Source: Sphingopyxis sp. H115
Lineage (GTDB): Bacteria > Pseudomonadota > Alphaproteobacteria > Sphingomonadales > Sphingomonadaceae
DNA: 64,000 bases
Assembly: GCF_001468465.1 (NCBI RefSeq)
Contig: NZ_LNSA01000015.1
Location: 1 to 64,000 of the forward strand
Reading direction: 5' to 3'
This document shows, in pieces, positions 1-64,000 of the stretch (position 1 is the first letter of the stretch; the number at the start of each line of letters is the position of its first letter). The notes beneath the pieces are model-generated. The model searched no databases. It worked only from the letters and a program-made list of their open reading frames with translations, and was not told the origin of the DNA. A program made the translations under genes and the position numbers.

Positions 1-98
1 GCATCACCGAAGGCGCCGAGGAAATCCAAATGCGAAAAGTCGCAGCTTTCCTCTTCGGTTATCTGGGGCCAAGGAAAAATACGCCGGGGATGATGTGA
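1..98 (+). CDS. Acyl-CoA dehydrogenase, C-terminal end (cut by window start)
   Basis: The reading frame that stops at TGA 96-98 gives a 31-residue tail beginning [20 protein letters not shown]. The ITEGAEEIQ stretch is the conserved C-terminal helix of FAD-dependent acyl-CoA dehydrogenases, where the EEIQ segment packs near the flavin of a neighbouring subunit. The rest of the gene lies outside the window. Its stop overlaps the GTG start of the LeuC-like gene by four bases (GTGA), so the two are probably translationally coupled in one operon. Family assignment is good; the substrate is unknown. Confidence 0.8.
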
Positions 99-1507
99 AC
101 TGGCCGCGCACGCTTTACGACAAGATTTGGGAGGCGCACGCCGTCGCCGACGACGATGGCGAAACGCTGCTCTATATTGATCTGCACCTGCTGCACGAAG
201 TCACGTCGCCGCAGGCATTCGCAGGTCTCGATGCGGCAGGACGCGCTGTGCGGCGCCCGGCGCGCGCACTGGCGCTGTCCGATCACAATGTCCCCACGAC
301 GGGGCAAGCAGCGGGTCCGGCGGGCGTCGAGGATGAAGAGGCGCGTGCGCAGCTCGCGGCGCTCGTCGACAACACGCGCCGGTTCGGGATCGAGAATTTC
401 CTGATGGGCGACCCGCGCGGCGGGATCGTTCACGTCGTCGGGCCCGAACAGGGACGCTCGCAGCCCGGAATGACCATCGTTTGCGGCGACAGCCATACGT
501 CGACGCATGGCGCGTTTGGCGCGCTGGCCTTTGGCATCGGCACGTCGGAGGTCGAACATGTCCTCGCGACGCAGACAATCCGCCAGCGGAAGTCGCGCAA
601 CATGCGGATTGTCGTCGAGGGGCAGCTAGCGCCTTATGTCCATGCCAAGGATCTCGCGCTGCATTTGCTCGCTGCGATCGGGGTCGATGGCGCGACGGGA
701 CATGTGATCGAATATGCCGGACCGGCGGTTCGCGCGCTGTCGATGGAGGCGCGCATGACATTGTGCAATCTCAGCATCGAAATGGGAGCGCGCGCCGGGT
801 TGATCGCCCCCGACGCGACAAGCTTCGCCTATCTGGAGGGGCGCCCCGCCGCACCGCAGGGTGCAGATTGGGAAACGGCCGTCGATCGCTGGCGCTATTT
901 GGCGACCGACGCGGGGGCGGTGTTCGATCGCGAGGTCGTCTTCGACGCCGCCGATGTACGGCCGATGGTCAGTTGGGGGACCAACCCCGCACAATCGATT
1001 GCGATCGATGCTTGCATTCCCAGCCCCGGAACCCTGACGGGAGGTGACGTGCGCGGTGCCGCCGACCGGGCACTGGCCTATATGGACCTCACGGGGGGAC
1101 AGCCGATCGCGGGAATTCCGCTCGACCGCGTTTTCATCGGCAGCTGTACGAACAGCCGGATCGAGGATCTGCGGATCGCCGCCGCCGTTGTCCGGGGCCG
1201 GACGGTCGCGCCGCATATCCGCGCGATGGTCGTGCCGGGGTCGGGGCTGGTCAAGCGGCAGGCCGAGGCCGAAGGGATCGACAAGGTGCTGCGCGCGGCG
1301 GGTTTCGATTGGCGCGAGCCCGGCTGTTCGATGTGTGTCGGGATGAACGCCGACCGGCTCCAGCCCGGCGAACGCTGCGCCGCGACATCGAACCGCAATT
1401 TCGAAAATCGGCAGGGCCGCGGCGGGCGCACACATCTGATGAGTCCGGCACTGGCCGCGGCCAGCGCGATCGCGGGGTGCATCGCCGATCCCGCGAGCCT
1501 CCGCTAA
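95..1507 (+). CDS. leuC: LeuC-type 3-isopropylmalate dehydratase large subunit
   Basis: This 470-residue aconitase-superfamily protein has the usual LeuC length and start ([10 protein letters not shown], then HEVTSPQAF). The three [4Fe-4S] ligand cysteines are visible at about residues 351 (SCTNSR), 411 and 414 (GCSMCVGMN), and the [16 protein letters not shown] block is present. Known family reaction: isomerisation of 2- and 3-isopropylmalate together with LeuD in the cytoplasm. The GTG start overlaps the stop of the acyl-CoA dehydrogenase, and neighbours are catabolic, so it may be a paralogue acting on a related hydroxydiacid and not the leucine enzyme. Oddly, its partner leuD is on the opposite strand and overlaps its 3' end. 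Confidence 0.9.
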
Positions 1508-2088
1508 AGGCTAGCCTCAAAACGCGCGATCGCAGCTTCGTGTCGCAACGTCCGCGCGATGTCGTCGAGCCCTTCGATCAGCGTACGCCGGTCGTCGGGA
1601 TTGATCGCGAAGTCGATCGTCTCGCCCGACGCGAGGATGATGCGCTGTTCGATCAGATCGACCGTCAGCGGCGCGAATTGTGCGAGCGCGATTTCTTCGC
1701 GCAGCCGTTCGCAGACCCCGTGGGGCAGGCGGACAAGCAGCAGCCCGTTCTTGCGGGCATTGCCGGCAAATATATCCCCGAAGCTCGACGCGACGATGCA
1801 GCGGATGCCGAAATCGGCAAGCGCCCAAACCGCATGTTCGCGTGACGATCCGCAGCCGAAATTGCGGTCGGCGACCAGGATGCGCGCGTGCCGGCCCACC
1901 GGATGGTTGAGGATGAAGTCCGCGCGTTCGGCGCCATCGGGCGTATAGCGAAGCTCGCGGAACAGATGGGTGCCGAGCCCACTGCGCGTCAGCCCCTTCA
2001 TGAAGCGCGCCGGGATGATCATGTCGGTATCGACATTGGCAAGGGGTAAAGGCGCCGCGATGGCGGTCATCCGGTCGAATCTTTCCAT
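1504..2088 (-). CDS. leuD: LeuD-type 3-isopropylmalate dehydratase small subunit
   Basis: The 194-residue protein has the LeuD swivel-domain signatures [12 protein letters not shown] near residue 18 and [15 protein letters not shown] near residue 75, and is the normal length for the family. It should pair with the LeuC-like large subunit to dehydrate and rehydrate a malate-type diacid. Start ATG at 2088 has GGAG four bases upstream. The gene runs convergently into leuC, sharing three to four bases at the stops, so the two subunits must be transcribed from separate promoters. A perfect ACTTAG-GTAT-CTAAGT palindrome lies 16 bases upstream of the start, linking leuD to the catabolic regulon of this window. 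Confidence 0.9.
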
Positions 2089-2104
2089 CGAGCTCCGTCC
2101 AATA

Positions 2105-2120
2105 ACTTAGGTATCTAAGT
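2105..2120. promoter_or_regulatory. Operator-like box A (ACTTAG-N4-CTAAGT)
   Basis: ACTTAGGTATCTAAGT is a palindrome with perfect 6-base arms around GTAT. It sits 16 bases upstream of leuD on the minus strand and about 125 bases upstream of the plus-strand MarR gene, so it could serve both. It is one of seven related boxes in the window. Confidence 0.75.
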
Positions 2121-2245
2121 ATATCGGAAAAATCCCTTTGTCCAAAGATATCGCCGTGTCGAAGCAGCTTGCGGCGCGAATCATAGAGCCCTAAGGTTTG
2201 CATAGCGACACGGCTCCGCCTTGCGGCGGCCGAAGGGGAAAGATC

Positions 2246-2752
2246 TTGGCCAAGAAGAATGAGGGCTTTCGGCATCCGGCCGAATATTACACCAACCCGG
2301 ACAACAGCATCGGCTATCTCGCGCGTATCGTGTTCCGATCCTTTTCGCGCCTGCTCGAACGCGGTACGCTGACACACGACGTGTCAGCGGGGCAGTGGCG
2401 GTTCCTGCGCCAGCTGTGGCGCGAGGACGGGATTACCCAGCGCGAACTCAGCGAACGGGTAGGGATGCGCGAGCCGACCACGGTCGTAGCGCTGAAAGGC
2501 CTCGAAAAGGCCGGCTTCATCACGCGCAAGAAGACTGCCGACGATCGGCGCAAGACCTTCATCCACCTGACCCCTCACGCGAAGAAGCTCGAACTCATCC
2601 TCGCTCCGATGAACGCCGAAGTGCACGAAGTTGCGACGCGCGGGATGAGCGATGAGGAGGTCGAAACGCTGCAGGCGTTGCTGCGCCGCGTAATCGATAA
2701 TCTTGCCGACGAGACTGCGAAGCTTTCGACGCTGTCAGATATCAAGGCCTGA
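2246..2752 (+). CDS. MarR-family transcriptional regulator
   Basis: A winged-helix regulator of about 168 residues. The recognition region ITQRELSERVGMREPTTV, followed by KKTADDRRKTFIHLT (the wing, with the DRR motif), is typical of MarR. I choose TTG 2246 as the start because GGGGAAAG lies just upstream; an in-frame upstream ATG at 2198 would add 16 poorly family-like residues. MarR proteins are dimeric repressors released by small aromatic or CoA-thioester ligands and bind 16-20 bp palindromes. The gene is divergent from leuD with box A between them. It is a good candidate for the protein that reads the repeated ACTTAG-N4-CTAAGT boxes, but the second MarR at 4084-4536 is an equal candidate. 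Confidence 0.85.
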   Translation: MAKKNEGFRHPAEYYTNPDNSIGYLARIVFRSFSRLLERGTLTHDVSAGQWRFLRQLWREDGITQRELSERVGMREPTTVVALKGLEKAGFITRKKTADDRRKTFIHLTPHAKKLELILAPMNAEVHEVATRGMSDEEVETLQALLRRVIDNLADETAKLSTLSDIKA

Positions 2753-2786
2753 TCGCCAAAGACGGTTGCGACCCTCGCGGGCAATA

Positions 2787-2802
2787 GGTTAGTATGCTAA
2801 CT
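2787..2802. promoter_or_regulatory. Operator-like box B (GGTTAG-TATG-CTAACT)
   Basis: A GTTAG/CTAAC palindrome with the same 4-base centre as the other boxes. It ends 20 bases before the TTG start of the FMN reductase gene, a position expected to block promoter or early transcript. Confidence 0.7.
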
Positions 2803-2822
2803 AAATTACCCGGGAGGAAAAA

Positions 2823-3395
2823 TTGGCACGGATTGCAGTCATTGTGGGAAGCACGCGCGACGGATCGTTCAACCGCGCGCTCGGTACGCTTGCGGTTCGC
2901 GCGCTGGAGGCGCATGGCGCAATCGTCACCGATGTCGACCTGTCGGCTTTCGACCTGCCGCTTTATTCGGCGGCGCTCGAAGCGAACGGCTTTCCTCCCG
3001 ATGCGGTGCGGCTGAAAGAGCTTTTCGCCGCGCAGCAGGGCCTGCTCTTTGTATCGCCCGAATATAATGGGTCGGTTTCACCGCTGCTCAAAAATGCGAT
3101 CGACTGGGCATCGCGTCCCACCGGCGACGAATCGCTCGTCGCGCTTACCGCCTATCGCGGCAAGGCGAGCGCGGTCATGTCGGCGTCAATCAGTCCGTTC
3201 GGCGGACTGCGCGGGTTGATGCACCTGCGCCAGATCCTGTCGACCGTCCAGACGCTCGTCATTCCCGAACAGGTGCTGGTGCCGGCGGCGCACGCCGCGT
3301 TCGACGAATCGGGCAAGCTGAAGGAAGCGCTCCCGGCCTCGTTGGTCGACGCGACCGCGGCGCGGCTGGTCGCGGTGGCGAAGGCGATCGGATAG
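2823..3395 (+). CDS. NADPH-dependent FMN reductase family protein
   Basis: The 190-residue flavodoxin-fold protein starts RIAVIVGSTRDGSFNRAL, the phosphate-binding loop of the NADPH-dependent FMN reductase/azoreductase family, and carries the flavin-contact motif SPEYNGS near residue 78. Such proteins use NADPH to reduce FMN or quinone-like compounds, often supplying reduced flavin to monooxygenases. The TTG start at 2823 is chosen because GGGAGG lies five to seven bases upstream. It follows the MarR gene with operator-like box B in the gap, so it has its own promoter. No monooxygenase partner is visible next to it. Confidence 0.85.
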   Translation: MARIAVIVGSTRDGSFNRALGTLAVRALEAHGAIVTDVDLSAFDLPLYSAALEANGFPPDAVRLKELFAAQQGLLFVSPEYNGSVSPLLKNAIDWASRPTGDESLVALTAYRGKASAVMSASISPFGGLRGLMHLRQILSTVQTLVIPEQVLVPAAHAAFDESGKLKEALPASLVDATAARLVAVAKAIG

Positions 3396-3505
3396 GCCAC
3401 GGGCTCCATCGGCTCGCCGCGCCGGTTGCACGGCCCGGCAACATGGCATTTGGCGCGACGCGGCGCGGTGCGGCACGACGGGCACGGTCATTCACAGGAG
3501 TCGTT

Positions 3506-4054
3506 ATGTCCAAGCCTTCCGGCCTGCTCGCCGGGCTATGCCTTGCCGCGTCCGCCTTTGCCACGATCCCCGTAGCGCGGGCGCAGCAGGCCGCGCCCGC
3601 CGCGTCGTTGACCCCCGGGGCCAAAGTCTATGATGAACGCGGCGAGGAAGTTGGCCAGATCGCCAAAATCGCCGGCGACAAAGTAGCCGTCGCGATTGGA
3701 GGCAGCGGACTGGTGGTATCGAAGGGCGATTTTCTGAAGACCGCAAAGGGGCCCGCGCTGAAGGCGCCGAAAGAAAAAATTCTTGCCGTACTGAAGGAAG
3801 CCGAGGCCGATGCAGCGGCGGTGGACGGGGCGTTGAAACGGGGGGCGGAGGTTCGCAGCGCCGACGGCACGGCAATTCTCGGCACGGTCAAGGCGGTGGC
3901 GCCTCAGGGCGCGGTGCTGACGACCAGCGAAGGCAATATCACCATGCCCCGGGCGGCCTTTTTCCTGTCGCAAAAGGGGCTGGCGGTGAAGGTCAATCAG
4001 AAACAATTCGTCGAGGGCGTCAAGGCAGCGCGCGCGAAAAAGCAGGGCGGCTAA
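3506..4054 (+). CDS. Exported small protein, PRC-barrel-like, function unknown
   Basis: About 182 residues. ATG 3506 has AGGAG upstream and begins a clear Sec signal peptide (MSKPSGLLAGLCLAASAFAT, cleavage likely after ARA). An upstream in-frame ATG would place this signal internally, so the shorter start is preferred. The mature part twice shows a short beta pattern, GAKVYDERGEEVGQIAKI and GAEVRSADGTAILGTVKAV, resembling PRC-barrel or SH3-like strands. A family was not recognised with certainty. It is probably periplasmic and lies between two regulator-linked genes without an obvious role in the catabolic cluster. Confidence 0.7.
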   Translation: MSKPSGLLAGLCLAASAFATIPVARAQQAAPAASLTPGAKVYDERGEEVGQIAKIAGDKVAVAIGGSGLVVSKGDFLKTAKGPALKAPKEKILAVLKEAEADAAAVDGALKRGAEVRSADGTAILGTVKAVAPQGAVLTTSEGNITMPRAAFFLSQKGLAVKVNQKQFVEGVKAARAKKQGG

Positions 4055-4083
4055 GCCGGGGTGACCTAAGGATCGCCCGACGA

Positions 4084-4536
4084 TTAGGCCTGCCGCTTCG
4101 TCTCGCGCGACGCCCCGATATTATCGCCCCAATCGGCTTCGAGCGTTGCGAGCAGTGCGTCGAAACGATCCTTGCCGAGCTTCGCCGAAAGCTGGTCCGC
4201 GAGTTCGTCCATCGCGGCTTGCGCGTCCTTGCGCATCCGTGCACCGGTATCGGTCAGCGAGACGACCATGTGGCGACGGTCGTCAGGATCGGGGTCGAGC
4301 TTGACGATGCCCAGGCCGACCATCTGATTGATCGTGCTGTGGATCGCCTGCCGCGATACGCCTAGGTTGCGCGCGATATCCGAAGGGCGGACGATGCCGC
4401 TGACGATATTGGTCATCACCATCGATTGCGGGCGGCTGACGTCGGGCCAGCCGCCATCGTGCAGCCGTGCCTGAAGGCCTTCGTCAAGCCAGCAAAAGCG
4501 CTGGAACAGTGCAATGATAAGCTGGTTGGTGCGCAT
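4084..4536 (-). CDS. MarR-family transcriptional regulator
   Basis: This 150-residue winged-helix protein has the recognition helix RPSDIARNLGVSRQAIHSTI (residues about 50-69) and the wing DPDDRRHMVVSLT. It reads divergently from the acyl-CoA ligase operon, with the 150-bp gap holding box C about 105 bases from its start. MarR repressors commonly control such divergent catabolic genes and themselves, and respond to the pathway's CoA thioester or free acid. Along with the MarR at 2246 it is a candidate reader of the seven boxes. Confidence 0.85.
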   Translation of the reverse strand: MRTNQLIIALFQRFCWLDEGLQARLHDGGWPDVSRPQSMVMTNIVSGIVRPSDIARNLGVSRQAIHSTINQMVGLGIVKLDPDPDDRRHMVVSLTDTGARMRKDAQAAMDELADQLSAKLGKDRFDALLATLEADWGDNIGASRETKRQA

Positions 4537-4639
4537 TATGCCGGTGACAATCCCTGTTGCCGGCAGGCAGGCCGGACCGTCACGCTAGAAGAGCGGCAGG
4601 GGCGACGCAAGGCGCTCCCCGATATTGCAAAAGCAAAAT

Positions 4640-4655
4640 ACTTAGCATACTATCT
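4640..4655. promoter_or_regulatory. Operator-like box C (ACTTAG-CATA-CTATCT)
   Basis: An imperfect copy of the box: the left arm ACTTAG is perfect and the right arm is CTATCT. It lies between the divergent MarR gene and the acyl-CoA ligase, ending 31 bases before the ligase ATG. Confidence 0.7.
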
Positions 4656-4686
4656 ATATCGACAAGTGGCCGGGAGAGAAAACCGC

Positions 4687-6321
4687 ATGGACGGGTTGAT
4701 GCAGAATGTGCCGCTGACGGTCGACCGGATCATCGATCATGCGGCAAACTGGCACGGCGGACGCGAGATTGTGTCGCGCGATGCGGAGGGGCGCGTTACC
4801 CGTTCGACCTATGCCGACATTCACGCCGACGCAAAGCGCGTATCCAATGCGCTTGCGGCCGAAGGGATCGAGCCCGGCGACCGGATCGCGACGATGGCGT
4901 GGAATGGGGCGCGCCACGTCGCCGCTTGGTACGGCGCGACAGGGATGGGGGCGGTGCTGCATACGCTCAACCCGCGGCTGTTTCTGGAACAGATAGCCTA
5001 TATCGCGAACCATGCCGGCGACCGCATGCTGATCGCCGATCCGGCGACCGCCGATCTGGTCGAGGAGCTGTTGCCGCAGGTTCCGTCTATCGAGAAGGTG
5101 ATTTTCTTTTGCGATGCGGAGTCGATGCCGGAAACGACGTTTCCTGCGGTGGCGTTCGACGACTGGATCGCCGTTCAGTCTGCGGAATATGATTGGGGCG
5201 CTTTCGACGAAAATACCGCGTGCGGGCTTTGCTATACCAGCGGGACGACAGGCAATCCGAAGGGCGTGCTCTATTCGCACCGGTCGAATTATATTCACGC
5301 GCTGATGACCTTGCAGCGCGACGCACTCGCGTTGTCGGCGCGCGACACGGTGCTGCTCGTCGTGCCAATGTATCACGCCAACGCGTGGGGCGTCGTCTAT
5401 TCGGCGCCCGCCGTCGGCGCCAAGCTCGTTCTGCCGGGACAGCGGATGGACGGGGAGTCGATCTACAATCTGATCGAGCAGGAGGGCGTGACCTATTCGG
5501 CTGCGGTCCCGACCGTGTGGCAGATGCTGCTCCAGTATATGCAGGAAAGTGGGAAACGCTTCACGACTTTGGAGCGCGTAACGATCGGCGGTTCGGCGTG
5601 CCCCGAATCGATCATCCGTACTTTTCGCGACGATTATGGCGTCGATGTCATCCAGGGCTGGGGCATGACCGAAACCTCGCCGCTCGGTACCGTGTCGGTG
5701 CCTAATGCTTCTGTCGCCGTGAAATCAGAACCCGAACAGATGGCGTATAAGCTCAAGCAGGGGCGGCTGCTCTGCGGCCTCGAAATGAAGCTGGTCGACG
5801 ATGCGGGAAATCGCCTGCCACACGACGGCAAGACCCCGGGGCGGTTGATGATCAAGGGGCCGACGATCGCCGGTGCCTATTTTGACGGCGCGGGCGGCGA
5901 CGTGCTGGACGAGGAAGGCTTTTTCGATACCGGCGACGTCAGCACGATCGACGCCGAAGGCTATATGCAGATCACCGACCGCGCGAAGGATGTCGTCAAG
6001 TCGGGCGGGGAGTGGATCAGTTCGATCGAGATCGAGAATATCGCGATGGGTCATGAGGCGGTCGCCAACGCCGCAGTAGTCGGGGTTGCGCATCCCAAAT
6101 GGGACGAGCGGCCGATTCTGCTGTGCCAGTTGAAGCCCGGCGCCAGCGCCTCCGCCGACGACCTCAAAGATTTTCTCGACGGTAAGATCGCGCGCTGGTG
6201 GATGCCCGACGACGTGCTGTTCGTCGCGGATATCCCGCTCGGGCCGACGGGCAAGATCGACAAGAAGGCAATCCGTGCGGGGCTGGAGGGTTATGAGCTG
6301 CCCTTTGAAGGCACCCGCTGA
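4687..6321 (+). CDS. AMP-forming acyl-CoA synthetase/ligase
   Basis: The 544-residue ANL-superfamily enzyme activates a carboxylic acid with ATP to an acyl-AMP and then transfers it to CoA. Visible motifs: P-loop TSGTTGNPKG near residue 184, GWGMTETS near 323, DTGD near 413 and the catalytic C-terminal lysine in TGKIDKK near 521. Length and motif order fit medium/long-chain acyl-CoA ligases. ATG 4687 is preferred over upstream in-frame starts because GGGAGAG precedes it and the family N-terminus begins here. It heads a run of six same-strand genes, and box C lies 31 bases upstream. The substrate is not evident; the fatty-acyl subgroup is most similar in look. Confidence 0.9.
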   Translation: MDGLMQNVPLTVDRIIDHAANWHGGREIVSRDAEGRVTRSTYADIHADAKRVSNALAAEGIEPGDRIATMAWNGARHVAAWYGATGMGAVLHTLNPRLFLEQIAYIANHAGDRMLIADPATADLVEELLPQVPSIEKVIFFCDAESMPETTFPAVAFDDWIAVQSAEYDWGAFDENTACGLCYTSGTTGNPKGVLYSHRSNYIHALMTLQRDALALSARDTVLLVVPMYHANAWGVVYSAPAVGAKLVLPGQRMDGESIYNLIEQEGVTYSAAVPTVWQMLLQYMQESGKRFTTLERVTIGGSACPESIIRTFRDDYGVDVIQGWGMTETSPLGTVSVPNASVAVKSEPEQMAYKLKQGRLLCGLEMKLVDDAGNRLPHDGKTPGRLMIKGPTIAGAYFDGAGGDVLDEEGFFDTGDVSTIDAEGYMQITDRAKDVVKSGGEWISSIEIENIAMGHEAVANAAVVGVAHPKWDERPILLCQLKPGASASADDLKDFLDGKIARWWMPDDVLFVADIPLGPTGKIDKKAIRAGLEGYELPFEGTR

Positions 6322-6344
6322 CACAATTACAAACAGGAGAGACG

Positions 6345-7475
6345 ATGATGGACCCGAACGGGATTGAAGGACTGGACGCGCAATTCATCGGGCGCGTGTC
6401 GCCGACCGCGCCGCGCATCCAGGCGGGCGGGCATCCGTGCCAGGGCATCTATTGGACCGAAAGCGGCAAGCGGCCGAAGGTCGCGATCATCGCGACGCAT
6501 TACAACGTCGATTTCTCCGAACATTATATCGCGCCGTATTTCGCGCGGCAGGGGTTCGGCTTCCTCGGCTGGAATACGCGCTACCGCGGGGTCGAGGATC
6601 AGTTCCTGCTCGAACATGCGGTGATCGATATTGGCGTGGGCATGAGGTGGCTCAAGGAAGAGGCGGGCGTCGAACAGATCGTCATTCTTGGCAATTCGGG
6701 CGGCGGTTCGCTGATGGGCGCCTATCAGGCCGAAGCCATCGCGCCGACGCTCACCGATCGGCTGCCCTCGGTCGGGCAGGACGCGCTGGCTAACCTCGTC
6801 AAAGGCGATCTCTACATCAGCTTCAACGCGCATCAAGGCCGGCCCGAAGTGTTGACCGACTGGATGGACGCGTCGGTGATCGACGAAAATGACCCCGTGG
6901 CGACCGACCCCGAACTCGACCCGTTCAATCCCGACAACGGGCCACCCTATTCGGATGCGTTCATCGAAAAATACCGCGCCGCGCAGCGCGCGCGCAATCA
7001 GCGCATCACCGACTGGGCGAAGGCCGAGCTCGCGCGGCTCAACGCGGCGGGCATCCCCGATCGCATCTTTCCGATGTTCCGCTGCTGGGGCGACATCCGA
7101 TGCGTCGATCCGGCGATCGATCCGTCGGACCGCAAGCCGAACTGGTGCTATCGCGGCAATCCGGCGGTCGCGAACCGCACGCCGAGCATCGGGCGCGCCA
7201 ACACGATCAAGACCTGGCTCAACATGTGGAGCCTCGAAACCTCGCCGTGTCAGGGGCAACCGCATCTCGCCAAGCACGATACGCCCGCGCTCGTCGTGCA
7301 GGGAACGGCCGACACCGGCGTTTTCCCCAGCGACGCGCGCAAGATCTTCGATTTCCTCGGGAGCAGCGACAAGAAGCTCGAATTGATCCCCGGGGCGCAT
7401 TATTTCGAGGATTCGATCGAGGAACGGCAGAATGCCGCCGACCTCGTCGGCGCATGGATCCGGGAGAAGCTGTGA
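6345..7475 (+). CDS. Alpha/beta-hydrolase-fold protein
   Basis: The 376-residue protein has a nucleophile elbow GNSGGG near residue 120, a candidate acid in GTADTG and a late histidine in GAHYFED, so a full Ser-Asp-His triad is plausible. The middle part is a large insert rich in WCYRGNP-type aromatic sequence that could form a lid. ATG 6345 (or 6348) has GGAGA upstream. It is the second gene of the ligase operon, 23 bases after the ligase. A role as an esterase, or a hydrolase of a CoA thioester or ring-cleavage product, would fit, but no substrate can be assigned. Confidence 0.8.
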   Translation: MMDPNGIEGLDAQFIGRVSPTAPRIQAGGHPCQGIYWTESGKRPKVAIIATHYNVDFSEHYIAPYFARQGFGFLGWNTRYRGVEDQFLLEHAVIDIGVGMRWLKEEAGVEQIVILGNSGGGSLMGAYQAEAIAPTLTDRLPSVGQDALANLVKGDLYISFNAHQGRPEVLTDWMDASVIDENDPVATDPELDPFNPDNGPPYSDAFIEKYRAAQRARNQRITDWAKAELARLNAAGIPDRIFPMFRCWGDIRCVDPAIDPSDRKPNWCYRGNPAVANRTPSIGRANTIKTWLNMWSLETSPCQGQPHLAKHDTPALVVQGTADTGVFPSDARKIFDFLGSSDKKLELIPGAHYFEDSIEERQNAADLVGAWIREKL

Positions 7476-7476
7476 C

Positions 7477-8448
7477 GTGACGGTGGACGCCGACATCGTG
7501 GACGGGTTGCGCGGCGCCGGTTTGGCGGGCGAGGGCGATATCGTCCTCGAACCGCTCACCGGCGGCGTGTCGTGCGATGTGTGGAAGGTCGAAACGCCGT
7601 TGGGGCCGATCGTCGTCAAGCGTCCGCTGCCGCAGCTTCGCGTCGCGGCCGAATGGCTCGCGCCGGTCGAACGCGGGACGAGCGAGGTGCGCTGGCTGCG
7701 CCGCGCGCGCGGTGTCGATCCGCATATCGCGCCCGAGGTGCTCGCCGAATTGCCGGGCCACGCCTTCGCGATGCGCTTTCTCCCCGGTTGCCCGGTGTGG
7801 AAGGACGAGCTGATGGCGGGGCGGGTCGATCTCGCATTTGCGGCGCAGGTGGGGCAGGGGATCGCCGCTGTGCACGCTGCAACCGCGCATAATGATCGCG
7901 ACCGCGCCGCCTTTCCGAACGACGAGATGTTCCGTGCGCTGCGCGTCGATCCTTTCCTGCTCTATGTTGCGCAGCATGATAGCGAACTCGCGCCCGCGCT
8001 GACCGCGCTCGCCGACGATCTGGCCTCGCGCAAGATCGCGCTCGTTCATGGCGACGTCAGTCCGAAGAATATACTCGTCAGTGCCGATAGCCCTGTCTTC
8101 CTCGATGCTGAATGCGCGGTCTTTGGCGACCCGGCCTTCGACCTTGCCTTCTGCACCACGCATTTGCTGCTGAAGGCGGTATGGTCGGGCGACGCGCGGC
8201 TGAACGCGGCGGCGGCGGCGCTGGTCGACGCCTATCGTTCCGGCATCGGGTGGGAGGATGCTGACGACCTGCTGCTCCGCGCGGGCAAGCTCACCGCCGG
8301 GCTGCTGCTCGCTCGCGTCGAGGGCAAGTCGCCGGCGCCATATCTTACCGATCGTGAACACCGACGCATCGTGCGCGATCAAGCGCGCGCACTGATCGCC
8401 GCGCCGCAACCGATCGACGCGCTTGCTACCAATTGGAAAAGGACATGA
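7477..8448 (+). CDS. APH/choline-kinase-fold phosphotransferase
   Basis: About 323 residues. The catalytic Brenner loop HGDVSPKN near residue 190 and the metal-binding acidic motif FLDAECAVFGDPAFDLA near 208 are those of aminoglycoside-phosphotransferase-fold small-molecule kinases, which use ATP to phosphorylate a hydroxyl group. GTG 7477 is taken as the start, one base after the hydrolase stop, with GGGAG upstream. It sits directly before the enolase-like gene. This suggests that it phosphorylates a hydroxy-acid intermediate rather than an antibiotic, but that is inference from context only. Confidence 0.8.
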   Translation: MTVDADIVDGLRGAGLAGEGDIVLEPLTGGVSCDVWKVETPLGPIVVKRPLPQLRVAAEWLAPVERGTSEVRWLRRARGVDPHIAPEVLAELPGHAFAMRFLPGCPVWKDELMAGRVDLAFAAQVGQGIAAVHAATAHNDRDRAAFPNDEMFRALRVDPFLLYVAQHDSELAPALTALADDLASRKIALVHGDVSPKNILVSADSPVFLDAECAVFGDPAFDLAFCTTHLLLKAVWSGDARLNAAAAALVDAYRSGIGWEDADDLLLRAGKLTAGLLLARVEGKSPAPYLTDREHRRIVRDQARALIAAPQPIDALATNWKRT

Positions 8449-8449
8449 A

Positions 8450-9748
8450 ATGACTTCGCCCATCGCCTCCGTCACCGGCCGCCAGCTATGGGACTCGCGC
8501 GGGCGGCCCACGGTCGAGGCCGAAGTCAAGCTCGCCTCGGGCGCCGTCGGCCGCGCCATTGCGCCCGCGGGCGCTTCGCGCGGCGCGCATGAGGCGATCG
8601 ACCTGCGCGATGGAGGCGCCGCGTTCGGCGGTTTCGGGGTCGCTCGCGCCGTCGCGGGGATCGGATCGGAGATCGCGGGCTCGATAGCCGGGATGGACGC
8701 CCATGATCAGGCGGCGGTCGACGCGGCGCTCTGCGCGCTCGACGGAACCCCGAACAAGGCGCGGCTTGGCGCGAACGCGGTCGTTGCGGTATCGATGGCG
8801 GTGCTTCACGCCGCCGCCGCCGATGCGCGGTTGCCGCTATGGCGCTATCTCGCGGGCGACGCGAAAGTCCGTATCCCGCTCCCCGAAATCCAGATTTTCG
8901 GCGGCGGCGCGCACGCCGGGCGGCGTACCGATGTGCAGGACTTCATGATCATGTGCCCCACGGCAGACAGCTTCCGTCGCGCACTCGAAATCACCGACGA
9001 TGTCTATCGCGCCGCGGGCAGGCTGATGGAGGGCAAGGGGCCGCTGTCGGGCGTCGCCGACGAAGGCGGCTGGTGGCCCAATTTCGCGTCGAACGAGGAT
9101 GCGCTCGACACGCTGACGAAGGCGATCGATGCGAGCGGCTACCGTGCGGGCGAGGATGTCTTCATCTCGCTCGACATTGCTGCCAACGAACTCGGCGACG
9201 CCTCGGGCTACGGTCTCGCGCTCGACGACGGCCGCCTGACGAGCGAGGCGATGGCCGCGCGCATCGTCGAATGGGCGGGCCGTTATCCGATCCTGTCGAT
9301 CGAGGATCCGGCAGGGCAGGACGACTGGACGGCGATGGCCGCAGTCACCGCCGCGATCGGCGACAAGGTGCAGATCATCGGCGACGATGTGCTCGTCACC
9401 AACGCCGAACGCGTGGCCCGCGCCGGCGACGCGGGGGTGTGCAACGCCGCGCTGATCAAGGTCAACCAGGTCGGCACCGTGACCGAAGCCAAGGCCGCGC
9501 TCGACGCCGCCGTGGCGCGTCGATGGGGTACGATCGTGTCGGCGCGTTCGGGCGAGAGCGAGGATGTCACGATCGCGCACCTCGCGACGGGCTGGAACGC
9601 CGGACAGCTCAAGGTCGGCAGTTTCACCCGCTCCGAACGCATGGCGAAGTGGAACGAGATGCTCCGGATCGAGGAAGCAATGGGCGCCGATGCCGAATTT
9701 GCGGGCTTCTCCGCCTTCGCCGGTTCGATCGGCCGGGTCGCGGCATGA
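8450..9748 (+). CDS. Divergent enolase paralogue
   Basis: The 432-residue protein is an enolase-superfamily member of the phosphopyruvate-hydratase type along its whole length: GRQLWDSRGRPTVEAEV start, GASRGAHEA loop, H155, DEGG with E205, SIEDP, GDDVLVTN, the LIKVNQVGTVTE lysine and the final KVGSFTRSER. Two normally invariant positions differ: the glutamate of the QEF motif is Asp164 (VQDFM), and the histidine of SHRSGE is Ala365 (SARSGE). It is therefore probably not the glycolytic enolase. ATG 8450 follows the kinase stop by one base and its stop overlaps the next start (ATGA). Likely role: dehydration of a 2-phospho-hydroxyacid or a related compound, not proven. Confidence 0.85.
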   Translation: MTSPIASVTGRQLWDSRGRPTVEAEVKLASGAVGRAIAPAGASRGAHEAIDLRDGGAAFGGFGVARAVAGIGSEIAGSIAGMDAHDQAAVDAALCALDGTPNKARLGANAVVAVSMAVLHAAAADARLPLWRYLAGDAKVRIPLPEIQIFGGGAHAGRRTDVQDFMIMCPTADSFRRALEITDDVYRAAGRLMEGKGPLSGVADEGGWWPNFASNEDALDTLTKAIDASGYRAGEDVFISLDIAANELGDASGYGLALDDGRLTSEAMAARIVEWAGRYPILSIEDPAGQDDWTAMAAVTAAIGDKVQIIGDDVLVTNAERVARAGDAGVCNAALIKVNQVGTVTEAKAALDAAVARRWGTIVSARSGESEDVTIAHLATGWNAGQLKVGSFTRSERMAKWNEMLRIEEAMGADAEFAGFSAFAGSIGRVAA

Positions 9749-10665
9749 TCGTCCTTCACGCACGCCCGAGTCCGGGTTTCCGCGAGGCCGTCGATGCGAT
9801 CTTCGGCGCCGGCGTCGTCGTGCATGCCGATGAATCTGCGCCGCTCGACGCGGTGGCGGGCGAGATCACCGCGCTGCTCCATGTGCTCACCCCGGTGACC
9901 GCCGACTTCATCGCTTCGGCGCCGAAACTGAAGCTGATCCAGAAGCTCGGTGTCGGGGTGAACACGATCGCGCTCGACGCTGCCCGCGACCACGGTGTCG
10001 CAGTGTGCAACATGCCCGGTACGAACAGTCAGGCGGTCGCCGAAATGGCGTTGTCGCTGATGATGGCGGTGCTGCGCCGCACCTGCTTCTTCGACGCGCG
10101 CACGCGAGCGGGAGAGGGCTGGACCGCTGACCCGTCCGAACTCGATCAGGTCGGCGAGATCGGCGGGCGTACTATCGGCCTCGTCGGCTTCGGCAATTCG
10201 GCGCAATTGCTCGCGCCCGCGCTCGCCGCGCTCGGCGCAGAAGTCGCCTACACCGCGCGCAGTCCGCGCGACGTGCCCTATGAATATTTGCCGCTCGACG
10301 ACCTGCTCGCCACCAGCGACATCGTCTCGCTGCACATGCCGCTTACCGACGCGACGCGCGGGAGCATCGATCCTTTCGCAATGAAGAAGGGCGCGGTGCT
10401 GGTGAACACCGCGCGCGGCGAACTGGTTGACGAGGCGAAGTTGGTTGAGGCGCTCACCAGCGGCCACCTGCGCGGCGCAGGCCTCGACGTCTTCGCCGAG
10501 GAGCCGCTGCCGCGCGGCAATCCTTTGCTCGGCCTGCCCAACGCGGTGCTCGCCCCCCACATCGCCTGGCTCACTCCCGAAACGCTCGTGCGAAGCCTGA
10601 CGGTGGCTCACGAAAATTGCCGACGCCTCGCTGCCCGCGAACCGCTCCTGCATCAGGTGGTCTAA
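9745..10665 (+). CDS. D-2-hydroxyacid dehydrogenase (NAD-dependent)
   Basis: The 306-residue protein resembles phosphoglycerate/hydroxypyruvate dehydrogenases. Seen: Rossmann loop GLVGFGNSA near residue 148 (the third glycine of GxGxxG is replaced), catalytic Arg in NTARGELVDE near 225, Glu in DVFAEEP and the catalytic His in APHIAWLTPE near 272. The family oxidises or reduces D-2-hydroxy acids with NAD(P). Its ATG overlaps the enolase stop by four bases and its stop overlaps the next gene by one base, so translation is tightly coupled. It probably handles a 2-oxo or 2-hydroxy acid made by the same module. Confidence 0.88.
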   Translation: MIVLHARPSPGFREAVDAIFGAGVVVHADESAPLDAVAGEITALLHVLTPVTADFIASAPKLKLIQKLGVGVNTIALDAARDHGVAVCNMPGTNSQAVAEMALSLMMAVLRRTCFFDARTRAGEGWTADPSELDQVGEIGGRTIGLVGFGNSAQLLAPALAALGAEVAYTARSPRDVPYEYLPLDDLLATSDIVSLHMPLTDATRGSIDPFAMKKGAVLVNTARGELVDEAKLVEALTSGHLRGAGLDVFAEEPLPRGNPLLGLPNAVLAPHIAWLTPETLVRSLTVAHENCRRLAAREPLLHQVV

Positions 10666-11357
10666 TGTCACTTCCAATCGTCCTTATCACTGGCCAGCTC
10701 CTGACCGACGCCGTCTGGCAGCCGCTGCTCGACGCCTGGCCCGACCGCGACATCATCGTCGCTGACAACCAGAGCGACGACACGATCAAGGGCTTCGCGC
10801 AGCGTCTCCTCGACAATGCCCCGCCCAAATTCGCGCTTATCGCCCACGCCATGGGCGGCTTCATCGCTTTCGAAGTGATGCGCAGCGCACCTGAGCGTAT
10901 CGTCAAACTTGCACTGATCTCGACGCTCGCCTCGGCCGACGGGCCGGCGCAGACCGCGCGGCGGCAAGGCTATATCGACCTTGTTGAGAGTGGCAATTTC
11001 GATCAGGTCGTCGAGGAGCGCATCCCGATCCTCTTCCCCGAAGAAAAGCGGAATGACACCCGCCTGCTCGGCATTGCGCGGCAGATGGCGGCCGATACCG
11101 GCGCGGACACCTTCCTCGCCCAGCAGCGCGCGATCATGGCGCGCATCGACAGCCGCCTGCGGCTCGGCGAGATTGCGGTACCGACGCTGCTTGTGTGGGG
11201 CGAGCAGGACGGGATCACCAGCCGCGCGCATCATGACGAAATCTTGGACGCGATCCCCGGGGCAAGGCTTGAGGTGATCGCGGGGGCGGGGCATCTACCG
11301 ACCGTCGAGGTGCCCGAGGTGGTCGTGCCGTTGCTGGCGGCGTTTATCGACGCCTGA
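10665..11357 (+). CDS. Alpha/beta-hydrolase-fold protein lacking the nucleophile serine
   Basis: The 230-residue protein has a normal small alpha/beta-hydrolase layout, with an acid in WGEQDGIT and the histidine in GAGHLPTVE. The nucleophile elbow, however, reads AHAMGG where GHSMGG is expected, so Ala62 replaces the catalytic serine (codon GCC). It cannot form the usual acyl-enzyme. It may catalyse a non-hydrolytic step or bind a ligand. ATG 10665 shares one base with the dehydrogenase stop (TAATG), and this is the last gene of the six-gene run, followed by a terminator hairpin. Confidence 0.8.
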   Translation: MSLPIVLITGQLLTDAVWQPLLDAWPDRDIIVADNQSDDTIKGFAQRLLDNAPPKFALIAHAMGGFIAFEVMRSAPERIVKLALISTLASADGPAQTARRQGYIDLVESGNFDQVVEERIPILFPEEKRNDTRLLGIARQMAADTGADTFLAQQRAIMARIDSRLRLGEIAVPTLLVWGEQDGITSRAHHDEILDAIPGARLEVIAGAGHLPTVEVPEVVVPLLAAFIDA

Positions 11358-11371
11358 TCGTCAGTGTTTCA

Positions 11372-11414
11372 CGGCGAAAGCCGGGGTCCAGTACCCCCTC
11401 CCCGGCTTTCGCCG
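11372..11414. terminator. Inverted repeat between convergent genes, likely bidirectional terminator
   Basis: CGGCGAAAGCCGGGG at 11372-11386 pairs perfectly with CCCCGGCTTTCGCCG at 11400-11414 around a 13-base loop. It lies between the stops of two convergent genes. There is no long T-run, so it may act with other factors or be a member of a dispersed palindrome family. Confidence 0.65.
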
Positions 11415-11431
11415 GGGAACATTATGGACCG

Positions 11432-12490
11432 CTATTTGAGCTCCGCCCGCACCAGCGCGGTCCCGTCGATCATCGCTTTCAGCTTGGCCTGGCTATGCTC
11501 GCGGCTATGATATTTCATCCCGCAATCGGGCGCGATCCACAGCCGCTCGGCGTCGACATAGCGCAGCGCCTCGCGGATGCGGCCCGCGACCACCTCTGGC
11601 GTCTCGACCTCGGGGATCGACAGGTCGAGGACGCCGTACATGATCGTCTTGGACGGCAGTTCGGCAAGGATCGCGGGGTCGAGTCCCGGCTGCGCGGCCT
11701 CGATCGAAATCACATCGATTGCCGAGGCTTCGAGTTCGGCAAGGAAGTCATAGGCCTTGGGCTTCGGGCCCGTCGCGCCCGCGCCATGATGCACCATCGC
11801 GTAACCGAAGCAGATGTGCAGCGCGGTCGTCCCATCGACGCCGTCGAGCGCGCGGTTGATCGCTTCGATCGCATAACTGTTCGCCTCGGCGGCGCGCGCC
11901 TGCAGATAGGGTTCATCGAGCTGGACGACGTCGACGCCTGCAGCGAACAGATCCTTCACTTCGGCATTGACCGCATCGGCATAGTCCATCGCGAGTGCGC
12001 GCAGGTCGGGATAATAGCCATTCTCGGCCTGCTGGGTCATCGTGAAGGGGCCGGGCAGGGTGAGCTTCACCGGCTTGGTCGAATGGCGACGCAGGAAGGC
12101 GGCGTCCTGCGCCTCGATCGGCGCTACGCGGCGGATCGGGCCCGAGACGAGCGGTACCGGGTTGGCGTTGCCGGTGCGGTCGATCGCGGTACCATGCTTC
12201 TCGGTATCGATCCCCGACAGCGCGGTCGCGAGTCGGTTCGAGTAACTTTCGCGTCGCATCTCGCCGTCGCCGACAATGTCGATGCCGAGTTCCTCCTGTT
12301 CGCGGATCGCCATCAGCGTCGCGGCTTCCTGCGCGTCAGCGAGCCAGGGTTGAGGGATGCGCCACAGCGTCTCGGCGCGCACACGTGGGGGCAGGCTGGC
12401 GTTCAAACGCTCGCGGTCGATCAGCCAGTCGGGCTGGGGGTAGCTTCCGACGATCGTCGTCGGCAATATGGGGTGGTCGAACAAGGCCAA
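11432..12490 (-). CDS. MetE-like (cobalamin-independent methionine synthase C-terminal domain) protein
   Basis: The 352-residue protein is a single UROD/MetE barrel. Full MetE is about 750 residues, so only the catalytic half is present. It starts HPILPTTIVGSYPQPDW, and the zinc ligands are suggested by the His-x-Cys of LHICFGYAM and the late cysteine in IAPDCGMKYHSREH. Stand-alone members include methyltransferases and the epoxyalkane:CoM transferase group, which activate a thiol with zinc; the acceptor here is unknown. TTG 12490 has GAGAGGA upstream. It is divergent from the second acyl-CoA ligase, with box D between them. Confidence 0.8.
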   Translation of the reverse strand: MALFDHPILPTTIVGSYPQPDWLIDRERLNASLPPRVRAETLWRIPQPWLADAQEAATLMAIREQEELGIDIVGDGEMRRESYSNRLATALSGIDTEKHGTAIDRTGNANPVPLVSGPIRRVAPIEAQDAAFLRRHSTKPVKLTLPGPFTMTQQAENGYYPDLRALAMDYADAVNAEVKDLFAAGVDVVQLDEPYLQARAAEANSYAIEAINRALDGVDGTTALHICFGYAMVHHGAGATGPKPKAYDFLAELEASAIDVISIEAAQPGLDPAILAELPSKTIMYGVLDLSIPEVETPEVVAGRIREALRYVDAERLWIAPDCGMKYHSREHSQAKLKAMIDGTALVRAELK

Positions 12491-12521
12491 TCCTCTCGAT
12501 TTTTAGGCTGGCCAAACATTT

Positions 12522-12537
12522 GCTTAGTATTCTATCT
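12522..12537. promoter_or_regulatory. Operator-like box D (GCTTAG-TATT-CTATCT)
   Basis: A variant of the box in the divergent gap, 31 bases from the MetE-like start and 33 bases from the acyl-CoA ligase start. One operator could therefore control both directions. Confidence 0.65.
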
Positions 12538-12570
12538 AATTCAAGTCGAAACGATGGTTGGGAGAGCAAA

Positions 12571-14136
12571 ATGATCGATCTGGAGGCCATCCGGACGCTG
12601 GCGGACATTCCGGCGGCACAGGCGAAATTGCGGGGACAGGCGGCCGCAGTGAAATTCGGAGACCGCGAGACGAGTTTTGCCGAACTCGATGCGCGCTCGA
12701 ACCGCGTCGCGCACGCGCTGGCCGCTTCGGGCATCGCGCCCGGCGACCGCGTGTCGGCGCTGACCAAGAACCACGACAGCTGGTATCCGCTCTTCTTCGG
12801 CACCGCGCGGGCGCGCGCCTGTTTCGCGCCGATCAACTGCCGCCTCGCACCGGCCGAGATCGGCTTCATCCTCGGCGATGCCGGACCCAAGCTGCTGTTC
12901 GTTGGCGAGGATTTCTTCGATTGCGCGCTCGCGGCAGTGGAAGGCCTTGCTTCGCCGCCGCGCCTGATCGCGCTTTATGGCGATCACCCCGGGTTCGAGC
13001 CGTTCGGCGCCTGGCTCGGCGCGGCGTCCGACGCTGCGCTCGCCGATCCGCCGCAACTCGCCGACGATGTGCTCCAGCTCTACACCAGCGGAACGACGGG
13101 GTTGCCCAAGGGGGTCGTACTGACCAACGCCAATTATCGTACCTTCCTTGAAGCGGCGACCGAGGTTGACGGCTTCGCTTATGGCGAGGACGAGACGGTG
13201 ATGATCGTCATGCCGCTATTCCATGTCGCGGGCACGAACGTCAGCTTTTCGGGGTTGGCGCAGGGCGGGCGCCTTGTCCTCGTCAAGGACTTCACCGCCG
13301 CCGACGCGGTGCAGATGATGCGTGAGGAAAATGTCGCGCACGCCTTCCTCGCGCCTGCAATGATCCAGATGATGCTGATCCAGCCCGATGCGGACGGCGC
13401 GCCCTATCCGCAGCTCAAGTCGATCGCCTATGGCGCCTCGCCAATCGCCGCGGATGTGCTGCGCCGCGCGCGGGCGACCTTCGGCTGCGACTTCGTGCAA
13501 TTCTACGGCATGACCGAATCCGCCGGCGGCGGCTCCTATCTGTCGCCGGCCGCCCATGATTTGCCTGGCAAGCTGACCTCGTGCGGCAAGCCGTGGCCGG
13601 GCGCCGCGATGGCCATCCTCGATGGCGAGGGCCGCGTACTCGGTGATGGCGAGATCGGCGAGATTGCGATCCGCGGCGGCATCGTGATGAAGGGCTATTG
13701 GAACCGCGAAAAAGCCACGGAAGAAACGCTCGCGGGCGGCTGGCTGCACACCGGCGACGTCGGATATCGCGACGCCGACGGCTTCTATTATGTCCACGAC
13801 CGTATCAAGGACATGATCGTGTCGGGCGGCGAGAATGTCTATCCGGCCGAGGTCGAGAGTGCGATCATGGGCTGCCCCGGGGTTGCCGACGTCGCTGTGA
13901 TCGGCGTGCCCGACGACAAATGGGGTGAGGGAGTGAAGGCGCTGATCGTGCCCGCCCCGGGCGCGACGCTCGATCCCGCCGACATCGTTGCGTGGGCGCG
14001 CGCGCGCATTGCCGCTTATAAGGTTCCCAAAAGCATTGAGTTCATCGACGCGCTGCCGCGCAACCCGTCGGGCAAGGTGCTGCGCCGGGAACTGCGTGCG
14101 CCCTATTGGGAAGGGCGCGATCGCGCAGTGGGTTAG
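12571..14136 (+). CDS. AMP-forming acyl-CoA synthetase/ligase
   Basis: The 521-residue ANL-superfamily enzyme carries TSGTTGLPKG near residue 171, YGMTESAGG near 312, LHTGDVG near 395, KDMIVSGGENVYP and the C-terminal PSGKVLRREL lysine near 501. It activates a carboxylic acid to its CoA thioester. ATG 12571 is chosen because GGGAGAG precedes it; longer in-frame forms would cross box D. It appears monocistronic. It is only moderately similar to the ligase at 4687, so the cluster has two ligases that may act on different acids or different ends of the pathway. Confidence 0.9.
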   Translation: MIDLEAIRTLADIPAAQAKLRGQAAAVKFGDRETSFAELDARSNRVAHALAASGIAPGDRVSALTKNHDSWYPLFFGTARARACFAPINCRLAPAEIGFILGDAGPKLLFVGEDFFDCALAAVEGLASPPRLIALYGDHPGFEPFGAWLGAASDAALADPPQLADDVLQLYTSGTTGLPKGVVLTNANYRTFLEAATEVDGFAYGEDETVMIVMPLFHVAGTNVSFSGLAQGGRLVLVKDFTAADAVQMMREENVAHAFLAPAMIQMMLIQPDADGAPYPQLKSIAYGASPIAADVLRRARATFGCDFVQFYGMTESAGGGSYLSPAAHDLPGKLTSCGKPWPGAAMAILDGEGRVLGDGEIGEIAIRGGIVMKGYWNREKATEETLAGGWLHTGDVGYRDADGFYYVHDRIKDMIVSGGENVYPAEVESAIMGCPGVADVAVIGVPDDKWGEGVKALIVPAPGATLDPADIVAWARARIAAYKVPKSIEFIDALPRNPSGKVLRRELRAPYWEGRDRAVG

Positions 14137-14517
14137 GAGAGCCCCCTATGGGGCGAGTTTCTGGCAGCCGCTTGTGCCGGCGTCTAAAGCTCAGTAAAGT
14201 TTGGCGTTGCGCGCCGGCCGATTTGACGCCTGTCCGCAATCGGTCGCCGGCTGCCGGCTGCCGGCTGGACCGAATTGCCCGACTCTCGTTCGCTCTGAAC
14301 CGAGCCGCACGAAAAGGGCCAATACAGGACGCTCAGCTCCTTAAGCCCTGACAGAATTTCCGGAGTTATAGGGTCGCATTCCATTTCCCGGAGAGGACCG
14401 CGCGCTCGAACGAAATAGGATTTTTCCTATCTTTCCTACAATATTTGTTCTCTTTACGTTCCAAATCGAATCGGCTCCATCCCTGATCTAACCTGCTGAT
14501 TCGAAAGAGGAACACCA
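14137..14517. other. Non-coding gap, AT-richer leader of the repeat protein
   Basis: About 380 bases without a credible gene. The last 120 bases are clearly more AT-rich than the surroundings, with ATAGGA-TTTT-TCCTAT at 14415-14430 and runs of T-rich sequence, followed by AGAGGAA before the ATG at 14518. It probably holds the promoter and any control site of the large repeat protein. No operator box of the catabolic type occurs here. Confidence 0.5.
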
Positions 14518-17500
14518 ATGACTATTTCGACCTTTACCTTTTCCAACGCCACTGGCCCCTATGCGCCCTCCCAAACCGATGGCGGCGTGACCGCGCACCA
14601 CTTTGCGATATCGGGTTCGGGCGCGACCTTTGACGGCACATATTTAAACCTTCCGGCGGGCACCTACCTGACCGCAGGCATCGCAGATATCACCCTACCG
14701 ACCGATGCCGATCCGGCGAAAACCCAGACCCCCGAGGAACTCACTCTCGAATATGTCGGCATCCTGCCGGCGGATGAGAGCCCGCTAGTGTCGCTCTTCG
14801 ATTATGGCGATGGCCGCATCGACCTTTACGCGCACTGGGATAGCGGCCGCCTGCGCGCCAATTTCGAGCGCAACGGCACCACAGCGATGATCGACAGCAT
14901 CGGAGGGCTTTCGACGACCGCCGAAGAGCGCGTCGGATTGCGCTATGTCGACGATCCCTCCGGTGTCGGCGGGACGGTAACGTTCCTCCGTAACGGCGTC
15001 GTGTTCGGTCCCAGCCAGGCGCTCGCCTTCAAACCGCGGCTCACGCCCGATTCGACGCTCGAGTGCAACGCATCGCTAGGCAACACCGCGAACAGCCGTG
15101 CCCAGAAGGTCCGCGAGATCAAACTCACGCTTGGCGCTCAGACGACGACCACCCCACCCGGCGATGGCGGCGGCAATGATGACGGCACGAGCTCGGCCTT
15201 TGCCTTCCCCAATGCATCGGGCCCGTACGCACCGGTGCAGGCCAACGGCGGCGTGACGACGCAGGGTTTTGCCATCTCGGGTTCGGGCGCGACATTCGAC
15301 GGCACTTATCTACAATTGCCGGCCGAAACCTATCTGACCGCAGGAAATGCCGGCATTGCGCTGCCGACGAACAGCGACCCCGCCAAGACGCAGACGCCCG
15401 AGGACATCACCCTCGAATATGTCGGCATCCTGCCGGCCACCAATAGTCCGCTGGTTTCGCTCTATGATTATAACGATGGCGAGATTTCGCTCTATGCGCA
15501 TTGGGACACCGGCCGTCTTCGCGCCAATTTCGAACGCAACGGCACGCGGGCGCAGATCGACAGCATTGGTGGTCTTTCGCTGACGGCGGAGGAACGAGTG
15601 GGTCTGCGCTATGTCGACAATCCGTCGGGCGCGGGCGGCACGATTACCTTCCTGCGGAACGGCGCCGCCTTGGGGGCAAGCCAGACGCTCTCCTTCAAAC
15701 CGCGGATCACGCCCGACGCGGTGCTCGAATGCAACGCCTCGCTCGGCAACACGGCGAATAGCGGCGCGCAGAAGGTCCGTGAGATCAAACTCACCCTCGG
15801 AACGCAGGCGACGACCAATCCTCCCAGTGGAGGCGGCGGTACTTTTACCGTTTATGGCAAGCCCGGAACGCGCTTTCCGCTCGACATACCAGTTTCGGGT
15901 GGCGCCGCGACCTATGCCGTGACGATCCCGTCGGGGCTGTCGGTGCAGGAGCGCGTGACATCTACCGCGCTTATCGACCGGAAATCGGCTTACGCTTTCC
16001 CGAACACCGGACCCGACTTCGCTCCGACGCAGACCAATGACGGCGTCACGTCCAATTCGCTGGAGGTGGTCGGCTTGGGCGCAAGCTTCGACGGCAGCTA
16101 TTTGCGGTTGCCTGCGGGAACCTACCTGACGGCAGGATCGCTGGGGATTAGCCTGCCGACCAGTGCGGATCCCGCAAAAACCCAGACGCCCGTCGTGATC
16201 GAGCTCGAATTCACGGGCATCCTACCCGCCAACCAGAGCCCCCTCGTGTCGCTGTTCGACTATGATGCGGGAGAATTTTCTCTGAACAGCCATTGGGACG
16301 CGGGGCGTCTTCGCCTGACGATGCAGCGCGACGGACAGAGCATCCAGATCGACAGCGTCGGCGGACTTTCGACTATCGCGCAGGAAAGGGTCGGCGTGCG
16401 TTATGACGACAATCCGACCGGCGCGGGCGGGACGATCACCTTCCTGCGCGATGGCATGCCCTTCGGCCCGAGCCAGGCGGTGGCATTCAAACCGCGTATC
16501 ACGCCCGACGCCGAACTCGAACATAACGCCTCGCTCGGCAACACGAGCAATTCGGTCGCGCAGAAGATTGCTAACCTGTCGGTTACGATCGAGATGGCGG
16601 GGCAATCCTATGCTTTCGAGCCCGTGACGTCGGGAACGATCTCGGCCACACAGCTCGAAGCGCTCCATGTCGATGCGACCGGCGTATCGTCGCCGCAGGC
16701 GACAAAGATCATCTCGGTCACGCCGGCAGGCGGCACGGCCTTTACGGTCGATGTGATTGTCGGCCCGGTCGTCGTGTCGGCAGGGCAAGCCTATCGCGCG
16801 GTGCTCGAAAACTGGAGCAGCGGTAGCCGCGTCGACCATCCGCAGGTGCTGGTGATGACGCGCCCGTCGCGCCAGAATTGCCAGTTCGAGGATAGCTTCC
16901 TGCGCGCCAATCAAGCGCCGTGGATGGAGTGTCTTCCCGAAGGCTCCGCGCCGACGATTGCCGGAATCGCCTATTATTGCGAGGCGATCCGGTCGGGCAG
17001 CTATGTCCAATTCCAGTTCGGTTATGACTGGACCGCGGTGTCGATGCCCGACAATCCGTTCGGCGATCCGGCGGGCAAGGACAGCTATATGGTCCCGCAC
17101 AAATGGCGCATCGAAGATCAGGCGGGCAATGTGTTGGCGACCGTCGAACGTCCTGATGGCGGACCGCTCAACGGCACCGACATCCCGCGGATTTTCTCGG
17201 GCAGCTATGACGGCAACGGCGCCGCCATCACGAATGCGACGAACAGATGGTATCCGCATGGCACCGTCCGGTCCGGCGTGATCTGGCGTTCGGGCGCGCC
17301 CGGCGCATACGACCAGGCGACAATCGACGCCAATCTGCCCCGCTATGACGCGTCGGTTCCCTATGGGTCGCACACCCATTATTCGAGCAACGGCTTCGAT
17401 GTCCGGCTGTTCGGATCGGACGGGTTCAATGGATTCGGCAACACGCGGGTCATGCCCTATCAGCCGACGAACCATGCGACGCTTGTTCCGCAGGCGGGGG

Positions 17501-18975
17501 TGACGAACGATCCTTACAAGGGGTCGCTCTACACCGCGTCGTCGCTCGCGGCCGTCGCGTCGACCTGGTTGCGCTACACGCCGTTCAACCAGTGCGGCCG
17601 CTCGCCGATCACAGGTCCGGGCGGCGTACGCGACGATCGCTGTGCGATCGCCGAGCCCGTTGCCGCCTATATGCACGACATCACCTCGCTGCGCCCACAC
17701 GACGGAACGCCGCGCGCGCTGATCGCGCTCGACTATCTGACTGCCTACGCCAGCGATCCGTTCCATTGTTTCGAGGGCGGGCGGAACGTACCGCTGTTCA
17801 AGGGGAACAACGCCACCCGCGATATCGGGCTGCGCGGCCATTATTACGGCTATGGGTCGGGTTCGCGCCCCGCGAACAAGTCATATTATGTCCAGGGCGG
17901 ACGCCAGTACGATATGGCGAACAGCTATAATCCCTGGTCGTCGAAAGTGCCCTATGGCGGGATTGCGGCGGACAAACCCTATTTCGGAACCAACGAAATC
18001 GACCTGCCGCACGCCCATCAATTCCCGCACTGGGGATCGCTGCTATGGAAATCGCCGGAGTTCGCCTTCCTGGGCCACAAGCTCAGCGACCAGGCGCGGC
18101 TGTACGAAAACTGGATCCTCTCGAGCCCGTTCGGCGACCCTAACCTGTTTGCTGAACGCGGGGCGGCTTGGCAGTTCCTGCACGCGGCGCTGATCTGGAA
18201 AACTGCTTCGCGCAATTCCGATCGCCTCTATTCGCGCGACGAAATACTGACTTTTGTCGTTCAGGATTTCGAGACGTTCAGCGCGGCGCACAAGACTTCA
18301 AACCCCGGATTCGACAATCCGCCGTCCAACGTGATGGTCGGGGGAAGTATCGACGATGCGCGGGCGATCTATGCCGCCACCCACCGCTTCGGTGTGTGCG
18401 GGCTGCACGATGGCGATGTCGCACAGCACGACTTCTACATCGGATATTGGCTGACGGCGCTGGGAATCGCCGAGCGGATCGGCTTCAATGCCGCCGTTCG
18501 GGGGCGGTCGGCGACCGCGGGTGCGGTGCTAGACTGGCTGATCGCCAAGCATCGCCAGCGCATCGTCGGCCGTATCAATGCCGCGGCCAATACCGACTGC
18601 GGAACGGGTACGCCCTATCTGCTGAGGATCTGGAGTCGCGCCAGCCTGATCGCGGCCGGCGGCAACGTGGCCGGCCTGCCGCAGGGTTATGCGAACCTTG
18701 CAGCGGTCAACGGCACCAATGTTTCGTGGGACGTGTTCCAGGAAGGCGCGAACATTGGCACCCGCGATGGACAGGCGATGGATCAACTGATTGCCGGGCC
18801 ATCGATCCTGAAAAACCAGCTTGGCCAATCGGGAAGCGACCTCGACCAGGCGGCGACCACCGCGGCAAGTTGGCGAAGCGAGAAGGTGACACAGCAGGAT
18901 TTGCTCGGTCCGAACGGCGCGGGAACGACCTGGTTCCGCTACCTTCAAATCGTTCACAATCCAGCGATTTCCTGA
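14518..18975 (+). CDS. 1485-residue protein with three tandem LamG-like repeats and a unique C-terminal half
   Basis: I do not recognise this protein as a whole. Residues 5-206, 226-428 and 490-692 are three copies of one unit of about 205 residues (shared pieces GPYAP, GSGATFDGTYL, LPAGTYLTAG, DPAKTQTPE, HWDSGRLRANFERNG, GGTVTFLRNG, NASLGNT). Their beta-rich look resembles concanavalin/LamG folds. The repeats are joined by Gly/Asp/Thr-rich linkers. Residues about 760-1485 are unrelated to the repeats and rich in Trp, Tyr, His and aromatic loops; a helical part near 1170-1290 might form a toroid like those in polysaccharide-active enzymes. No signal peptide is visible. It sits upstream of a likely sugar-transfer cluster, which hints at a surface or glycan-binding role. 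Confidence 0.85.
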   Translation: MTISTFTFSNATGPYAPSQTDGGVTAHHFAISGSGATFDGTYLNLPAGTYLTAGIADITLPTDADPAKTQTPEELTLEYVGILPADESPLVSLFDYGDGRIDLYAHWDSGRLRANFERNGTTAMIDSIGGLSTTAEERVGLRYVDDPSGVGGTVTFLRNGVVFGPSQALAFKPRLTPDSTLECNASLGNTANSRAQKVREIKLTLGAQTTTTPPGDGGGNDDGTSSAFAFPNASGPYAPVQANGGVTTQGFAISGSGATFDGTYLQLPAETYLTAGNAGIALPTNSDPAKTQTPEDITLEYVGILPATNSPLVSLYDYNDGEISLYAHWDTGRLRANFERNGTRAQIDSIGGLSLTAEERVGLRYVDNPSGAGGTITFLRNGAALGASQTLSFKPRITPDAVLECNASLGNTANSGAQKVREIKLTLGTQATTNPPSGGGGTFTVYGKPGTRFPLDIPVSGGAATYAVTIPSGLSVQERVTSTALIDRKSAYAFPNTGPDFAPTQTNDGVTSNSLEVVGLGASFDGSYLRLPAGTYLTAGSLGISLPTSADPAKTQTPVVIELEFTGILPANQSPLVSLFDYDAGEFSLNSHWDAGRLRLTMQRDGQSIQIDSVGGLSTIAQERVGVRYDDNPTGAGGTITFLRDGMPFGPSQAVAFKPRITPDAELEHNASLGNTSNSVAQKIANLSVTIEMAGQSYAFEPVTSGTISATQLEALHVDATGVSSPQATKIISVTPAGGTAFTVDVIVGPVVVSAGQAYRAVLENWSSGSRVDHPQVLVMTRPSRQNCQFEDSFLRANQAPWMECLPEGSAPTIAGIAYYCEAIRSGSYVQFQFGYDWTAVSMPDNPFGDPAGKDSYMVPHKWRIEDQAGNVLATVERPDGGPLNGTDIPRIFSGSYDGNGAAITNATNRWYPHGTVRSGVIWRSGAPGAYDQATIDANLPRYDASVPYGSHTHYSSNGFDVRLFGSDGFNGFGNTRVMPYQPTNHATLVPQAGVTNDPYKGSLYTASSLAAVASTWLRYTPFNQCGRSPITGPGGVRDDRCAIAEPVAAYMHDITSLRPHDGTPRALIALDYLTAYASDPFHCFEGGRNVPLFKGNNATRDIGLRGHYYGYGSGSRPANKSYYVQGGRQYDMANSYNPWSSKVPYGGIAADKPYFGTNEIDLPHAHQFPHWGSLLWKSPEFAFLGHKLSDQARLYENWILSSPFGDPNLFAERGAAWQFLHAALIWKTASRNSDRLYSRDEILTFVVQDFETFSAAHKTSNPGFDNPPSNVMVGGSIDDARAIYAATHRFGVCGLHDGDVAQHDFYIGYWLTALGIAERIGFNAAVRGRSATAGAVLDWLIAKHRQRIVGRINAAANTDCGTGTPYLLRIWSRASLIAAGGNVAGLPQGYANLAAVNGTNVSWDVFQEGANIGTRDGQAMDQLIAGPSILKNQLGQSGSDLDQAATTAASWRSEKVTQQDLLGPNGAGTTWFRYLQIVHNPAIS
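14530..16593 (+). repeat. Three tandem ~610-bp coding repeats
   Basis: Units at 14530-15135, 15193-15801 and 15985-16593 encode near-copies of the same domain. The first two are closest at DNA level; the third is more diverged and is preceded by an extra linker of about 60 residues. The pattern indicates duplication inside the gene. Confidence 0.85.
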
Positions 18976-19035
18976 TCGCCTCCATCGCATAGCGACGCGT
19001 CGGCTCCACTCGGCGCCAAATGATTGCCAAAATTG

Positions 19036-19068
19036 GAAGGGCGGATCGTCATCGACGATCCGCCCTTC
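19036..19068 (+). terminator. Rho-independent-type terminator after the repeat protein
   Basis: GAAGGGCGGATCGTC at 19036-19050 pairs perfectly with GACGATCCGCCCTTC at 19054-19068 around the loop ATC, giving a 15-bp stem, followed by ATTTA. It lies 60 bases after the stop and separates this gene from the SMR-glycosyltransferase-UbiA genes. Confidence 0.8.
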
Positions 19069-19218
19069 ATTTAGCGCATTTTCCGGGAAAATTCAGCCCG
19101 GCGATATGCTGAAATACAGCTCGTTCTTCAGGAATCGGCTCGACATTTCGTTCAAGATTAACCTTATCTTGAACCGCCGCGCTTAGTGGCAAACCGCTGA
19201 TAGACCGAAAGATTGTCC

Positions 19219-19587
19219 ATGACGGTGCGCCTGTTCCTTCTGATTCTCGCAAGCGTGAGCCTTTCCGCGCTTGCGCAGCTCGCGCTCAAGATCGGGACAG
19301 CCGCCGCCGCCGGCGGTCGGGCAACAGGCATCGGCGGCGAGATTGGCGGCCTTGCTCAGTCGCCGATGATCATCCTTGGCCTCGGTCTCTATGGCATCGG
19401 GGCGCTGCTTTGGCTTTTTGTCCTCGGCCGTGTGCCGCTGTCGCTGGCTTATCCCTTCGTCGGGATCGGGTTCATCCTGACGATGCTCGCGGGCGCCTTT
19501 TGGCTGAACGAAAGCATCAGCGTCGCCCGCCTTGCGGGAACCTTGTTGATCGCCATCGGCTGCGTGCTGGTCGCCCGCTCGGCGTAA
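19219..19587 (+). CDS. SMR/EamA-type small membrane protein (ArnE-like)
   Basis: The 122-residue protein has four hydrophobic segments, with the short loop GRVPLSLAYPFVGIGF typical of the ArnE/EmrE-like branch of the drug/metabolite transporter superfamily. In that branch ArnE/ArnF flip undecaprenyl-phosphate-aminoarabinose across the inner membrane. ATG 19219 is preferred over TTG 19213. It is four bases before a GT-C-like glycosyltransferase, and the UbiA fusion follows, so a lipid-linked sugar flippase role is more likely here than drug export. That remains an inference from neighbours. Confidence 0.8.
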   Translation: MTVRLFLLILASVSLSALAQLALKIGTAAAAGGRATGIGGEIGGLAQSPMIILGLGLYGIGALLWLFVLGRVPLSLAYPFVGIGFILTMLAGAFWLNESISVARLAGTLLIAIGCVLVARSA

Positions 19588-19591
19588 ACCC

Positions 19592-20878
19592 ATGACTTCG
19601 CGGGCCTCAACCATTCAGCCGTCGATACTGGAACTCTCACCGCGCGCCTGTTCGGTGTTGCTCGCCGCGATCGTTCTTGTTGCCGTGATGCTGAGAGTGG
19701 CGGGCGAGTGGGTCCTGAAGCACCCGCTCGATAGCGACTCGCTTGCCTATTTCACGATGGCTCAAGGCCTCGCCGAACGCGGCGAGCTCGCGGATATGTA
19801 CGGCCAAAAGGCTTTCTACAGCGCCGGCTATCCCTTGCTGCTAGCTCCCTTTTTCAAGGCATTCGGCAGTTCGGTGGGCACGGCGATAGCGGTCAACCTG
19901 CTCTTGTGCGCGATCAGCATCGGGCTGATATTCAGGCTCACGATCGCGCTCTCCGGACATCGCGGCGCGGGCCTGATCGCCGCCGCTATCTATGCGCTGT
20001 GGTTTCCGGGCATCTGGAACGCGACGATGCTGGCGAAGGAAAATCTCTCGACCCCCTTGCTACTTGGCATTGCCCTGTGCGCAGTCGGGATCGCACGCGG
20101 CGATCGCCCCGCCGGTACCGCGCTGATCGCGGGACTTTTGTGGGGTGCGGCGCTCGTCACAGGTGGCTCGGCGCTGCTCCTCTGCTTGGGCGTCGCGGCG
20201 GCCCTACTGATGCTCTGGCGGGCTCGGAACAGCTTTGCACCGGCATTTTCGGCGGGTCTGTGCGTCATCGCTGGGGCCGCGCTGGTGCTGGCGCCATGGC
20301 TCTATGCGACCAACCAGATGGTCGGCCGCCCGGTCCTCACCACCAACGCCGCGTTCAACCTCTATCTCGGCCACAACCCTGCCGCGACGGGCAAGTTCGT
20401 GAGCATCGCCGACACCCCGCTGGCAAAGGATTGGGAAGCCACGCGGCTCCGTCTTGGCGAGGTCGGCAACGCCGACCGCCTGCAAACCGAGGCGCTCGAC
20501 TGGATCGAAGCCAATCCGGGCAGGACGGCCGAACTGGCCGCGCTCAAACTCGCCTATTTCTGGCAGCCCAATCTGCCCGACGCGGACGACTTTGCAGCCT
20601 CAAAATCCGTCGCCGCGATCCGGGTCTTCGAGGTTGCACAATATGCGCTGATCCTGCTGCTTGGGCTGCTCGCCTTTCGCTCGCGGCGGATCGCCAGCGA
20701 CGGAAAATGGATTTTCGCCGCCATGATCGCGGGCTTCTGGTTGATCCACGCCGCAGCCTATATCATCGTCCGTTACCGCGATCCGGCGATTCCGCTGCTG
20801 ATCGTCATGGCTGCCATCCCGGTCGCGGTAGGGATCGAGCGGCTTTCGGCGCGAAGGGCCCCACGCGATGCGGCATGA
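19592..20878 (+). CDS. Membrane glycosyltransferase, GT-C (PMT/ArnT-like)
   Basis: The 428-residue multi-pass protein begins with a hydrophobic segment followed by DSDSLAYFTMAQGLAERGE, resembling the first periplasmic loop of GT-C enzymes, whose acidic pair is catalytic. It has about ten hydrophobic segments and a soluble stretch near residues 250-330. GT-C enzymes use polyprenyl-phosphate sugars as donors on the outer face of the inner membrane. It overlaps the UbiA-fusion gene by 11 bases. The acceptor is unknown; the family call is based on topology and the first-loop motif. Confidence 0.7.
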   Translation: MTSRASTIQPSILELSPRACSVLLAAIVLVAVMLRVAGEWVLKHPLDSDSLAYFTMAQGLAERGELADMYGQKAFYSAGYPLLLAPFFKAFGSSVGTAIAVNLLLCAISIGLIFRLTIALSGHRGAGLIAAAIYALWFPGIWNATMLAKENLSTPLLLGIALCAVGIARGDRPAGTALIAGLLWGAALVTGGSALLLCLGVAAALLMLWRARNSFAPAFSAGLCVIAGAALVLAPWLYATNQMVGRPVLTTNAAFNLYLGHNPAATGKFVSIADTPLAKDWEATRLRLGEVGNADRLQTEALDWIEANPGRTAELAALKLAYFWQPNLPDADDFAASKSVAAIRVFEVAQYALILLLGLLAFRSRRIASDGKWIFAAMIAGFWLIHAAAYIIVRYRDPAIPLLIVMAAIPVAVGIERLSARRAPRDAA

Positions 20879-22331
20879 ACGACCCGATCCGGCCGACGAG
20901 GCCGTGCCGTTGTTCGTTGACGTCGACGGGACGCTGACGCGCGCGGATATCTCACTCGAAAGTTTCGTGCGGATCGCGCGCTCCAGCTGGGCCGCGATGA
21001 TCGCGGTGCTGGCATGGCTGGTCGCGGGCCGCGCCGTGGCCAAGACGATGGCGGCGCGGCGCGACCGCATCGATGCCGCGCGACTGCCTTACCGCGAAGA
21101 GGTGCTTGATATCATCGAGCAGGCCAGGGCCGAAGGCCGTCCCGTGATCCTTGCGAGCGCGAGCCATTGGCGGCACATCCGGCGTATCGCCGACCATCTC
21201 ACGCTGTCGGATCCGGTCATTGCAACGCGCGGCCGGTCCAATCTCAAAGGCGCCGCCAAGCTGGCCGCCATTCGCGCACGTATCGGCCCCGATACGCCCT
21301 TCGACTATGTGGGTGACAGCCGCGCCGACGCCTGCCTGTGGCGTGCAGCGCGGCGCGGCTGGTCGGTCGGCCATATCCCGCCGCGATCGCCAGTCGAACG
21401 TCTTGGGGCCCCGCGCCCCGGTCCTGCCCGGGCCATCATCAAGGCCATGCGCCCTCACCAATGGGCGAAGAATGCGCTGGTGATCGTTCCCGCTTTCACG
21501 TCGGGCGAGTTCATGACAAGGGGCGTGTTGCCGACGGCGGTGGCGGCTGCGATGCTCATGTCGCTGATCGCCTCGTCAATCTATTTGCTGAACGACCTGC
21601 TCGATATCGACTCCGATCGCGCGCATCGTACCAAGTGGAAGCGACCGCTTGCTAATGGCGATATCGCGATCCCTGCTGCGCTGGGTCTGTCCTTGCTGCT
21701 CGCAGCCGCGGGCCTTGCCGGGGGATGGCTGCTGGGCGGCCCGGAACTGACCTTCTGGCTCCTCGCTTATATGGCGATCACGACCGCTTATTCATTCCGG
21801 CTGAAGGCGGTGATGGTCGGCGACGCCATCGTCCTCGCCTCGCTTTACACGATCCGGATCTGGATCGGTGCGATCGCGATCGGGGTACCGCTCAGCTTCT
21901 GGCTGTTGCTGTTCTCGGTTTTCCTGTTCCTGAGCCTTGCCTATCTCAAACGCTATGTGGAGATGCGCGACGCCATCGAGCCGGAGCGCCTGCTGAGCGG
22001 GCGCGGGTATGTCGGCGGCGACCTCGACGTGGTGATGATGTCCGGGATTTCGGCCGGAATGGTTGCGATCCTTGTCCTCGCGCTGTTTGCGCATGACCCG
22101 GCGACAGCCGAACATTATGCGCTGCCCGAAATGCTGTGGCTACTCTGCCTGCCGCTGATCTATTGGCTGAACCGCATCTGGATGATGGCGCGACGCGGCG
22201 AGGTGGAAGGCGACCCGGTGGCTTTCGCGATCAAGGACGGCCGGAGCATCGCCGTCGGTGCCGCGATGGTCTGCATCTTCCTTGGTGCCCTCTACGGACC
22301 GGCGATCGTCGATTTGGTCGCGCCGGAATGA
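20868..22331 (+). CDS. HAD-UbiA fusion, polyprenyl-phosphate phosphoribosyltransferase-like
   Basis: The 487-residue protein joins two parts. Residues about 12-170 are a HAD phosphatase-like domain (motif I VDVDGTLT near residue 18, and GDSRADACLW as the late acidic motif). Residues about 190-487 are a UbiA-type integral membrane prenyltransferase (MRPHQWAKNALV, then NDLLDIDSDRAHRTKWKRPL with the Asp-rich NDxxDxxxD motif). The closest functional relatives by motif are decaprenyl-phosphate 5-phosphoribosyltransferases. The fusion could transfer phosphoribose to a polyprenyl phosphate and remove the 5-phosphate in one polypeptide. Gene order supports coupling with the SMR and GT-C proteins. Confidence 0.8.
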   Translation: MRHERPDPADEAVPLFVDVDGTLTRADISLESFVRIARSSWAAMIAVLAWLVAGRAVAKTMAARRDRIDAARLPYREEVLDIIEQARAEGRPVILASASHWRHIRRIADHLTLSDPVIATRGRSNLKGAAKLAAIRARIGPDTPFDYVGDSRADACLWRAARRGWSVGHIPPRSPVERLGAPRPGPARAIIKAMRPHQWAKNALVIVPAFTSGEFMTRGVLPTAVAAAMLMSLIASSIYLLNDLLDIDSDRAHRTKWKRPLANGDIAIPAALGLSLLLAAAGLAGGWLLGGPELTFWLLAYMAITTAYSFRLKAVMVGDAIVLASLYTIRIWIGAIAIGVPLSFWLLLFSVFLFLSLAYLKRYVEMRDAIEPERLLSGRGYVGGDLDVVMMSGISAGMVAILVLALFAHDPATAEHYALPEMLWLLCLPLIYWLNRIWMMARRGEVEGDPVAFAIKDGRSIAVGAAMVCIFLGALYGPAIVDLVAPE

Positions 22332-22382
22332 CAAAATAGAGCGTGTGCGGCAATTGCCGACCGTTACCGGCATCCCGAAACA

Positions 22383-22412
22383 CAAAAAAAGAACCCGGCC
22401 AAAAGACCGGGT
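22383..22412 (-). terminator. Rho-independent terminator of the minus-strand catabolic operon
   Basis: Read on the minus strand, ACCCGG and CCGGGT pair around an 8-base loop (22393-22412) and are followed by TTCTTTTTTTG. It lies 36 bases past the VOC stop and closes the long minus-strand operon that starts with the MFS gene. Confidence 0.85.
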
Positions 22413-22448
22413 CAGGAGGAGTTCCCAATGGGTAATGATTGGGAAATT

Positions 22449-23042
22449 CTATTCGGCGGGCACCGGCGTGCGGCCGACGATGAAGCCTTCGCGTTTCGTG
22501 CCGTCGGCCTGTACCGGGTCGTGCGCGACGTCGCTCTCGTTGAACTCCTTCGTCCAAGCCGCGAATTCGAGGCACACGCCGTCGGGATCGAAGAAATAGA
22601 CCGAGCGCACGAAGACGCCGGGGTGTAGTTCGGCCGACGATTGGGTCGGGCTGTCGTCGTGGTTGAGCACCGGAGTGACCTCGATGCCCTTCTCGATCAG
22701 GCGGTTGTAATAGTCATCGAACTTGTCGGCACGGACGTTGATCGCGATATGGTTCATCGATCCGTGCGCCGACACGAAGCTGCCCTTCGTCGGCAGCGCA
22801 GCGGGAGCGGAAATGCCCGGCACCGCCTCAGGCGCATTCGGGAACCAGAAGAAGGCGAGGCTGTCGCCGTTGCCGATGTCGAAGAAGAAATGCTGGCCGC
22901 GCCCGCCTGGCAGGTCGATCGTCTTGGTCAGCGGCATGCCGAGTTTGTCGCGGTAAAACTCGACCGTCTTCGCCATATCCTTGCACACGAGCGCGAGGTG
23001 GTTGACCCCGCAGAATTCGAACTCGCTATTTGCTGCAGCCAT
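22449..23042 (-). CDS. VOC (glyoxalase/extradiol dioxygenase-fold) protein
   Basis: The 197-residue protein has paired beta-alpha-beta-beta-beta modules: candidate metal ligands are His in GVNHLALV near residue 14, His in MNHIAI near 104 and Glu in CLEFAAW near 165. The family includes glyoxalase I, extradiol dioxygenases and epimerases; all use a divalent metal. ATG 23042 has GGAG seven bases upstream. It is the last gene of a seven-gene minus-strand operon, directly after a GST. A glutathione-linked or ring-cleavage role would fit this setting, but no subfamily is certain. Confidence 0.82.
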   Translation of the reverse strand: MAAANSEFEFCGVNHLALVCKDMAKTVEFYRDKLGMPLTKTIDLPGGRGQHFFFDIGNGDSLAFFWFPNAPEAVPGISAPAALPTKGSFVSAHGSMNHIAINVRADKFDDYYNRLIEKGIEVTPVLNHDDSPTQSSAELHPGVFVRSVYFFDPDGVCLEFAAWTKEFNESDVAHDPVQADGTKREGFIVGRTPVPAE

Positions 23043-23053
23043 GATCCGTCTCC

Positions 23054-23671
23054 TTAGTTTGCAGTGGTGCTGGCGCGGCTTTTCACCCGGTCGTACCAGC
23101 CGAGAATATGCCTGTTGGCGGGATCGATCGGTTGCCCCACCGACGCGCCGAAATCGAGAAAAGCGAACAGCATGATGTCCGCGAGGCTGAAGCGGTCGCC
23201 TGCGACGAACGCGCGCCCGGCGATCTGCGCATCGAGCCATTTGATCCCGTCCTGCGCCGTTGCCTTCAGCCCTTCGGCCGCTTCGGGAAGACAACGCAGT
23301 CGAGCCTCGAACAGCGGCAACCCTTCGGCGAAGCGGAAGCCGTTGGTCAGCGGCTCGCAAATCTTGAGGTCGATGCGCCGCGTCCACATGCGCGTGTCGG
23401 CGCGTTCCTCGGGGGTCGAACCGATCAAACTCGTATCGGGATATTTCTCGTCGAGATATTCGCAGATCGCAATGATCTCGCAGATGAAACTGCCGTCGTC
23501 GAGTTCGAGCGCCGGCGTCTGTCCGGCGGGGTTCACATCGACATTATAGGGCGCGCGCCGGTTCTCGCCGCCGCGCAGGTCGATCGTGACCTCGGGGATC
23601 TCGATACCCTTTTCGGCCATGAAAAGCTTCACGACGCGGGGGTTCGGGCCGACGCTGGTGTAGAATTTCAT
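23054..23671 (-). CDS. Glutathione S-transferase family protein
   Basis: About 205 residues with a thioredoxin-like N-terminal half (MKFYTSVGPNPRVVKLFMAE, cis-proline region GQTPALELDDG, glutathione-binding ICEIIAICEYLDE) and an all-helical C-terminal half with the N-capping motif GDRFSLADIML. ATG 23671 is chosen since GGGAGAGGA precedes it. It differs from the three YghU/nu-like GSTs elsewhere in the window, so a separate role is likely. It is in the MFS-led operon, 11 bases before the VOC gene, and a GTCAAT-TTA-ATTGAC palindrome lies 42 bases upstream. Confidence 0.88.
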   Translation of the reverse strand: MKFYTSVGPNPRVVKLFMAEKGIEIPEVTIDLRGGENRRAPYNVDVNPAGQTPALELDDGSFICEIIAICEYLDEKYPDTSLIGSTPEERADTRMWTRRIDLKICEPLTNGFRFAEGLPLFEARLRCLPEAAEGLKATAQDGIKWLDAQIAGRAFVAGDRFSLADIMLFAFLDFGASVGQPIDPANRHILGWYDRVKSRASTTAN

Positions 23672-23712
23672 TCTGTCCTCTCCCGTCTCTCTTATCATTT
23701 TACCGACCAATC

Positions 23713-23727
23713 GTCAATTTAATTGAC
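23713..23727. promoter_or_regulatory. Second-type palindrome GTCAAT-N3-ATTGAC, copy 1
   Basis: GTCAAT TTA ATTGAC has perfect 6-base arms. It overlaps the stop codon of the SMP-30 gene and lies 42 bases upstream of the GST start, so it may mark an internal promoter for GST-VOC. The same arms and spacing recur at 32394-32408. Confidence 0.55.
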
Positions 23728-24633
23728 GGATAAGCCTGGACGCGGCCATCGCATGCGGTAGAGCGTTCCTGTTGTCGACGCCGTCACATATGCATCGCAC
23801 CGGTCGACGCCGCCAAAGGCGATGTTGGTGATGCCGATGTCGGGCAGCGGGACAAACTGCGATCCGCCGCCATAGGGGTCGAATATCGTGATCCCGCCCT
23901 CGACCATCGTGCCGACGCAGATATTCCCGCTTTCCTCGATCGCCATGCTGTCGAGCAGGCGAAAGGCGGGCGGCGTGCCGACGAAGCGGCCGGGCGCCCA
24001 AGGTGGCGGCGGCGCGAGCTCACCGGGCACGACGATGTCCATCGCCCATACCCGCGCGGTCATCGTTTCGCTGACGTAAAGCGTCTTGCCATCGGGCGCG
24101 AGGCCGATGCCGTTGGGCCCCATCATATCGGCGCGCTGGCGGATGATCGTCGAGCCATCCGCCGCCGCATAATAGACTGCGCCATGGTCGCGGCCGGTGT
24201 CGCGCACCTGACCATGATCGGTGAACCAGAAGCCGCCCGCGGCGTCGAACACGATATCGTTCGGCCCCTTGAGCCGTCCTCCCTCGAAACTGTCGTAGAG
24301 CGTCGTCACCGCGCCGCTCGTCACGTCGACGCGCTGAATCGACCCGCAGGCGTCCGCGTTTGCCGCGTGGCCGGGAAACAGCAGGTTGTCCGCCTCGATC
24401 CACTCGAAACCGCCATTGTTGCAGACATAGGCCGCGCCGTCGCGCCCGATGGCAAGCCCGTTCGGCCCGCCGCCAAGTTCGGCGACCACCGACAGGCTGC
24501 CATCGGGCGCGACGCGCGTCAGCGTCCCGCGCGCGATCTCGACGAGCAGTATCGACCCGTCCGACATCGGGACGGGGCCTTCGGGAAATCGAAGGCCCGT
24601 CGCGACGACCTCTGGCGGGCCGTAGCCGCTCAT
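23719..24633 (-). CDS. SMP-30/gluconolactonase/LRE-like lactonase
   Basis: The 304-residue six-bladed beta-propeller protein carries FPEGPV near residue 16 (metal-binding Glu), GPNGLAIG near 55, the NDIVFDAAG Asn-Asp near 123 and a late SMAIEESGNI. These are the usual divalent-metal ligands of SMP-30 lactonases, which open sugar or aliphatic lactones. Its ATG overlaps the stop of the CMD-family gene by four bases. In this operon it would suit hydrolysis of a lactone made by an oxidation step. Substrate unknown. Confidence 0.85.
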   Translation of the reverse strand: MSGYGPPEVVATGLRFPEGPVPMSDGSILLVEIARGTLTRVAPDGSLSVVAELGGGPNGLAIGRDGAAYVCNNGGFEWIEADNLLFPGHAANADACGSIQRVDVTSGAVTTLYDSFEGGRLKGPNDIVFDAAGGFWFTDHGQVRDTGRDHGAVYYAAADGSTIIRQRADMMGPNGIGLAPDGKTLYVSETMTARVWAMDIVVPGELAPPPPWAPGRFVGTPPAFRLLDSMAIEESGNICVGTMVEGGITIFDPYGGGSQFVPLPDIGITNIAFGGVDRCDAYVTASTTGTLYRMRWPRPGLSVN

Positions 24634-25277
24634 CCGTTCGCTGGCCTTGGGGCGCTGAGGAAGTCGGCGGCGCTGAAGCCTTCGGGCGCGGCGATCTCGA
24701 CGATCGGGTCCTCGCGCGCGTCATATTCCATGCGCAGCGCGCGCGTAATCACGGCGTGCATGTCATAAAGGCAGGTGATGTAGGTGAATTCGAAGATCTG
24801 CTCATCGTTCCAGAAGGTCTTGAGCTTGTCGAACACCTCGAGCGGCACGCGCCCGTCGGCCTGGCTCAGGCAATCGGCATAGGCGAGCACGGTGCGTTCC
24901 TGTTCGTCATAGCAGTCCGCCACCTGCCAGTGCGCGATGGCGGCGATCTTTTCCTCGCTGACGCCGAGGCCGCGGAGCGACTTGCAATGCTGCGAAAAGA
25001 CAAACTGGCTGCCCTTGACCCAGCCCGCGCGCGTCTGGCCCAGTTCGCGGAGCACCGGATCGATCGTGCGCGCCGGGTTGCGATAGACGGCGAAGCCTTT
25101 GACCGCATGCTCGAAGATGTCGGGCGACAGCGCGAACACCGTCCACCAGTCGCCGGGCGTGCCGGTAGCGGTGCCGGGCTCGGCGACGGGGTCGCGGTCG
25201 CCGAACAGGCGGTTATAGTAAGCAAGGACGGTCTCGTCGGTGACTTCCGAGCGGGGAACCTGGCGCAGGACGGGCAT
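24630..25277 (-). CDS. Carboxymuconolactone decarboxylase (CMD/AhpD-fold) family protein
   Basis: The 215-residue all-helical protein shows a CMD-like layout with a conserved SQHCKSLRGLGVSEEKI block near residues 93-109; here the usual ExxCxxC is reduced to a single cysteine in the block, so a disulfide reductase role is unlikely. ATG 25277 has GGAG upstream; longer forms would run into the next gene. It is the fourth gene of the MFS-led operon. CMD-like proteins are frequent in aromatic and steroid catabolic clusters, often with unknown function. Confidence 0.8.
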   Translation of the reverse strand: MPVLRQVPRSEVTDETVLAYYNRLFGDRDPVAEPGTATGTPGDWWTVFALSPDIFEHAVKGFAVYRNPARTIDPVLRELGQTRAGWVKGSQFVFSQHCKSLRGLGVSEEKIAAIAHWQVADCYDEQERTVLAYADCLSQADGRVPLEVFDKLKTFWNDEQIFEFTYITCLYDMHAVITRALRMEYDAREDPIVEIAAPEGFSAADFLSAPRPANG

Positions 25278-25287
25278 GATTGACTCC

Positions 25288-25683
25288 TCAGGCGTTCGCA
25301 AATTTGCGGAATTCGGCGACATGCGCGCTATCGAAATATTCGTCGAGACGCGTGATCTTGCCATTTTCGACCTTGCAGATGATCGCGCAGGGCAGGCGGA
25401 CTTCGCCGTCGTCGTGGACGCGGCGGCCCTTCAGGACATGCTGCTGGACGAAGCCGCCGGGAAAGGCCGTCAGGCGGCGGTCGGCATATTCGCGGTCCTT
25501 GATGCGTGCGACCATGCCGGTCAGCGTCTGCGCGGTCTGTTCGGGGGTAACGATCAGTTCGTCGGTATTGTGCCAAATTTCGGCATCGGGGGTGAAGCTA
25601 CCCTGCATCGTCTCGATGTCGCCCGCCTCGATCGCGTCGAAGAAGCGCTGCGCCATTGCGCGAATGTCGTTTTCCTCGGCCAT
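25288..25683 (-). CDS. NTF2-like/SnoaL-like protein
   Basis: The 131-residue cone-shaped-fold protein begins with a helical stretch (DIRAMAQRFFDAIEAGDIET) followed by FTPDAEIWHN and paired strands, the usual NTF2-like pattern. Members act as isomerases, cyclases, dehydratases or binding proteins on small hydrophobic substrates. It is ten bases before the CMD gene and nine bases after the SDR in the same operon. A second, longer NTF2-like protein occurs at 29549-30046. Confidence 0.82.
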   Translation of the reverse strand: MAEENDIRAMAQRFFDAIEAGDIETMQGSFTPDAEIWHNTDELIVTPEQTAQTLTGMVARIKDREYADRRLTAFPGGFVQQHVLKGRRVHDDGEVRLPCAIICKVENGKITRLDEYFDSAHVAEFRKFANA

Positions 25684-25692
25684 GTCTCTCTC

Positions 25693-26580
25693 CTATGCTT
25701 TTGCGCCGAACATGCGGCCGCCGTTGGCCGCGATCAGCCCGTCGATATCGTCGCCTTTATACGCCGGATCGGCCGACGGACCGAAGGATGCCAGCATGTC
25801 CCGCGTCACCAGCTCGGCCATCGCCTTCCATTCGGGGTGGGTGAAAATCCAGTAGTCGCCATTCTCGATTGCCTGCACGACGCGCGCGCCGATCTTGTCC
25901 GGCGACATGCCGCCCGCGAGCACGCCCTGCATCGCCTGGCTCGTGGCGGCCGCCTTACCGACCTCGACTTCCACCGGGCGCAACTCGCGCGTCGTCTCGA
26001 CGATCCGCGTTGCCGACATGCCGGGCATCAGCACAGAGATGTCGACGCAGCTGTCGGCAAGCTCGTTGCGCAGCGCCATAGCGATGCCGAGCGTCGCATA
26101 TTTGGAGCTGATATAGGCGACCGAGATCGGCGGCGGTACGATCGCGACCATCGAACTGGTGATGACGAGATGGCACGGCTCGCCGCTTGCCTTCATCTCG
26201 CCGAGGAAAGTGCGGCAGGCATAGAGATGCGCGTGCGCGTTGACGGCGTAGTTCCAGCGCCAGACCTCGGTGTCATATTGCTCGAAGGGCCCCGATCCGC
26301 CGCCGACCCCTGCGTTGCTGAACAGTATGCGTACCGGGCCGAACGCGCGTGCCTTCGCACCCGCTTCAGCCCAACTCTCTTCCCTGGTGACGTCGAGCTG
26401 GACGCCAAGCGCGTTGACCCCCTCGCTGCGCAGCATCGCCGCAGCATTCTCCGAACCCGCCGCGTCAATATCGGCGAGGATCACCGATGCTCCCTTCGCC
26501 GCGAGCGCTTTCGCAGTCGCGAACCCGATGCCGCTCGCGCCGCCCGTGATGAAGGCGGTCTTGCCCGCGACGTCTGTCAT
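25693..26580 (-). CDS. Short-chain dehydrogenase/reductase
   Basis: The 295-residue SDR shows the NAD(P) motif TGGASGIG near residue 12, acidic D at the end of beta-2 (LADID, favouring NAD), NAG near 90, catalytic Ser in ITSSMV and YxxxK in YISSK near 156. The C-terminal extension of about 40 residues is longer than in classical SDRs. It would oxidise an alcohol or reduce a ketone of the catabolic substrate. Its ATG overlaps the MFS stop by four bases. Confidence 0.9.
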   Translation of the reverse strand: MTDVAGKTAFITGGASGIGFATAKALAAKGASVILADIDAAGSENAAAMLRSEGVNALGVQLDVTREESWAEAGAKARAFGPVRILFSNAGVGGGSGPFEQYDTEVWRWNYAVNAHAHLYACRTFLGEMKASGEPCHLVITSSMVAIVPPPISVAYISSKYATLGIAMALRNELADSCVDISVLMPGMSATRIVETTRELRPVEVEVGKAAATSQAMQGVLAGGMSPDKIGARVVQAIENGDYWIFTHPEWKAMAELVTRDMLASFGPSADPAYKGDDIDGLIAANGGRMFGAKA

Positions 26581-27872
26581 TCGGCGAAGTCATTTTCTAG
26601 GGTGCGCGTCATGCGATATTGCGCGATGCCCGCGGCGGCGGCGAAGGGCATCAGCGCCATCAGCGCCCACCGCAGGCTATCGTCGCCATAGCCGGGTTTC
26701 AGCGTGTCGCTGACGATTCCAGCGAATAGCGGACCGAGGCCGAGGCCGATGATGTTGAACATCAGCATCAGCACCGCGGCGGCGGTCGCGCGGCTGCGCG
26801 GCGGGGTGAGGTTCTGCACGAGCGCGAGCGCCGGCGCGACATAGGCTGTGCACGCCGCCATCGGGATCAGCATCAGCGCGAGCGAGAGCTGCCATTTGTC
26901 GACGAGCAGCGCGGCGATAAAGGTCGGGATCAGCACCGCAGTCGCGAGCGCCGGGATCGAGCCATAGGCCCGCGCCGAATGCTTCGCGCGGTGGCTGACG
27001 AGCCAGCCGCCGCCAAGGATTCCGATACCGAAGGTGATGCCCGCCGCAGGACCGAAATAGGTCGCCATCGCCTCCAGCGGCATTTTTTGCGTCCGCATCA
27101 GGAAGGCCGGAATCCAGTTGAGCATGCCATAGCTCACAAAAGCGGCGAGGCCGCTGCCGATCATCACCATGCGCAGCGACGGGCGGCGCCAGAACATCGC
27201 GAGGCTCTGCGAAAAGGGCAGGGCTTCGTCGGCGGGCTTGTGCGTATCCATCTGACCTCGCGCGGGTTCGCGCACGAGCCAGATCAGCAGCGGCGCGACC
27301 AATATGCCGACGATCCCGATGACGATGAAGGCGTTGCGCCAGCCGATATTCGCCGCCGCCCATGCGCCGAAGGTCGCGCCGACGAAAACGCCGAACGGGC
27401 CGTTGCATGTAAACAGGCCAATCGCCAGCGGACGCTGCGCCGGTGGATAATAGTCTGCGATGACCGAAAGCGACGGTGCGGTGCCGCCCGCCTCGCCCGC
27501 GCCGACGCCGAACCGCATCACGGCCAGCTGCCAGAAGTTCGAGACCATGCCGCACGCTGCGGTAAAGCCGCTCCACACAACGCACGCGATGCCGATCAGC
27601 TTCACCCGATTCCAGCGGTCGGCGATCATCGCCACTGGCACGCCGGCCGCCGCATAGAAGAGCGCGAAGGCAAAGCCGGTGAGCAGGCCGAATTGCGTGT
27701 CGCTGAAATTCATTTCGGCGCGGATCGGTTCGACGAGCACCGACAGGAGTTGGCGGTCGACGAAGTTGATCGTGCCGACGATGAACAGCATCGCGAGCGC
27801 GATGTTGCGGCGGAGCGCATGGCCGCTGGCCGGCGCTGCGGTGCCTGCACTGAGGGCGGTGGCCTCGGTCAT
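26577..27872 (-). CDS. Major facilitator superfamily transporter
   Basis: The 431-residue protein has twelve likely membrane segments in two halves. The first-half loop motif is visible as ADRWNRVKLIG after helix 2, and GVGAGEAGGTAPSLSVIADYYPP resembles the ACS/spinster-like branch that moves organic anions. ATG 27872 follows GGGGAGAG. It leads a seven-gene operon (MFS, SDR, NTF2, CMD, SMP-30, GST, VOC) ending at the terminator near 22.4 kb. Box E lies 40 bases upstream. It probably imports the operon's substrate or a product across the inner membrane. Confidence 0.9.
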   Translation of the reverse strand: MTEATALSAGTAAPASGHALRRNIALAMLFIVGTINFVDRQLLSVLVEPIRAEMNFSDTQFGLLTGFAFALFYAAAGVPVAMIADRWNRVKLIGIACVVWSGFTAACGMVSNFWQLAVMRFGVGAGEAGGTAPSLSVIADYYPPAQRPLAIGLFTCNGPFGVFVGATFGAWAAANIGWRNAFIVIGIVGILVAPLLIWLVREPARGQMDTHKPADEALPFSQSLAMFWRRPSLRMVMIGSGLAAFVSYGMLNWIPAFLMRTQKMPLEAMATYFGPAAGITFGIGILGGGWLVSHRAKHSARAYGSIPALATAVLIPTFIAALLVDKWQLSLALMLIPMAACTAYVAPALALVQNLTPPRSRATAAAVLMLMFNIIGLGLGPLFAGIVSDTLKPGYGDDSLRWALMALMPFAAAAGIAQYRMTRTLENDFAE

Positions 27873-27912
27873 AACTCTCCCCAAAAACGCACGAGTCTTC
27901 TCGGTCAAAAAT

Positions 27913-27928
27913 ACTTAGATATTTAAGT
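27913..27928. promoter_or_regulatory. Operator-like box E (ACTTAG-ATAT-TTAAGT)
   Basis: A near-perfect copy with one arm mismatch. It lies in the divergent gap, 40 bases from the MFS start and 51 bases from the SDR start, and could control both. Confidence 0.75.
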
Positions 27929-27979
27929 TTATCTGTCAATGTGCTTTACGGTAGCGAGAAGGCGAGCGGGAGAGAAGAG

Positions 27980-28747
27980 ATGGACATCAAAGGCAAAAGC
28001 GCGATCGTGACGGGGTCGGCGGGCGGCATCGGCCGTGCCACCGCGGTGATGCTGGCGCAGCGCGGCGCGGCCGAAATCAGTCTGGTCGATGTCAAGGCGG
28101 ACGCGCTCGCCGAAACCGCGCGGCTTGTCGAAGCGGAGGGCGCGCGGGCGGCGATGCACGCTCTCGACCTCGCCGACGTTCCTGCGGTCGAAACCTGGTT
28201 CAGGGCGTATGGCAACGTTGACATCCTCCACAACAATGCCGGCGTCGTCTCCGGCCTCCCGCAATTTCCCGATGTCGATGCGGCGCGGATCCGCAGGATC
28301 ATCGACGTCAACATCACCTCGCTGGTCGCCGCAACGCAGGTCGCAGTGCAGAAAATGAAGTCGCGCGGGGGCGGGGTGATCATCAACACCGTATCGACCG
28401 TCGCGCTGGGCACCGGCTTTTACGACGCGATGTATGCGACGACCAAGGCGGCGGTGATGATGTTCACCCGCTGCTGCGCGCCGTTGAAGGACGAATATAA
28501 CGTCCGCGTCGTGGGCATGTTGCCCGGGCTGGTCGACACGCCGATCCTCGACACGACCGGCGCGGGCGGCAAGTCCGAATGGATGAAGACCGTGCTCGCG
28601 AACAACGAGGCGTGCGTGCCGGAGGATATTGCGGGCGGTGTAGCCATGTTGATCGAGGACGACAGCCTTGCCGGGGGCGACTGGGTGGCGGTCCGGCGGC
28701 TGCAGGGGCAGGTCGAATATCAGTGGGGGCACGCCAATACCCCGTAA
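27980..28747 (+). CDS. Short-chain dehydrogenase/reductase
   Basis: The 255-residue classical SDR has TGSAGGIG near residue 12, NNAG near 85, catalytic Ser in TVSTVALG and YATTK near 154. ATG 27980 follows GGGAGAGAAG. It is monocistronic, divergent from the MFS operon, and shares box E. It is not closely similar to the SDR at 25693, so two distinct oxidations are likely. A perfect 25-bp inverted repeat follows the gene. Confidence 0.9.
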   Translation: MDIKGKSAIVTGSAGGIGRATAVMLAQRGAAEISLVDVKADALAETARLVEAEGARAAMHALDLADVPAVETWFRAYGNVDILHNNAGVVSGLPQFPDVDAARIRRIIDVNITSLVAATQVAVQKMKSRGGGVIINTVSTVALGTGFYDAMYATTKAAVMMFTRCCAPLKDEYNVRVVGMLPGLVDTPILDTTGAGGKSEWMKTVLANNEACVPEDIAGGVAMLIEDDSLAGGDWVAVRRLQGQVEYQWGHANTP

Positions 28748-28756
28748 ACCAACCTC

Positions 28757-28827
28757 CGTCATTCCCGCGAAAGCGGGAACCAGCGAGCCGACGTTGCCAC
28801 TGGGTTCCCGCTTTCGCGGGAATGACG
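28757..28827. repeat. Perfect 25-bp inverted repeat between convergent genes
   Basis: CGTCATTCCCGCGAAAGCGG... at 28757-28781 is the exact reverse complement of 28803-28827, with a 21-base loop. It lies between the stops of the SDR and the minus-strand GST, so it can end transcription from both sides. It resembles the palindromic extragenic repeats (REP-like) common in this bacterial group. Confidence 0.85.
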
Positions 28828-28841
28828 AGATAAGGTTCGTA

Positions 28842-29552
28842 CTAGCGCGTGGGCGCTTCCAGCATATTCTTGCCGAACAAATTCGACCATTGTTCCTCGG
28901 TCAGTATCGGACGCGCGCTCGACAGGTTGGCGGCGTTCTTGACGTCGGTTCCGGCGATCACCGCGGGCCGCTCGCCGATCCGCGCGAACCAGTCCGCGAC
29001 CGCGGGATAATCGTCGAGCGTCAGCCCGATCGCGCGGATCGCGCGCGTCCACGGCCAGCAGGCAATATCGGCGACCGAATATTCCTCGGCCAGGTAATCG
29101 GCTTCGCTCAGCCGCCCGTTGAGGACATGGAGCAGCCGCAGCGTCTCGTTGCGATAGCGTTCGACCGGATAAGCCTGTCCCTCGGGCGCATAGCGGATGA
29201 AATGATGCGCCTGACCTTGCATCGGTCCGAAACTTGCCATCTGCCACATCAGCCATTGCTGCGCTTGGGCACGCCCGCGCGTGCTCCCTGGAAGCAATTG
29301 GCCAGTCTTCTCAGCGAGGTAAAGCAGGATTGCCCCGCTTTCGAACACCGGCAACGGCGAGCCGCCACCGATCGGGTCGTGATCGACGATTGCGGGCAGG
29401 CGGCCGTTCGGATTGATCCGCCGAAATTCGGGGGTCAGATGATCGCCCTCGAGCATGTTCATTGCGATCAGATTATGCGGCAGGCCGACCTCTTCGAGCA
29501 TGATCGATACCTTGTGGCCGTTCGGCGTGGGCGTAAAATAAACGTCGATCAT
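28842..29552 (-). CDS. Glutathione S-transferase, YghU/nu-like
   Basis: The 236-residue GST has the N-terminal motif TPTPNGHKVSIMLEE characteristic of the YfcG/YghU (nu) group, whose Thr/Asn contacts replace the usual Tyr/Ser/Cys, followed by RLPAIVDHDP and ESGAILLYLAEK. Nu-class enzymes bind two glutathione or a disulfide and act on disulfides or ether bonds. Its ATG overlaps the NTF2 stop by four bases. It is the third gene after the TonB receptor, and is one of three similar paralogues in the window. Confidence 0.88.
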   Translation of the reverse strand: MIDVYFTPTPNGHKVSIMLEEVGLPHNLIAMNMLEGDHLTPEFRRINPNGRLPAIVDHDPIGGGSPLPVFESGAILLYLAEKTGQLLPGSTRGRAQAQQWLMWQMASFGPMQGQAHHFIRYAPEGQAYPVERYRNETLRLLHVLNGRLSEADYLAEEYSVADIACWPWTRAIRAIGLTLDDYPAVADWFARIGERPAVIAGTDVKNAANLSSARPILTEEQWSNLFGKNMLEAPTR

Positions 29553-30046
29553 GCGGACTTTCCTTCGGCAAAAATGGCGCGCGCGGCGGCGAAAGCGGCT
29601 TCGAACGCGTCCTTGCCGGCGGGATAGGCGACGACGGTCAAAGTGACGCCGGCAATCTTCCACCCGTTCTGCCGCACCAGCCGGTGGGTGTAGCGGCCGA
29701 TCAGGTCGCCCAGCAAAGCGCGATCCTCGACCTCGACGACATGGACGGCATCGACGATGCTCGTCACCGTCGCACGGTTGCCGTCGATCGCGGTGTCCAT
29801 ATTGTGCAATTGGTGCGCCGTCGCGTCGAAACCTTCGAGCGCCCTGCAACGTTCCGTCCATTCGTCGGCTGGCACCGTCGCGGCAAGCGATCCGATCGCG
29901 CCATAATCGATTGCGACTTCGTCGGTGAACAGCGCGCGATAGCCGGCCCAGTCGCGCGCATCGAGCGCGCTTGCATAACAGGTCACGACCGCCATCGCCG
30001 CTTTCCTGTCGAGGAAAGCATCGATGGCGGCCGATCCCTGGGACAT
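29549..30046 (-). CDS. NTF2-like/SnoaL-like protein (nuclear transport factor 2 fold)
   Basis: The 165-residue protein has the N-terminal helix AVVTCYASALDARDWAGYRA and FTDEVAIDYG, the usual start of the SnoaL-like group that includes scytalone dehydratase and ring-hydroxylating dioxygenase beta subunits. No alpha subunit is nearby, so a dehydratase or isomerase role is more likely. It follows the TonB receptor by 11 bases and precedes the GST, forming a receptor-NTF2-GST operon. Confidence 0.83.
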   Translation of the reverse strand: MSQGSAAIDAFLDRKAAMAVVTCYASALDARDWAGYRALFTDEVAIDYGAIGSLAATVPADEWTERCRALEGFDATAHQLHNMDTAIDGNRATVTSIVDAVHVVEVEDRALLGDLIGRYTHRLVRQNGWKIAGVTLTVVAYPAGKDAFEAAFAAARAIFAEGKSA

Positions 30047-30057
30047 CGTAATCGAAC

Positions 30058-32340
30058 CTAGAATTTGATCCCGGCCTCGACCGAAATATTGCGCGTCGGT
30101 TCGAGGTAAAGGATCGCGCGCGGAACCGGCGTGATCGGGAAGGGCAGGTTGAACGCGCTGCCGATCGTCTTCTGGTTGGTCAGGTTCTTGCCGACCAGCG
30201 CGAGGTGCCAGCTATTGTCCCGATCGGCGAGCTGGACGCGCAGGTCGAGCTTCACATAGCCGTCCTGGACGCCGAAGATCGGGCTCTGATTGTCTGAATT
30301 GAAATATTTGGACCGCCCGGCCGCAACGCCGGTGACGTCGAGCTTCAAGTCTTGCGACATGTCGAAACGCGCGTGTGCGGTGACGCTGCCCGTCCATTTC
30401 GACGAATAGGCGACCGGATAGCCGGCGAGGTTGTTCGTCGCGGGCGTACAGCCGACCTGCGAGGCAAGGCAGGCCGCGCCCGGGTAATCGTCATATTTGA
30501 TGTCCGAATAGGCGGCCGACGCGCTGATGTCGAAATTGTCGATCGGGAAAATGCTGAGCGATCCTTCGACCCCCTTCGACGTCGCGGCCGCGGCGTTGCC
30601 GGTCAGATAGCTCGACGTCGCGGGCTGGTAGACCGAAACCTGCAAATCCTTGAACTTGGTGTGATAGAGCGAGACGTTCGCGACGACCTTGCCATCGAAC
30701 AGCGTCGACTTGATCCCCGCCTCGAAATTCTCCGACCGTTCGGGCTCGAAGGTGAAGGTGGCGTTCGTCGTGCCGAGCGTGTTCGACACGAAACCGCCCG
30801 ACTTCGAACCGCGGCCCCACGTGCCATAGATCATCACGCGCGGCGCGACGTCATATTGCAGCGTCACCGACGGATCGACATTGCCTTCGCTGATCTTGCC
30901 GACCGCGCTCGAAATCGGGCGCAACGCAAAAGGCTGGCCGTTGACGCCATTCGAACCATAGACGAGGCGCGCAGCAAAATCGCCGTCCTTCTTGGTGTGG
31001 CTGTACCGCAGGCTACCGATCGCGCGGAAGGCGTCGGTGACGTTGAACGTGCCCTGTCCGAACACCGACCAGCTTTCGGCTTCCTGGTTGAATACGCTGT
31101 CGATGCGGCCGAAATAGGGGCCGGTAAAGACGCCCGGGATAGTCAGGCTCGGCAGGTCGAAGCCCTGATATTGTTCCAGCGTGTAATTCGACTTGTCGTA
31201 ATAGGCGCCGACGATGAATTCGAACGTCTTGCCGGTCGGCGACAACAGGCGGACTTCCTGCGAGAATTGGTCGAAGCGTTCGGGGAAGGCGTTATAAACC
31301 GAGTTGGCGGTAAAGGCGCCGCCGCTGTTCGGGATCGTCTGGTCGAACCCGTTGATGATCTTCGACTTGAACCAGCTATAGCCGGTGACCGAGGTCAGCG
31401 TGAAATCGCCGAGCGCGAGGTTGCCGACGCCCGAGATCATCACCGACTTGTTGTCATTGCCCTCGTCACCCAGCGCCGAGCGTTCGAGATAGCGCGTCGT
31501 CTGCGGATCCTGCCCGCTGGTCAGCGGGCTCGATACGGTGATGCCGCCGTTGACTTCGCGGTTCCCATATTCGACCTTCGCGGTATAGTCGAAATTGGCC
31601 GACGGCTCCCATTTCAGCGTCAGGCGCAGCAACTGCGACTTGATTTCGGGATCGTCGTGATCGGTCGCACGGTTATAGATATAGCCGTCCTGGTTGACGA
31701 TCTTGTACGCAAGGCGCGCGCCCAGCGTGTCGGTGATCGGTCCCGACAGATAGCCCGAAAAATCGGTGCCCTTGTGGTCGAAATTATAGAGGCCGGTGAT
31801 CGCGCCCTCGAAATCTTTCGTCGGGCCAGCCGACACCACGCTGACCGCGCCCGCGGCGGTGTTCTTGCCGAACAGCGCGCCCTGCGGCCCGCGCAGCACC
31901 TCGACGCGCGCAAGGTCGAAGAACGGGGCCTGCGCCTGCCGGTTGCGGCCGGCATAGATGCCGTCGACATAGAGCGACACCGACTGGTCGAAGGCGAAGT
32001 TCGCCGGCGGCGAGCCGAAGCCGCGGATGTAGATGACGTCGTTGCCCGCGGTCGACTGGACAAAGACGTTCGGCGTGTAGTTCATCACCGCCTTGATATC
32101 GCTGGTATTGAACTCGGCGAGCTTGGCGCCGCTGACGACTTCCATCGAAATCGGCACATTCTGCAGATTCTGCTCGCGCTTCTGCGCGGTCACGATGATC
32201 TCGTTGGTGTTGCTGTCGTCGACGTTCGACGCATCGGGCGCGGCGTCGGCGGGGGCCGTCTGCGCCATCGCCGGCGCGGCATTGGCGAGCATCGCGATCG
32301 CCGCCACGCCGGACAGCAGGAACTGGTTATGCGCCTTCAT
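30058..32340 (-). CDS. TonB-dependent outer-membrane receptor
   Basis: The 760-residue protein has a signal peptide (ending ANAAPAMAQ), a TonB-box-like EIIVTAQKREQ near residue 48, plug-domain features (VLRGPQGALFGKNTAAG) and a 22-strand-type barrel ending in a C-terminal aromatic-rich strand with final Phe. The VLRGPQG/TAAG form is the catabolite-type receptor frequent in sphingomonads. ATG 32340 follows GGAGG with six bases between; a GTG six bases upstream is possible. Both palindrome types (boxes at 32394 and 32409) lie upstream. It probably takes up the regulon's substrate. Confidence 0.92.
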   Translation of the reverse strand: MKAHNQFLLSGVAAIAMLANAAPAMAQTAPADAAPDASNVDDSNTNEIIVTAQKREQNLQNVPISMEVVSGAKLAEFNTSDIKAVMNYTPNVFVQSTAGNDVIYIRGFGSPPANFAFDQSVSLYVDGIYAGRNRQAQAPFFDLARVEVLRGPQGALFGKNTAAGAVSVVSAGPTKDFEGAITGLYNFDHKGTDFSGYLSGPITDTLGARLAYKIVNQDGYIYNRATDHDDPEIKSQLLRLTLKWEPSANFDYTAKVEYGNREVNGGITVSSPLTSGQDPQTTRYLERSALGDEGNDNKSVMISGVGNLALGDFTLTSVTGYSWFKSKIINGFDQTIPNSGGAFTANSVYNAFPERFDQFSQEVRLLSPTGKTFEFIVGAYYDKSNYTLEQYQGFDLPSLTIPGVFTGPYFGRIDSVFNQEAESWSVFGQGTFNVTDAFRAIGSLRYSHTKKDGDFAARLVYGSNGVNGQPFALRPISSAVGKISEGNVDPSVTLQYDVAPRVMIYGTWGRGSKSGGFVSNTLGTTNATFTFEPERSENFEAGIKSTLFDGKVVANVSLYHTKFKDLQVSVYQPATSSYLTGNAAAATSKGVEGSLSIFPIDNFDISASAAYSDIKYDDYPGAACLASQVGCTPATNNLAGYPVAYSSKWTGSVTAHARFDMSQDLKLDVTGVAAGRSKYFNSDNQSPIFGVQDGYVKLDLRVQLADRDNSWHLALVGKNLTNQKTIGSAFNLPFPITPVPRAILYLEPTRNISVEAGIKF

Positions 32341-32393
32341 TGTCACCCTCCCATAGAGCTTGTTGTCGCCGGTCCCGGAATGGCTTCCGATCC

Positions 32394-32408
32394 GTCAATC
32401 TGATTGAC
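32394..32408. promoter_or_regulatory. Second-type palindrome GTCAAT-N3-ATTGAC, copy 2
   Basis: GTCAAT CTG ATTGAC has the same perfect arms and 3-base centre as 23713-23727. It directly abuts box F, 53 bases upstream of the TonB receptor ATG, suggesting two regulators share this promoter. Confidence 0.6.
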
Positions 32409-32424
32409 CCTTAGTATACTAATG
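32409..32424. promoter_or_regulatory. Operator-like box F (CCTTAG-TATA-CTAATG)
   Basis: The core TTAGTATACTAA at 32411-32422 is a perfect palindrome. It lies between the divergent TonB receptor (68 bases) and DUF3237 gene (39 bases). Confidence 0.75.
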
Positions 32425-32463
32425 GTTTTATGTTTGTCCATAGGCTGGAACAGGATTCGCATC

Positions 32464-32961
32464 ATGAACGAAGAAAATTCGCACGCGCCGCTGGCGACCC
32501 GTCACCTTTGCACCGTCGAGTTCGAAGTGGGCGGCGGGATCATCGGGATCGGTGCGTCGCCCTTTGGTGACCAGCGACTCGGCTATATCAGCGGCGGCCG
32601 CTTTTTCGGTTCCCGGATCAACGGCATGGTCCTTCCCGGCGGCGGCAACTGGTCACGCAGCGGACGGCTCGGCGACGGTGCCTCGGTCGGCACCTTCGAC
32701 GCCCGCGCGGTGTGGCAAACCGACGACGGCGACCTCATCTACTTGAGCTACACCGGCCGCAACATCATCCCCGACGATGTGCGCGCGACCTTTGCCGATC
32801 CGGCGACGCCCGACGCCGATCCCTCGCGCTATTATCTGCGAATCGCGCCGGTGTTCGAGACCGCGAGCGCGAAATATAGCTGGCTCAACGGCGTGCTCGC
32901 GGTGGGCGTCGGCGAGCGCACTGCTTTTGGCGTCCGCCACGTGATCCACGAGATATTGTGA
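32464..32961 (+). CDS. DUF3237 family protein
   Basis: The 165-residue protein matches DUF3237 by its pattern: an early TVEFEVGG, the GGRFFGSRINGMVLPGGGNW core near residues 46-65, an ARAVWQTDDGDLIYLSYTGR strand pair and a C-terminal FETASAKYSWLNGV stretch. The family is a small beta-barrel, often located in aromatic and steroid degradation clusters; no reaction is established. ATG 32464 has ACAGGA upstream. It shares one base with the next gene (TGATG), a GST, so the two are coupled. Confidence 0.85.
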   Translation: MNEENSHAPLATRHLCTVEFEVGGGIIGIGASPFGDQRLGYISGGRFFGSRINGMVLPGGGNWSRSGRLGDGASVGTFDARAVWQTDDGDLIYLSYTGRNIIPDDVRATFADPATPDADPSRYYLRIAPVFETASAKYSWLNGVLAVGVGERTAFGVRHVIHEIL

Positions 32962-33686
32962 TGATCGACCTTCACTATTCGGCAACGCCGAACGGACAGA
33001 AGATCGCGATCATGCTCGAGGAAATCGGCGAGCCCTATCGCGTCATTCCCTATGACATCTTCGCGGGCGACCAGCTGACCGCGGCATTCGGGCGCATCAA
33101 TCCGAACCACAAACTGCCGGCGATCGTCGACCTCGACCCGGCAGGCGGGGGCGATCCGATCACCGTTTTTGAATCGGGCGCGATCCTGCAATATCTGGCA
33201 GAAAAAAGCGGGCGCTTCCTGCCCGCATCGGGCGCGGCGCGCGCCGCGACCTTGTCGTGGCTCAACTGGCAGGTCGCGGGACTCGGGCCGATGGGCGGGC
33301 AGGCGAGTCATTTCCTCCGCTACGCCCCCGCGGGGCAGGATTATGCGATCGAACGTTACACGAAAGAACTCACGCGCCTGCTCACGGTGCTCGAAAAGCG
33401 GCTGGAAAAAAGCACCTATGTCGCGGGCGAGAATTACACGATTGCCGACATGGCGATCTGGCCCGGCCGCGCGTCGGCGTTCGTGATGGGGTTGGGGCTC
33501 GATGAATGGCCCGCGATGCGCGGCTGGTTTGAACGCATCCGCGAACGCCCTGCGGTGGCGCGCGCGACGGCGCGCGGCGACCTGAAGGCACCCGCCAAAT
33601 ATATCGGCCGCCACCAGCAGCTTGATGATGCGGAATGGTCGAACATGTTTGGCGATGCGAACCATGCGGTGGTGCGGGGGGATTGA
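32961..33686 (+). CDS. Glutathione S-transferase, YghU/nu-like
   Basis: About 241 residues. The N-terminus SATPNGQKIAIMLEEIGEPY and the NHKLPAIVDLDP and ESGAILQYLAEK segments put it in the YghU/nu-like group, like the GSTs at 28842 and 33783. The C-terminal half has the GENYTIADMAIWP capping motif. Start is ATG 32961 or GTG 32958. It follows the DUF3237 gene and is convergent with the next GST. Likely role: glutathione-dependent cleavage or reduction of a pathway intermediate. Confidence 0.88.
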   Translation: MIDLHYSATPNGQKIAIMLEEIGEPYRVIPYDIFAGDQLTAAFGRINPNHKLPAIVDLDPAGGGDPITVFESGAILQYLAEKSGRFLPASGAARAATLSWLNWQVAGLGPMGGQASHFLRYAPAGQDYAIERYTKELTRLLTVLEKRLEKSTYVAGENYTIADMAIWPGRASAFVMGLGLDEWPAMRGWFERIRERPAVARATARGDLKAPAKYIGRHQQLDDAEWSNMFGDANHAVVRGD

Positions 33687-33782
33687 GGTCCGAATATCCG
33701 AAAACGACCGGTATCAGCCGTCGCCTTCGGGGGGGCGACGATTAGGTAGCGTCCGCCCCCCAACCCCAAAAAGGACGATCTC

Positions 33783-34487
33783 TTACCGCTTCACATGCTG
33801 GCGGTCGCCCCACAGGATCGCACGATGCTCGTCGGTAAAGCCGGTGAGGCCGCCCTCGATCGTCTCGGCGCGTGCGACGTCCACGGTCATGCCCTCGGCG
33901 ACCGCGGGGCGTTCGAGCATCGCGGCGCCCCAGCGATCGACGTTGGGGAAACGCCCCGCCTTTTCGATCAGCTGGCGGCGCAGATAGGGCAGGGTCGCCA
34001 TATCGGCGATCGTATAGTCTTCGCCCGCAAGCCATTCGGCCTCGCCCAGGCGCTTGTCGAGCACCATCATCAGCCGGTCGACCTCGCGGCTGTACCGCGC
34101 GATGGCATAGTCGTGCCGGTCCTTGGCATAATGGGTGAAATGCGCCTCCTGCCCGAACATCGGGCCGACCCCCGACACCTGGAACATCAGCCATTGCCAG
34201 CAGATCGCGCGCTTCACCGGATCGACCGGCACGAAGCGTCCCGTCTTTTCGGCAAGATACAGCAGGATCGCGCCGGTTTCCCACAGCGCGAAGCGTTCGC
34301 CACCCGGCCCTTCGTCGTCGACGATCACCGGCGTCTTGTTATTCGGGTTGAGCGCAAGGAATTCGGGGGTCAGCTGGTCGCCCGCGAGGATGTCAATATA
34401 GTCCAGCTGCCAGTCGAGCCCCATTTCGAGCAGCGCGATCGCGATCTTGCGCGCATTGGGGGTCGGGCCGCCATAAAGCGTGATCAT
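33783..34487 (-). CDS. Glutathione S-transferase, YghU/nu-like
   Basis: The 234-residue GST has the N-terminal GPTPNARKIAIALLE, NNKTPVIVDDEG and ETGAILLYLAEK segments of the nu-like group. ATG 34487 is chosen because it follows the CaiB stop closely. It is the second gene of a CaiB-GST operon. Three similar paralogues within 6 kb suggest local duplication followed by change of substrate. Confidence 0.88.
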   Translation of the reverse strand: MITLYGGPTPNARKIAIALLEMGLDWQLDYIDILAGDQLTPEFLALNPNNKTPVIVDDEGPGGERFALWETGAILLYLAEKTGRFVPVDPVKRAICWQWLMFQVSGVGPMFGQEAHFTHYAKDRHDYAIARYSREVDRLMMVLDKRLGEAEWLAGEDYTIADMATLPYLRRQLIEKAGRFPNVDRWGAAMLERPAVAEGMTVDVARAETIEGGLTGFTDEHRAILWGDRQHVKR

Positions 34488-34491
34488 CGCG

Positions 34492-35655
34492 TCAAACCTC
34501 CCGCCCAAGCCAGCGTTTCAGCACCTCGGCGCTATCCTGTCCGACAGTCAGCGGGGCAGGGCGCCGCACGCTGCCCGGCGTCGCCGACAGTTTCGGAAAG
34601 ATGCCCTGCATCCGGATTTCGCCGAGTTCCGCGTCGGGAACGCTGACCAGCGCCTCGCGTGCGGCGAAATGCGGGTCGGCCAGCATATCCTCGGCATCGA
34701 AGATGCGGCCCGCCGGAACCCCCGCCTCGACCATCTTCTTCTCCAGCTCTTCGATCGTCAGCGTGCTTGTCCACTCGCCGATCAGCGCGTCGAGCTCTTC
34801 CTGACGCACCCCGCGCGCGCGGTGCGTCGCGTAACGTTCGTCGACGGCGAGTTCGGGCCGCCCCATCGCCGCCGCCAGCCGCGCGAAGACGCCGTCCTGA
34901 TTGGCGCCGATCAGATATTCGCCATCCTTGCACGGATAGACGTTCGACGGTGCGATCCCGGGCAGGGTGGAGCCGGTGCGGCGGCGCTTGGTGCCGCTCG
35001 CCGAATAGTCGGACACAGTCGATTCCATCACCTGCAGCACTGCCTCATAGAGTGCGGAATCGACGATCTGGCCCTCGCCGGTCTTGCTGCGATGATGGAG
35101 CGCCGCGAGCGCGCCCATGCACCCGTAAGTCGCAGCGAGCGTGTCGCCGATCGACACGCCCATGCGCGCGGGCGGCAGGTCGGGATAACCGACGATGCCG
35201 CGCCAGCCGCCCATGGCCTCGCCGATTCCGCCGAAGCCCGCGCGCGCCGAATAGGGTCCAGTCTGACCGTAACCCGACACGCGCACGACGATCAGCCCGG
35301 AGTTGGTCTTGCGCAACTCCTTTGGATCGAGGTTCCATTTTTCGAGCGTGCCCGGGCGGAAATTCTCGATGAGGATATCGGCCTTGGCGATCAGCTCGCG
35401 TGCGAGCGCCTGTCCCTCTTCGCTGCGCAGGTCGACGGCTACCGAATATTTGTTGCGTGCGATTACGCGCCACCAGCTCGGTTTGTCGCCTTGACCCCAG
35501 TTGCGCATCTGGTCGCCCGTCACCGGGGGTTCGAGCTTGACGATTTCGGCGCCCATGTCGCCGAGGAGCTGGCCGCAGAAGGGCCCCGCTATCAGCTGCC
35601 CCATTTCGACGACCTTGATGCCTTCCAGCGCGCCCCCGCTGCCCGTCTCGCTCAT
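34492..35655 (-). CDS. CaiB/BaiF-type (class III) CoA transferase
   Basis: The 387-residue protein has the family N-terminus GIKVVEMGQLIAGPFCGQLL, GAEIVKLEPP, ENFRPGTLEKW near residue 100 and a candidate catalytic Asp in VSIGDTLAATYG near residue 161. Class III enzymes transfer CoA between acids through an aspartyl anhydride. ATG 35655 follows AAAGGAATGAT. Four bases separate it from the downstream GST, and it is divergent from the HMG-CoA-lyase-like gene with box G between. It gives the cluster an ATP-free way of activating an acid besides the two ligases. Confidence 0.9.
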   Translation of the reverse strand: MSETGSGGALEGIKVVEMGQLIAGPFCGQLLGDMGAEIVKLEPPVTGDQMRNWGQGDKPSWWRVIARNKYSVAVDLRSEEGQALARELIAKADILIENFRPGTLEKWNLDPKELRKTNSGLIVVRVSGYGQTGPYSARAGFGGIGEAMGGWRGIVGYPDLPPARMGVSIGDTLAATYGCMGALAALHHRSKTGEGQIVDSALYEAVLQVMESTVSDYSASGTKRRRTGSTLPGIAPSNVYPCKDGEYLIGANQDGVFARLAAAMGRPELAVDERYATHRARGVRQEELDALIGEWTSTLTIEELEKKMVEAGVPAGRIFDAEDMLADPHFAAREALVSVPDAELGEIRMQGIFPKLSATPGSVRRPAPLTVGQDSAEVLKRWLGREV

Positions 35656-35714
35656 ATCATTCCTTTCGCGGCCGACTCTGGTAAGACGGCCTGCCTCGCC
35701 CATGGCCATTGTAT

Positions 35715-35730
35715 ACTTAGAATGCTATGT
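35715..35730. promoter_or_regulatory. Operator-like box G (ACTTAG-AATG-CTATGT)
   Basis: An imperfect copy of the box in the divergent gap, 59 bases from the CaiB start and 43 bases from the lyase start. Confidence 0.7.
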
Positions 35731-35773
35731 AATTTTCAACCTGCTAAATGACTCGGGACAATCGGGACGCAAG

Positions 35774-36679
35774 ATGTTGAAAAACCATGCCGTGGAAATC
35801 GTCGAAGTCGGTCCGCGCGACGGGCTGCAAAATGAAAGTGCGATCGTCTCGACCGCCGACAAGCTCGAACTGATCCGCCGCGCGATCGACTATGGCGTCC
35901 GGCGTATCGAGGTGACGAGCTTCGTCAACCCGAAGAAGGTGCCGCAACTCGCCGATGCCGAGGACCTGGTGGCGACGTTGCCCGATCGCGACGATGTGAC
36001 TTGGATTGGCCTCGTCCTCAATCGCCGCGGCGCAGAACGCGCCCTCGCCACCGGCCGCATCGACGAACTGGGCGCGGTGTGTGTGACGAGCGATACGTTC
36101 GGCGTTCGCAACCAAGGGCAAAGCTCGGATGAATCGCTCGCCGCCGCGATCGAGATCGTTGCGCTGGCGAAGGCGGCGGGGCGGAGCGGCCATATCACCA
36201 TCGCGACCGCTTTCGGCTGTCCCTTCGAGGGCGAGGTTGCGCTGGGCCGCGTGGTCGAGATGGCAAAACGCGCCGCCGATGCGGCCCCGCGCGAAATCGC
36301 GCTCGCCGACACAATCGGCGTCGGCGTGCCCGCGCAGGTCGCCGAGATGGTAGGCCGGGTGCGCGAGGCGGTCGGCCATCTTCCCGTGCGCGTGCATTTC
36401 CACAACACACGCGGCACCGGTATCGCCAATGTCTGGGCCGCGGTGCGCGAAGGCGCGGCGACGGTCGATGCGTCGCTCGGCGGGCTCGGCGGCTGTCCCT
36501 TCGCACCGGGCGCGGCGGGCAATGTCGCGACCGAGGATGTTGCCTATATGCTCGAACGCGGCGGCGTTCGCACCGGCCTCGCGCTGCCGCACATCGTCGA
36601 GGCCGCAGGCTGGCTCGCCGGGGTGATGGACCGTCCACTGCCGGCGATGGTGAGCCGCGCGCCTGCTTTCCCACGCTGA
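35774..36679 (+). CDS. Hydroxymethylglutaryl-CoA-lyase family protein
   Basis: The 301-residue TIM-barrel enzyme has VEVGPRDGLQNE near residue 12 (metal and substrate contacts), the HFHNTRGTG histidines near 215 and the catalytic cysteine loop GGLGGCPFAPGAAGN near 245. HMG-CoA lyase cleaves 3-hydroxy-3-methylglutaryl-CoA to acetyl-CoA and acetoacetate; relatives cleave other 3-hydroxy-acyl-CoA esters. ATG 35774 is chosen because longer forms would cross box G. It leads a two-gene operon with an aldo/keto reductase. The pathway may thus end in a branched 3-hydroxyacyl-CoA. Confidence 0.9.
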   Translation: MLKNHAVEIVEVGPRDGLQNESAIVSTADKLELIRRAIDYGVRRIEVTSFVNPKKVPQLADAEDLVATLPDRDDVTWIGLVLNRRGAERALATGRIDELGAVCVTSDTFGVRNQGQSSDESLAAAIEIVALAKAAGRSGHITIATAFGCPFEGEVALGRVVEMAKRAADAAPREIALADTIGVGVPAQVAEMVGRVREAVGHLPVRVHFHNTRGTGIANVWAAVREGAATVDASLGGLGGCPFAPGAAGNVATEDVAYMLERGGVRTGLALPHIVEAAGWLAGVMDRPLPAMVSRAPAFPR

Positions 36680-36707
36680 CGATCGCTCGCACCGGCTTTT
36701 GGAGTAT

Positions 36708-37619
36708 ATGACAGTGATGTCAGATTTTCTGCCCGCTCCCGCCAATGTGACCCTCGCCGGCCGTGACGTTTCGCCGATCGCATGGGGCATGTGGCGCTTT
36801 GCCGGTGTCGATATCCGCTCCGCGCGTGCGCGTATCGATGCCGCGTTCGAGGCCGGGGTCACGCTGTTCGACACCGCCGACATTTATGGCTGCGACACGC
36901 CGGGTGGCTTCGGCTCGGCAGAGGCGTTGCTCGGCGAGGTTTTTGCTGAAGCGCCGCGCCTGCGCGACAAGATGATGCTGGCGACGAAGGGCGGGATCAT
37001 CCCCGGCGTCCCCTACGACAGCAGCGCGGCCTATCTGGCCTCGGCGATTGATATGTCGTTGAAACGCCTGCGCACTGATCATGTCGAACTGTGGCAGATT
37101 CACCGCCCCGACCTGCTCACCCATCCGCAGGAAATCGCCCGGACGCTCGACGACGCGCACCGGGCGGGCAAGATCGGCGCGATCGGCGTCTCGAACTTCA
37201 CGCCTGCCCAGACCGCTGCGCTTGCCAAATTCCTGCCCGTTTCAGTGGTCAGCCATCAGAGCGAGTTTTCGCCGCTCCATCTCGCTCCGATCTTCGACGG
37301 CATTTTCGACCAGTCGATGGCGGAGGGCATGGGCTTCCTAGCCTGGTCGCCGCTTGGCGGCGGCCGGCTCGGTGAGCCTGCCGAGGAGCGCACGGGCGCC
37401 GTCGCGGAGCTGCTCGATGCCAAGGCGGCCGAGTACGGCGTCTCGCGGGCCGCCGCGACCTACAGCTGGGTGATGGCGCATCCAGCGCGCCCGATCCCGA
37501 TCGTCGGCACGCAGAGTGTCGAACGGATCAAGGAAATCCCGCAGGCTCTCGCCCCGCGCTGGACGCGCGCCGAATGGTATTCAGTGCTGCAAACATCGAT
37601 GGGAAAAGATCTGCCCTAA
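36708..37619 (+). CDS. Aldo/keto reductase
   Basis: About 303 residues, (beta/alpha)8 barrel. The AKR tetrad is visible: Asp and Tyr in LFDTADIYG near residue 47, Lys in MLATKGG near 87 and His in LWQIHRPD near 126. NADPH-dependent reduction of a carbonyl compound is expected. The start is uncertain: ATG 36708 has GGAG three bases upstream; ATG 36717 has it twelve bases away. It follows the lyase by 28 bases in one operon. Confidence 0.88.
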   Translation: MTVMSDFLPAPANVTLAGRDVSPIAWGMWRFAGVDIRSARARIDAAFEAGVTLFDTADIYGCDTPGGFGSAEALLGEVFAEAPRLRDKMMLATKGGIIPGVPYDSSAAYLASAIDMSLKRLRTDHVELWQIHRPDLLTHPQEIARTLDDAHRAGKIGAIGVSNFTPAQTAALAKFLPVSVVSHQSEFSPLHLAPIFDGIFDQSMAEGMGFLAWSPLGGGRLGEPAEERTGAVAELLDAKAAEYGVSRAAATYSWVMAHPARPIPIVGTQSVERIKEIPQALAPRWTRAEWYSVLQTSMGKDLP

Positions 37620-37958
37620 CAGACCGAAATTGCAGATTCGGCCGATTTTCGGTGTTCTGCGACGACGGTGGCTATGCCCGAGGACAATCATGGGACCGGC
37701 GTCGGCCGCGCCCGCTGTGCTGTGGCGCTCGCGATCCCTGTCAGCCGCTCGGCACGCTCGCCCGCCGTCTATCCGGGATCACGTTCGGGATGACGACGGT
37801 TGGGGGATGCCCCGCCTCCTCGATGAGACGTAGGAGAGAGGGAGGCAGGGCGGGGGCGCTTAAGCAGGGTGCAGGTTGCCGGATGATGAACAGGATTGTA
37901 TTCCGGAACTTTTCTGGTGCCCTTGCTCTCGGGCTGGGCAGCGCTATTCCTTCCTCCC
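37620..37958. other. Non-coding gap after the catabolic region
   Basis: About 340 bases with no credible gene or box. It contains a GATCACG-TTCGGGATGACGAC stretch near 37780-37798 that looks like a remnant of a REP-type extragenic repeat. It probably marks the end of the catabolic region and holds the promoter for the GFA gene. Confidence 0.4.
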
Positions 37959-38390
37959 ATGGAACGACGCGCCACATGCCATTGCGGCCAGCTCTTGCTC
38001 CGCTGCACCGGTGAACCTTCCAAGGTCTCGCTCTGCCATTGCTTCGACTGCCAGCGGCGGACGGGCTCGCTGTTCAGCGTCGCGGCGTTCTTTCCGCGCG
38101 AATGCGTAACGGTGATCGCGGGGACTGCGAAAGTCTTCGCGCGCGCCTCGGCGAGCGGTTTCGACGTTGCCTTCCACTTCTGCCCCGAATGCGGCTCGTC
38201 GCTCTGGTGGGAACCTGCGCGCATGCCGCACTTGGCCGGTGTCGCGGCGGGGGCGTTCGAGGATTCGGGCTTTCCCGTGCCCGAACAGGCGGTATGGGCC
38301 GAACAGCGTCACACTTGGCTCGACCTGCCGCTGACCGAATATGCGCGAAATCCGGTCAAGGCTCCGCTAAAAGACGCCGACCCAGACTGA
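37959..38390 (+). CDS. GFA (glutathione-dependent formaldehyde-activating-like) family protein
   Basis: The 143-residue zinc-binding protein has the GFA cysteine pattern: CHCG near residue 9, CHCFDC near 29 and CPECGSSLWW near 78. Despite the family name, most members are not proven to act on formaldehyde. I take ATG 37959 (MERRATCHCG) as start; an upstream in-frame ATG at 37896 adds a hydrophobic stretch unlike the family. Its 3' end overlaps the convergent GNAT gene by 35 bases. Another GFA protein is at 59015. Confidence 0.82.
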   Translation: MERRATCHCGQLLLRCTGEPSKVSLCHCFDCQRRTGSLFSVAAFFPRECVTVIAGTAKVFARASASGFDVAFHFCPECGSSLWWEPARMPHLAGVAAGAFEDSGFPVPEQAVWAEQRHTWLDLPLTEYARNPVKAPLKDADPD

Positions 38391-38778
38391 TACGATCCTC
38401 GATCGCATAACCCAGCTTCGTATAGAAGCGCGCGACCGCTTCGTTCGACGCGCGCACCTGCAGGTTCACCTTTTCGCACCCCAGCGCCGCCAGCGCGCGT
38501 TCGGCTTCGCGGACCAGCGCGGTGCCGACCCCGCCACGCCGGCAATCCCTTCGCACCGCCATCGCATAGAGCCAGCCGCGATGCCCGTCATAACCCGCCA
38601 TGACCGACCCGATCACCGCGCCACCCTCGACCGCGACGAACAGCAGGTCGGGCTGGAAGGCAAGCTTGGCAGGAATCGCCGCCTTGGCGCGGTTCCACGG
38701 CGGATCGTTCGGAAAGGCCTCTTCCCAAAGCGATTGCACACCGTCGAAGTCCGACGGACGATAGCGCCTGATCGCCAT
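38356..38778 (-). CDS. GNAT acetyltransferase
   Basis: The 140-residue protein has the GNAT acetyl-CoA loop VRRDCRRGGVGTALV near residues 76-90 (R-x-x-G-x-G/A form) and the C-terminal NEAVARFYTKLGY. It transfers acetyl from acetyl-CoA to an amine or protein terminus; the acceptor is unknown. It starts three bases after the stop of the alcohol dehydrogenase, in one operon. It overlaps the convergent GFA gene by 35 bases. Confidence 0.85.
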   Translation of the reverse strand: MAIRRYRPSDFDGVQSLWEEAFPNDPPWNRAKAAIPAKLAFQPDLLFVAVEGGAVIGSVMAGYDGHRGWLYAMAVRRDCRRGGVGTALVREAERALAALGCEKVNLQVRASNEAVARFYTKLGYAIEDRISLGRRLLAEP

Positions 38779-38781
38779 CGC

Positions 38782-39954
38782 CTAGGCCTGACCAGCCCAA
38801 ACCTGCGCATAAAGCATTGCCATCTCTTCGGCATCCGGCACCCGCGGGTTGTTGGCGGGCGAGCCCGATGCCGCCGCCTGTGCGCACATCGTCGGGACCA
38901 GCGCGTCCCAGCGCGCCGCGTCGATGCCCCACGCCGCCGGTCCCGGCACCTCGAGCTCGCGGTTCAATGCCGCCAATTCGTCGAGCAGCCGCGCCACCGC
39001 CGACTGGTCGCCTTCGGCCTCGTCGGCGACGCCCATCGCCCGTGCGCAGTCCCCATAGCGGTGCAGCGCCGCAGGCGCCGACCAGGCGGTCACCGCAGGC
39101 AATAACATCGCATTCGACAGACCGTGCGGGACGTGGAAATGCGCCCCGATCGGCCGGCTCATACCGTGCACTAGCGCGACCGAGCTGTTTGAGAAAGCGA
39201 TCCCCGCCTGCGTCGCGCCCAGCATCATTGCCTCGCGCGCGGCGGCGTCCAGCGGGTCGCTGCACACGCGCCGCAAATTGGGCGCCAGCGCACGCATCGC
39301 GAGCAAGGCCATGCCATCGCTGAACGGGTTGGCGCGCTTCGACACATAGGCCTCGATTGCGTGGACCAGCGAGTCGATGCCGGTATCGGCGGTCAGCCTC
39401 TTCGGCTTGGTAAAAGTCAGCTCATAGTCGACCAGTGCCGCGATGGGCAGGTAAGCGAGTCCCGGGCACAGCATCTTCTCGTCGGTGGTCTCGTCGGTGA
39501 TGATCGTGAAGCGCGTCGCCTCCGACCCTGTGCCCGCGGTGGTCGGGATCGCGATCACCGGCAGGCCCGGCGCATCCTGCACATGCGGCGCTTTATAATC
39601 CGCCATCGCGCCGCCATGCCTTCCGAGCAGCGCAATCGCCTTTGCGCTGTCGAGCGGGCTACCGCCGCCGAAGCCGACAACGCAGTCATGATCGCCGTCC
39701 TTCAGATACACGACCCCGGCATCGACCGACGCCACCGTCGGGTCGGGCACCGTATCGGCGAACACCCGCGCCACGATCCCCGCAGCCGCCAGGCCGTCGA
39801 CCATTTCCGCCGCGCGTCCGTTGCTCACTAGATAGCTGTCCGTCACGACCAGCGGGCGTGCCAGCCCCAGCGACGCCAGCACCTCGGGCAATTGCCTAGA
39901 CGCCCCGCCGCCGATGCGGAAAATGCGGGGCAGGGCGATGCTGGCGATACTCAA
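38782..39954 (-). CDS. Iron-containing alcohol dehydrogenase
   Basis: The 390-residue group III dehydrogenase has the NAD loop GFGGGSPLDSAKA near residue 95, PTTAGTGSEAT near 138 and the metal-binding histidines of DSLVHAIEAY near 195, SVALVHGMSRP near 262 and HVPHGLSNA near 277. It oxidises or reduces a small alcohol or aldehyde with NAD(P). A long upstream reading frame exists, but TTG 39954 has GAGGAGA upstream and matches the family start (SIASIALPRIF). It is divergent in style from the AraC gene upstream, on the same strand 74 bases away. Confidence 0.88.
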   Translation of the reverse strand: MSIASIALPRIFRIGGGASRQLPEVLASLGLARPLVVTDSYLVSNGRAAEMVDGLAAAGIVARVFADTVPDPTVASVDAGVVYLKDGDHDCVVGFGGGSPLDSAKAIALLGRHGGAMADYKAPHVQDAPGLPVIAIPTTAGTGSEATRFTIITDETTDEKMLCPGLAYLPIAALVDYELTFTKPKRLTADTGIDSLVHAIEAYVSKRANPFSDGMALLAMRALAPNLRRVCSDPLDAAAREAMMLGATQAGIAFSNSSVALVHGMSRPIGAHFHVPHGLSNAMLLPAVTAWSAPAALHRYGDCARAMGVADEAEGDQSAVARLLDELAALNRELEVPGPAAWGIDAARWDALVPTMCAQAAASGSPANNPRVPDAEEMAMLYAQVWAGQA

Positions 39955-40028
39955 CGGATAGTCTCCTCGCGGATCGTTTGGCGCGCCGTCGATAACAGCG
40001 TTTCGCGGGAATCGGCAGGCCTTCGCAT

Positions 40029-40784
40029 CTACGGAGTCATCTCCATGCGCCGCATTTCGGTTGGCGCCATCCCGAAACGTCGCGCGAACGCTCGCGTGAA
40101 GCTCGCATTGCTCAGATAGCCGCACCGATATCCGATGCTCGAAATGGGCAGGTCGCTTTGCGCGAGCAACTGCCTTGCCTGTTCCAGCCGGCGCGCGCTG
40201 ATCGCTTCGGGAACGGTGCATTGGTAAAGCTGCCGAAACCCGTGCGTAAGCTTGGCCTTGCTGAGGCCGCACCGCCGCGCGACGATGCCGACCGTCAATT
40301 TTTCGTGCCAGCATTCGTTTACGATCTGGTGCGCGGCGGCGACCCGCGTGATATCCTGTTCGTTCAGCGTCGTTGCACCGCCGACTTCTACCATGCGATG
40401 GGCCTCGAGCGCCGCGAAGAGCTGGCAAAGCAATTCCATGCTGCGCGCCATGCGGAGCATCGTCGATGCCGCGCCGTCCCCCTCGACCGCGACCAGCGCG
40501 CGACCGAGCCCGCGCAGGTCGGCGGGCAAATACCAGCGACCGTCGGTTTTGGGGAGGATGCCGAACAGCCGCAGACACTCCGCGCGGCCAATGGCAAGCA
40601 CGACCAGATGGTCGATCGCCTGGTCGGTCAGATCGGCTTTGCCAAGCATCATGACGGCCGGCTCGCCGATGTCGCCAAAGCCGAGGATCAGCGCATCGTC
40701 GGGAAGCGCGTCTGCGTCGCATGGGCCGCGCCCCACGAAGCTGGCGAATTCGGACGATATGACGACGGAACGCTTGCTGTTCAT
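40029..40784 (-). CDS. AraC-family transcriptional regulator
   Basis: The 251-residue protein has a C-terminal double helix-turn-helix: LTVGIVARRCGLSKAKLTHG near residue 165 and ISSIGYRCGYLSNASFTRAF near 210, ending FGMAPTEMRR, typical of AraC/XylS. The N-terminal part of about 140 residues is a possible ligand or dimer domain not of a recognised subfamily. It lies directly upstream of the iron alcohol dehydrogenase on the same strand and probably controls it or nearby genes. Confidence 0.87.
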   Translation of the reverse strand: MNSKRSVVISSEFASFVGRGPCDADALPDDALILGFGDIGEPAVMMLGKADLTDQAIDHLVVLAIGRAECLRLFGILPKTDGRWYLPADLRGLGRALVAVEGDGAASTMLRMARSMELLCQLFAALEAHRMVEVGGATTLNEQDITRVAAAHQIVNECWHEKLTVGIVARRCGLSKAKLTHGFRQLYQCTVPEAISARRLEQARQLLAQSDLPISSIGYRCGYLSNASFTRAFARRFGMAPTEMRRMEMTP

Positions 40785-40911
40785 GGGATGCCTATAGCCT
40801 CGACCCTTGCCGATCGCACCATCGTAACATTCATGTCATCAACAGCGTGTTGATGCCGGCCTTCGGCTGACGATTCGATCCGCTGTGGTCGTCATTTTTG
40901 AAGGACGGAAC

Positions 40912-41496
40912 ATGAAAACCCCGCTTATCCTGATTGTCGCAGCAGCTACGCTGGCACTCTCCGCGTGCAACGGAAAGCCCGGTGATGCGCCCGCCGCCGA
41001 CCAGCAGGCCGCTTCCGCAACCAGCGGGGCGATGACGGCGAACGCGACGACGACCATCGCGGCCGGCATAAAGGGCGCGCCGACCCTCACGAGCCTTGCC
41101 AGCGCGATCGAAGCGGCTGGTCTCGCCGAAACGCTTTCGGGAACCGGACCCTTCACCATGTTTGCGCCGTCCGACGCGGCTTTTGTCCAGGTCGCACCGG
41201 TGACCCGCGACGGTTGGATGCGCCCCGCGCAAAAGGATGTTCTCGCCGGCGTACTGAAATATCATGTCGTGTCCGGCGCGCTGACCGCTGCCGACCTTGC
41301 CGCCAAGATCGCCGAGGGCGGGGGCAAGGCCGTGCTCAAGACCGTCGGCGGGCAGGATCTGACCGCCACGAAAAGCGGCGACAATATCCTGCTGACCAGC
41401 GCGAGCGGCAACAAGGCGACGGTCACCGCCGCAGATATCGGGCAGTCGAACGGGGTCATCCACGTGATCGACGCGGTGCTTATCCCGCAAATGTAA
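40912..41496 (+). CDS. Fasciclin-domain lipoprotein
   Basis: The 194-residue protein starts with a lipoprotein signal (MKTPLILIVAAATLALSAC, lipobox LSAC, cysteine 19). From about residue 60 it contains one fasciclin/FAS1 domain: LTSLASAIEAAGLAETLSG, FTMFAPSDAAF, VLKYHVVSGALTAADL and the terminal GVIHVIDAVLIP. FAS1 domains mediate adhesion or carbohydrate binding on the cell surface. ATG 40912 matches the signal start. A GC-rich hairpin with a T-run follows the gene. Confidence 0.92.
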   Translation: MKTPLILIVAAATLALSACNGKPGDAPAADQQAASATSGAMTANATTTIAAGIKGAPTLTSLASAIEAAGLAETLSGTGPFTMFAPSDAAFVQVAPVTRDGWMRPAQKDVLAGVLKYHVVSGALTAADLAAKIAEGGGKAVLKTVGGQDLTATKSGDNILLTSASGNKATVTAADIGQSNGVIHVIDAVLIPQM

Positions 41497-41542
41497 AATC
41501 GATCGCCCGCAAGGCCCATAAAGCGATATTTTATTTCACAAA

Positions 41543-41585
41543 GCGCGCGCTTTTCTCACGCAGGGAAATGCGCGCGCCCTTTTTT
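41543..41585 (+). terminator. Likely terminator after the fasciclin gene
   Basis: GCGCGCGC at 41543-41550 and 41570-41577 can pair around a 19-base loop and are followed by CC and six T (41580-41585). It separates the fasciclin gene from the transhydrogenase genes. Confidence 0.7.
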
Positions 41586-41662
41586 GGCCGGTTTAGGAGT
41601 CGACAGGCCGCACCGCGCGCGGCAAGAGGTGCGCGAAACGGAATCAGCAGGGGAGCGAGCCC

Positions 41663-41944
41663 GTGGATTTTATCGCGATTTTTTCGATTTTCGTCCTGGC
41701 GTGCTTCGTCGGCTATTTCGTCGTCTGGTCGGTGACCCCGGCACTGCACACGCCGCTGATGAGCGTCACCAACGCCATTTCGTCGGTGATCATCGTCGGC
41801 GCACTGATAGCCAGCGCCGCCGCGGGGTCGGCGACCTCGAAATGGCTGGGTCTCGCCGCCGTCGTGATGGCGAGCATCAATATCTTCGGCGGCTTCGCCG
41901 TGACGTCGCGCATGCTCGCGATGTACAAGAAGAAGGAGCGCTGA
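41663..41944 (+). CDS. pntAB: NAD(P) transhydrogenase alpha subunit, membrane part (PntAB)
   Basis: The 93-residue protein has three hydrophobic helices with HTPLMSVTNAISSV, the signature of the membrane domain II of the transhydrogenase alpha subunit, in bacteria where alpha is split into two polypeptides. It takes part in proton-coupled hydride transfer between NADH and NADP in the inner membrane. GTG 41663 follows GGGGAG. The soluble NAD-binding partner PntAA, normally directly upstream, is absent: the preceding gene is a fasciclin lipoprotein followed by a terminator. Confidence 0.92.
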   Translation: MDFIAIFSIFVLACFVGYFVVWSVTPALHTPLMSVTNAISSVIIVGALIASAAAGSATSKWLGLAAVVMASINIFGGFAVTSRMLAMYKKKER

Positions 41945-41946
41945 TC

Positions 41947-42093
41947 ATGACGATGCAACGCATTTCTTGTTGGGCTCAGGCCAACCGCTGGGCAATCGCG
42001 TTCTGGCTCGTGATTTTCGCCGGCTATACGGTTGGTAAAGACATGGCCATGCGTGACAACGCGGCGGATGCGGCTGTGGCAAAGGAGCACTGA
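41947..42093 (+). CDS. Small single-helix membrane protein between pntAB and pntB
   Basis: A 48-residue frame with ATG 41947, two bases after the pntAB stop, and stop one base before pntB. It holds one clear hydrophobic helix (WAIAFWLVIFAGYTVG) flanked by charged ends. It is too short for routine gene calls. Its tight fit between the two subunit genes suggests that it is translated and may be a minor subunit or assembly factor, but nothing proves this. Confidence 0.6.
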   Translation: MTMQRISCWAQANRWAIAFWLVIFAGYTVGKDMAMRDNAADAAVAKEH

Positions 42094-42094
42094 G

Positions 42095-43606
42095 ATGGAC
42101 ATCCAGGCAATCCTTTCCGCCGCGACCGGCGGCCATGGCGCAGTAAATCCTTACGCGGCGATCGCCTATCTGGTGTCGGGCATTCTCTTCATTCTCGCGC
42201 TGCGCGGGCTTTCGAGCCCCGCGACGGCGCAGAGCGGCAACCGCTTCGGCATGATCGGCATGACGATTGCGGTCGTCACGACCTTGCTCACGCATATGCC
42301 AATGCGGTCCGATCCATTGCCGCAGGGCAATCCCCACGATTTAATGGTCGACTGGGTTTCGCTGATCGAAATTCTCGCGGCGATCGGCGTCGGCGCGGTC
42401 ATTGGTATCGTCATGGCGCGCCGCATCGCGATGACGGCGATGCCGCAGCTCGTCGCGGCGTTTCACAGCCTCGTTGGCCTTGCTGCGGTCGCGGTGGCGG
42501 CGGCCGCCTATCTCAACCCCGTCGCCTTCGGCATCGCCGACGCCGCGGGGCAGATTCATGTTGTCAGCCGCGTCGAGATGGGCCTTGGCATTGCAATCGG
42601 CGCGATCACCTTCTCGGGGTCGGTCATCGCCTTCCTCAAGCTCAACGGCAATATGTCGGGTTCGCCGATCATGCTGCCTGGACGACACATCATCAACCTT
42701 GGCACGCTCGCTGCGATCGTCGCGCTGACGGCGTATTTCACGCAGGACCAGTCGCCGTGGGTGTTCTGGACGATCACGGGGCTGAGCTTCGCGATCGGTT
42801 TCCTACTGATCATCCCGATCGGCGGCGCCGACATGCCGGTCGTCGTGTCGATGCTCAACAGCTATTCGGGCTGGGCCGCGGCGGCGATGGGCTTCACGCT
42901 CGGCAACACCGCGATGATCATCACCGGCGCGCTCGTCGGTTCGTCGGGTGCGATCCTGTCGTACATCATGTGCCGCGCGATGAACCGCAGCTTCATCAGC
43001 GTGATCGCTGGCGGTTTCGGCGCCGATGCCGAAGCGGGTGCCGGTGGCGGGGCGAAGGAACAGCGCCCGTGGAAGCCGGGCAGCGCCGACGACGCCGCTT
43101 TCCTGATGAGCCAGGCGGAAAATGTCATCATCGTCCCCGGTTACGGTATGGCGGTGGCGCAGGCGCAGCATGCGCTCCGCGAAATGGCCGATCAGCTCAA
43201 GAAGGAGGGCGTGAACGTCAAATATGCTATCCACCCGGTCGCGGGCCGTATGCCGGGCCATATGAACGTGCTGCTCGCCGAGGCGAATGTCCCCTATGAC
43301 GAGGTGTTCGAACTCGAGGACATCAACGGCGAGTTCGCGCAGGCCGATGTCGCCTTCGTGATCGGTGCGAACGACGTGACGAACCCGGCGGCAAAGACCG
43401 ACAAGACATCGCCGATCTACGGCATGCCGATCCTCGACGTCGCCAACGCCAAGACGGTGCTGTTCGTGAAGCGCTCGATGGGCGGGGTCGGCTATGCCGG
43501 CGTCGACAACGATGTTTTCTACATGGACCAGACGATGATGCTGCTCGGCGATGCCAAGAAGATGGCCGACGACATCGTCAAGGCGCTGAGCGGTACCGGG
43601 CACTGA
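42095..43606 (+). CDS. pntB: NAD(P) transhydrogenase beta subunit (PntB)
   Basis: The 503-residue protein has a long membrane part with about eight to nine helices and a C-terminal NADP-binding domain of about 170 residues containing VPGYGMAVAQAQHAL, AGRMPGHMNVLLAEA, DVAFVIGANDVTNPAA and VKRSMGGVGYAGVDN. These are conserved in PntB. The start ATG 42095 has AAAGGAG upstream. It forms the proton channel with PntAB. A 10-bp terminator hairpin follows at 43671. Confidence 0.95.
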   Translation: MDIQAILSAATGGHGAVNPYAAIAYLVSGILFILALRGLSSPATAQSGNRFGMIGMTIAVVTTLLTHMPMRSDPLPQGNPHDLMVDWVSLIEILAAIGVGAVIGIVMARRIAMTAMPQLVAAFHSLVGLAAVAVAAAAYLNPVAFGIADAAGQIHVVSRVEMGLGIAIGAITFSGSVIAFLKLNGNMSGSPIMLPGRHIINLGTLAAIVALTAYFTQDQSPWVFWTITGLSFAIGFLLIIPIGGADMPVVVSMLNSYSGWAAAAMGFTLGNTAMIITGALVGSSGAILSYIMCRAMNRSFISVIAGGFGADAEAGAGGGAKEQRPWKPGSADDAAFLMSQAENVIIVPGYGMAVAQAQHALREMADQLKKEGVNVKYAIHPVAGRMPGHMNVLLAEANVPYDEVFELEDINGEFAQADVAFVIGANDVTNPAAKTDKTSPIYGMPILDVANAKTVLFVKRSMGGVGYAGVDNDVFYMDQTMMLLGDAKKMADDIVKALSGTGH

Positions 43607-43670
43607 CGGATTGCCGCAAAGTTTCGCTCCCGGGCTTGCCCGCGGGCGCCAGTTTTTCTAGCCAAGTTCG

Positions 43671-43702
43671 GGACCGGGTCCAGTGAGACCCGGTCCTGTT
43701 GT
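43671..43702 (+). terminator. Terminator hairpin after pntB
   Basis: GGACCGGGTC at 43671-43680 pairs perfectly with GACCCGGTCC at 43687-43696 around CAGTGA and is followed by TGTTGTATTT. It ends only about 16 bases before the racemase start, so it may also affect expression of that gene. Confidence 0.75.
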
Positions 43703-43717
43703 ATTTCGGAGGACCAC

Positions 43718-44413
43718 TTGCGCAAAATCGGCCTGATCGGGGGAATGAGCTGGGCATCGACCGAGCTTTATTACCGCCATCTCAACAAGGGGGTGCAAAA
43801 GCGCCTCGGCACGGCCTGTTCGGCGCCGATCCTGATGGAGAGCCTCAACTATTGCGAGCTGTCGCGCATTACGACGCCCGAGCAATGGGCGCATGCGAAG
43901 GAGGTGCTGATCGCCTCTGCACAGCGGCTCGAGGCGGCGGGCGCGACTGCGCTGATGATCGCGGCCAATTCGATGCACAAGGTCGCCGAGGATGTCGCAG
44001 CAGCGATCTCGATCCCGCTTATCCACATCGTCGACGAAACCGGTGAGAAAATGAAGGCCGACGGGATCAAGGCGGCGGCGGTGATCGGCACGCGCAATGT
44101 GATGACCGAACCCTGGTTCCGCCAGCGCCTTGTCCGCCACGGGCTGATGCTTGCGCCCTATGATGCGAGCCGTGCCGACGAGATCGACCGGATCATCTAT
44201 GAGGAGTTGATGCTTGGCAAGGTGAACGAAAGTTCGCGCCGGACGATGAAGACCTTCGTCACCGACATCGCGAAGCAGGATATCCAGGCAGTCGTGCTCG
44301 CGTGCACCGAACTGGTGATGCTGGTCGACACCGACGCCAATGTCCTGCCGATCTACGACACCACGCGCATCCATGTCGCGGCGGGCGTCGACTGGATTTT
44401 GGGCGAGGATTGA
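43718..44413 (+). CDS. Aspartate/glutamate racemase family protein
   Basis: The 231-residue protein begins KIGLIGGMSWASTELYY and has the YgeA-like pattern NSMHKVAEDV and VLACTELVML. Racemases of this family use two residues, one in each half. The second cysteine is present (Cys196), but the first position, Cys or Thr in known enzymes, is Ala83 (IAANSMH). It may thus act in one direction only, as a lyase-like or binding variant. TTG 43718 follows GGAGGA. It is isolated between a terminator and a repeat. Confidence 0.85.
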   Translation: MRKIGLIGGMSWASTELYYRHLNKGVQKRLGTACSAPILMESLNYCELSRITTPEQWAHAKEVLIASAQRLEAAGATALMIAANSMHKVAEDVAAAISIPLIHIVDETGEKMKADGIKAAAVIGTRNVMTEPWFRQRLVRHGLMLAPYDASRADEIDRIIYEELMLGKVNESSRRTMKTFVTDIAKQDIQAVVLACTELVMLVDTDANVLPIYDTTRIHVAAGVDWILGED

Positions 44414-44420
44414 GAAACAT

Positions 44421-44552
44421 CCTCCCTGTCGCGAAGCGATGGGGAGGGGGACCGTTCGCGCAGCGAATGGTGGAGGGGCTGCGACGTCGCGTTATGGGCC
44501 CCTCCGTCAGCGCTTCGCGCTGCCACCTCCCCATGGCTTCGCCACAGGGAGG
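44421..44552. repeat. Imperfect inverted extragenic repeat
   Basis: The arms 44421-44447 (CCTCCCTGTCGCGAAGCGAT...) and 44526-44552 (CCTCCCCATGGCTTCGCCAC...) are imperfect reverse complements, and the inner part also forms smaller hairpins. It fills the gap between convergent genes (racemase and DUF2147) and likely terminates both. The type resembles the CTCCC-GCGAAGC repeats known in this bacterial class. Confidence 0.7.
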
Positions 44553-44559
44553 ATCGGAT

Positions 44560-44973
44560 TCACCCCATCCGCGTCCAGGTGACCGTCCGGCAGAACACCG
44601 CGACGCACCCCTTCATCGTCAGCTTGTTGCCCTTCACGCGCAGGTGCGCCTTGTAATAACGGCCGTCCTCGGGGCTATAGCCCTCGCCTTTCCAGCCATC
44701 GCCATGCGGGGCGAGGTCCCAATAGATTTGCAGGCCTTCGACCTTGCGGGTCCGTTTGGACTTGTCGGGATTGCGTTCGTCGCGCTGACCGCCGGCGGGC
44801 TCCTTGATCAGCAGCTCGGCGATCCGACCGCACATCTTGGCGCCGCACGGCGCCATCGCGACGATGCCTTTCCCGTCGTCGGTTTTCCAGCGCCCCGTCA
44901 GCGACGCGGGCGCCGCCGCCGACGCGGGCAAGGCGACAAAGGCGGCAAGCGCCAGCATATATCTGTGAATCAA
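44560..44973 (-). CDS. DUF2147 exported protein
   Basis: The 137-residue protein has a signal peptide (MIHRYMLALAAFVALPASAA) and the DUF2147 core: GRWKTDDGKGIVAMAPCG, MCGRIAELL, DPDKSKRTRKVEGLQI-like region, and the closing LTMKGCVAVFCRTVTWTR. The domain forms a lipocalin-like beta barrel with a conserved disulfide between the two late cysteines. Function is not established; it is probably periplasmic. It is divergent from the beta-helix gene. Confidence 0.87.
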   Translation of the reverse strand: MIHRYMLALAAFVALPASAAAPASLTGRWKTDDGKGIVAMAPCGAKMCGRIAELLIKEPAGGQRDERNPDKSKRTRKVEGLQIYWDLAPHGDGWKGEGYSPEDGRYYKAHLRVKGNKLTMKGCVAVFCRTVTWTRMG

Positions 44974-45043
44974 GCGACCTCTCCCCGGTTAGCTACACAT
45001 ATGTCAGCAACATCGCTTGGCATCCGTCAAGTCTTGCACCATG

Positions 45044-45063
45044 CTCCCCGAAAATTTGGGGAG
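45044..45063 (+). promoter_or_regulatory. Palindrome covering the Shine-Dalgarno of the beta-helix gene
   Basis: CTCCCC-GAAAATTT-GGGGAG: the right arm GGGGAG is the ribosome-binding site of the ATG at 45070 (six bases away), and the left arm is its perfect complement. In mRNA the arms would form a hairpin that hides the site. No T-run follows, so a terminator is unlikely. Confidence 0.55.
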
Positions 45064-45069
45064 AGACAT

Positions 45070-46287
45070 ATGCGATTCCATGGCCTCAGCCGTCACGCGG
45101 CGACGCTCTGCATCGTGGCGGCGCTTGCCGCCCAACCGGCGGCGGCGAAAGTGATCAGCGTCAGTGCAGTAACGCCCGACGCCAATGAAAAGCTGCAGGA
45201 GGCACTGATTCTCGCCGAACCCGGCGATACGGTGCAATTGGGCGCCGGTACTTGGAGGCTGACCGACGGCCTGTCGCTCGACGTCGCGAATGTCACCGTG
45301 CGCGGCGCCGGGGCCGGCGAGGGCGGATCGATCCTCGATTTTTCAGGCCAGCAGGGTGCGGGCGAGGGGCTGCTCGTCACCTCGGACGATGTCTTGCTCG
45401 CCGACTTCGCGGTCCTCAACACCAAGGGTGACGGCATCAAGTCGAAGGGCGCAGACCGCATCGTCTATCACAAGCTGCGCGTCGAATGGACCGCCGGGCC
45501 CACGGAAACCAATGGCGCCTATGGGATCTATCCGGTCGAAAGCAGCGACGTGCTGGTCGATAGCGTCTATGTTCGCGGGGCGTCGGATGCGGGCATCTAT
45601 GTCGGCCAGTCGAAAAACATCGTCGTCCGCGACTCGATCGCGACCGAAAATGTCGCGGGTATCGAGATCGAGAACAGCTATGACGCCGACGTCCACGACA
45701 ATATTGCGACGAAGAACACGGGCGGCATCCTCGTGTTCGATCTGCCGAGCCTGCCGATGCAGGGCGGGCACAACGTCCGCGTGTTCGACAATATCGTCAA
45801 TGACAACAGCACGCCTAATTTTGCGCCCAAGGGCAACATCGTCGCGAGTGTGCCGACGGGCACCGGCGTGTTGGTGATGGCGAACCGCAATGTCGAGATT
45901 TTCGACAATGTCTTTGCCGACAATTGCACCGCCAATGTGATGATCGTCGGCTATCGCTACGACCATAAGGACCCGAAATACCAGCCGCTGCCCCGCGCGA
46001 TCGTCGTGCGGGGCAATCAGCACGGCAAGGCGGGTTATGCTCCGAAGTTCCCCGGGGGCGACCAGATCGCGGCGGCGATGGGCGGCAGTATTCCGCCGAT
46101 ATTGTGGGACGGCGCGGGCGACGCGGTGGTGCTCGACAAGGTCGGCGTGCTGTCGCTGAACTTGCCCGATGTGAAGACGCCGCAGAGCGAGGCGAAGCCA
46201 ACGCCGGCCGATCTGTCGAAGGCGACGCCGCCCGCCGCGCTGCCGGCGATCACGCTGCCCGAAAGCATGGAGGCGAAGGTCCGGTGA
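45070..46287 (+). CDS. Exported parallel beta-helix protein
   Basis: The 405-residue protein has a signal peptide (ending AAQPAAAK) and a right-handed parallel beta-helix made of repeated coils, seen as VLLADFAVLNT, VLVDSVYVRGASDAGIYVGQ, IVVRDSIATEN and ADVHDNIATKNTGG. Such proteins usually bind or cut polysaccharides. It is four-base coupled to a di-haem cytochrome-like protein, and the pair matches a conserved gene pair described in family databases as uncharacterised (beta_helix_1 with HNE_0200-type). Start ATG 45070 has GGGGAG, placed inside a palindrome. Confidence 0.85.
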   Translation: MRFHGLSRHAATLCIVAALAAQPAAAKVISVSAVTPDANEKLQEALILAEPGDTVQLGAGTWRLTDGLSLDVANVTVRGAGAGEGGSILDFSGQQGAGEGLLVTSDDVLLADFAVLNTKGDGIKSKGADRIVYHKLRVEWTAGPTETNGAYGIYPVESSDVLVDSVYVRGASDAGIYVGQSKNIVVRDSIATENVAGIEIENSYDADVHDNIATKNTGGILVFDLPSLPMQGGHNVRVFDNIVNDNSTPNFAPKGNIVASVPTGTGVLVMANRNVEIFDNVFADNCTANVMIVGYRYDHKDPKYQPLPRAIVVRGNQHGKAGYAPKFPGGDQIAAAMGGSIPPILWDGAGDAVVLDKVGVLSLNLPDVKTPQSEAKPTPADLSKATPPAALPAITLPESMEAKVR

Positions 46288-47309
46288 AGCGCGTATTGGC
46301 CGCCCTTGCGGCGGCGCTGCTATGTGCGAGCGGCGGGGCAGCAGGATCGCTGCTCGGGATCGATCAGGCGCTGGTCGAAAGCGACGCGATGCCGACGAAA
46401 CTGTCGTCTTTCGGACTGTTTCGCGGTAATGACCCGGCACAGCCGGCGACCGGCATCGGTTATACGCTGCGCGCGCCGCTGTTCAGCGACTATACCGAGA
46501 AGCATCGCTTCGTATCGATCCCGGCAGGGAAAAAGGCGACGGTCGCCGCCGACGGGGAGATCGAATTTCCGGTCGGTACGGTGCTCGTCAAAAGCTTCGG
46601 CTGGGCTGACGTGAACGGCGGACGCCCGGTCGAAACGCGCCTGCTCATCCACCGCGCGTCGGGGTGGATCGCCTTGCCCTATATCTGGGACGCCGACGGC
46701 AAGGATGCGACGCTTGCGCTCGGCGGGCGCCGCGTGCCGGTGAGTTTCAAAAGCCCCGACGGCGAAACGCACAGCATCCGTTATGCGGTGCCGAACAAGA
46801 ATCAGTGCAAGGAATGTCACAGCCTGAACGGCGCGATCGTGCCGATCGGGCCCAAGGCGCGGAATTTCATTCCCGATCCTGCGGCATCCGACAAACTGCG
46901 CAGCCTCTATTTCGCAAATCCGGCTGCGTTCAAACCGGCCATGCCGCAATGGGACGACCCGAAAGCTGGAACGGTCGCCGACCGCGCACGTGCCTATCTC
47001 GACGTCAATTGCGCGCATTGCCACAATCCGGCGGGCAGCGCATCGAACAGCGGGTTGTTTCTGCGCTGGACCGACGATCCTGCAGGCGTCAATTACGGTA
47101 TCGGCAAGCGCCCGACCGCGGCGGGGCGCGGCAGCGGGGGAATGGATTTCGCGATTGCGCCCGGCGATCCCGACCACAGCTTCCTGATCTATCGCCTCGA
47201 AAGCACCGATCCCGGGATCGCGATGCCCGAGGTCGGGCGGTCGACGGTGCACAAGGAAGGCGCTGCGTTGCTGCGGCAATGGATTGCGGAAATGCCGAAG
47301 GGCGGCTGA
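46284..47309 (+). CDS. Exported di-haem c-type cytochrome-like protein (SO2930/HNE_0200 type)
   Basis: The 341-residue protein has a signal peptide and two haem-binding motifs, CKECH near residue 174 and CAHCH near 242, so it carries one or two haem c groups in the periplasm. The N-terminal half has FSDYTEKHRFVSIPAG and LVKSFGWAD, typical of the SO2930-type family. GTG 46284 overlaps the beta-helix stop by four bases. Electron transfer linked to the beta-helix partner is likely; the reaction is unknown. Confidence 0.85.
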   Translation: MKRVLAALAAALLCASGGAAGSLLGIDQALVESDAMPTKLSSFGLFRGNDPAQPATGIGYTLRAPLFSDYTEKHRFVSIPAGKKATVAADGEIEFPVGTVLVKSFGWADVNGGRPVETRLLIHRASGWIALPYIWDADGKDATLALGGRRVPVSFKSPDGETHSIRYAVPNKNQCKECHSLNGAIVPIGPKARNFIPDPAASDKLRSLYFANPAAFKPAMPQWDDPKAGTVADRARAYLDVNCAHCHNPAGSASNSGLFLRWTDDPAGVNYGIGKRPTAAGRGSGGMDFAIAPGDPDHSFLIYRLESTDPGIAMPEVGRSTVHKEGAALLRQWIAEMPKGG

Positions 47310-47334
47310 TAAGAGCGGTCTCGCTCTGATTACC

Positions 47335-47417
47335 CGTCATTGCGAGGAGCGAAGCGACGCGGCAATCCAGCGCCTGCCTAAGCCGCTCTGGATTGCTTCG
47401 CTACGCTCGCAATGACG
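47335..47417. repeat. Extragenic inverted repeat (CGTCATTGCGAG type)
   Basis: The left half CGTCATTGCGAGGAGCGAAG... and the right half ...TTCGCTACGCTCGCAATGACG are imperfect reverse complements with GGCAATCCAG/CTGGATTGC near the loop. It lies between the cytochrome gene and maiA. The CGTCATTGCGAG motif is a widespread bacterial extragenic palindrome. Confidence 0.8.
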
Positions 47418-47457
47418 TGGGTTTCTATGCCGACCGCTTGGCCTTAAGGAGCGTTGC

Positions 47458-48090
47458 ATGACCCAACTCGTCCTCCACGATTATTTCCGCTCCTCGGCCA
47501 GCTATCGCGTCCGCATCGCGCTGAATCTGAAAGGGCTGGATTACGAGCGCGTCGAGGTCAGCCTGATCGCGGGCGAACAGCGCAGCGATGCCTATCTCGA
47601 ACTCAATGCGCAGGGTTTTGTCCCGATGCTGGTCGCCGATGGCGAGCCGATCATCCAGAGCATGGCGATCATCGACTGGCTCGACCGCGCTTATCCCGAG
47701 CCGCGCTTGATCCCCGAAGAGGCAATGCCGCGCGCGGTCGCGCTGGCGCAGGCGCAGGTCGTGGCGAGCGATATCCATCCGCTCAACAACCTCCGCGTGC
47801 TCAAATATCTGACGAAGGACCTCGGCCTCAACGAACAGACCAAGGACCGCTGGATCGCGACCTGGATCGCGCAGGGTTTCGAGGCGCTGGAGGCGATGGC
47901 GGGTGAGGGGACTTACCTTGGCGGCGAGACGCCGGGAATCGCCGACTGCTGCCTCGTCCCGCAGATGTATAATGCGCGGCGCTTCGAGGTGCCGCTCGAC
48001 GCCTATCCACGGCTGGTGGAGATCGACGCCGCGTGCATAGAACTGGACGCGTTCCAAAAGGCGCACCCCGATGCGGTCAAGCCCGCGTGA
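47458..48090 (+). CDS. maiA: Maleylacetoacetate isomerase (zeta-class GST)
   Basis: The 210-residue protein has the zeta-GST N-terminus YFRSSASYRVRIALNLKG (the SSxS motif with Ala in place of the usual Cys), NAQGFVPMLV, QSMAIIDWLD and the C-terminal GETPGIADCCLVPQMYNARR. It isomerises maleylacetoacetate to fumarylacetoacetate in tyrosine/homogentisate degradation, using glutathione. ATG 47458 has AAGGAG upstream. It is four-base coupled to a TonB receptor; no other homogentisate gene is beside it. Confidence 0.9.
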   Translation: MTQLVLHDYFRSSASYRVRIALNLKGLDYERVEVSLIAGEQRSDAYLELNAQGFVPMLVADGEPIIQSMAIIDWLDRAYPEPRLIPEEAMPRAVALAQAQVVASDIHPLNNLRVLKYLTKDLGLNEQTKDRWIATWIAQGFEALEAMAGEGTYLGGETPGIADCCLVPQMYNARRFEVPLDAYPRLVEIDAACIELDAFQKAHPDAVKPA

Positions 48091-50183
48091 TTCGGCTGAT
48101 GGGGGGGGTGGCGGCGCTGGCGTTGCCGGCGGTCGCGGCGGCGCAGGACAGTCCGGTAGCCGCGAACGAGGAGCCGATCGTCCTCGTGCACGAAACGCGC
48201 GAAACGATCGTCGTGACTGGCGCCGGCAGCCTCGCGCCGACTGCGAGCGACAGCGTCCAGGCCGTCACGCTGATCCGCGATGTCGAGCCCGGATTCGGCG
48301 CGCGGGTCGAAAACCGGTTGCGCGGCGAGGCGGGGATCGTCCAATTCCGGCGCTCCGACGGTCGGTCTGCGCATCCGACGAGCCAGGGTGTCACGCTGCG
48401 CGGCCTGGGGGGTAATGCCTCCAGCCGTGCGGTCGTGCTGCTCGACGGCGTGCCGCAAGCCGATCCCTTCGGCGGCTGGGTGGCGTGGAGCGGTTTCGAT
48501 GCGGTCAGGCTTGGCGGGATCCGGATCACGCGCGGCGGCGGTGGTGGCGGCGACGGGCCGGGCGCGCTGGCCGGCACGATCGCCCTGCACAGCAGCCTTA
48601 CTTACGGCGCCGAGGCGAGCGCCGCCTATGGCTCGCGCGACGCGTTCGACCTGTCGGGGAGCGTCGGAAGCAATCTCGGCGAAGGCGCGATCGCACTCGA
48701 CGCACGCTTCGCCGGCGGCGACGGTTTCACCCCGGTCGTCGCGGACCAGCGCGGCGCCGCCGACCGCGCGGCGGGCTATCGCCAGGGCGGGGGCGGCATC
48801 CGGCTTCAGGCGCTGACGGGCGATTCGGGGCGGATCGAGGCGACGGTGCGCGGCTTCTTCGACCGACGCGACCGTGGTACCGATTATTCGCGGAGCCGCA
48901 CCGACGCCGTCGATGCCAGCGTCCGCTATGTCCTTGATCCGGGTTTCGGCGACGGCTGGCGGGCGAGCGCGCTCGCCTATGTCCAGCTTCGCGACTTCGA
49001 CACCGGCTTTGCGAGCGTCGCGGCCGATCGCGACAGCGCGAACCCCGCGCTCGACCAACACGTGCCGGCGACCGGCCTGGGCGCGCGTTTCGAACTGCGC
49101 CCCGCCTTCGGATCGCGCAACCCGCTTCGCGTCGGGATCGACTGGCGGCGCACGGTTGGCCGCACCGAGGAGAGCTATTTTTTCACCGGCTTGGTCCCCG
49201 GACGCCGCCGCGTGGCAGGGGGCAGCAGTGACACGCTCGGCGCCTTTGCCGAATGGACCGATTGCCTGGCAGACGACCGGCTGGTGTTGACGGCGAGCGG
49301 CCGCCTCGATCGCTGGTGGCTGGGCGAGGGCTATCGGTTCGAAACCAATATCGGAGGTGCCCCCATTACCGACGCACGCTTTGCCGCAAGGGATGGCTGG
49401 GAAGCGAGCGGCCGAGTCGGCGTTAAATGGATAACGGGTCCGCTCGCGCTTCGCGCCGCCGCCTATCGCGGCTGGCGGCTCCCCACGCTCAACGAGCTCT
49501 ACCGACCGTTCCGCGTCGGCCCAGACGCGACCGCCGCGAACGAGGCGCTCGAACCCGAACGACTGTGGGGTGGGGAGGTCGGCGCTGATTGGTCGGCGGG
49601 CCAAACCAAACTGGGCGTGACCCTGTTCGCAAACCGCCTGTCGAATGCCATCGCCAATGTCACGCTTGGAACCGGGCCGGGCAATTTTCCGGGCGTGGGT
49701 TTCGTCGCGGCTGGGGCGACATATGGCCAGCGGCAGAATCTCGACGCGATCGACAGCAAGGGCATCGAATTCAGCGCCGAGCAGGGATTGGGGCCGTTCA
49801 CGATACGCGCGACCTATGCCTTCACCGACGCGAAGGTCGATGCGTCGGGCGCCGCTGCGACGCTCGATGGCCGCCGGCCGGCGCAGATCGCGAAGCACGG
49901 CGGCAGCGTCTCGCTGCGCAGCAACGCTGGCGGCCCGTTCGGTGGCTTCGCAACGCTGCGTTATATCGGCAAGCAGAATGAGGACGATCTGGGGCTGCTC
50001 GCGCTGGGCGATGCGCTGACGCTTGATGCCGGACTGTCTTGGCGCGTTACCGATGCGGTCAGCGTCGAGGCGCGTGGGGAAAATCTGTTCGATGAGCTCG
50101 TGCCCGCCGCGATCTCGTCCGCCGGCATCGTCGAGCGCGCCACCCCGCGCACCCTATGGGTCGGCGCGCGCCTTTCTTTCTGA
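48087..50183 (+). CDS. TonB-dependent outer-membrane receptor
   Basis: The 698-residue protein has a signal peptide (MGGVAALALPAVAAAQ), a TonB-box-like ETIVVTGAG, plug features (RGLGGNASSRAVVLLDGVP, LAGTIALHS) and a barrel ending in a terminal aromatic residue (WVGARLSF). GTG 48087 overlaps the maiA stop; ATG 48099 is a possible alternative. The ligand may be a metal chelate or small organic molecule; sequence does not tell. It is the gene before the MarR/HPr-rel-A group. Confidence 0.9.
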   Translation: MIRLMGGVAALALPAVAAAQDSPVAANEEPIVLVHETRETIVVTGAGSLAPTASDSVQAVTLIRDVEPGFGARVENRLRGEAGIVQFRRSDGRSAHPTSQGVTLRGLGGNASSRAVVLLDGVPQADPFGGWVAWSGFDAVRLGGIRITRGGGGGGDGPGALAGTIALHSSLTYGAEASAAYGSRDAFDLSGSVGSNLGEGAIALDARFAGGDGFTPVVADQRGAADRAAGYRQGGGGIRLQALTGDSGRIEATVRGFFDRRDRGTDYSRSRTDAVDASVRYVLDPGFGDGWRASALAYVQLRDFDTGFASVAADRDSANPALDQHVPATGLGARFELRPAFGSRNPLRVGIDWRRTVGRTEESYFFTGLVPGRRRVAGGSSDTLGAFAEWTDCLADDRLVLTASGRLDRWWLGEGYRFETNIGGAPITDARFAARDGWEASGRVGVKWITGPLALRAAAYRGWRLPTLNELYRPFRVGPDATAANEALEPERLWGGEVGADWSAGQTKLGVTLFANRLSNAIANVTLGTGPGNFPGVGFVAAGATYGQRQNLDAIDSKGIEFSAEQGLGPFTIRATYAFTDAKVDASGAAATLDGRRPAQIAKHGGSVSLRSNAGGPFGGFATLRYIGKQNEDDLGLLALGDALTLDAGLSWRVTDAVSVEARGENLFDELVPAAISSAGIVERATPRTLWVGARLSF

Positions 50184-50270
50184 TTTTCCCGGCATTCCGC
50201 CCTTCACAGGCCCGAAACAGGCGATAGGATGGGCTTTGCCGGGATTTTGGATTTGGGGGTTTTGAAAAGC

Positions 50271-50717
50271 ATGGCCGCGAAGAAACTGAATCTCGACAAT
50301 TTCCTGCCGTATCGCCTGTCCATTGCCTCCAATGCCCTGTCGAGCCGGATTGCCGCTGAATATCAGAACCGCTTCGGGTTGAAGATCCCCGAATGGCGGT
50401 TGATGGCGGTCCTTGGCGAAGGAGCGCCGAAGACGCAACGCGAACTGGTCGAAGCGACGCGCATGGACAAGGTGACGGTGAACCGCGCGGCAAAAGCGCT
50501 CGCTGACCGGCAGTTAATCGCCCGCGAGGCGCATCAGGCCGACGGGCGCTCGCACCATCTTGATCTCACCGCGACCGGGCGCTCGCTCTACGACGCAATT
50601 GTCCCGGCGGCGCTGGCGAGCGAGGCGCAACTCGAATCGAATATCAGCGCCGACGAACGCGCGACGCTGCTCGCCATTCTCGCGAAGCTTACCGACGCTG
50701 CCGAAGACTATGGTTGA
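50271..50717 (+). CDS. MarR-like winged-helix regulator
   Basis: About 148 residues (MAAKKLNLDNFLPYRLS start). The recognition helix TQRELVEATRMDKVTVNRAA and the wing HQADGRSHHLDLT match MarR proteins. ATG 50229 would add 14 residues; I prefer 50271 by family length. It overlaps the PqqD-like gene by eight bases, so it is the first gene of the four-gene group and its likely autoregulator. Confidence 0.85.
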   Translation: MAAKKLNLDNFLPYRLSIASNALSSRIAAEYQNRFGLKIPEWRLMAVLGEGAPKTQRELVEATRMDKVTVNRAAKALADRQLIAREAHQADGRSHHLDLTATGRSLYDAIVPAALASEAQLESNISADERATLLAILAKLTDAAEDYG

Positions 50718-50991
50718 TCGCGCCTATCGCGCCGCACCGCCCGGCGCGCTGCGCATCGAAGCGCTCGGTGACCTCACCGCCATCTTCGATCGCCGGTCGA
50801 TGCAGACGCATCTCGTCGTGTCGCCGATTCCCGAAATTCTGGGCGCGATGGGCGACGAGGCATGCAACGCCGCGCTATTGGCGGCGCGTCTCGCCGCGAC
50901 GTTCGAACTGGATAGCGAAGCGGAGGCCCAGCCAATCCTCGCAGATCGGCTCACCGAACTTGCCGCGATGGGGTTGGTGGAGCGCGCGTGA
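50710..50991 (+). CDS. PqqD-like protein of the HPr-rel-A system
   Basis: The 93-residue protein has a PqqD-like layout: an early strand region FDRRSMQTHLVVSP, a central helix EILGAMGDEACNAALLAARL and a final helix LTELAAMGLVERA. PqqD proteins bind precursor peptides and present them to modifying enzymes. This version occurs with HprK-related kinase A and a nucleotidyltransferase, here overlapping by four bases. No precursor peptide gene could be identified next to it. Confidence 0.75.
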   Translation: MVDRAYRAAPPGALRIEALGDLTAIFDRRSMQTHLVVSPIPEILGAMGDEACNAALLAARLAATFELDSEAEAQPILADRLTELAAMGLVERA

Positions 50992-51854
50992 GGCATAGTG
51001 TGCGCATCGCGGTCGGTCCGGTGCAATTTCGTATCGGCAGCGACTGGGCCGAACCCGTCGCGGCGTTGCGCCATCTCTACGCCGGCTATCCGCAGGACGA
51101 AACGCGGTCCGCCGACGCGACGGTGCGCCTGTTCGCGGCGCGGCCCTGGCGGCGCTGGCTGCGCCCGTCGGTGCATATCGGCGGCGATTTTATCGTCCCC
51201 GACGCGCTGCCGTTGCCGCTGTCGATGGGGTTGCTCGCCGCCGAGATGGGGATGAATTTGCAGGTCGCGCTCGGCTGGCGGCGGCATATGCTGCTGCATG
51301 CGAGCGCGGTCGCGAAGGATGGCCGCGCGCTGATCATGTCGGGCGAGTCAGGGTCGGGCAAGTCGACGCTCGCTGCGCTGCTCGGCGAGGGCGACTGGCG
51401 GCTGATGGGCGACGAGTTCACGCTGATCGATCCGGCGGCGGGCGACGCCATCGCTTTCCCCCGCGCGGTCAGCCTCAAGAATGATGCGATCGCCGAGGTT
51501 GCGTCGCGCGTCGACGCCGCGCGGCTCGGGCCTTTGCTGTCGGGAACGCCGAAGGGCGATATCCGCCACCTCATCCCGCGCGCCGACGCGATCGCCGCGA
51601 TGCAAGAGCCCGCGCGTCCGGCGCTGTTGCTCTTCCCGCGTTTCGGCGGCGAATTGGCTGTCGAGCCGATGGGCGAGGGCGAAGCCTTTGTGCGGCTGAC
51701 CGAGGCATCGACCAATTATGTCGCGCTGGGCGAAGCGGGCTTTGCCGCGTTGACGCGCCTTGTGCGCGAAACGCCGGCGTTCGGCATTTCCTATCCCGAC
51801 AGCGAGGCCGGGATGGCGCTGGTCGAACAGCTGTGGGCGGAGGCCGCACGATGA
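50988..51854 (+). CDS. HprK-related kinase A
   Basis: The 288-residue protein resembles the kinase domain of HPr kinase/phosphorylase: a preceding HASAVAKDGRALIMSGE, the Walker A GESGSGKST near residue 118 and MGDEFTLID afterwards. It would phosphorylate a serine or similar group on a protein or peptide with ATP. There is no HPr or PTS gene here. GTG 50988 overlaps the PqqD-like stop (GTGA), and its own stop overlaps the next start (ATGA). Confidence 0.85.
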   Translation: MRHSVRIAVGPVQFRIGSDWAEPVAALRHLYAGYPQDETRSADATVRLFAARPWRRWLRPSVHIGGDFIVPDALPLPLSMGLLAAEMGMNLQVALGWRRHMLLHASAVAKDGRALIMSGESGSGKSTLAALLGEGDWRLMGDEFTLIDPAAGDAIAFPRAVSLKNDAIAEVASRVDAARLGPLLSGTPKGDIRHLIPRADAIAAMQEPARPALLLFPRFGGELAVEPMGEGEAFVRLTEASTNYVALGEAGFAALTRLVRETPAFGISYPDSEAGMALVEQLWAEAAR

Positions 51855-52900
51855 GTGCGATTGCAACCTTCGTCGACCTGCTCGCCGGTCGCCGCGACCC
51901 GGCGACGCTGGCGCGGTCCGACTGGGACGGCGCGATTGGCGTTGCGCGAAGCGAGGCGATGCTGGCGACGCTGGCGCACCGGCTGCACGGCGCGGACCTG
52001 CCGCCTGCGGTCGCCGCGCTGTTCGCCGATCAGCGCGCGGCTGCCCAGGTCGCGCAGGCGCAGGCGCTGTGGGAGGCCGAAATGGCGCGGCGTGCGCTCG
52101 CGCCCGCCGGCATCGAGTTCGTGCTGCTGAAGGGCGCCGCCTATGCCGCGGCGGGCATGGCGTGCGCGGCGGGGCGCCAGATCGGCGACCTCGACATCCT
52201 CGTCCTCGCCTCCGACATCCGCCGCGCCGAAAATGCGCTGCTCAACGCCGGGTGGGAATGGGTCAAATCCGACCCCTATGACGACGCCTATTATCGCGAA
52301 CATATGCACGAGCTGCCGCCCCTCATCCACAAGGCGCGCGACCGGATGATCGACGTTCACCACACGATCCTGCCGCGCACGCACCGGATCACACCCGACG
52401 CCCTCGCGCTGATGAGCGATGCGGTCGAAAGCGCCAAGGGCTATGCCGTGCTTTGCCCGGCCGACATGGCGGTTCATTGTGCCGCGCATATGCTCGCCGA
52501 CGGCGACTTGCAGGGCGGGCTGCGCAACCTGTGGGATTTCCACATAATGACGCGCGATTTTGCGGCAGCCGATCCGGGCTATTGGGGAAAGCTCGACGGG
52601 CGCGCCCTGCTGCACGGCTTGCGCGAAGCTGTGCATCGCGCCGCGCGCCTGTCGCGCGATCTCTACGGGGCCCGGCTGCCCGAGGGTTGGGACCGGCAGT
52701 ATGGCACCGACGGCTGGTTCCGCCGCCGCTTGCTCGCGCGCGACGATTGGGGGCGCGTGACGGAGCCGTTGATCGAGCAGGCCTTCTATATCCGTTCGCA
52801 CTGGCTGCGCATGCCGCCCGCGATGCTGGCGCGGCATTTGTGGACGAAATGGCGCAAGCGTCAAAGCGTATCGAGCAGCGGTGCCAGCTCGCGGAAATGA
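51851..52900 (+). CDS. Nucleotidyltransferase-fold protein of the HPr-rel-A system
   Basis: The 349-residue protein has the PF14907-type nucleotidyltransferase core: FVLLKGAAYAAAGMACAAGR then QIGDLDILVLA, giving the paired metal-binding aspartates near residue 118, and DVHHTILPRTHR near 170. It should add a nucleotide or phosphate group to an acceptor, possibly one first phosphorylated by the kinase. ATG 51851 overlaps the kinase stop. Its last 40 bases overlap the convergent gph gene. Confidence 0.82.
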   Translation: MSAIATFVDLLAGRRDPATLARSDWDGAIGVARSEAMLATLAHRLHGADLPPAVAALFADQRAAAQVAQAQALWEAEMARRALAPAGIEFVLLKGAAYAAAGMACAAGRQIGDLDILVLASDIRRAENALLNAGWEWVKSDPYDDAYYREHMHELPPLIHKARDRMIDVHHTILPRTHRITPDALALMSDAVESAKGYAVLCPADMAVHCAAHMLADGDLQGGLRNLWDFHIMTRDFAAADPGYWGKLDGRALLHGLREAVHRAARLSRDLYGARLPEGWDRQYGTDGWFRRRLLARDDWGRVTEPLIEQAFYIRSHWLRMPPAMLARHLWTKWRKRQSVSSSGASSRK

Positions 52901-53523
52901 TCGATCACATGGTCGGCGCCGAGTTCGGCCGTCGGCCGGTCGAGAAAGCCGAAGCTGACCGCGACGCTGGGTACGCCGGCATTTTTCGCCGCCAGCACAT
53001 CGTAAATGCTGTCGCCGACGAAGATCGAACGGCCGCCGCCGCAGCGCTCGATCATCGCATGGATCGGCTCGGGCGCGGGTTTACGCACGCCCAGCGTGTC
53101 GCCACCGATGATCGTTGTCATCCGGTCGGCAAGGCCGAGTTCGGCGAGCAGCAGGCGCGCGAGATGCTCTGCCTTGTTGGTCACCACCGCCGTTCGGACG
53201 CCCAGTGCATCGAGCCGGTCGAGCGCGGCGATCACGCCGGGGAAGGGACGGCTTCGCACCGCGATATGTGCTTCGTAGAAGGAAAGGAGTTCGGGGTACA
53301 GCCGCTCGACCGCGCCGTCCGGCACGCCGCCGGTCGCACGCAGCCCCTCTTCGAGCATATGTTGGGCGCCGCGCCCGATCATCGGCCGCACCGCATCCTC
53401 GTCCAGCGGTGCGCGGTCCACTAACCCCAGTGCATGATTGACTGCGGCGGCGAGGTCGCCGAGCGTGTCGACCAGCGTGCCGTCGAGGTCGAAGCCGACG
53501 ATCGCAAAAGGAAATCCGTTCAT
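52861..53523 (-). CDS. gph: Phosphoglycolate phosphatase-like HAD hydrolase
   Basis: The 220-residue HAD protein has motif I FDLDGTLVDT, the cap domain, motif II VVTNK, the conserved lysine in VRKPAPEP and motif IV FVGDSIYDVLAA. These match phosphoglycolate phosphatase, which removes 2-phosphoglycolate from DNA repair. ATG 53523 is the preferred start (MNGFPFAIVG). The stop end overlaps the nucleotidyltransferase by 40 bases; the start is about 60 bases from glmU, divergent. Confidence 0.88.
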   Translation of the reverse strand: MNGFPFAIVGFDLDGTLVDTLGDLAAAVNHALGLVDRAPLDEDAVRPMIGRGAQHMLEEGLRATGGVPDGAVERLYPELLSFYEAHIAVRSRPFPGVIAALDRLDALGVRTAVVTNKAEHLARLLLAELGLADRMTTIIGGDTLGVRKPAPEPIHAMIERCGGGRSIFVGDSIYDVLAAKNAGVPSVAVSFGFLDRPTAELGADHVIDHFRELAPLLDTL

Positions 53524-53582
53524 CGGCCGCACATGGCGCGATGTGCTGGAAACCGCAATGATTTGCTGGCATGGCGGCGGGC

Positions 53583-54935
53583 ATGACCCGTCCGATCGCC
53601 GCTATCGTCCTTGCCGCGGGCAAGGGAACCCGCATGAAGTCCGACCTGCACAAGGTGCTGCACCCGATTGCGGGGCGGCCGATGCTGCTGCATTTGCTCG
53701 GCGGGCTCGCCGAATTGCGCTCCGCGGCGACGGTGGTTGTCGTCGGCGACAAGCGCGAACAGGTCGAAGCGGCACTCGCCGGGACCGGCGCGGTCGTCGC
53801 GGTTCAGGACCCGCAACTCGGGACCGCGCATGCGGCGCTGCAGGCGAAGGATGCGCTGGCCGGTTTCGAAGGCATCGCTCTCGTCTGTTTCGGCGATTGC
53901 CCGATGTTGACCGCGGGAACGGTCTTGCGCCTGTGCGGCGCGCTCGATGGCGGTGCGGCGGTTGCCGTGCTCGGCTTTCGTCCGGCCGACGCCGCCGCCT
54001 ATGGCCGGATCATCGCCGACGCCGACGGCACCGTCCGCAAGATGGTCGAGTATAAGGATGCGTCGGAGGCCGAGCGCGCGGTCGACCTCTGCAACTCGGG
54101 CGTGATCGTCGCGGGCGCGGCGGACATGTGGCGCCTGCTCGAAGCGGTCGGCAACGACAATGCGCAGGGCGAATATTATCTGCCCGACGTGGCGACTGGG
54201 GCGATCGCTGAAGGGAAGCGCGTCGCGGTGATCGAAACCGATGCCGCCGAGGTCGCCGGGATCAACAGCCGCGCCGAACTCGCCGCCGCCGAGGCGCAAT
54301 GGCAGGCGTTCCGGCGCGAGGAGGCGATGGCCGCCGGCGTGTCGCTGAAGGCTCCCGAAACCGTCTGGTTTTCATGGGATACCGTGCTCGGTCGCGACGT
54401 GACGATCGAGCCCAATGTGTTTTTCGGCCCCGGCGTGACGGTCGCCGACGGCGCTAATATCCGCGCCAATTGCCATATCGAGGGCGCGACGATCGGCGCG
54501 GGCTGCGAAGTCGGTCCCTTCGCGCGGCTGCGCCCCGGCACGATCCTCGGCGAGAAGGCGAAGGTCGGTAATTTCGTTGAGGTGAAGAAATCGACCCTCG
54601 GCAAGGGCGCGAAGGCGAACCACCTGTCCTATATCGGCGACGCCACCGTCGGCGCGGGCGCGAACATCGGCGCGGGGACGATCACCTGCAATTACGACGG
54701 CTATTTCAAATATCGGACCGAGATCGGCGAGCGCGCCTTCATCGGATCGAACAGCGCGCTCGTCGCGCCGGTCAAGATCGGCGCCGATGCGATCGTCGCC
54801 GCGGGGAGCGCGGTGACGCGCGACGTCGCCGACGGCGAGCTCCGCCTCGTGCGCGGCGAGCAGCTGGTCAAGCCCGGCTGGGCCGACCGCTTCCACGACG
54901 CGATGCGCAAGAAGAAGGCGGCTGAGAAGAAATAG
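53583..54935 (+). CDS. glmU: Bifunctional UDP-GlcNAc pyrophosphorylase / GlcN-1-P acetyltransferase
   Basis: The 450-residue enzyme has the N-terminal uridylyltransferase domain (IVLAAGKGTRMKSDLHKVLH, DPQLGTAHA, CFGDCPML, GEYYLPDV) and a C-terminal left-handed beta-helix with hexapeptide repeats and the acetyltransferase site (KKSTLGKGAKANHLSYIGD, CNYDG). It makes UDP-GlcNAc for cell wall and lipopolysaccharide in the cytoplasm. ATG 53583 is used. The pathway's first enzyme, GlmS, is encoded 2.3 kb downstream. Confidence 0.97.
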   Translation: MTRPIAAIVLAAGKGTRMKSDLHKVLHPIAGRPMLLHLLGGLAELRSAATVVVVGDKREQVEAALAGTGAVVAVQDPQLGTAHAALQAKDALAGFEGIALVCFGDCPMLTAGTVLRLCGALDGGAAVAVLGFRPADAAAYGRIIADADGTVRKMVEYKDASEAERAVDLCNSGVIVAGAADMWRLLEAVGNDNAQGEYYLPDVATGAIAEGKRVAVIETDAAEVAGINSRAELAAAEAQWQAFRREEAMAAGVSLKAPETVWFSWDTVLGRDVTIEPNVFFGPGVTVADGANIRANCHIEGATIGAGCEVGPFARLRPGTILGEKAKVGNFVEVKKSTLGKGAKANHLSYIGDATVGAGANIGAGTITCNYDGYFKYRTEIGERAFIGSNSALVAPVKIGADAIVAAGSAVTRDVADGELRLVRGEQLVKPGWADRFHDAMRKKKAAEKK

Positions 54936-54939
54936 CCCC

Positions 54940-55482
54940 ATGCCCGCGCCGACACTGACGACCGCGCGGCTCGTGCTGCGCCAGCTCCGCGAGGATGACG
55001 CCGCGGCGCTATTCCCTGTGCTGTCCGACGCAGAGGTGATGATTTGGTGGTCGAGCGGCCCGCACGCGTCGCTCGCCGAGACCGAGGCCTATGTCAAAGG
55101 CAATGCCGCCGAGGGGCAGGGCTATCATTGCTGGGCGATCACCGCCGGTGACGATGTCGCGCTCGGCTGGGTGATCCTGATCGACGGCAAGACGCAAGTG
55201 AAAGAGATCGGCTATATCCTGCGCCGCGATCATTGGGGCGCGGGCATTGCGCGCGAGGCGGTGGCGCGGGTGATCGCGCATGGTTTCGACGATCTCGGGC
55301 TGCGCCGCATCTTTGCCGATACCGATCCCGAGAACGGCGGATCGATCGCATTGCTCGAACGGCTGGGCTTCCAGCGCGAGGGCCGGCTGCGCGGCGAATG
55401 GGAAACGCATATCGGCGTGCGCGATTCGTTGATCTTCGGCTTGCTGCGTGACGAATGGATGATGGAGAAGACAGGTGAGTGA
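54940..55482 (+). CDS. GNAT acetyltransferase, RimJ/RimL-like
   Basis: The 180-residue protein has the pattern TTARLVLRQLREDDAAALF at the start, an acetyl-CoA loop LRRDHWGAGIAREAVARVI near residues 90-107 and the closing ERLGFQREGRLRGEW. This is the ribosomal-protein-type N-acetyltransferase subgroup. It follows glmU by four bases and overlaps the next gene by eight bases. Its substrate is unknown. Confidence 0.87.
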   Translation: MPAPTLTTARLVLRQLREDDAAALFPVLSDAEVMIWWSSGPHASLAETEAYVKGNAAEGQGYHCWAITAGDDVALGWVILIDGKTQVKEIGYILRRDHWGAGIAREAVARVIAHGFDDLGLRRIFADTDPENGGSIALLERLGFQREGRLRGEWETHIGVRDSLIFGLLRDEWMMEKTGE

Positions 55483-55795
55483 CCGCTATACCGACAAGCC
55501 CTTTCTGCGCTTCGTCGACGCCTGGGTGCTGAAGGCGATCGGACATCTCGACGAGCCGACCGAGAGCTGGTGCAAGGCGATGGTCCCTCAGCTCGAGCAG
55601 AGCTTCGGCGTTAAGGGACGCTGGGAACAGATCGTCGAGAAGCAGATGAAATTCAGCCCCGAATTGCCGGCGCAGATCAGGGCCATCTGGGAAAGCGGCA
55701 AAGCGCGCTTCGAGCAAGGCAATGGCGAGGCGGCCGATCCGCGGCAGTTCGCGATGATCTTCGTCGACCGCAATTTCGGCAGGGCGGCCGGCTAG
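55475..55795 (+). CDS. Conserved-looking small protein, function unknown
   Basis: A 106-residue soluble protein with mixed helices (KPFLRFVDAWVLKAIGHLDE, QLEQSFGVKGRWEQIVEKQM) and no signal peptide, zinc motif or known domain that I recognise. GTG 55475 overlaps the GNAT stop by eight bases, so it is probably co-expressed with glmU and the GNAT gene. Confidence 0.7.
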   Translation: MSDRYTDKPFLRFVDAWVLKAIGHLDEPTESWCKAMVPQLEQSFGVKGRWEQIVEKQMKFSPELPAQIRAIWESGKARFEQGNGEAADPRQFAMIFVDRNFGRAAG

Positions 55796-55837
55796 GATCA
55801 CCGGACGGACGAGCAGCTTGGCGGCGGAGGTGCGGCG

Positions 55838-56554
55838 ATGGGATTGACGGTAGCGGTCGGTCTATACGCACAAAATCTTGCCGAGGATGGCGACGATTTC
55901 CTCGACGAGCCGTTCGAGATGCTCAATATTGTTCTTGCGGAGCAGGGGATGGCGCTTCACGCGGAACCTCGCTCGATAGCGCACGATCATTATTTCGAAG
56001 CCCAGATGTGGGGCTATGGCGGCCTTCATGCGCTGCGTCGCCTTGCGGCCTTTTTGGTCCTGAAGGAGACGCTCCCGCCGGCGGGAGCAAGCTACTAAAG
56101 CTATGCGAACGACCCGGTGGCCGTCCAATTCGGGCGGGCTCATGAGCATTATCTGCTGAACCGCGATAAGCGAAAGTTTCTCGGATTGTTTGGCGGTCCA
56201 CCCCCGCGCCCAAAATTCCAGCATCTGGTGCTGCATTCCGACGCCGAGGGCTTCTACCTGCCGAGGAGCTTTGACGAAGTCATCGTCGATTTCACCGAGC
56301 CCCAGCGGCCGGGTCTGGGAATGATGATCGGCTCTTCGGTCGCGTTGCTTGACGAGTGCCGCGAGCTGGCAGATACCCTCCATCTTTCAGATGACGTTGA
56401 TCCAGAATCTGATGCGTTTCTGGAGTTTATGGACTCGCCGCGCTCGGATGGGCCGCCTTGGCAAGCTTATCCGGTCGAAGCGCATACCATCCTCAATCTT
56501 CTGCGAGCTTGCGAAGCATCGCTGGCACTGGACGCCGTCATCCAGTTCGCCTGA
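55838..56554 (+). pseudogene. Gene interrupted by an in-frame TAA, unknown function
   Basis: Two reading frames, 55838-56098 and from 56099 on to 56554, lie in the same frame and are separated only by TAA 56096-56098. Together they make 238 residues. The upstream part starts at ATG 55838 with GGAGG and looks normal (QMWGYGGLHALRRLAAFLVL), and the downstream part continues directly (SYANDPVAVQFGRAHEHYLL). AGCTA occurs on both sides of the stop (AGCTACTAAAGCTA), so a small duplication or point change may have created it. Sequencing error cannot be excluded. The family was not recognised. Confidence 0.7.
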
Positions 56555-56583
56555 TTGACATGATATCATGATGTGATATCAAT
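56555..56583 (+). promoter_or_regulatory. Promoter and operator of the VapBC-type pair
   Basis: TTGACA at 56555-56560 is a -35 consensus; TATCAAT at 56577-56583 is a -10-like element with 16-base spacing. Two TGATATCA palindromes (56561-56568 and 56574-56581) fill the spacer and -10, an ideal site for antitoxin autorepression. The predicted transcript start, about seven bases on, coincides with ATG 56589. Confidence 0.65.
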
Positions 56584-56588
56584 GATGC

Positions 56589-56813
56589 ATGCGTTTCCTC
56601 GCGGACATTCCTGACGACGATATTCAGTGGCTCGACGCGCTTGCTGTCGAGCAGGGCGTGTCGCGCGCCGAACTGGTGCGGCGCGCCGTGACGGCCTATC
56701 GCGCCGATATTTCGGGTGACGCGATCGACAATGCTTTTGGCATCTGGCGCGCGCGCGACGACATCGGCGACGGCCTCAAATATCAGCGGCGGCTGAGGGG
56801 CAAGCGCGAATGA
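56589..56813 (+). CDS. Ribbon-helix-helix antitoxin (VapB-like)
   Basis: The 74-residue protein has a ribbon-helix-helix pattern (MRFLADIPDDDIQWLDALA, then SRAELVRRAVTAYRAD), with a charged C-terminal tail for toxin binding. It overlaps the PIN-domain gene by four bases (ATGA). No Shine-Dalgarno site is visible in front of ATG 56589, and the promoter is close enough for a leaderless transcript. It should bind the TGATATCA repeats and neutralise the toxin. Confidence 0.83.
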   Translation: MRFLADIPDDDIQWLDALAVEQGVSRAELVRRAVTAYRADISGDAIDNAFGIWRARDDIGDGLKYQRRLRGKRE

Positions 56814-57178
56814 TCGACGCGCAGTTCGACAGCGACATCCTGATCGATGCATTGAACGGTGTCGAGGCGGCGCGCAGCGAGATTCGCCGCGCGGGGCGCA
56901 AGAGCGTCAGCCGCGTGAGCTGGACCGAAGTAATGTCGGCCGCCGACCCTCAATCGGTGAAGGCGGTCGAGGCCTTCCTCGGCTGTTTCGCGGTCGAGGA
57001 AATCGGCGATGCCGTCGCGCGCCGCGCTGCCGCCTTGCGCGCCGAACGCAAAGGGTTGACCTTGGCCGACGCTTTCGTACTGGCGACGGCACAAATAAGC
57101 GGCCGCATCCTGATTACGCGGAATATCAAAGTCTTTCCCGCATCCATGCCGGGGATTCGCGTGCCTTATACGCTCTGA
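56810..57178 (+). CDS. PIN-domain toxin (VapC-like ribonuclease)
   Basis: The 122-residue protein has the PIN acidic residues: Asp in DSDILIDAL near residue 8, Glu in SWTEVMSA near 41 and the Asp of LTLADAFVLATA near 88, followed by ITRN. VapC toxins cut specific RNAs such as tRNA when the antitoxin is lost. It sits directly upstream of glmS. The pair appears intact, with all expected active-site residues. Confidence 0.85.
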   Translation: MIDAQFDSDILIDALNGVEAARSEIRRAGRKSVSRVSWTEVMSAADPQSVKAVEAFLGCFAVEEIGDAVARRAAALRAERKGLTLADAFVLATAQISGRILITRNIKVFPASMPGIRVPYTL

Positions 57179-57194
57179 ATGAAGGTAAGAGAAT

Positions 57195-59014
<1,820 letters not shown>

Positions 59015-59018
<4 letters not shown>

Positions 59019-59428
59019 CCTGGAACACCAACTGCCACTGCGGTGCCGTCTCGGTGCGCCTCACCAAGGCGCCCGAGGAAGTGGCTGAGTGCAATTGCTC
59101 GCTCTGCTTCTCGCACGGCATCATCTGGGCCTATTATTCGCCGAAGGATGTTGCGATTGAGGGTGAAACGCAGACCTATAACCGCGCCGACCGGGCGAAG
59201 CCCAATTCGGACCTGCATTTCTGTCCCACCTGCGGTTGTTCGACGCACTGGTCGGCGACCGAGGGGCTGGTCGAGCGGATGGGCGGCGCGGTCGATCTGA
59301 TGGGCGTCAACATGCGCCTGTTCGCGCCCGAGCAACTTAGCGGGCTCAAACTCGTATTTCCAGATGGCCGCGGCTGGTCGGGCGAAGGGCCGTGGGGCTA
59401 TTCGCGCGAGGCCAGGGCTATGCCCTGA
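59015..59428 (+). CDS. GFA family zinc-binding protein
   Basis: The 137-residue protein has the cysteine pattern of the family: CHCG near residue 7, CNCSLC near 27 and CPTCGCSTHW near 70. Zinc binding is likely; the reaction is not established. ATG 59015 overlaps the glmS stop by four bases, so it is translationally coupled to it. It is only distantly similar to the GFA protein at 37959. Confidence 0.85.
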
Positions 59429-59432
59429 GCCA

Positions 59433-60104
59433 ATGTCCTTTGCCGCCATCATCTTCGACTTCGACGGCGTGATCGCCGACAGCGAAGTGCGTGCGAACCT
59501 GTCGCTGTCCGAAAGCCTGACCGCGGCGGGCATGCCCACGACCTATGAAGAGAGTTTGCGCGACTATTACGGCCATAATTGGCAGGAAACGCAGCGACGG
59601 ATCGAGGCGCGCTTCGGGCGCCTGCTGCCTCCCGATTTTCGAGAGACGCACCGCACCCGCGCGCGGGCACGCTTTATGGACGGGTTCGACGCGGTTCCGG
59701 GCGTTGCAGATTTTCTGGGCGCGCTCGGCGCCACGCCCCGCGCCATCGCTTCGTCAAGCCGCGCCGAATATATCGACTGGGCGCTCGGCCTGTTCGGTCT
59801 CCGCCACCATTTCGCCGACCATATCTACAGCGCCGACGGCTGGGATCGCGGCAAACCCCATCCCGATATCTATCTCGCCGCGGCAAAGGGGCTCGGCGTC
59901 GATCCCGCCGCGTGCCTCGCAATAGAGGATTCTCCGACCGGCGCGCGCGCGGCAATCGCGGCCGGGATGACCGTCGTGGGTTTCTGCGGCGCGGGGCATA
60001 TCGTCGATCGCGCCGGTCACGGCGAGACGCTGCGCGGCGTCGGAGTCCATCATGTCGCGCCGACGTACGAAGCGCTGCACGCGTTTGCGCTCCACCGCGC
60101 CTGA
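59433..60104 (+). CDS. HAD-family phosphatase, beta-phosphoglucomutase-like
   Basis: The 223-residue HAD protein has FDFDGVIADSE (motif I with nucleophile Asp), a helical cap, ASSSRAEYI (motif II), the lysine of GKPHPDIYL and AIEDSPTGARAA (motif IV). This order is that of the beta-phosphoglucomutase/phosphatase subgroup, acting on small sugar phosphates. ATG 59433 follows the GFA gene by four bases. It is convergent with the next gene. Confidence 0.86.
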   Translation: MSFAAIIFDFDGVIADSEVRANLSLSESLTAAGMPTTYEESLRDYYGHNWQETQRRIEARFGRLLPPDFRETHRTRARARFMDGFDAVPGVADFLGALGATPRAIASSSRAEYIDWALGLFGLRHHFADHIYSADGWDRGKPHPDIYLAAAKGLGVDPAACLAIEDSPTGARAAIAAGMTVVGFCGAGHIVDRAGHGETLRGVGVHHVAPTYEALHAFALHRA

Positions 60105-60126
60105 CGACGCGGGCACCGCACAAAAC

Positions 60127-61164
60127 CTACGGCCGGACGGTCGCATATCGCATTCGCAGTATATTATTCCCCTCGTCGCGCTCGCGCAGCCGGTTGGCCT
60201 GGTCAATGCGGAACTCGAAAATCCCGCTGAGCGTACACGGCAGGATGCGGTCGAATACGGCCCATTCATAGCCGGCCGGAAGCGCGCGCTCACCCGTCGG
60301 CGGCGTGGGCGAACCGCCGCGCGTGTCGAGATAATATCCCTGTGCTTGCCGCTGTTGCTCGGGATTGCCCGACAGGAAGTAATAAGTGCGTTCGTGGGGA
60401 AAATAATCTCTCGCCGAGATCCCGTCGGCGACGATCGAAACATAGAAACGCACGGTGACGAAGGCATCGCTCTTCCTCGGGCAATTCCGCGACGTCTGCC
60501 GCCAGAGTTCGAGGGGCCGGCGCACGTCGTTTTCGATCAGCACGGCGGAACCCAGCCCGAACGGTCGGCCGAGCGAAAGCACGGGAGCGATCGGCCAACT
60601 CGGCGGCGGGTCTGGCGGCATCGGCGGCACATATTCGGCGATGACGACCGGGCCGGGCGCAAGATCGGGGTAGCGCGGCTGGCCCGTCGCGGCGCGACTG
60701 TCGGGCACGCCGCGCAGCCGGCAGGGCGTCGCGACCGTTTCGACGCCGCCGAAGGCCCGCCCGTTGACGTAAAGCCGCAGCAGGGTTTCGGGGCTCGCGG
60801 TGCGCAGCGTCAGCGTGCGCGCGACATCGAAATAGGGCCTGCCCGCCGGATCGCGCTGCACCGTGGCGGTCACCGATCCGCTGTTCGCGCCGTCGACATG
60901 GATCGCATAGCCGAGCTTCGCCGTTCCCGCCATGGATGCGGGCAGGAGGACGCGCGCGGACACGGGGACGGTCGCGCGGCTGTAATCCGGCGCACACTGC
61001 GGCTGGCCCAGCCTGAAATTGGCGGCGAAAACCTCCTTGGCTATCGCCGGCCTGATCGGGGGAACTGTCGCCGGGCGAATCTGGGCGACGGCGGGCGATG
61101 CGGCCGCGATTGCCAGGCAGACGGCTACGGCGCACAGCGGCCGCCGGTGATCGGATTTAGCCAC
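60127..61164 (-). CDS. Exported protein of unknown function
   Basis: The 345-residue protein begins at GTG 61164 with a signal peptide (ending AAASPAVAQ). The mature part is beta-rich with four to five cysteines (for example QCAPDYSRATV, TPCRLRGVP, SRNCPRKSD, RILPCTLSG) and a proline-rich linker VPPMPPDPPPSWP. The end FEFRIDQANRLRERDEGNN resembles CARDB-type beta domains. I do not recognise the family. It is the third gene of a minus-strand set of exported proteins. Confidence 0.75.
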   Translation of the reverse strand: MAKSDHRRPLCAVAVCLAIAAASPAVAQIRPATVPPIRPAIAKEVFAANFRLGQPQCAPDYSRATVPVSARVLLPASMAGTAKLGYAIHVDGANSGSVTATVQRDPAGRPYFDVARTLTLRTASPETLLRLYVNGRAFGGVETVATPCRLRGVPDSRAATGQPRYPDLAPGPVVIAEYVPPMPPDPPPSWPIAPVLSLGRPFGLGSAVLIENDVRRPLELWRQTSRNCPRKSDAFVTVRFYVSIVADGISARDYFPHERTYYFLSGNPEQQRQAQGYYLDTRGGSPTPPTGERALPAGYEWAVFDRILPCTLSGIFEFRIDQANRLRERDEGNNILRMRYATVRP

Positions 61165-61166
61165 GG

Positions 61167-61742
61167 CTAGAACTGCATGCGGGCGGCGTCGCCCGCCAGA
61201 AACCGCCCGACCTCACTGTCGCTCACGCGCCGGACATTGTTGGCCATGTTGCGATCATCGTTACAGCTGTTGCCGTCGATCAGGATGTCGGGATCGTAGC
61301 TGATTTTTGCCTCGACCGTCCCGCGAAATTCGAACGTGTCGAACGCATCGCGGATCAGCGGCGTGCCGTAAGTGCCCATACTTGTCCCCGCCTCGGCCCT
61401 CGCATGCAGCGGCCAGCTATGGCGCGACACCGCCCCGGTGTTGCCGTTCCGCACCATCACGGCCAGCACCTGCTGGCCGGCACGCGAACGCCAGGCGCCA
61501 GTCCCCTGATTGCGGGTTTCGACGGTCACGGTCACCGAACCCGGCGCGGCACCCTTGATCAGGTTGATCCGCGAAATCGCGGGGTCGCCTTGGCATATCA
61601 CGCCCGGCGGGTCGAATTTGGGACGGGGCTTCGCCGGTGTCGCCTTGTCGGGCGCGTCCGGACGCGGCGCCGCAGAAGTGCTTACAGCCATCGTCGCGGC
61701 AAGGCTCAGAAGCAGCATCGAATGGAGCTTTCGCATCGCCAT
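61167..61742 (-). CDS. Exported protein of unknown function, CARDB-like
   Basis: The 191-residue protein has a signal peptide (MRKLHSMLLLSLAATMAVST) and a single beta-sandwich-like domain: GDPAISRINLIKGAAPGSVT, the aromatic and paired Asp/Asn DGNSCNDDRNMANNVRRV near the end. The latter pattern, NxxDNN-like, resembles CARDB and related adhesion domains. Start is ATG 61742 or 61736, with AAGGAAAAG upstream. It is two bases before the 345-residue gene. Confidence 0.75.
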   Translation of the reverse strand: MAMRKLHSMLLLSLAATMAVSTSAAPRPDAPDKATPAKPRPKFDPPGVICQGDPAISRINLIKGAAPGSVTVTVETRNQGTGAWRSRAGQQVLAVMVRNGNTGAVSRHSWPLHARAEAGTSMGTYGTPLIRDAFDTFEFRGTVEAKISYDPDILIDGNSCNDDRNMANNVRRVSDSEVGRFLAGDAARMQF

Positions 61743-61757
61743 TATCTTTTCCTTTGC

Positions 61758-62552
61758 TCAATTGTCGCCGAGGATGCCGCCGAGGCTACGGCGAACCGCG
61801 TCTTCGGCGCGGCGTCCGATCTCGTCCTCCGCCGCGCCCTGGACGCGCGAGCCGAGTCGTTTCAATTCTTCGGGTGTGCGGATTTTCTTTTGCGCGGACA
61901 CCGCTCCGGCGCTCGCCATGCCCTTGATCCCAGTGATGCAGCAATTGTTCGACGACAGCAGTTCGGGATTGCCGTCCCATTTCAGATAACAGGTGCTGGC
62001 CTCCTGGCTGACGGTCCAGGCCTGGCACTGGCCGTCGCCGTCGCACGCCGCCTTGCAGCTTTTCCAGTCGTCGCGCCGCGCGAGTCCGAATTCGCGGTGG
62101 TCGTAACCGAGCAGGTTGACGTTGAACATCGGCTGCCATTCCTCGATCGGGGCGGCCGCGACGGCTTGCGGGACGGGGGCGGCCGGTGCGGCTGCTGCAC
62201 TCTGTACCGGCGCGCGCGTGCATACCACCTCGGCAAGATTGCCCTGCGCGTCGAGGTTATAGGCGGCGGCGCTCGCAAAGGCGCGGCTCTGGCAAAACGC
62301 CAGGGCGGTTTCTCCCTGGCACGTCGCGAGATCCTGTGGCTTCTTCTTGCCGCACGCCCGGATCAGCTTTCCTTTCGACGACAGCGGCTGGCAGAAAAAG
62401 CCCGTGTTGGCGCCCTCGCTGTCGACACAGGGGGTGTCGGCGGTCTGCGCGGTCGTCGCGGCGGCCGCAAGGGCGGTGGGAGGGGAGGCGGACGAGGCTG
62501 TCACGGCCAGCGATGCGGCAAGGATTAAGCCCGAAATAGCGATGTGTTTCAT
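61758..62552 (-). CDS. Exported PAN-domain-like cysteine-rich protein
   Basis: The 264-residue protein has a signal peptide, an N-terminal cysteine-rich region (PCVDSEGANTGFFCQPLS, RACGKKKPQDLATC) and a PAN/apple-like stretch near residues 140-205 (NVNLLGYDHREFGLARRDDW, CKAACDGDGQCQAWTV, STCYLKW, NCCITG). PAN domains bind carbohydrate or protein outside the cell. ATG 62552 matches the signal start. It is the first gene of the three-gene minus-strand set. Confidence 0.78.
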   Translation of the reverse strand: MKHIAISGLILAASLAVTASSASPPTALAAAATTAQTADTPCVDSEGANTGFFCQPLSSKGKLIRACGKKKPQDLATCQGETALAFCQSRAFASAAAYNLDAQGNLAEVVCTRAPVQSAAAAPAAPVPQAVAAAPIEEWQPMFNVNLLGYDHREFGLARRDDWKSCKAACDGDGQCQAWTVSQEASTCYLKWDGNPELLSSNNCCITGIKGMASAGAVSAQKKIRTPEELKRLGSRVQGAAEDEIGRRAEDAVRRSLGGILGDN

Positions 62553-62724
62553 GATCTTCTCCGGCAACGAGAGTGAAGGCGGCGACCGCGGCGACCTCTG
62601 TCGTTCTCGCGGTTGACCTACCAAGCGGCGCCTTGCGCTCCCATCCCCAGTTCATGGGATGCCCGGGCGGCGGCGATCCGCTTATGCCCCCTTCGATGGA
62701 GTCAACAGGCAGGAGCGATGCGCG

Positions 62725-63672
62725 ATGAAGAACTGGATTGGCGTTTCCGTGGCGGCGCTGCTCGCCGCCGTCGCGATACCAGCGCGCGCCGAACCCGCGC
62801 CGGCACCGGCAATCGATCCGGGCCGTTACGACACGCCATGGGGAGCGGGCGAGATGCGGATCGTCGGCGCGACCGCCATATTCACCCTCGACGACGGATC
62901 GGTCTTTTGGGGATCGCTCGGCAACGCCGGACGCGAATGGAACGGGCGGTGGGTTCGCGCCCCGCAATCGGCGCGCGCCGACCGCGCGCATCGTCCGTGC
63001 AGCAGCCCGCGCGGCCCGGTACCTTCGTCCTTCCCCGTCCCATCGGGGGGCTTTTGGGGTCGCTTCGCCGCGCATTCGCTGCGCTCGAACGGACCCCGCG
63101 CGCTGGCGCTCGACTGGAGCGGATGCGCCGACGCGCCCGTTCGCGGGGCGAGCCGCTTCAACCTCGTCCAGACAGCGCCGCGCCCGCTGACGCAGGCGGC
63201 CGTTCCTGGCCGCGCCCTGCCGTCGCCGCCCTATGACGGCCCTTGCACCTCGGTATCTTCGCGCTCGGTGGCGACGATCACCCCCTGCACCCTCGATTTC
63301 GCGCGTCCCTTTCGCATCACGCTCAAAAAGGACATGCAGAAGGCCGTCGGACGCATCACCTTCACGCCGCTGGTCGACGATCCGCGGGCCGTGGCGACGG
63401 CGATCCGGTCGAACACAGTCCTGCCCATCCACCCGACCGAAGGCGAGACCTATCAGGTCGTGCGCGGCGGCAAGCTGCACCGGCGTGGCAGCTGGGCCGA
63501 CGTCACCCCGCCGGCAACGATCTGCCGGCACGATTACTGGATCGTCAATGTGATCGACGGCAACGGCCAGCGTCATCCGGGCAACGGCGTCATCGGCATG
63601 CGCTGCGGTCCCAACCGTATCGGTCGCTCGGATGATTTCCGGCCGGTCGAACCATTGCGTCCGCGCGAATAG
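62725..63672 (+). CDS. Exported protein of unknown function
   Basis: The 315-residue protein starts at ATG 62725 with a signal peptide (MKNWIGVSVAALLAAVAIPA). The mature part has a repeated-looking beta segment (GEMRIVGATAIFTLDDGSVF), SFPVPSGGFWG and five or six cysteines, for example GPCTSVSS, ITPCTLDF, TICRHDYW and GMRCGPN. The domain is not known to me. It is divergent from the PAN-domain gene, about 170 bases away, so the two sets probably share a control region. Confidence 0.75.
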   Translation: MKNWIGVSVAALLAAVAIPARAEPAPAPAIDPGRYDTPWGAGEMRIVGATAIFTLDDGSVFWGSLGNAGREWNGRWVRAPQSARADRAHRPCSSPRGPVPSSFPVPSGGFWGRFAAHSLRSNGPRALALDWSGCADAPVRGASRFNLVQTAPRPLTQAAVPGRALPSPPYDGPCTSVSSRSVATITPCTLDFARPFRITLKKDMQKAVGRITFTPLVDDPRAVATAIRSNTVLPIHPTEGETYQVVRGGKLHRRGSWADVTPPATICRHDYWIVNVIDGNGQRHPGNGVIGMRCGPNRIGRSDDFRPVEPLRPRE

Positions 63673-63683
63673 GGAGGCGCGAT

Positions 63684-64000
63684 ATGGCCAATCGCAAGAC
63701 CATCGTCGCGGGAACCGGGGCGCTCGCGGCCCTACTGACGGGCCTCGCCTGGGCCAGCGGCGTATTCTCGCCGCCGGTGCTGACCGGACCGCCGCCCCCC
63801 GAACCAAGAGGGCCGTTCAGCGGCTGCATTCCCACGGGAGCGGGCATGGCGGCGCGGCCGGTCGATCGACCGCGCCATGCCGGCGACCGTTATATCTACC
63901 GCGACGGGACGCAAGTGCGCGATACCGACCTCGATGGCCGCCCCGCGGTACTGCTGCCTGACGGATCGCTCCGCTATCCCGACGGAACGACGGTTGCGCA
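63684..64000 (+). CDS. Exported or membrane protein, cut by window end
   Basis: A frame opening at ATG 63684 (with GGGAGGCG upstream) and staying open to the window end. It begins MANRKTIVAGTGALAALLTG with an N-terminal hydrophobic segment, then a proline-rich stretch and YIYRDGTQVRDTDLDGRP and LPDGSLRYPDGT, a pattern of short Asp/Gly turns. Eleven bases separate it from the preceding exported protein. Family not recognised. Confidence 0.6.
   Translation, partial: MANRKTIVAGTGALAALLTGLAWASGVFSPPVLTGPPPPEPRGPFSGCIPTGAGMAARPVDRPRHAGDRYIYRDGTQVRDTDLDGRPAVLLPDGSLRYPDGTTVA

Follow-up and report, generated by a model that had tools for sequence, protein, structure and literature searches.

The window, the whole stretch of 64,000 nucleotides analysed, opens with a leuC paralogue (95–1507, + strand), one of three leuC-like genes in the genome, and a leuD-like gene (1504–2088, − strand), followed by two genes of the MarR family, marR1 (2246–2752, +) and marR2 (4084–4536, −), with a gene of the NADPH-dependent FMN reductase family (2823–3395, +) placed between them. 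The longest open reading frame of marR1 runs from a TTG codon at 2198 and its likely start is the TTG at 2246; the product scores 55.2 bits against the MarR winged helix-turn-helix family of Pfam (PF01047, cut-off 24.6). Both MarR genes had been recognised in the original prediction, which chose neither as the regulator. A presumed operon (4687–11357, +; co-transcription is assumed from gene order) then encodes an acyl-CoA ligase, an alpha/beta hydrolase (6345–7475), an APH-type kinase, an enolase, a 2-hydroxyacid dehydrogenase and a second hydrolase. It is followed by a MetE-like gene with a cobalamin-independent methionine synthase domain (11432–12490, −) and by the gene of a second acyl-CoA ligase, AcsD (12571–14136, +). 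Further to the right are a presumed operon of MFS, SDR, SnoaL, CMD, SMP-30, GST and glyoxalase-family genes (22449–27872, −), an SDR gene (27980–28747, +), and four shorter presumed operons that carry, respectively, TonB receptor, SnoaL and GST genes (28842–32340, −), DUF3237 and GST genes (32464–33686, +), CoA-transferase III and GST genes (33783–35655, −), and HMG-CoA-lyase-like and aldo/keto reductase genes (35774–37619, +). Searches of the PDB with the hydrolase, the kinase and the MetE-like protein returned general folds only and indicated no substrate.

Seven 16-bp palindromes are found in the promoter gaps of this region, within the size of MarR-family operators (about 16–20 bp); all had been noted earlier at these positions, and their number is far beyond chance. 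Box A (2105–2120, ACTTAGGTATCTAAGT), whose palindromic arms are perfect, lies in the divergent gap between leuD (−) and marR1 (+), and box B (2787–2802, GGTTAGTATGCTAACT) in the gap leading from marR1 to the FMN reductase gene (start at 2823). Box C (4640–4655, ACTTAGCATACTATCT) separates marR2 (−) from the first acyl-CoA ligase gene (+), and box D (12522–12537, GCTTAGTATTCTATCT) the MetE-like gene (−) from that of the second ligase (+). Box E (27913–27928, ACTTAGATATTTAAGT) is placed between the MFS transporter operon (−) and the SDR gene (+), box F (32409–32424, CCTTAGTATACTAATG) between the TonB receptor operon (−) and the DUF3237-GST operon (+), and box G (35715–35730, ACTTAGAATGCTATGT) between the CoA-transferase III (−) and HMG-CoA-lyase-like (+) operons. 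Thus six of the seven boxes, and not four as originally counted, occupy divergent gaps, the only exception being box B; each divergent gap holds a single central box rather than two. The full ACTTAG left arm, ascribed to most boxes, is present in four of seven. The distance of 16–68 bases from box to start codon holds for 11 of the 13 flanking genes and fails for marR1 (125 bases, reckoned from the start at 2246) and marR2 (103 bases).

A matrix built from 167 sites of relatives, with the own window held out, gave scores of 32.0 (A), 34.5 (B), 36.1 (C), 35.8 (D), 27.1 (E), 21.1 (F) and 31.5 (G). The seven boxes therefore span 21.1–36.1, with the next site of the window at 8.1 and the best site among 10 Markov windows at 3.2. 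A second matrix of 64 sites, all from other genera, placed them at 25.8–33.7 (32.1 for box A, 25.8 for box F) and the next site of the 64 kb at 12.6. In the training sites of both matrices the TTAG/CTA letters are fixed by the site-picking rule. The first matrix was partly trained on loci that were later scored (L077–L120 and L137; L127 and L136 via G150 and G074), and for the window the second gives the cleaner test. Box E, which reads TTAG-N4-TTAA as expected of the TTAA variant and falls outside the pattern TTAGNNNNCTAW, was recovered by the matrix. The scan of the window also bore out that the 14–22 kb block and the part beyond 36 kb are free of boxes, and a matrix scan of the other 35 kb of contig C15 found none either. 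A look-alike at 2181–2196 (8.1 and 12.6 with the first and second matrix) was not counted as a box; it is also seen 34–65 bases upstream of marR1 in close Sphingopyxis relatives, and it enters the regular-expression counts.

Pattern counts gave a similar picture in the window, where TTAGNNNNCTAW has 10 matches at seven places against 0.22 expected (100 shuffles, largest value 2); six of the places are boxes A–D, F and G and the seventh is the weak look-alike (2183–2194, − strand). The genome-wide search was made with IUPAC patterns. In the 63 contigs of the genome (4.49 Mb) the loose pattern gave 22 hits at 15 places, seven of which fall before 36 kb on the contig of the window; being rarer than its reversed control (86 hits), it was rejected as a sole criterion. 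The tighter pattern TTAGNATNCTAW occurs at six places in the genome, five in the cluster and one on contig C55, with no control hits. In other genomes it does not always stand out from the control, its hits comparing as 4 to 2 (G252), 4 to 3 (G074) and 7 to 3 (G122), and two genomes of the same genus without MarR1 (G042 and G224) have one hit each. Other loose-pattern places of the own genome were discarded on low matrix scores (C3, 0.2; C6, 4.0 and −2.7; C13, −2.4; C24, 3.7; C34, 2.2). A site at C18:67645 (19.3) falls inside a called gene, at its 3' end. Two further sites were noted, C5:224457 (19.0), which overlaps only a 104-residue open reading frame, and C32:48337 (14.4), which precedes a duplicated gene start.

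It is extremely improbable that the boxes are palindromes due to chance, or simply promoter elements such as −10 regions belonging to a single promoter class. Hexamers resembling a −10 region do lie inside several of them and the loose pattern is not enriched genome-wide, but the symmetry spans 16 bases with conserved arms (the inner TTAG/CTA being fixed by site picking), TTAGNATNCTAW is restricted in the own genome to this cluster and C55, the divergent gaps each have one central box, and pattern searches found few strong sites before unrelated genes of the own genome.

An eighth box is located on C55. Comparison with a close relative places this contig at the left flank of the cluster: in the relative's locus (L076) C55 and the start of the window are joined, with the eighth box, an APH-kinase gene and an acyl-CoA dehydrogenase gene followed by leuC. 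A leuC-like gene with a box is also found in Parasphingopyxis lamellibrachiae (G074), 2.3 Mb from marR1; it is as distant from the window's gene (58%) as likely housekeeping copies are, and so may itself be a housekeeping gene. In G277 and G085, box-like sites upstream of leuC coincide in part with a different dyad and were not counted as support; three congeners (G242, G201 and G150) lack them, and the leuC genes that they precede are only 59% identical to that of the window.

The association of box and cluster was followed through 80 named loci with MarR1 homologues, taking sites that score at least 15 and counting overlapping paralogue hits once. A box was present in 65 of 65 loci with at least three other cluster genes, against 3 of 15 with fewer (L081, L108 and L155); among loci outside the matrix training that have at least three other cluster genes the figure is 22 of 22. 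Although aligned coding stretches cover 51%, 263 of the 265 sites in the 80 loci fall outside them, and the reversed control gave one site. Box and operon are conserved together in different genera and even outside the order, and the boxes keep to their promoters when the cluster is inverted, relocated or split; the HMG-CoA-lyase/CoA-transferase pair retains its box where it lies, along the contig, 1.06 Mb from marR1 in G122 and 1.8 Mb in G293. This co-occurrence, the tracking of promoters and the non-coding position of the sites lend strong comparative support to the original proposal that one MarR protein would govern a single catabolic regulon.

As to which protein this may be, box A, in the leuD/marR1 gap, occupies the position of an operator before its own gene, as in autoregulatory MarR repressors. 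Among 18 loci at no more than 62% identity, seven have a box 114–153 bases before marR1 (five of the six named Phenylobacterium/Caulobacteraceae loci and two alphaproteobacterial MAGs), two have a site only farther upstream, at about −205 to −212, and nine have none within the 260 bases before the gene. MarR1 orthologues (at least 67%) are found in 13 of 298 genomes of the family, and these include every one of the nine genomes sampled in which the cluster hydrolase occurs (at least 71%). It is unlikely that MarR2 is the common regulator instead, or that both proteins use the boxes. Its gene adjoins box C, and orthologues (at least 64%) in eight of the nine cluster-hydrolase genomes would allow a role shared with MarR1; the ninth, however, that of P. 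lamellibrachiae, gave no MarR2 match at 1e-15 and yet keeps the cluster and 11 boxes, 10 in a 40-kb region (by a mismatch rule) and the one before the distant leuC-like gene. Moreover, it is marR1 that is flanked by boxes A and B and that a box precedes in most of the Phenylobacterium/Caulobacteraceae loci. The comparative evidence thus favours MarR1 over MarR2, which is possibly a target of box C.

The assignment of motif to protein rests on neighbourhood, and of the 13 genomes that encode a close MarR1 orthologue, four (G277, G085, G021 and G242) lack a box within 1.5 kb of the gene; G242 has no TTAGNATNCTAW anywhere in its genome. The cluster hydrolase gave no match at 1e-60 in these four, so that MarR1 may have other targets there, or the pairing may be looser. 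A regulator encoded outside the cluster is nevertheless very improbable: beyond the nine hydrolase genomes MarR1 occurs at 67% identity or more in just four others, a box lies upstream of marR1 itself, and TTAG-N4-CTAA is a known MarR/SlyA operator type. We therefore take the boxes, 16-mers near ACTTAGtATnCTAAGT in an A/T-rich setting with the core TTAG-N4-CTAA, as candidate operators of MarR1, with a probability of about 0.86 judged from sequence.

The promoter geometry is only suggestive of an overlap between boxes and core promoters. Box C covers a predicted −10 element (TTGCAA-N17-TACTAT), and the TTGC upstream of it is conserved in at least 80% of 37 orthologous promoters. Over 13 oriented gaps the scores of predicted promoters average 6.63 against 6.01 in controls, with five of 13 at or above the 95% level of the controls; in this scoring the AcsD query began at 12558, out of frame, and only the place of the ligase was used. 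Since several boxes cover or adjoin predicted −10 or −35 elements, binding of MarR1 would block RNA polymerase, and repression by promoter covering is the mode we infer. A MarR1 dimer would sit on each box in a SlyA-like manner, with one recognition helix per TTAG half-site, and without substrate would keep the uptake genes (TonB receptor, MFS), those of the CoA-activating and central enzymes, and marR1 and marR2 switched off. Release of MarR1 would be brought about by a metabolite of the pathway, by comparison with other catabolic MarR proteins possibly a CoA thioester or a carboxylate, and would turn on the eight box-bearing regions (seven here and one on C55) together.

On balance, the odds lean slightly towards the SlyA-type operator and MarR1 forming a conserved, undescribed catabolic regulon common to Sphingomonadales, Caulobacterales and some Gammaproteobacteria. 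Its recurring members would be the alpha/beta hydrolase, the MetE-like protein, the APH-type kinase, a dedicated enolase, the 2-hydroxyacid dehydrogenase, glutathione transferases and the TonB receptor. The enolase and the 2-hydroxyacid dehydrogenase possibly form a hydroxypyruvate-glycerate-PEP branch. A lignin-dimer pathway was considered by analogy, as the DUF3237 protein PinX is described as resembling the decarboxylases PhcF and PhcG (PMC12607616). One switch would link about 30 genes of the catabolic cluster and distant pieces in other genomes. If so, the box would list the pathway gene set genome by genome, these distant pieces included, and a single switch over the cluster genes would provide both a candidate biosensor and a testable pathway gene list. 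As a switch it is of an ordinary and well-known type; the interest lies in the breadth of its conservation and in the pathway behind it.

Among known systems, HpaR, the MarR repressor of 4-hydroxyphenylacetate catabolism, is the second-best NCBIfam hit of MarR1 by score, but at 56.8 bits MarR1 stays below the cut-off of 121.2 (TIGR02337), and the family hits obtained here include no recognised 4-hydroxyphenylacetate genes. CouR of Rhodococcus jostii RHA1 is described as a MarR repressor for which the couN, couR, couT and couH promoters share one inverted repeat, overlapping the predicted −35 box (PMC4737184). A MarR-type repeat in several promoters is shared with CouR, and with FerC of SYK-6, whereas the CouR box, cATTGA-N5-TCAATg, is unrelated in sequence to TTAG-N4-CTAA and its ligand is p-coumaroyl-CoA. 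DesR of Sphingobium sp. SYK-6, likewise a MarR-type repressor of catabolic genes in a sphingomonad, is reported to repress these and itself via inverted repeats (PMC6888825), but its operators GTTTGTGTCACATAC and GTTTGTGTAACATAC are of other sequence, and the targets named there are three, desB, ligM and desR. The closest likeness in operator sequence is with SlyA/RovA of the MarR family in Enterobacteriaceae. Their regulon comprises horizontally acquired silenced genes, in contrast to the catabolic cluster here, and MarR1 reaches 43.1 bits where the NCBIfam SlyA family (NF002926) has its cut-off at 120. The SlyA operator consensus, however, given as TTAGCAAGCTAA and later as TTAN6TAA (PMC5797941), has half-sites TTAG/CTAA with the same 4-base spacing as the boxes. 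SlyA/RovA are also described as autorepressed (PMC6401476), and here too a box stands before the regulator's own gene.

The seven 16-bp palindromes of the catabolic cluster (boxes A–G, core TTAG-N4-CTAA, at 2105–2120, 2787–2802, 4640–4655, 12522–12537, 27913–27928, 32409–32424 and 35715–35730), which the original prediction had taken as the operators of a single MarR regulon, were all confirmed at these positions. The pattern TTAGNNNNCTAW gives 10 matches (at 7 places) in the window versus 0.22 expected. Throughout the genome of strain H115 the loose pattern is found at 15 places, and contig C15 (the contig of the window) holds 7 of these within its first 36 kb; its 22 genome-wide matches are fewer than the 86 of the reversed control. 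The pattern TTAGNATNCTAW occurs at 6 places of the genome, five in the cluster and one on contig C55, and at none in the control. A position matrix trained on 167 sites from relatives, leaving out the own window and with the inner TTAG/CTA letters fixed by site picking, scored the boxes at 21.1–36.1; the next site reached 8.1, and none of 10 Markov windows exceeded 3.2. With a matrix from 64 sites of non-Sphingopyxis genera, whose inner letters were fixed likewise, the values were 25.8–33.7 for the boxes and 12.6 for the next site.

Homologues of MarR1, the proposed regulator (marR1, 2246–2752, + strand), define 80 named loci (the best 80 of 134). Of their 265 sites with a score of 15 or more, 263 fall outside the aligned coding stretches; these stretches represent 51% of the sequence, and the reversed control gives one site. 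The regex box is present in 45 of the 47 loci with MarR1 identity of at least 78%, in 10/15 at 67–76% and in 9/18 at 62% or less, with totals of 193, 31 and 18 boxes (control 14, 5 and 5). All 65 loci carrying at least three other cluster genes have a box (22/22 outside the matrix training), compared with 3 of the 15 with fewer. Among the 17 of the 80 loci that were mapped, Phenylobacterium loci show the same gene set, boxes included, and boxes precede the hydrolase gene or a TonB receptor gene in a Pseudomonadales MAG (L147) and a gammaproteobacterial MAG (L151).

Boxes stand before the same operons as in the window in genomes G293, G122, G101, G252 and G284, though not each box in each genome. 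Relative to the window, G293 has the TonB-to-MFS block in inverted orientation, and the boxes have moved along with it. The HMG-CoA-lyase/CoA-transferase pair keeps its box at 1.06 Mb (G122) and 1.8 Mb (G293) from marR1 along the contig, and a boxed leuC-like gene of G074, by its sequence perhaps a housekeeping copy, is 2.3 Mb off along the contig, or closer if the chromosome is circular. No box was seen in the 14–22 kb block, which is probably an insertion, since it is absent at this place in G293 and G101, where other cluster genes start within 100 bases after the second acyl-CoA ligase gene (12571–14136, box D). The interrupting segment (14518–22331) contains a 1485-aa ORF with no Pfam match, a 428-aa ORF with no match, and a HAD-UbiA protein.

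The C55 site (C55:9253–9268, loci L030/L031, score 37.7) very probably belongs to the cluster as its eighth box. In Sphingopyxis sp. JAI128 (L076) one locus spans the counterparts of C55 and of the C15 start, with a box 4.9 kb upstream of marR1 followed by genes for an APH-type kinase, matching the C55 end, an acyl-CoA dehydrogenase, matching window positions 1–89, and leuC. The C55–C15 join was inferred from this relative because another contig, C32, also terminates in this repeated kinase start (231 bases, 99% identical; L030, L031). The duplicated kinase gene probably broke the assembly. Upstream of this start on C32 lies a weak palindromic box (C32:48337–48352, score 14.4).

Pfam and NCBIfam assignments of the presumably controlled genes revealed two acyl-CoA ligases, a CoA-transferase III, an HMG-CoA-lyase-like protein (295.1 bits, cut-off 246), an enolase (472.9 bits, curated cut-off 300), an alpha/beta hydrolase, an APH-type kinase, a 2-hydroxyacid dehydrogenase, a MetE-like protein, LeuC and LeuD paralogues, glutathione transferases, SDRs, a DUF3237 protein and, for uptake and transport, an MFS transporter and a TonB receptor. 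In the stretches 8423–9748 and 9739–10665, within a presumed catabolic operon, the enolase gene lies between the kinase and dehydrogenase genes, and this set of three recurs in Phenylobacterium loci. Speculatively, dehydrogenase, kinase and enolase could form a hydroxypyruvate–glycerate–PEP branch.

As for the regulator, 298 family genomes, sampled evenly out of a larger group, were searched. MarR1 orthologues of at least 67% identity were found in 13 of them, counting the own genome; four more reach E 1e-20 at 41% identity or less. The cluster hydrolase (6345–7475), at 71% or more, is present in 9 of the 298, all nine with MarR1 and eight with a MarR2 orthologue of at least 64% (marR2, 4084–4536, − strand). 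The exception, G074, has 10 boxes (mismatch rule) in its 40-kb region and a distant one. Among the 18 loci with MarR1 at 62% or less, seven carry a box 114–153 bases upstream of marR1, namely five of the six named Phenylobacterium/Caulobacteraceae loci (all except L142) plus a pair of alphaproteobacterial MAGs. In two further loci a site lies at about −205 to −212, and the other nine have none within 260 bases upstream. Against the pairing of MarR1 with the boxes, G277, G085, G021 and G242 encode a close MarR1 with no box near its gene. The REPTTV stretch, which from the general MarR fold we take to belong to the recognition helix, is invariant in the 13 orthologues, including those without boxes. 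Some Sphingosinicella genomes (G242, i.e. L210, and L041, L044, L046) have the orthologue without cluster hydrolase or nearby boxes, and in G242 an APH-kinase gene follows it. G021, with MarR1 and without the hydrolase, has a box-like site (C2:201337, L207, score 25.9), with no window protein match at 1e-15 within the 15 kb compared.

The best-placed predicted core promoters have their −10 element inside or adjoining a box. That of box C reads TTGCAA-N17-TACTAT, and its TTGC is conserved in at least 80% of 37 orthologous promoters. Averaged over 13 oriented gaps, the promoter score was 6.63 versus 6.01 in the control, a modest enrichment, and 5/13 reached at least the 95% level of the control. 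Among the matches listed from the open-licence literature, titles and abstract starts leave such a regulon or operator undescribed for sphingomonads; the sphingomonad repressor PheR is discussed, in the source excerpt, as a member of the IclR type whose site is a different one. The TTAG-N4-CTAA arrangement is that of SlyA in the excerpt of PMC5797941, and this likeness, together with the −10 elements predicted in or near the boxes, suggests that they would mediate repression, followed by release by a pathway metabolite, as known for CouR (PMC4737184) and DesR (PMC6888825).
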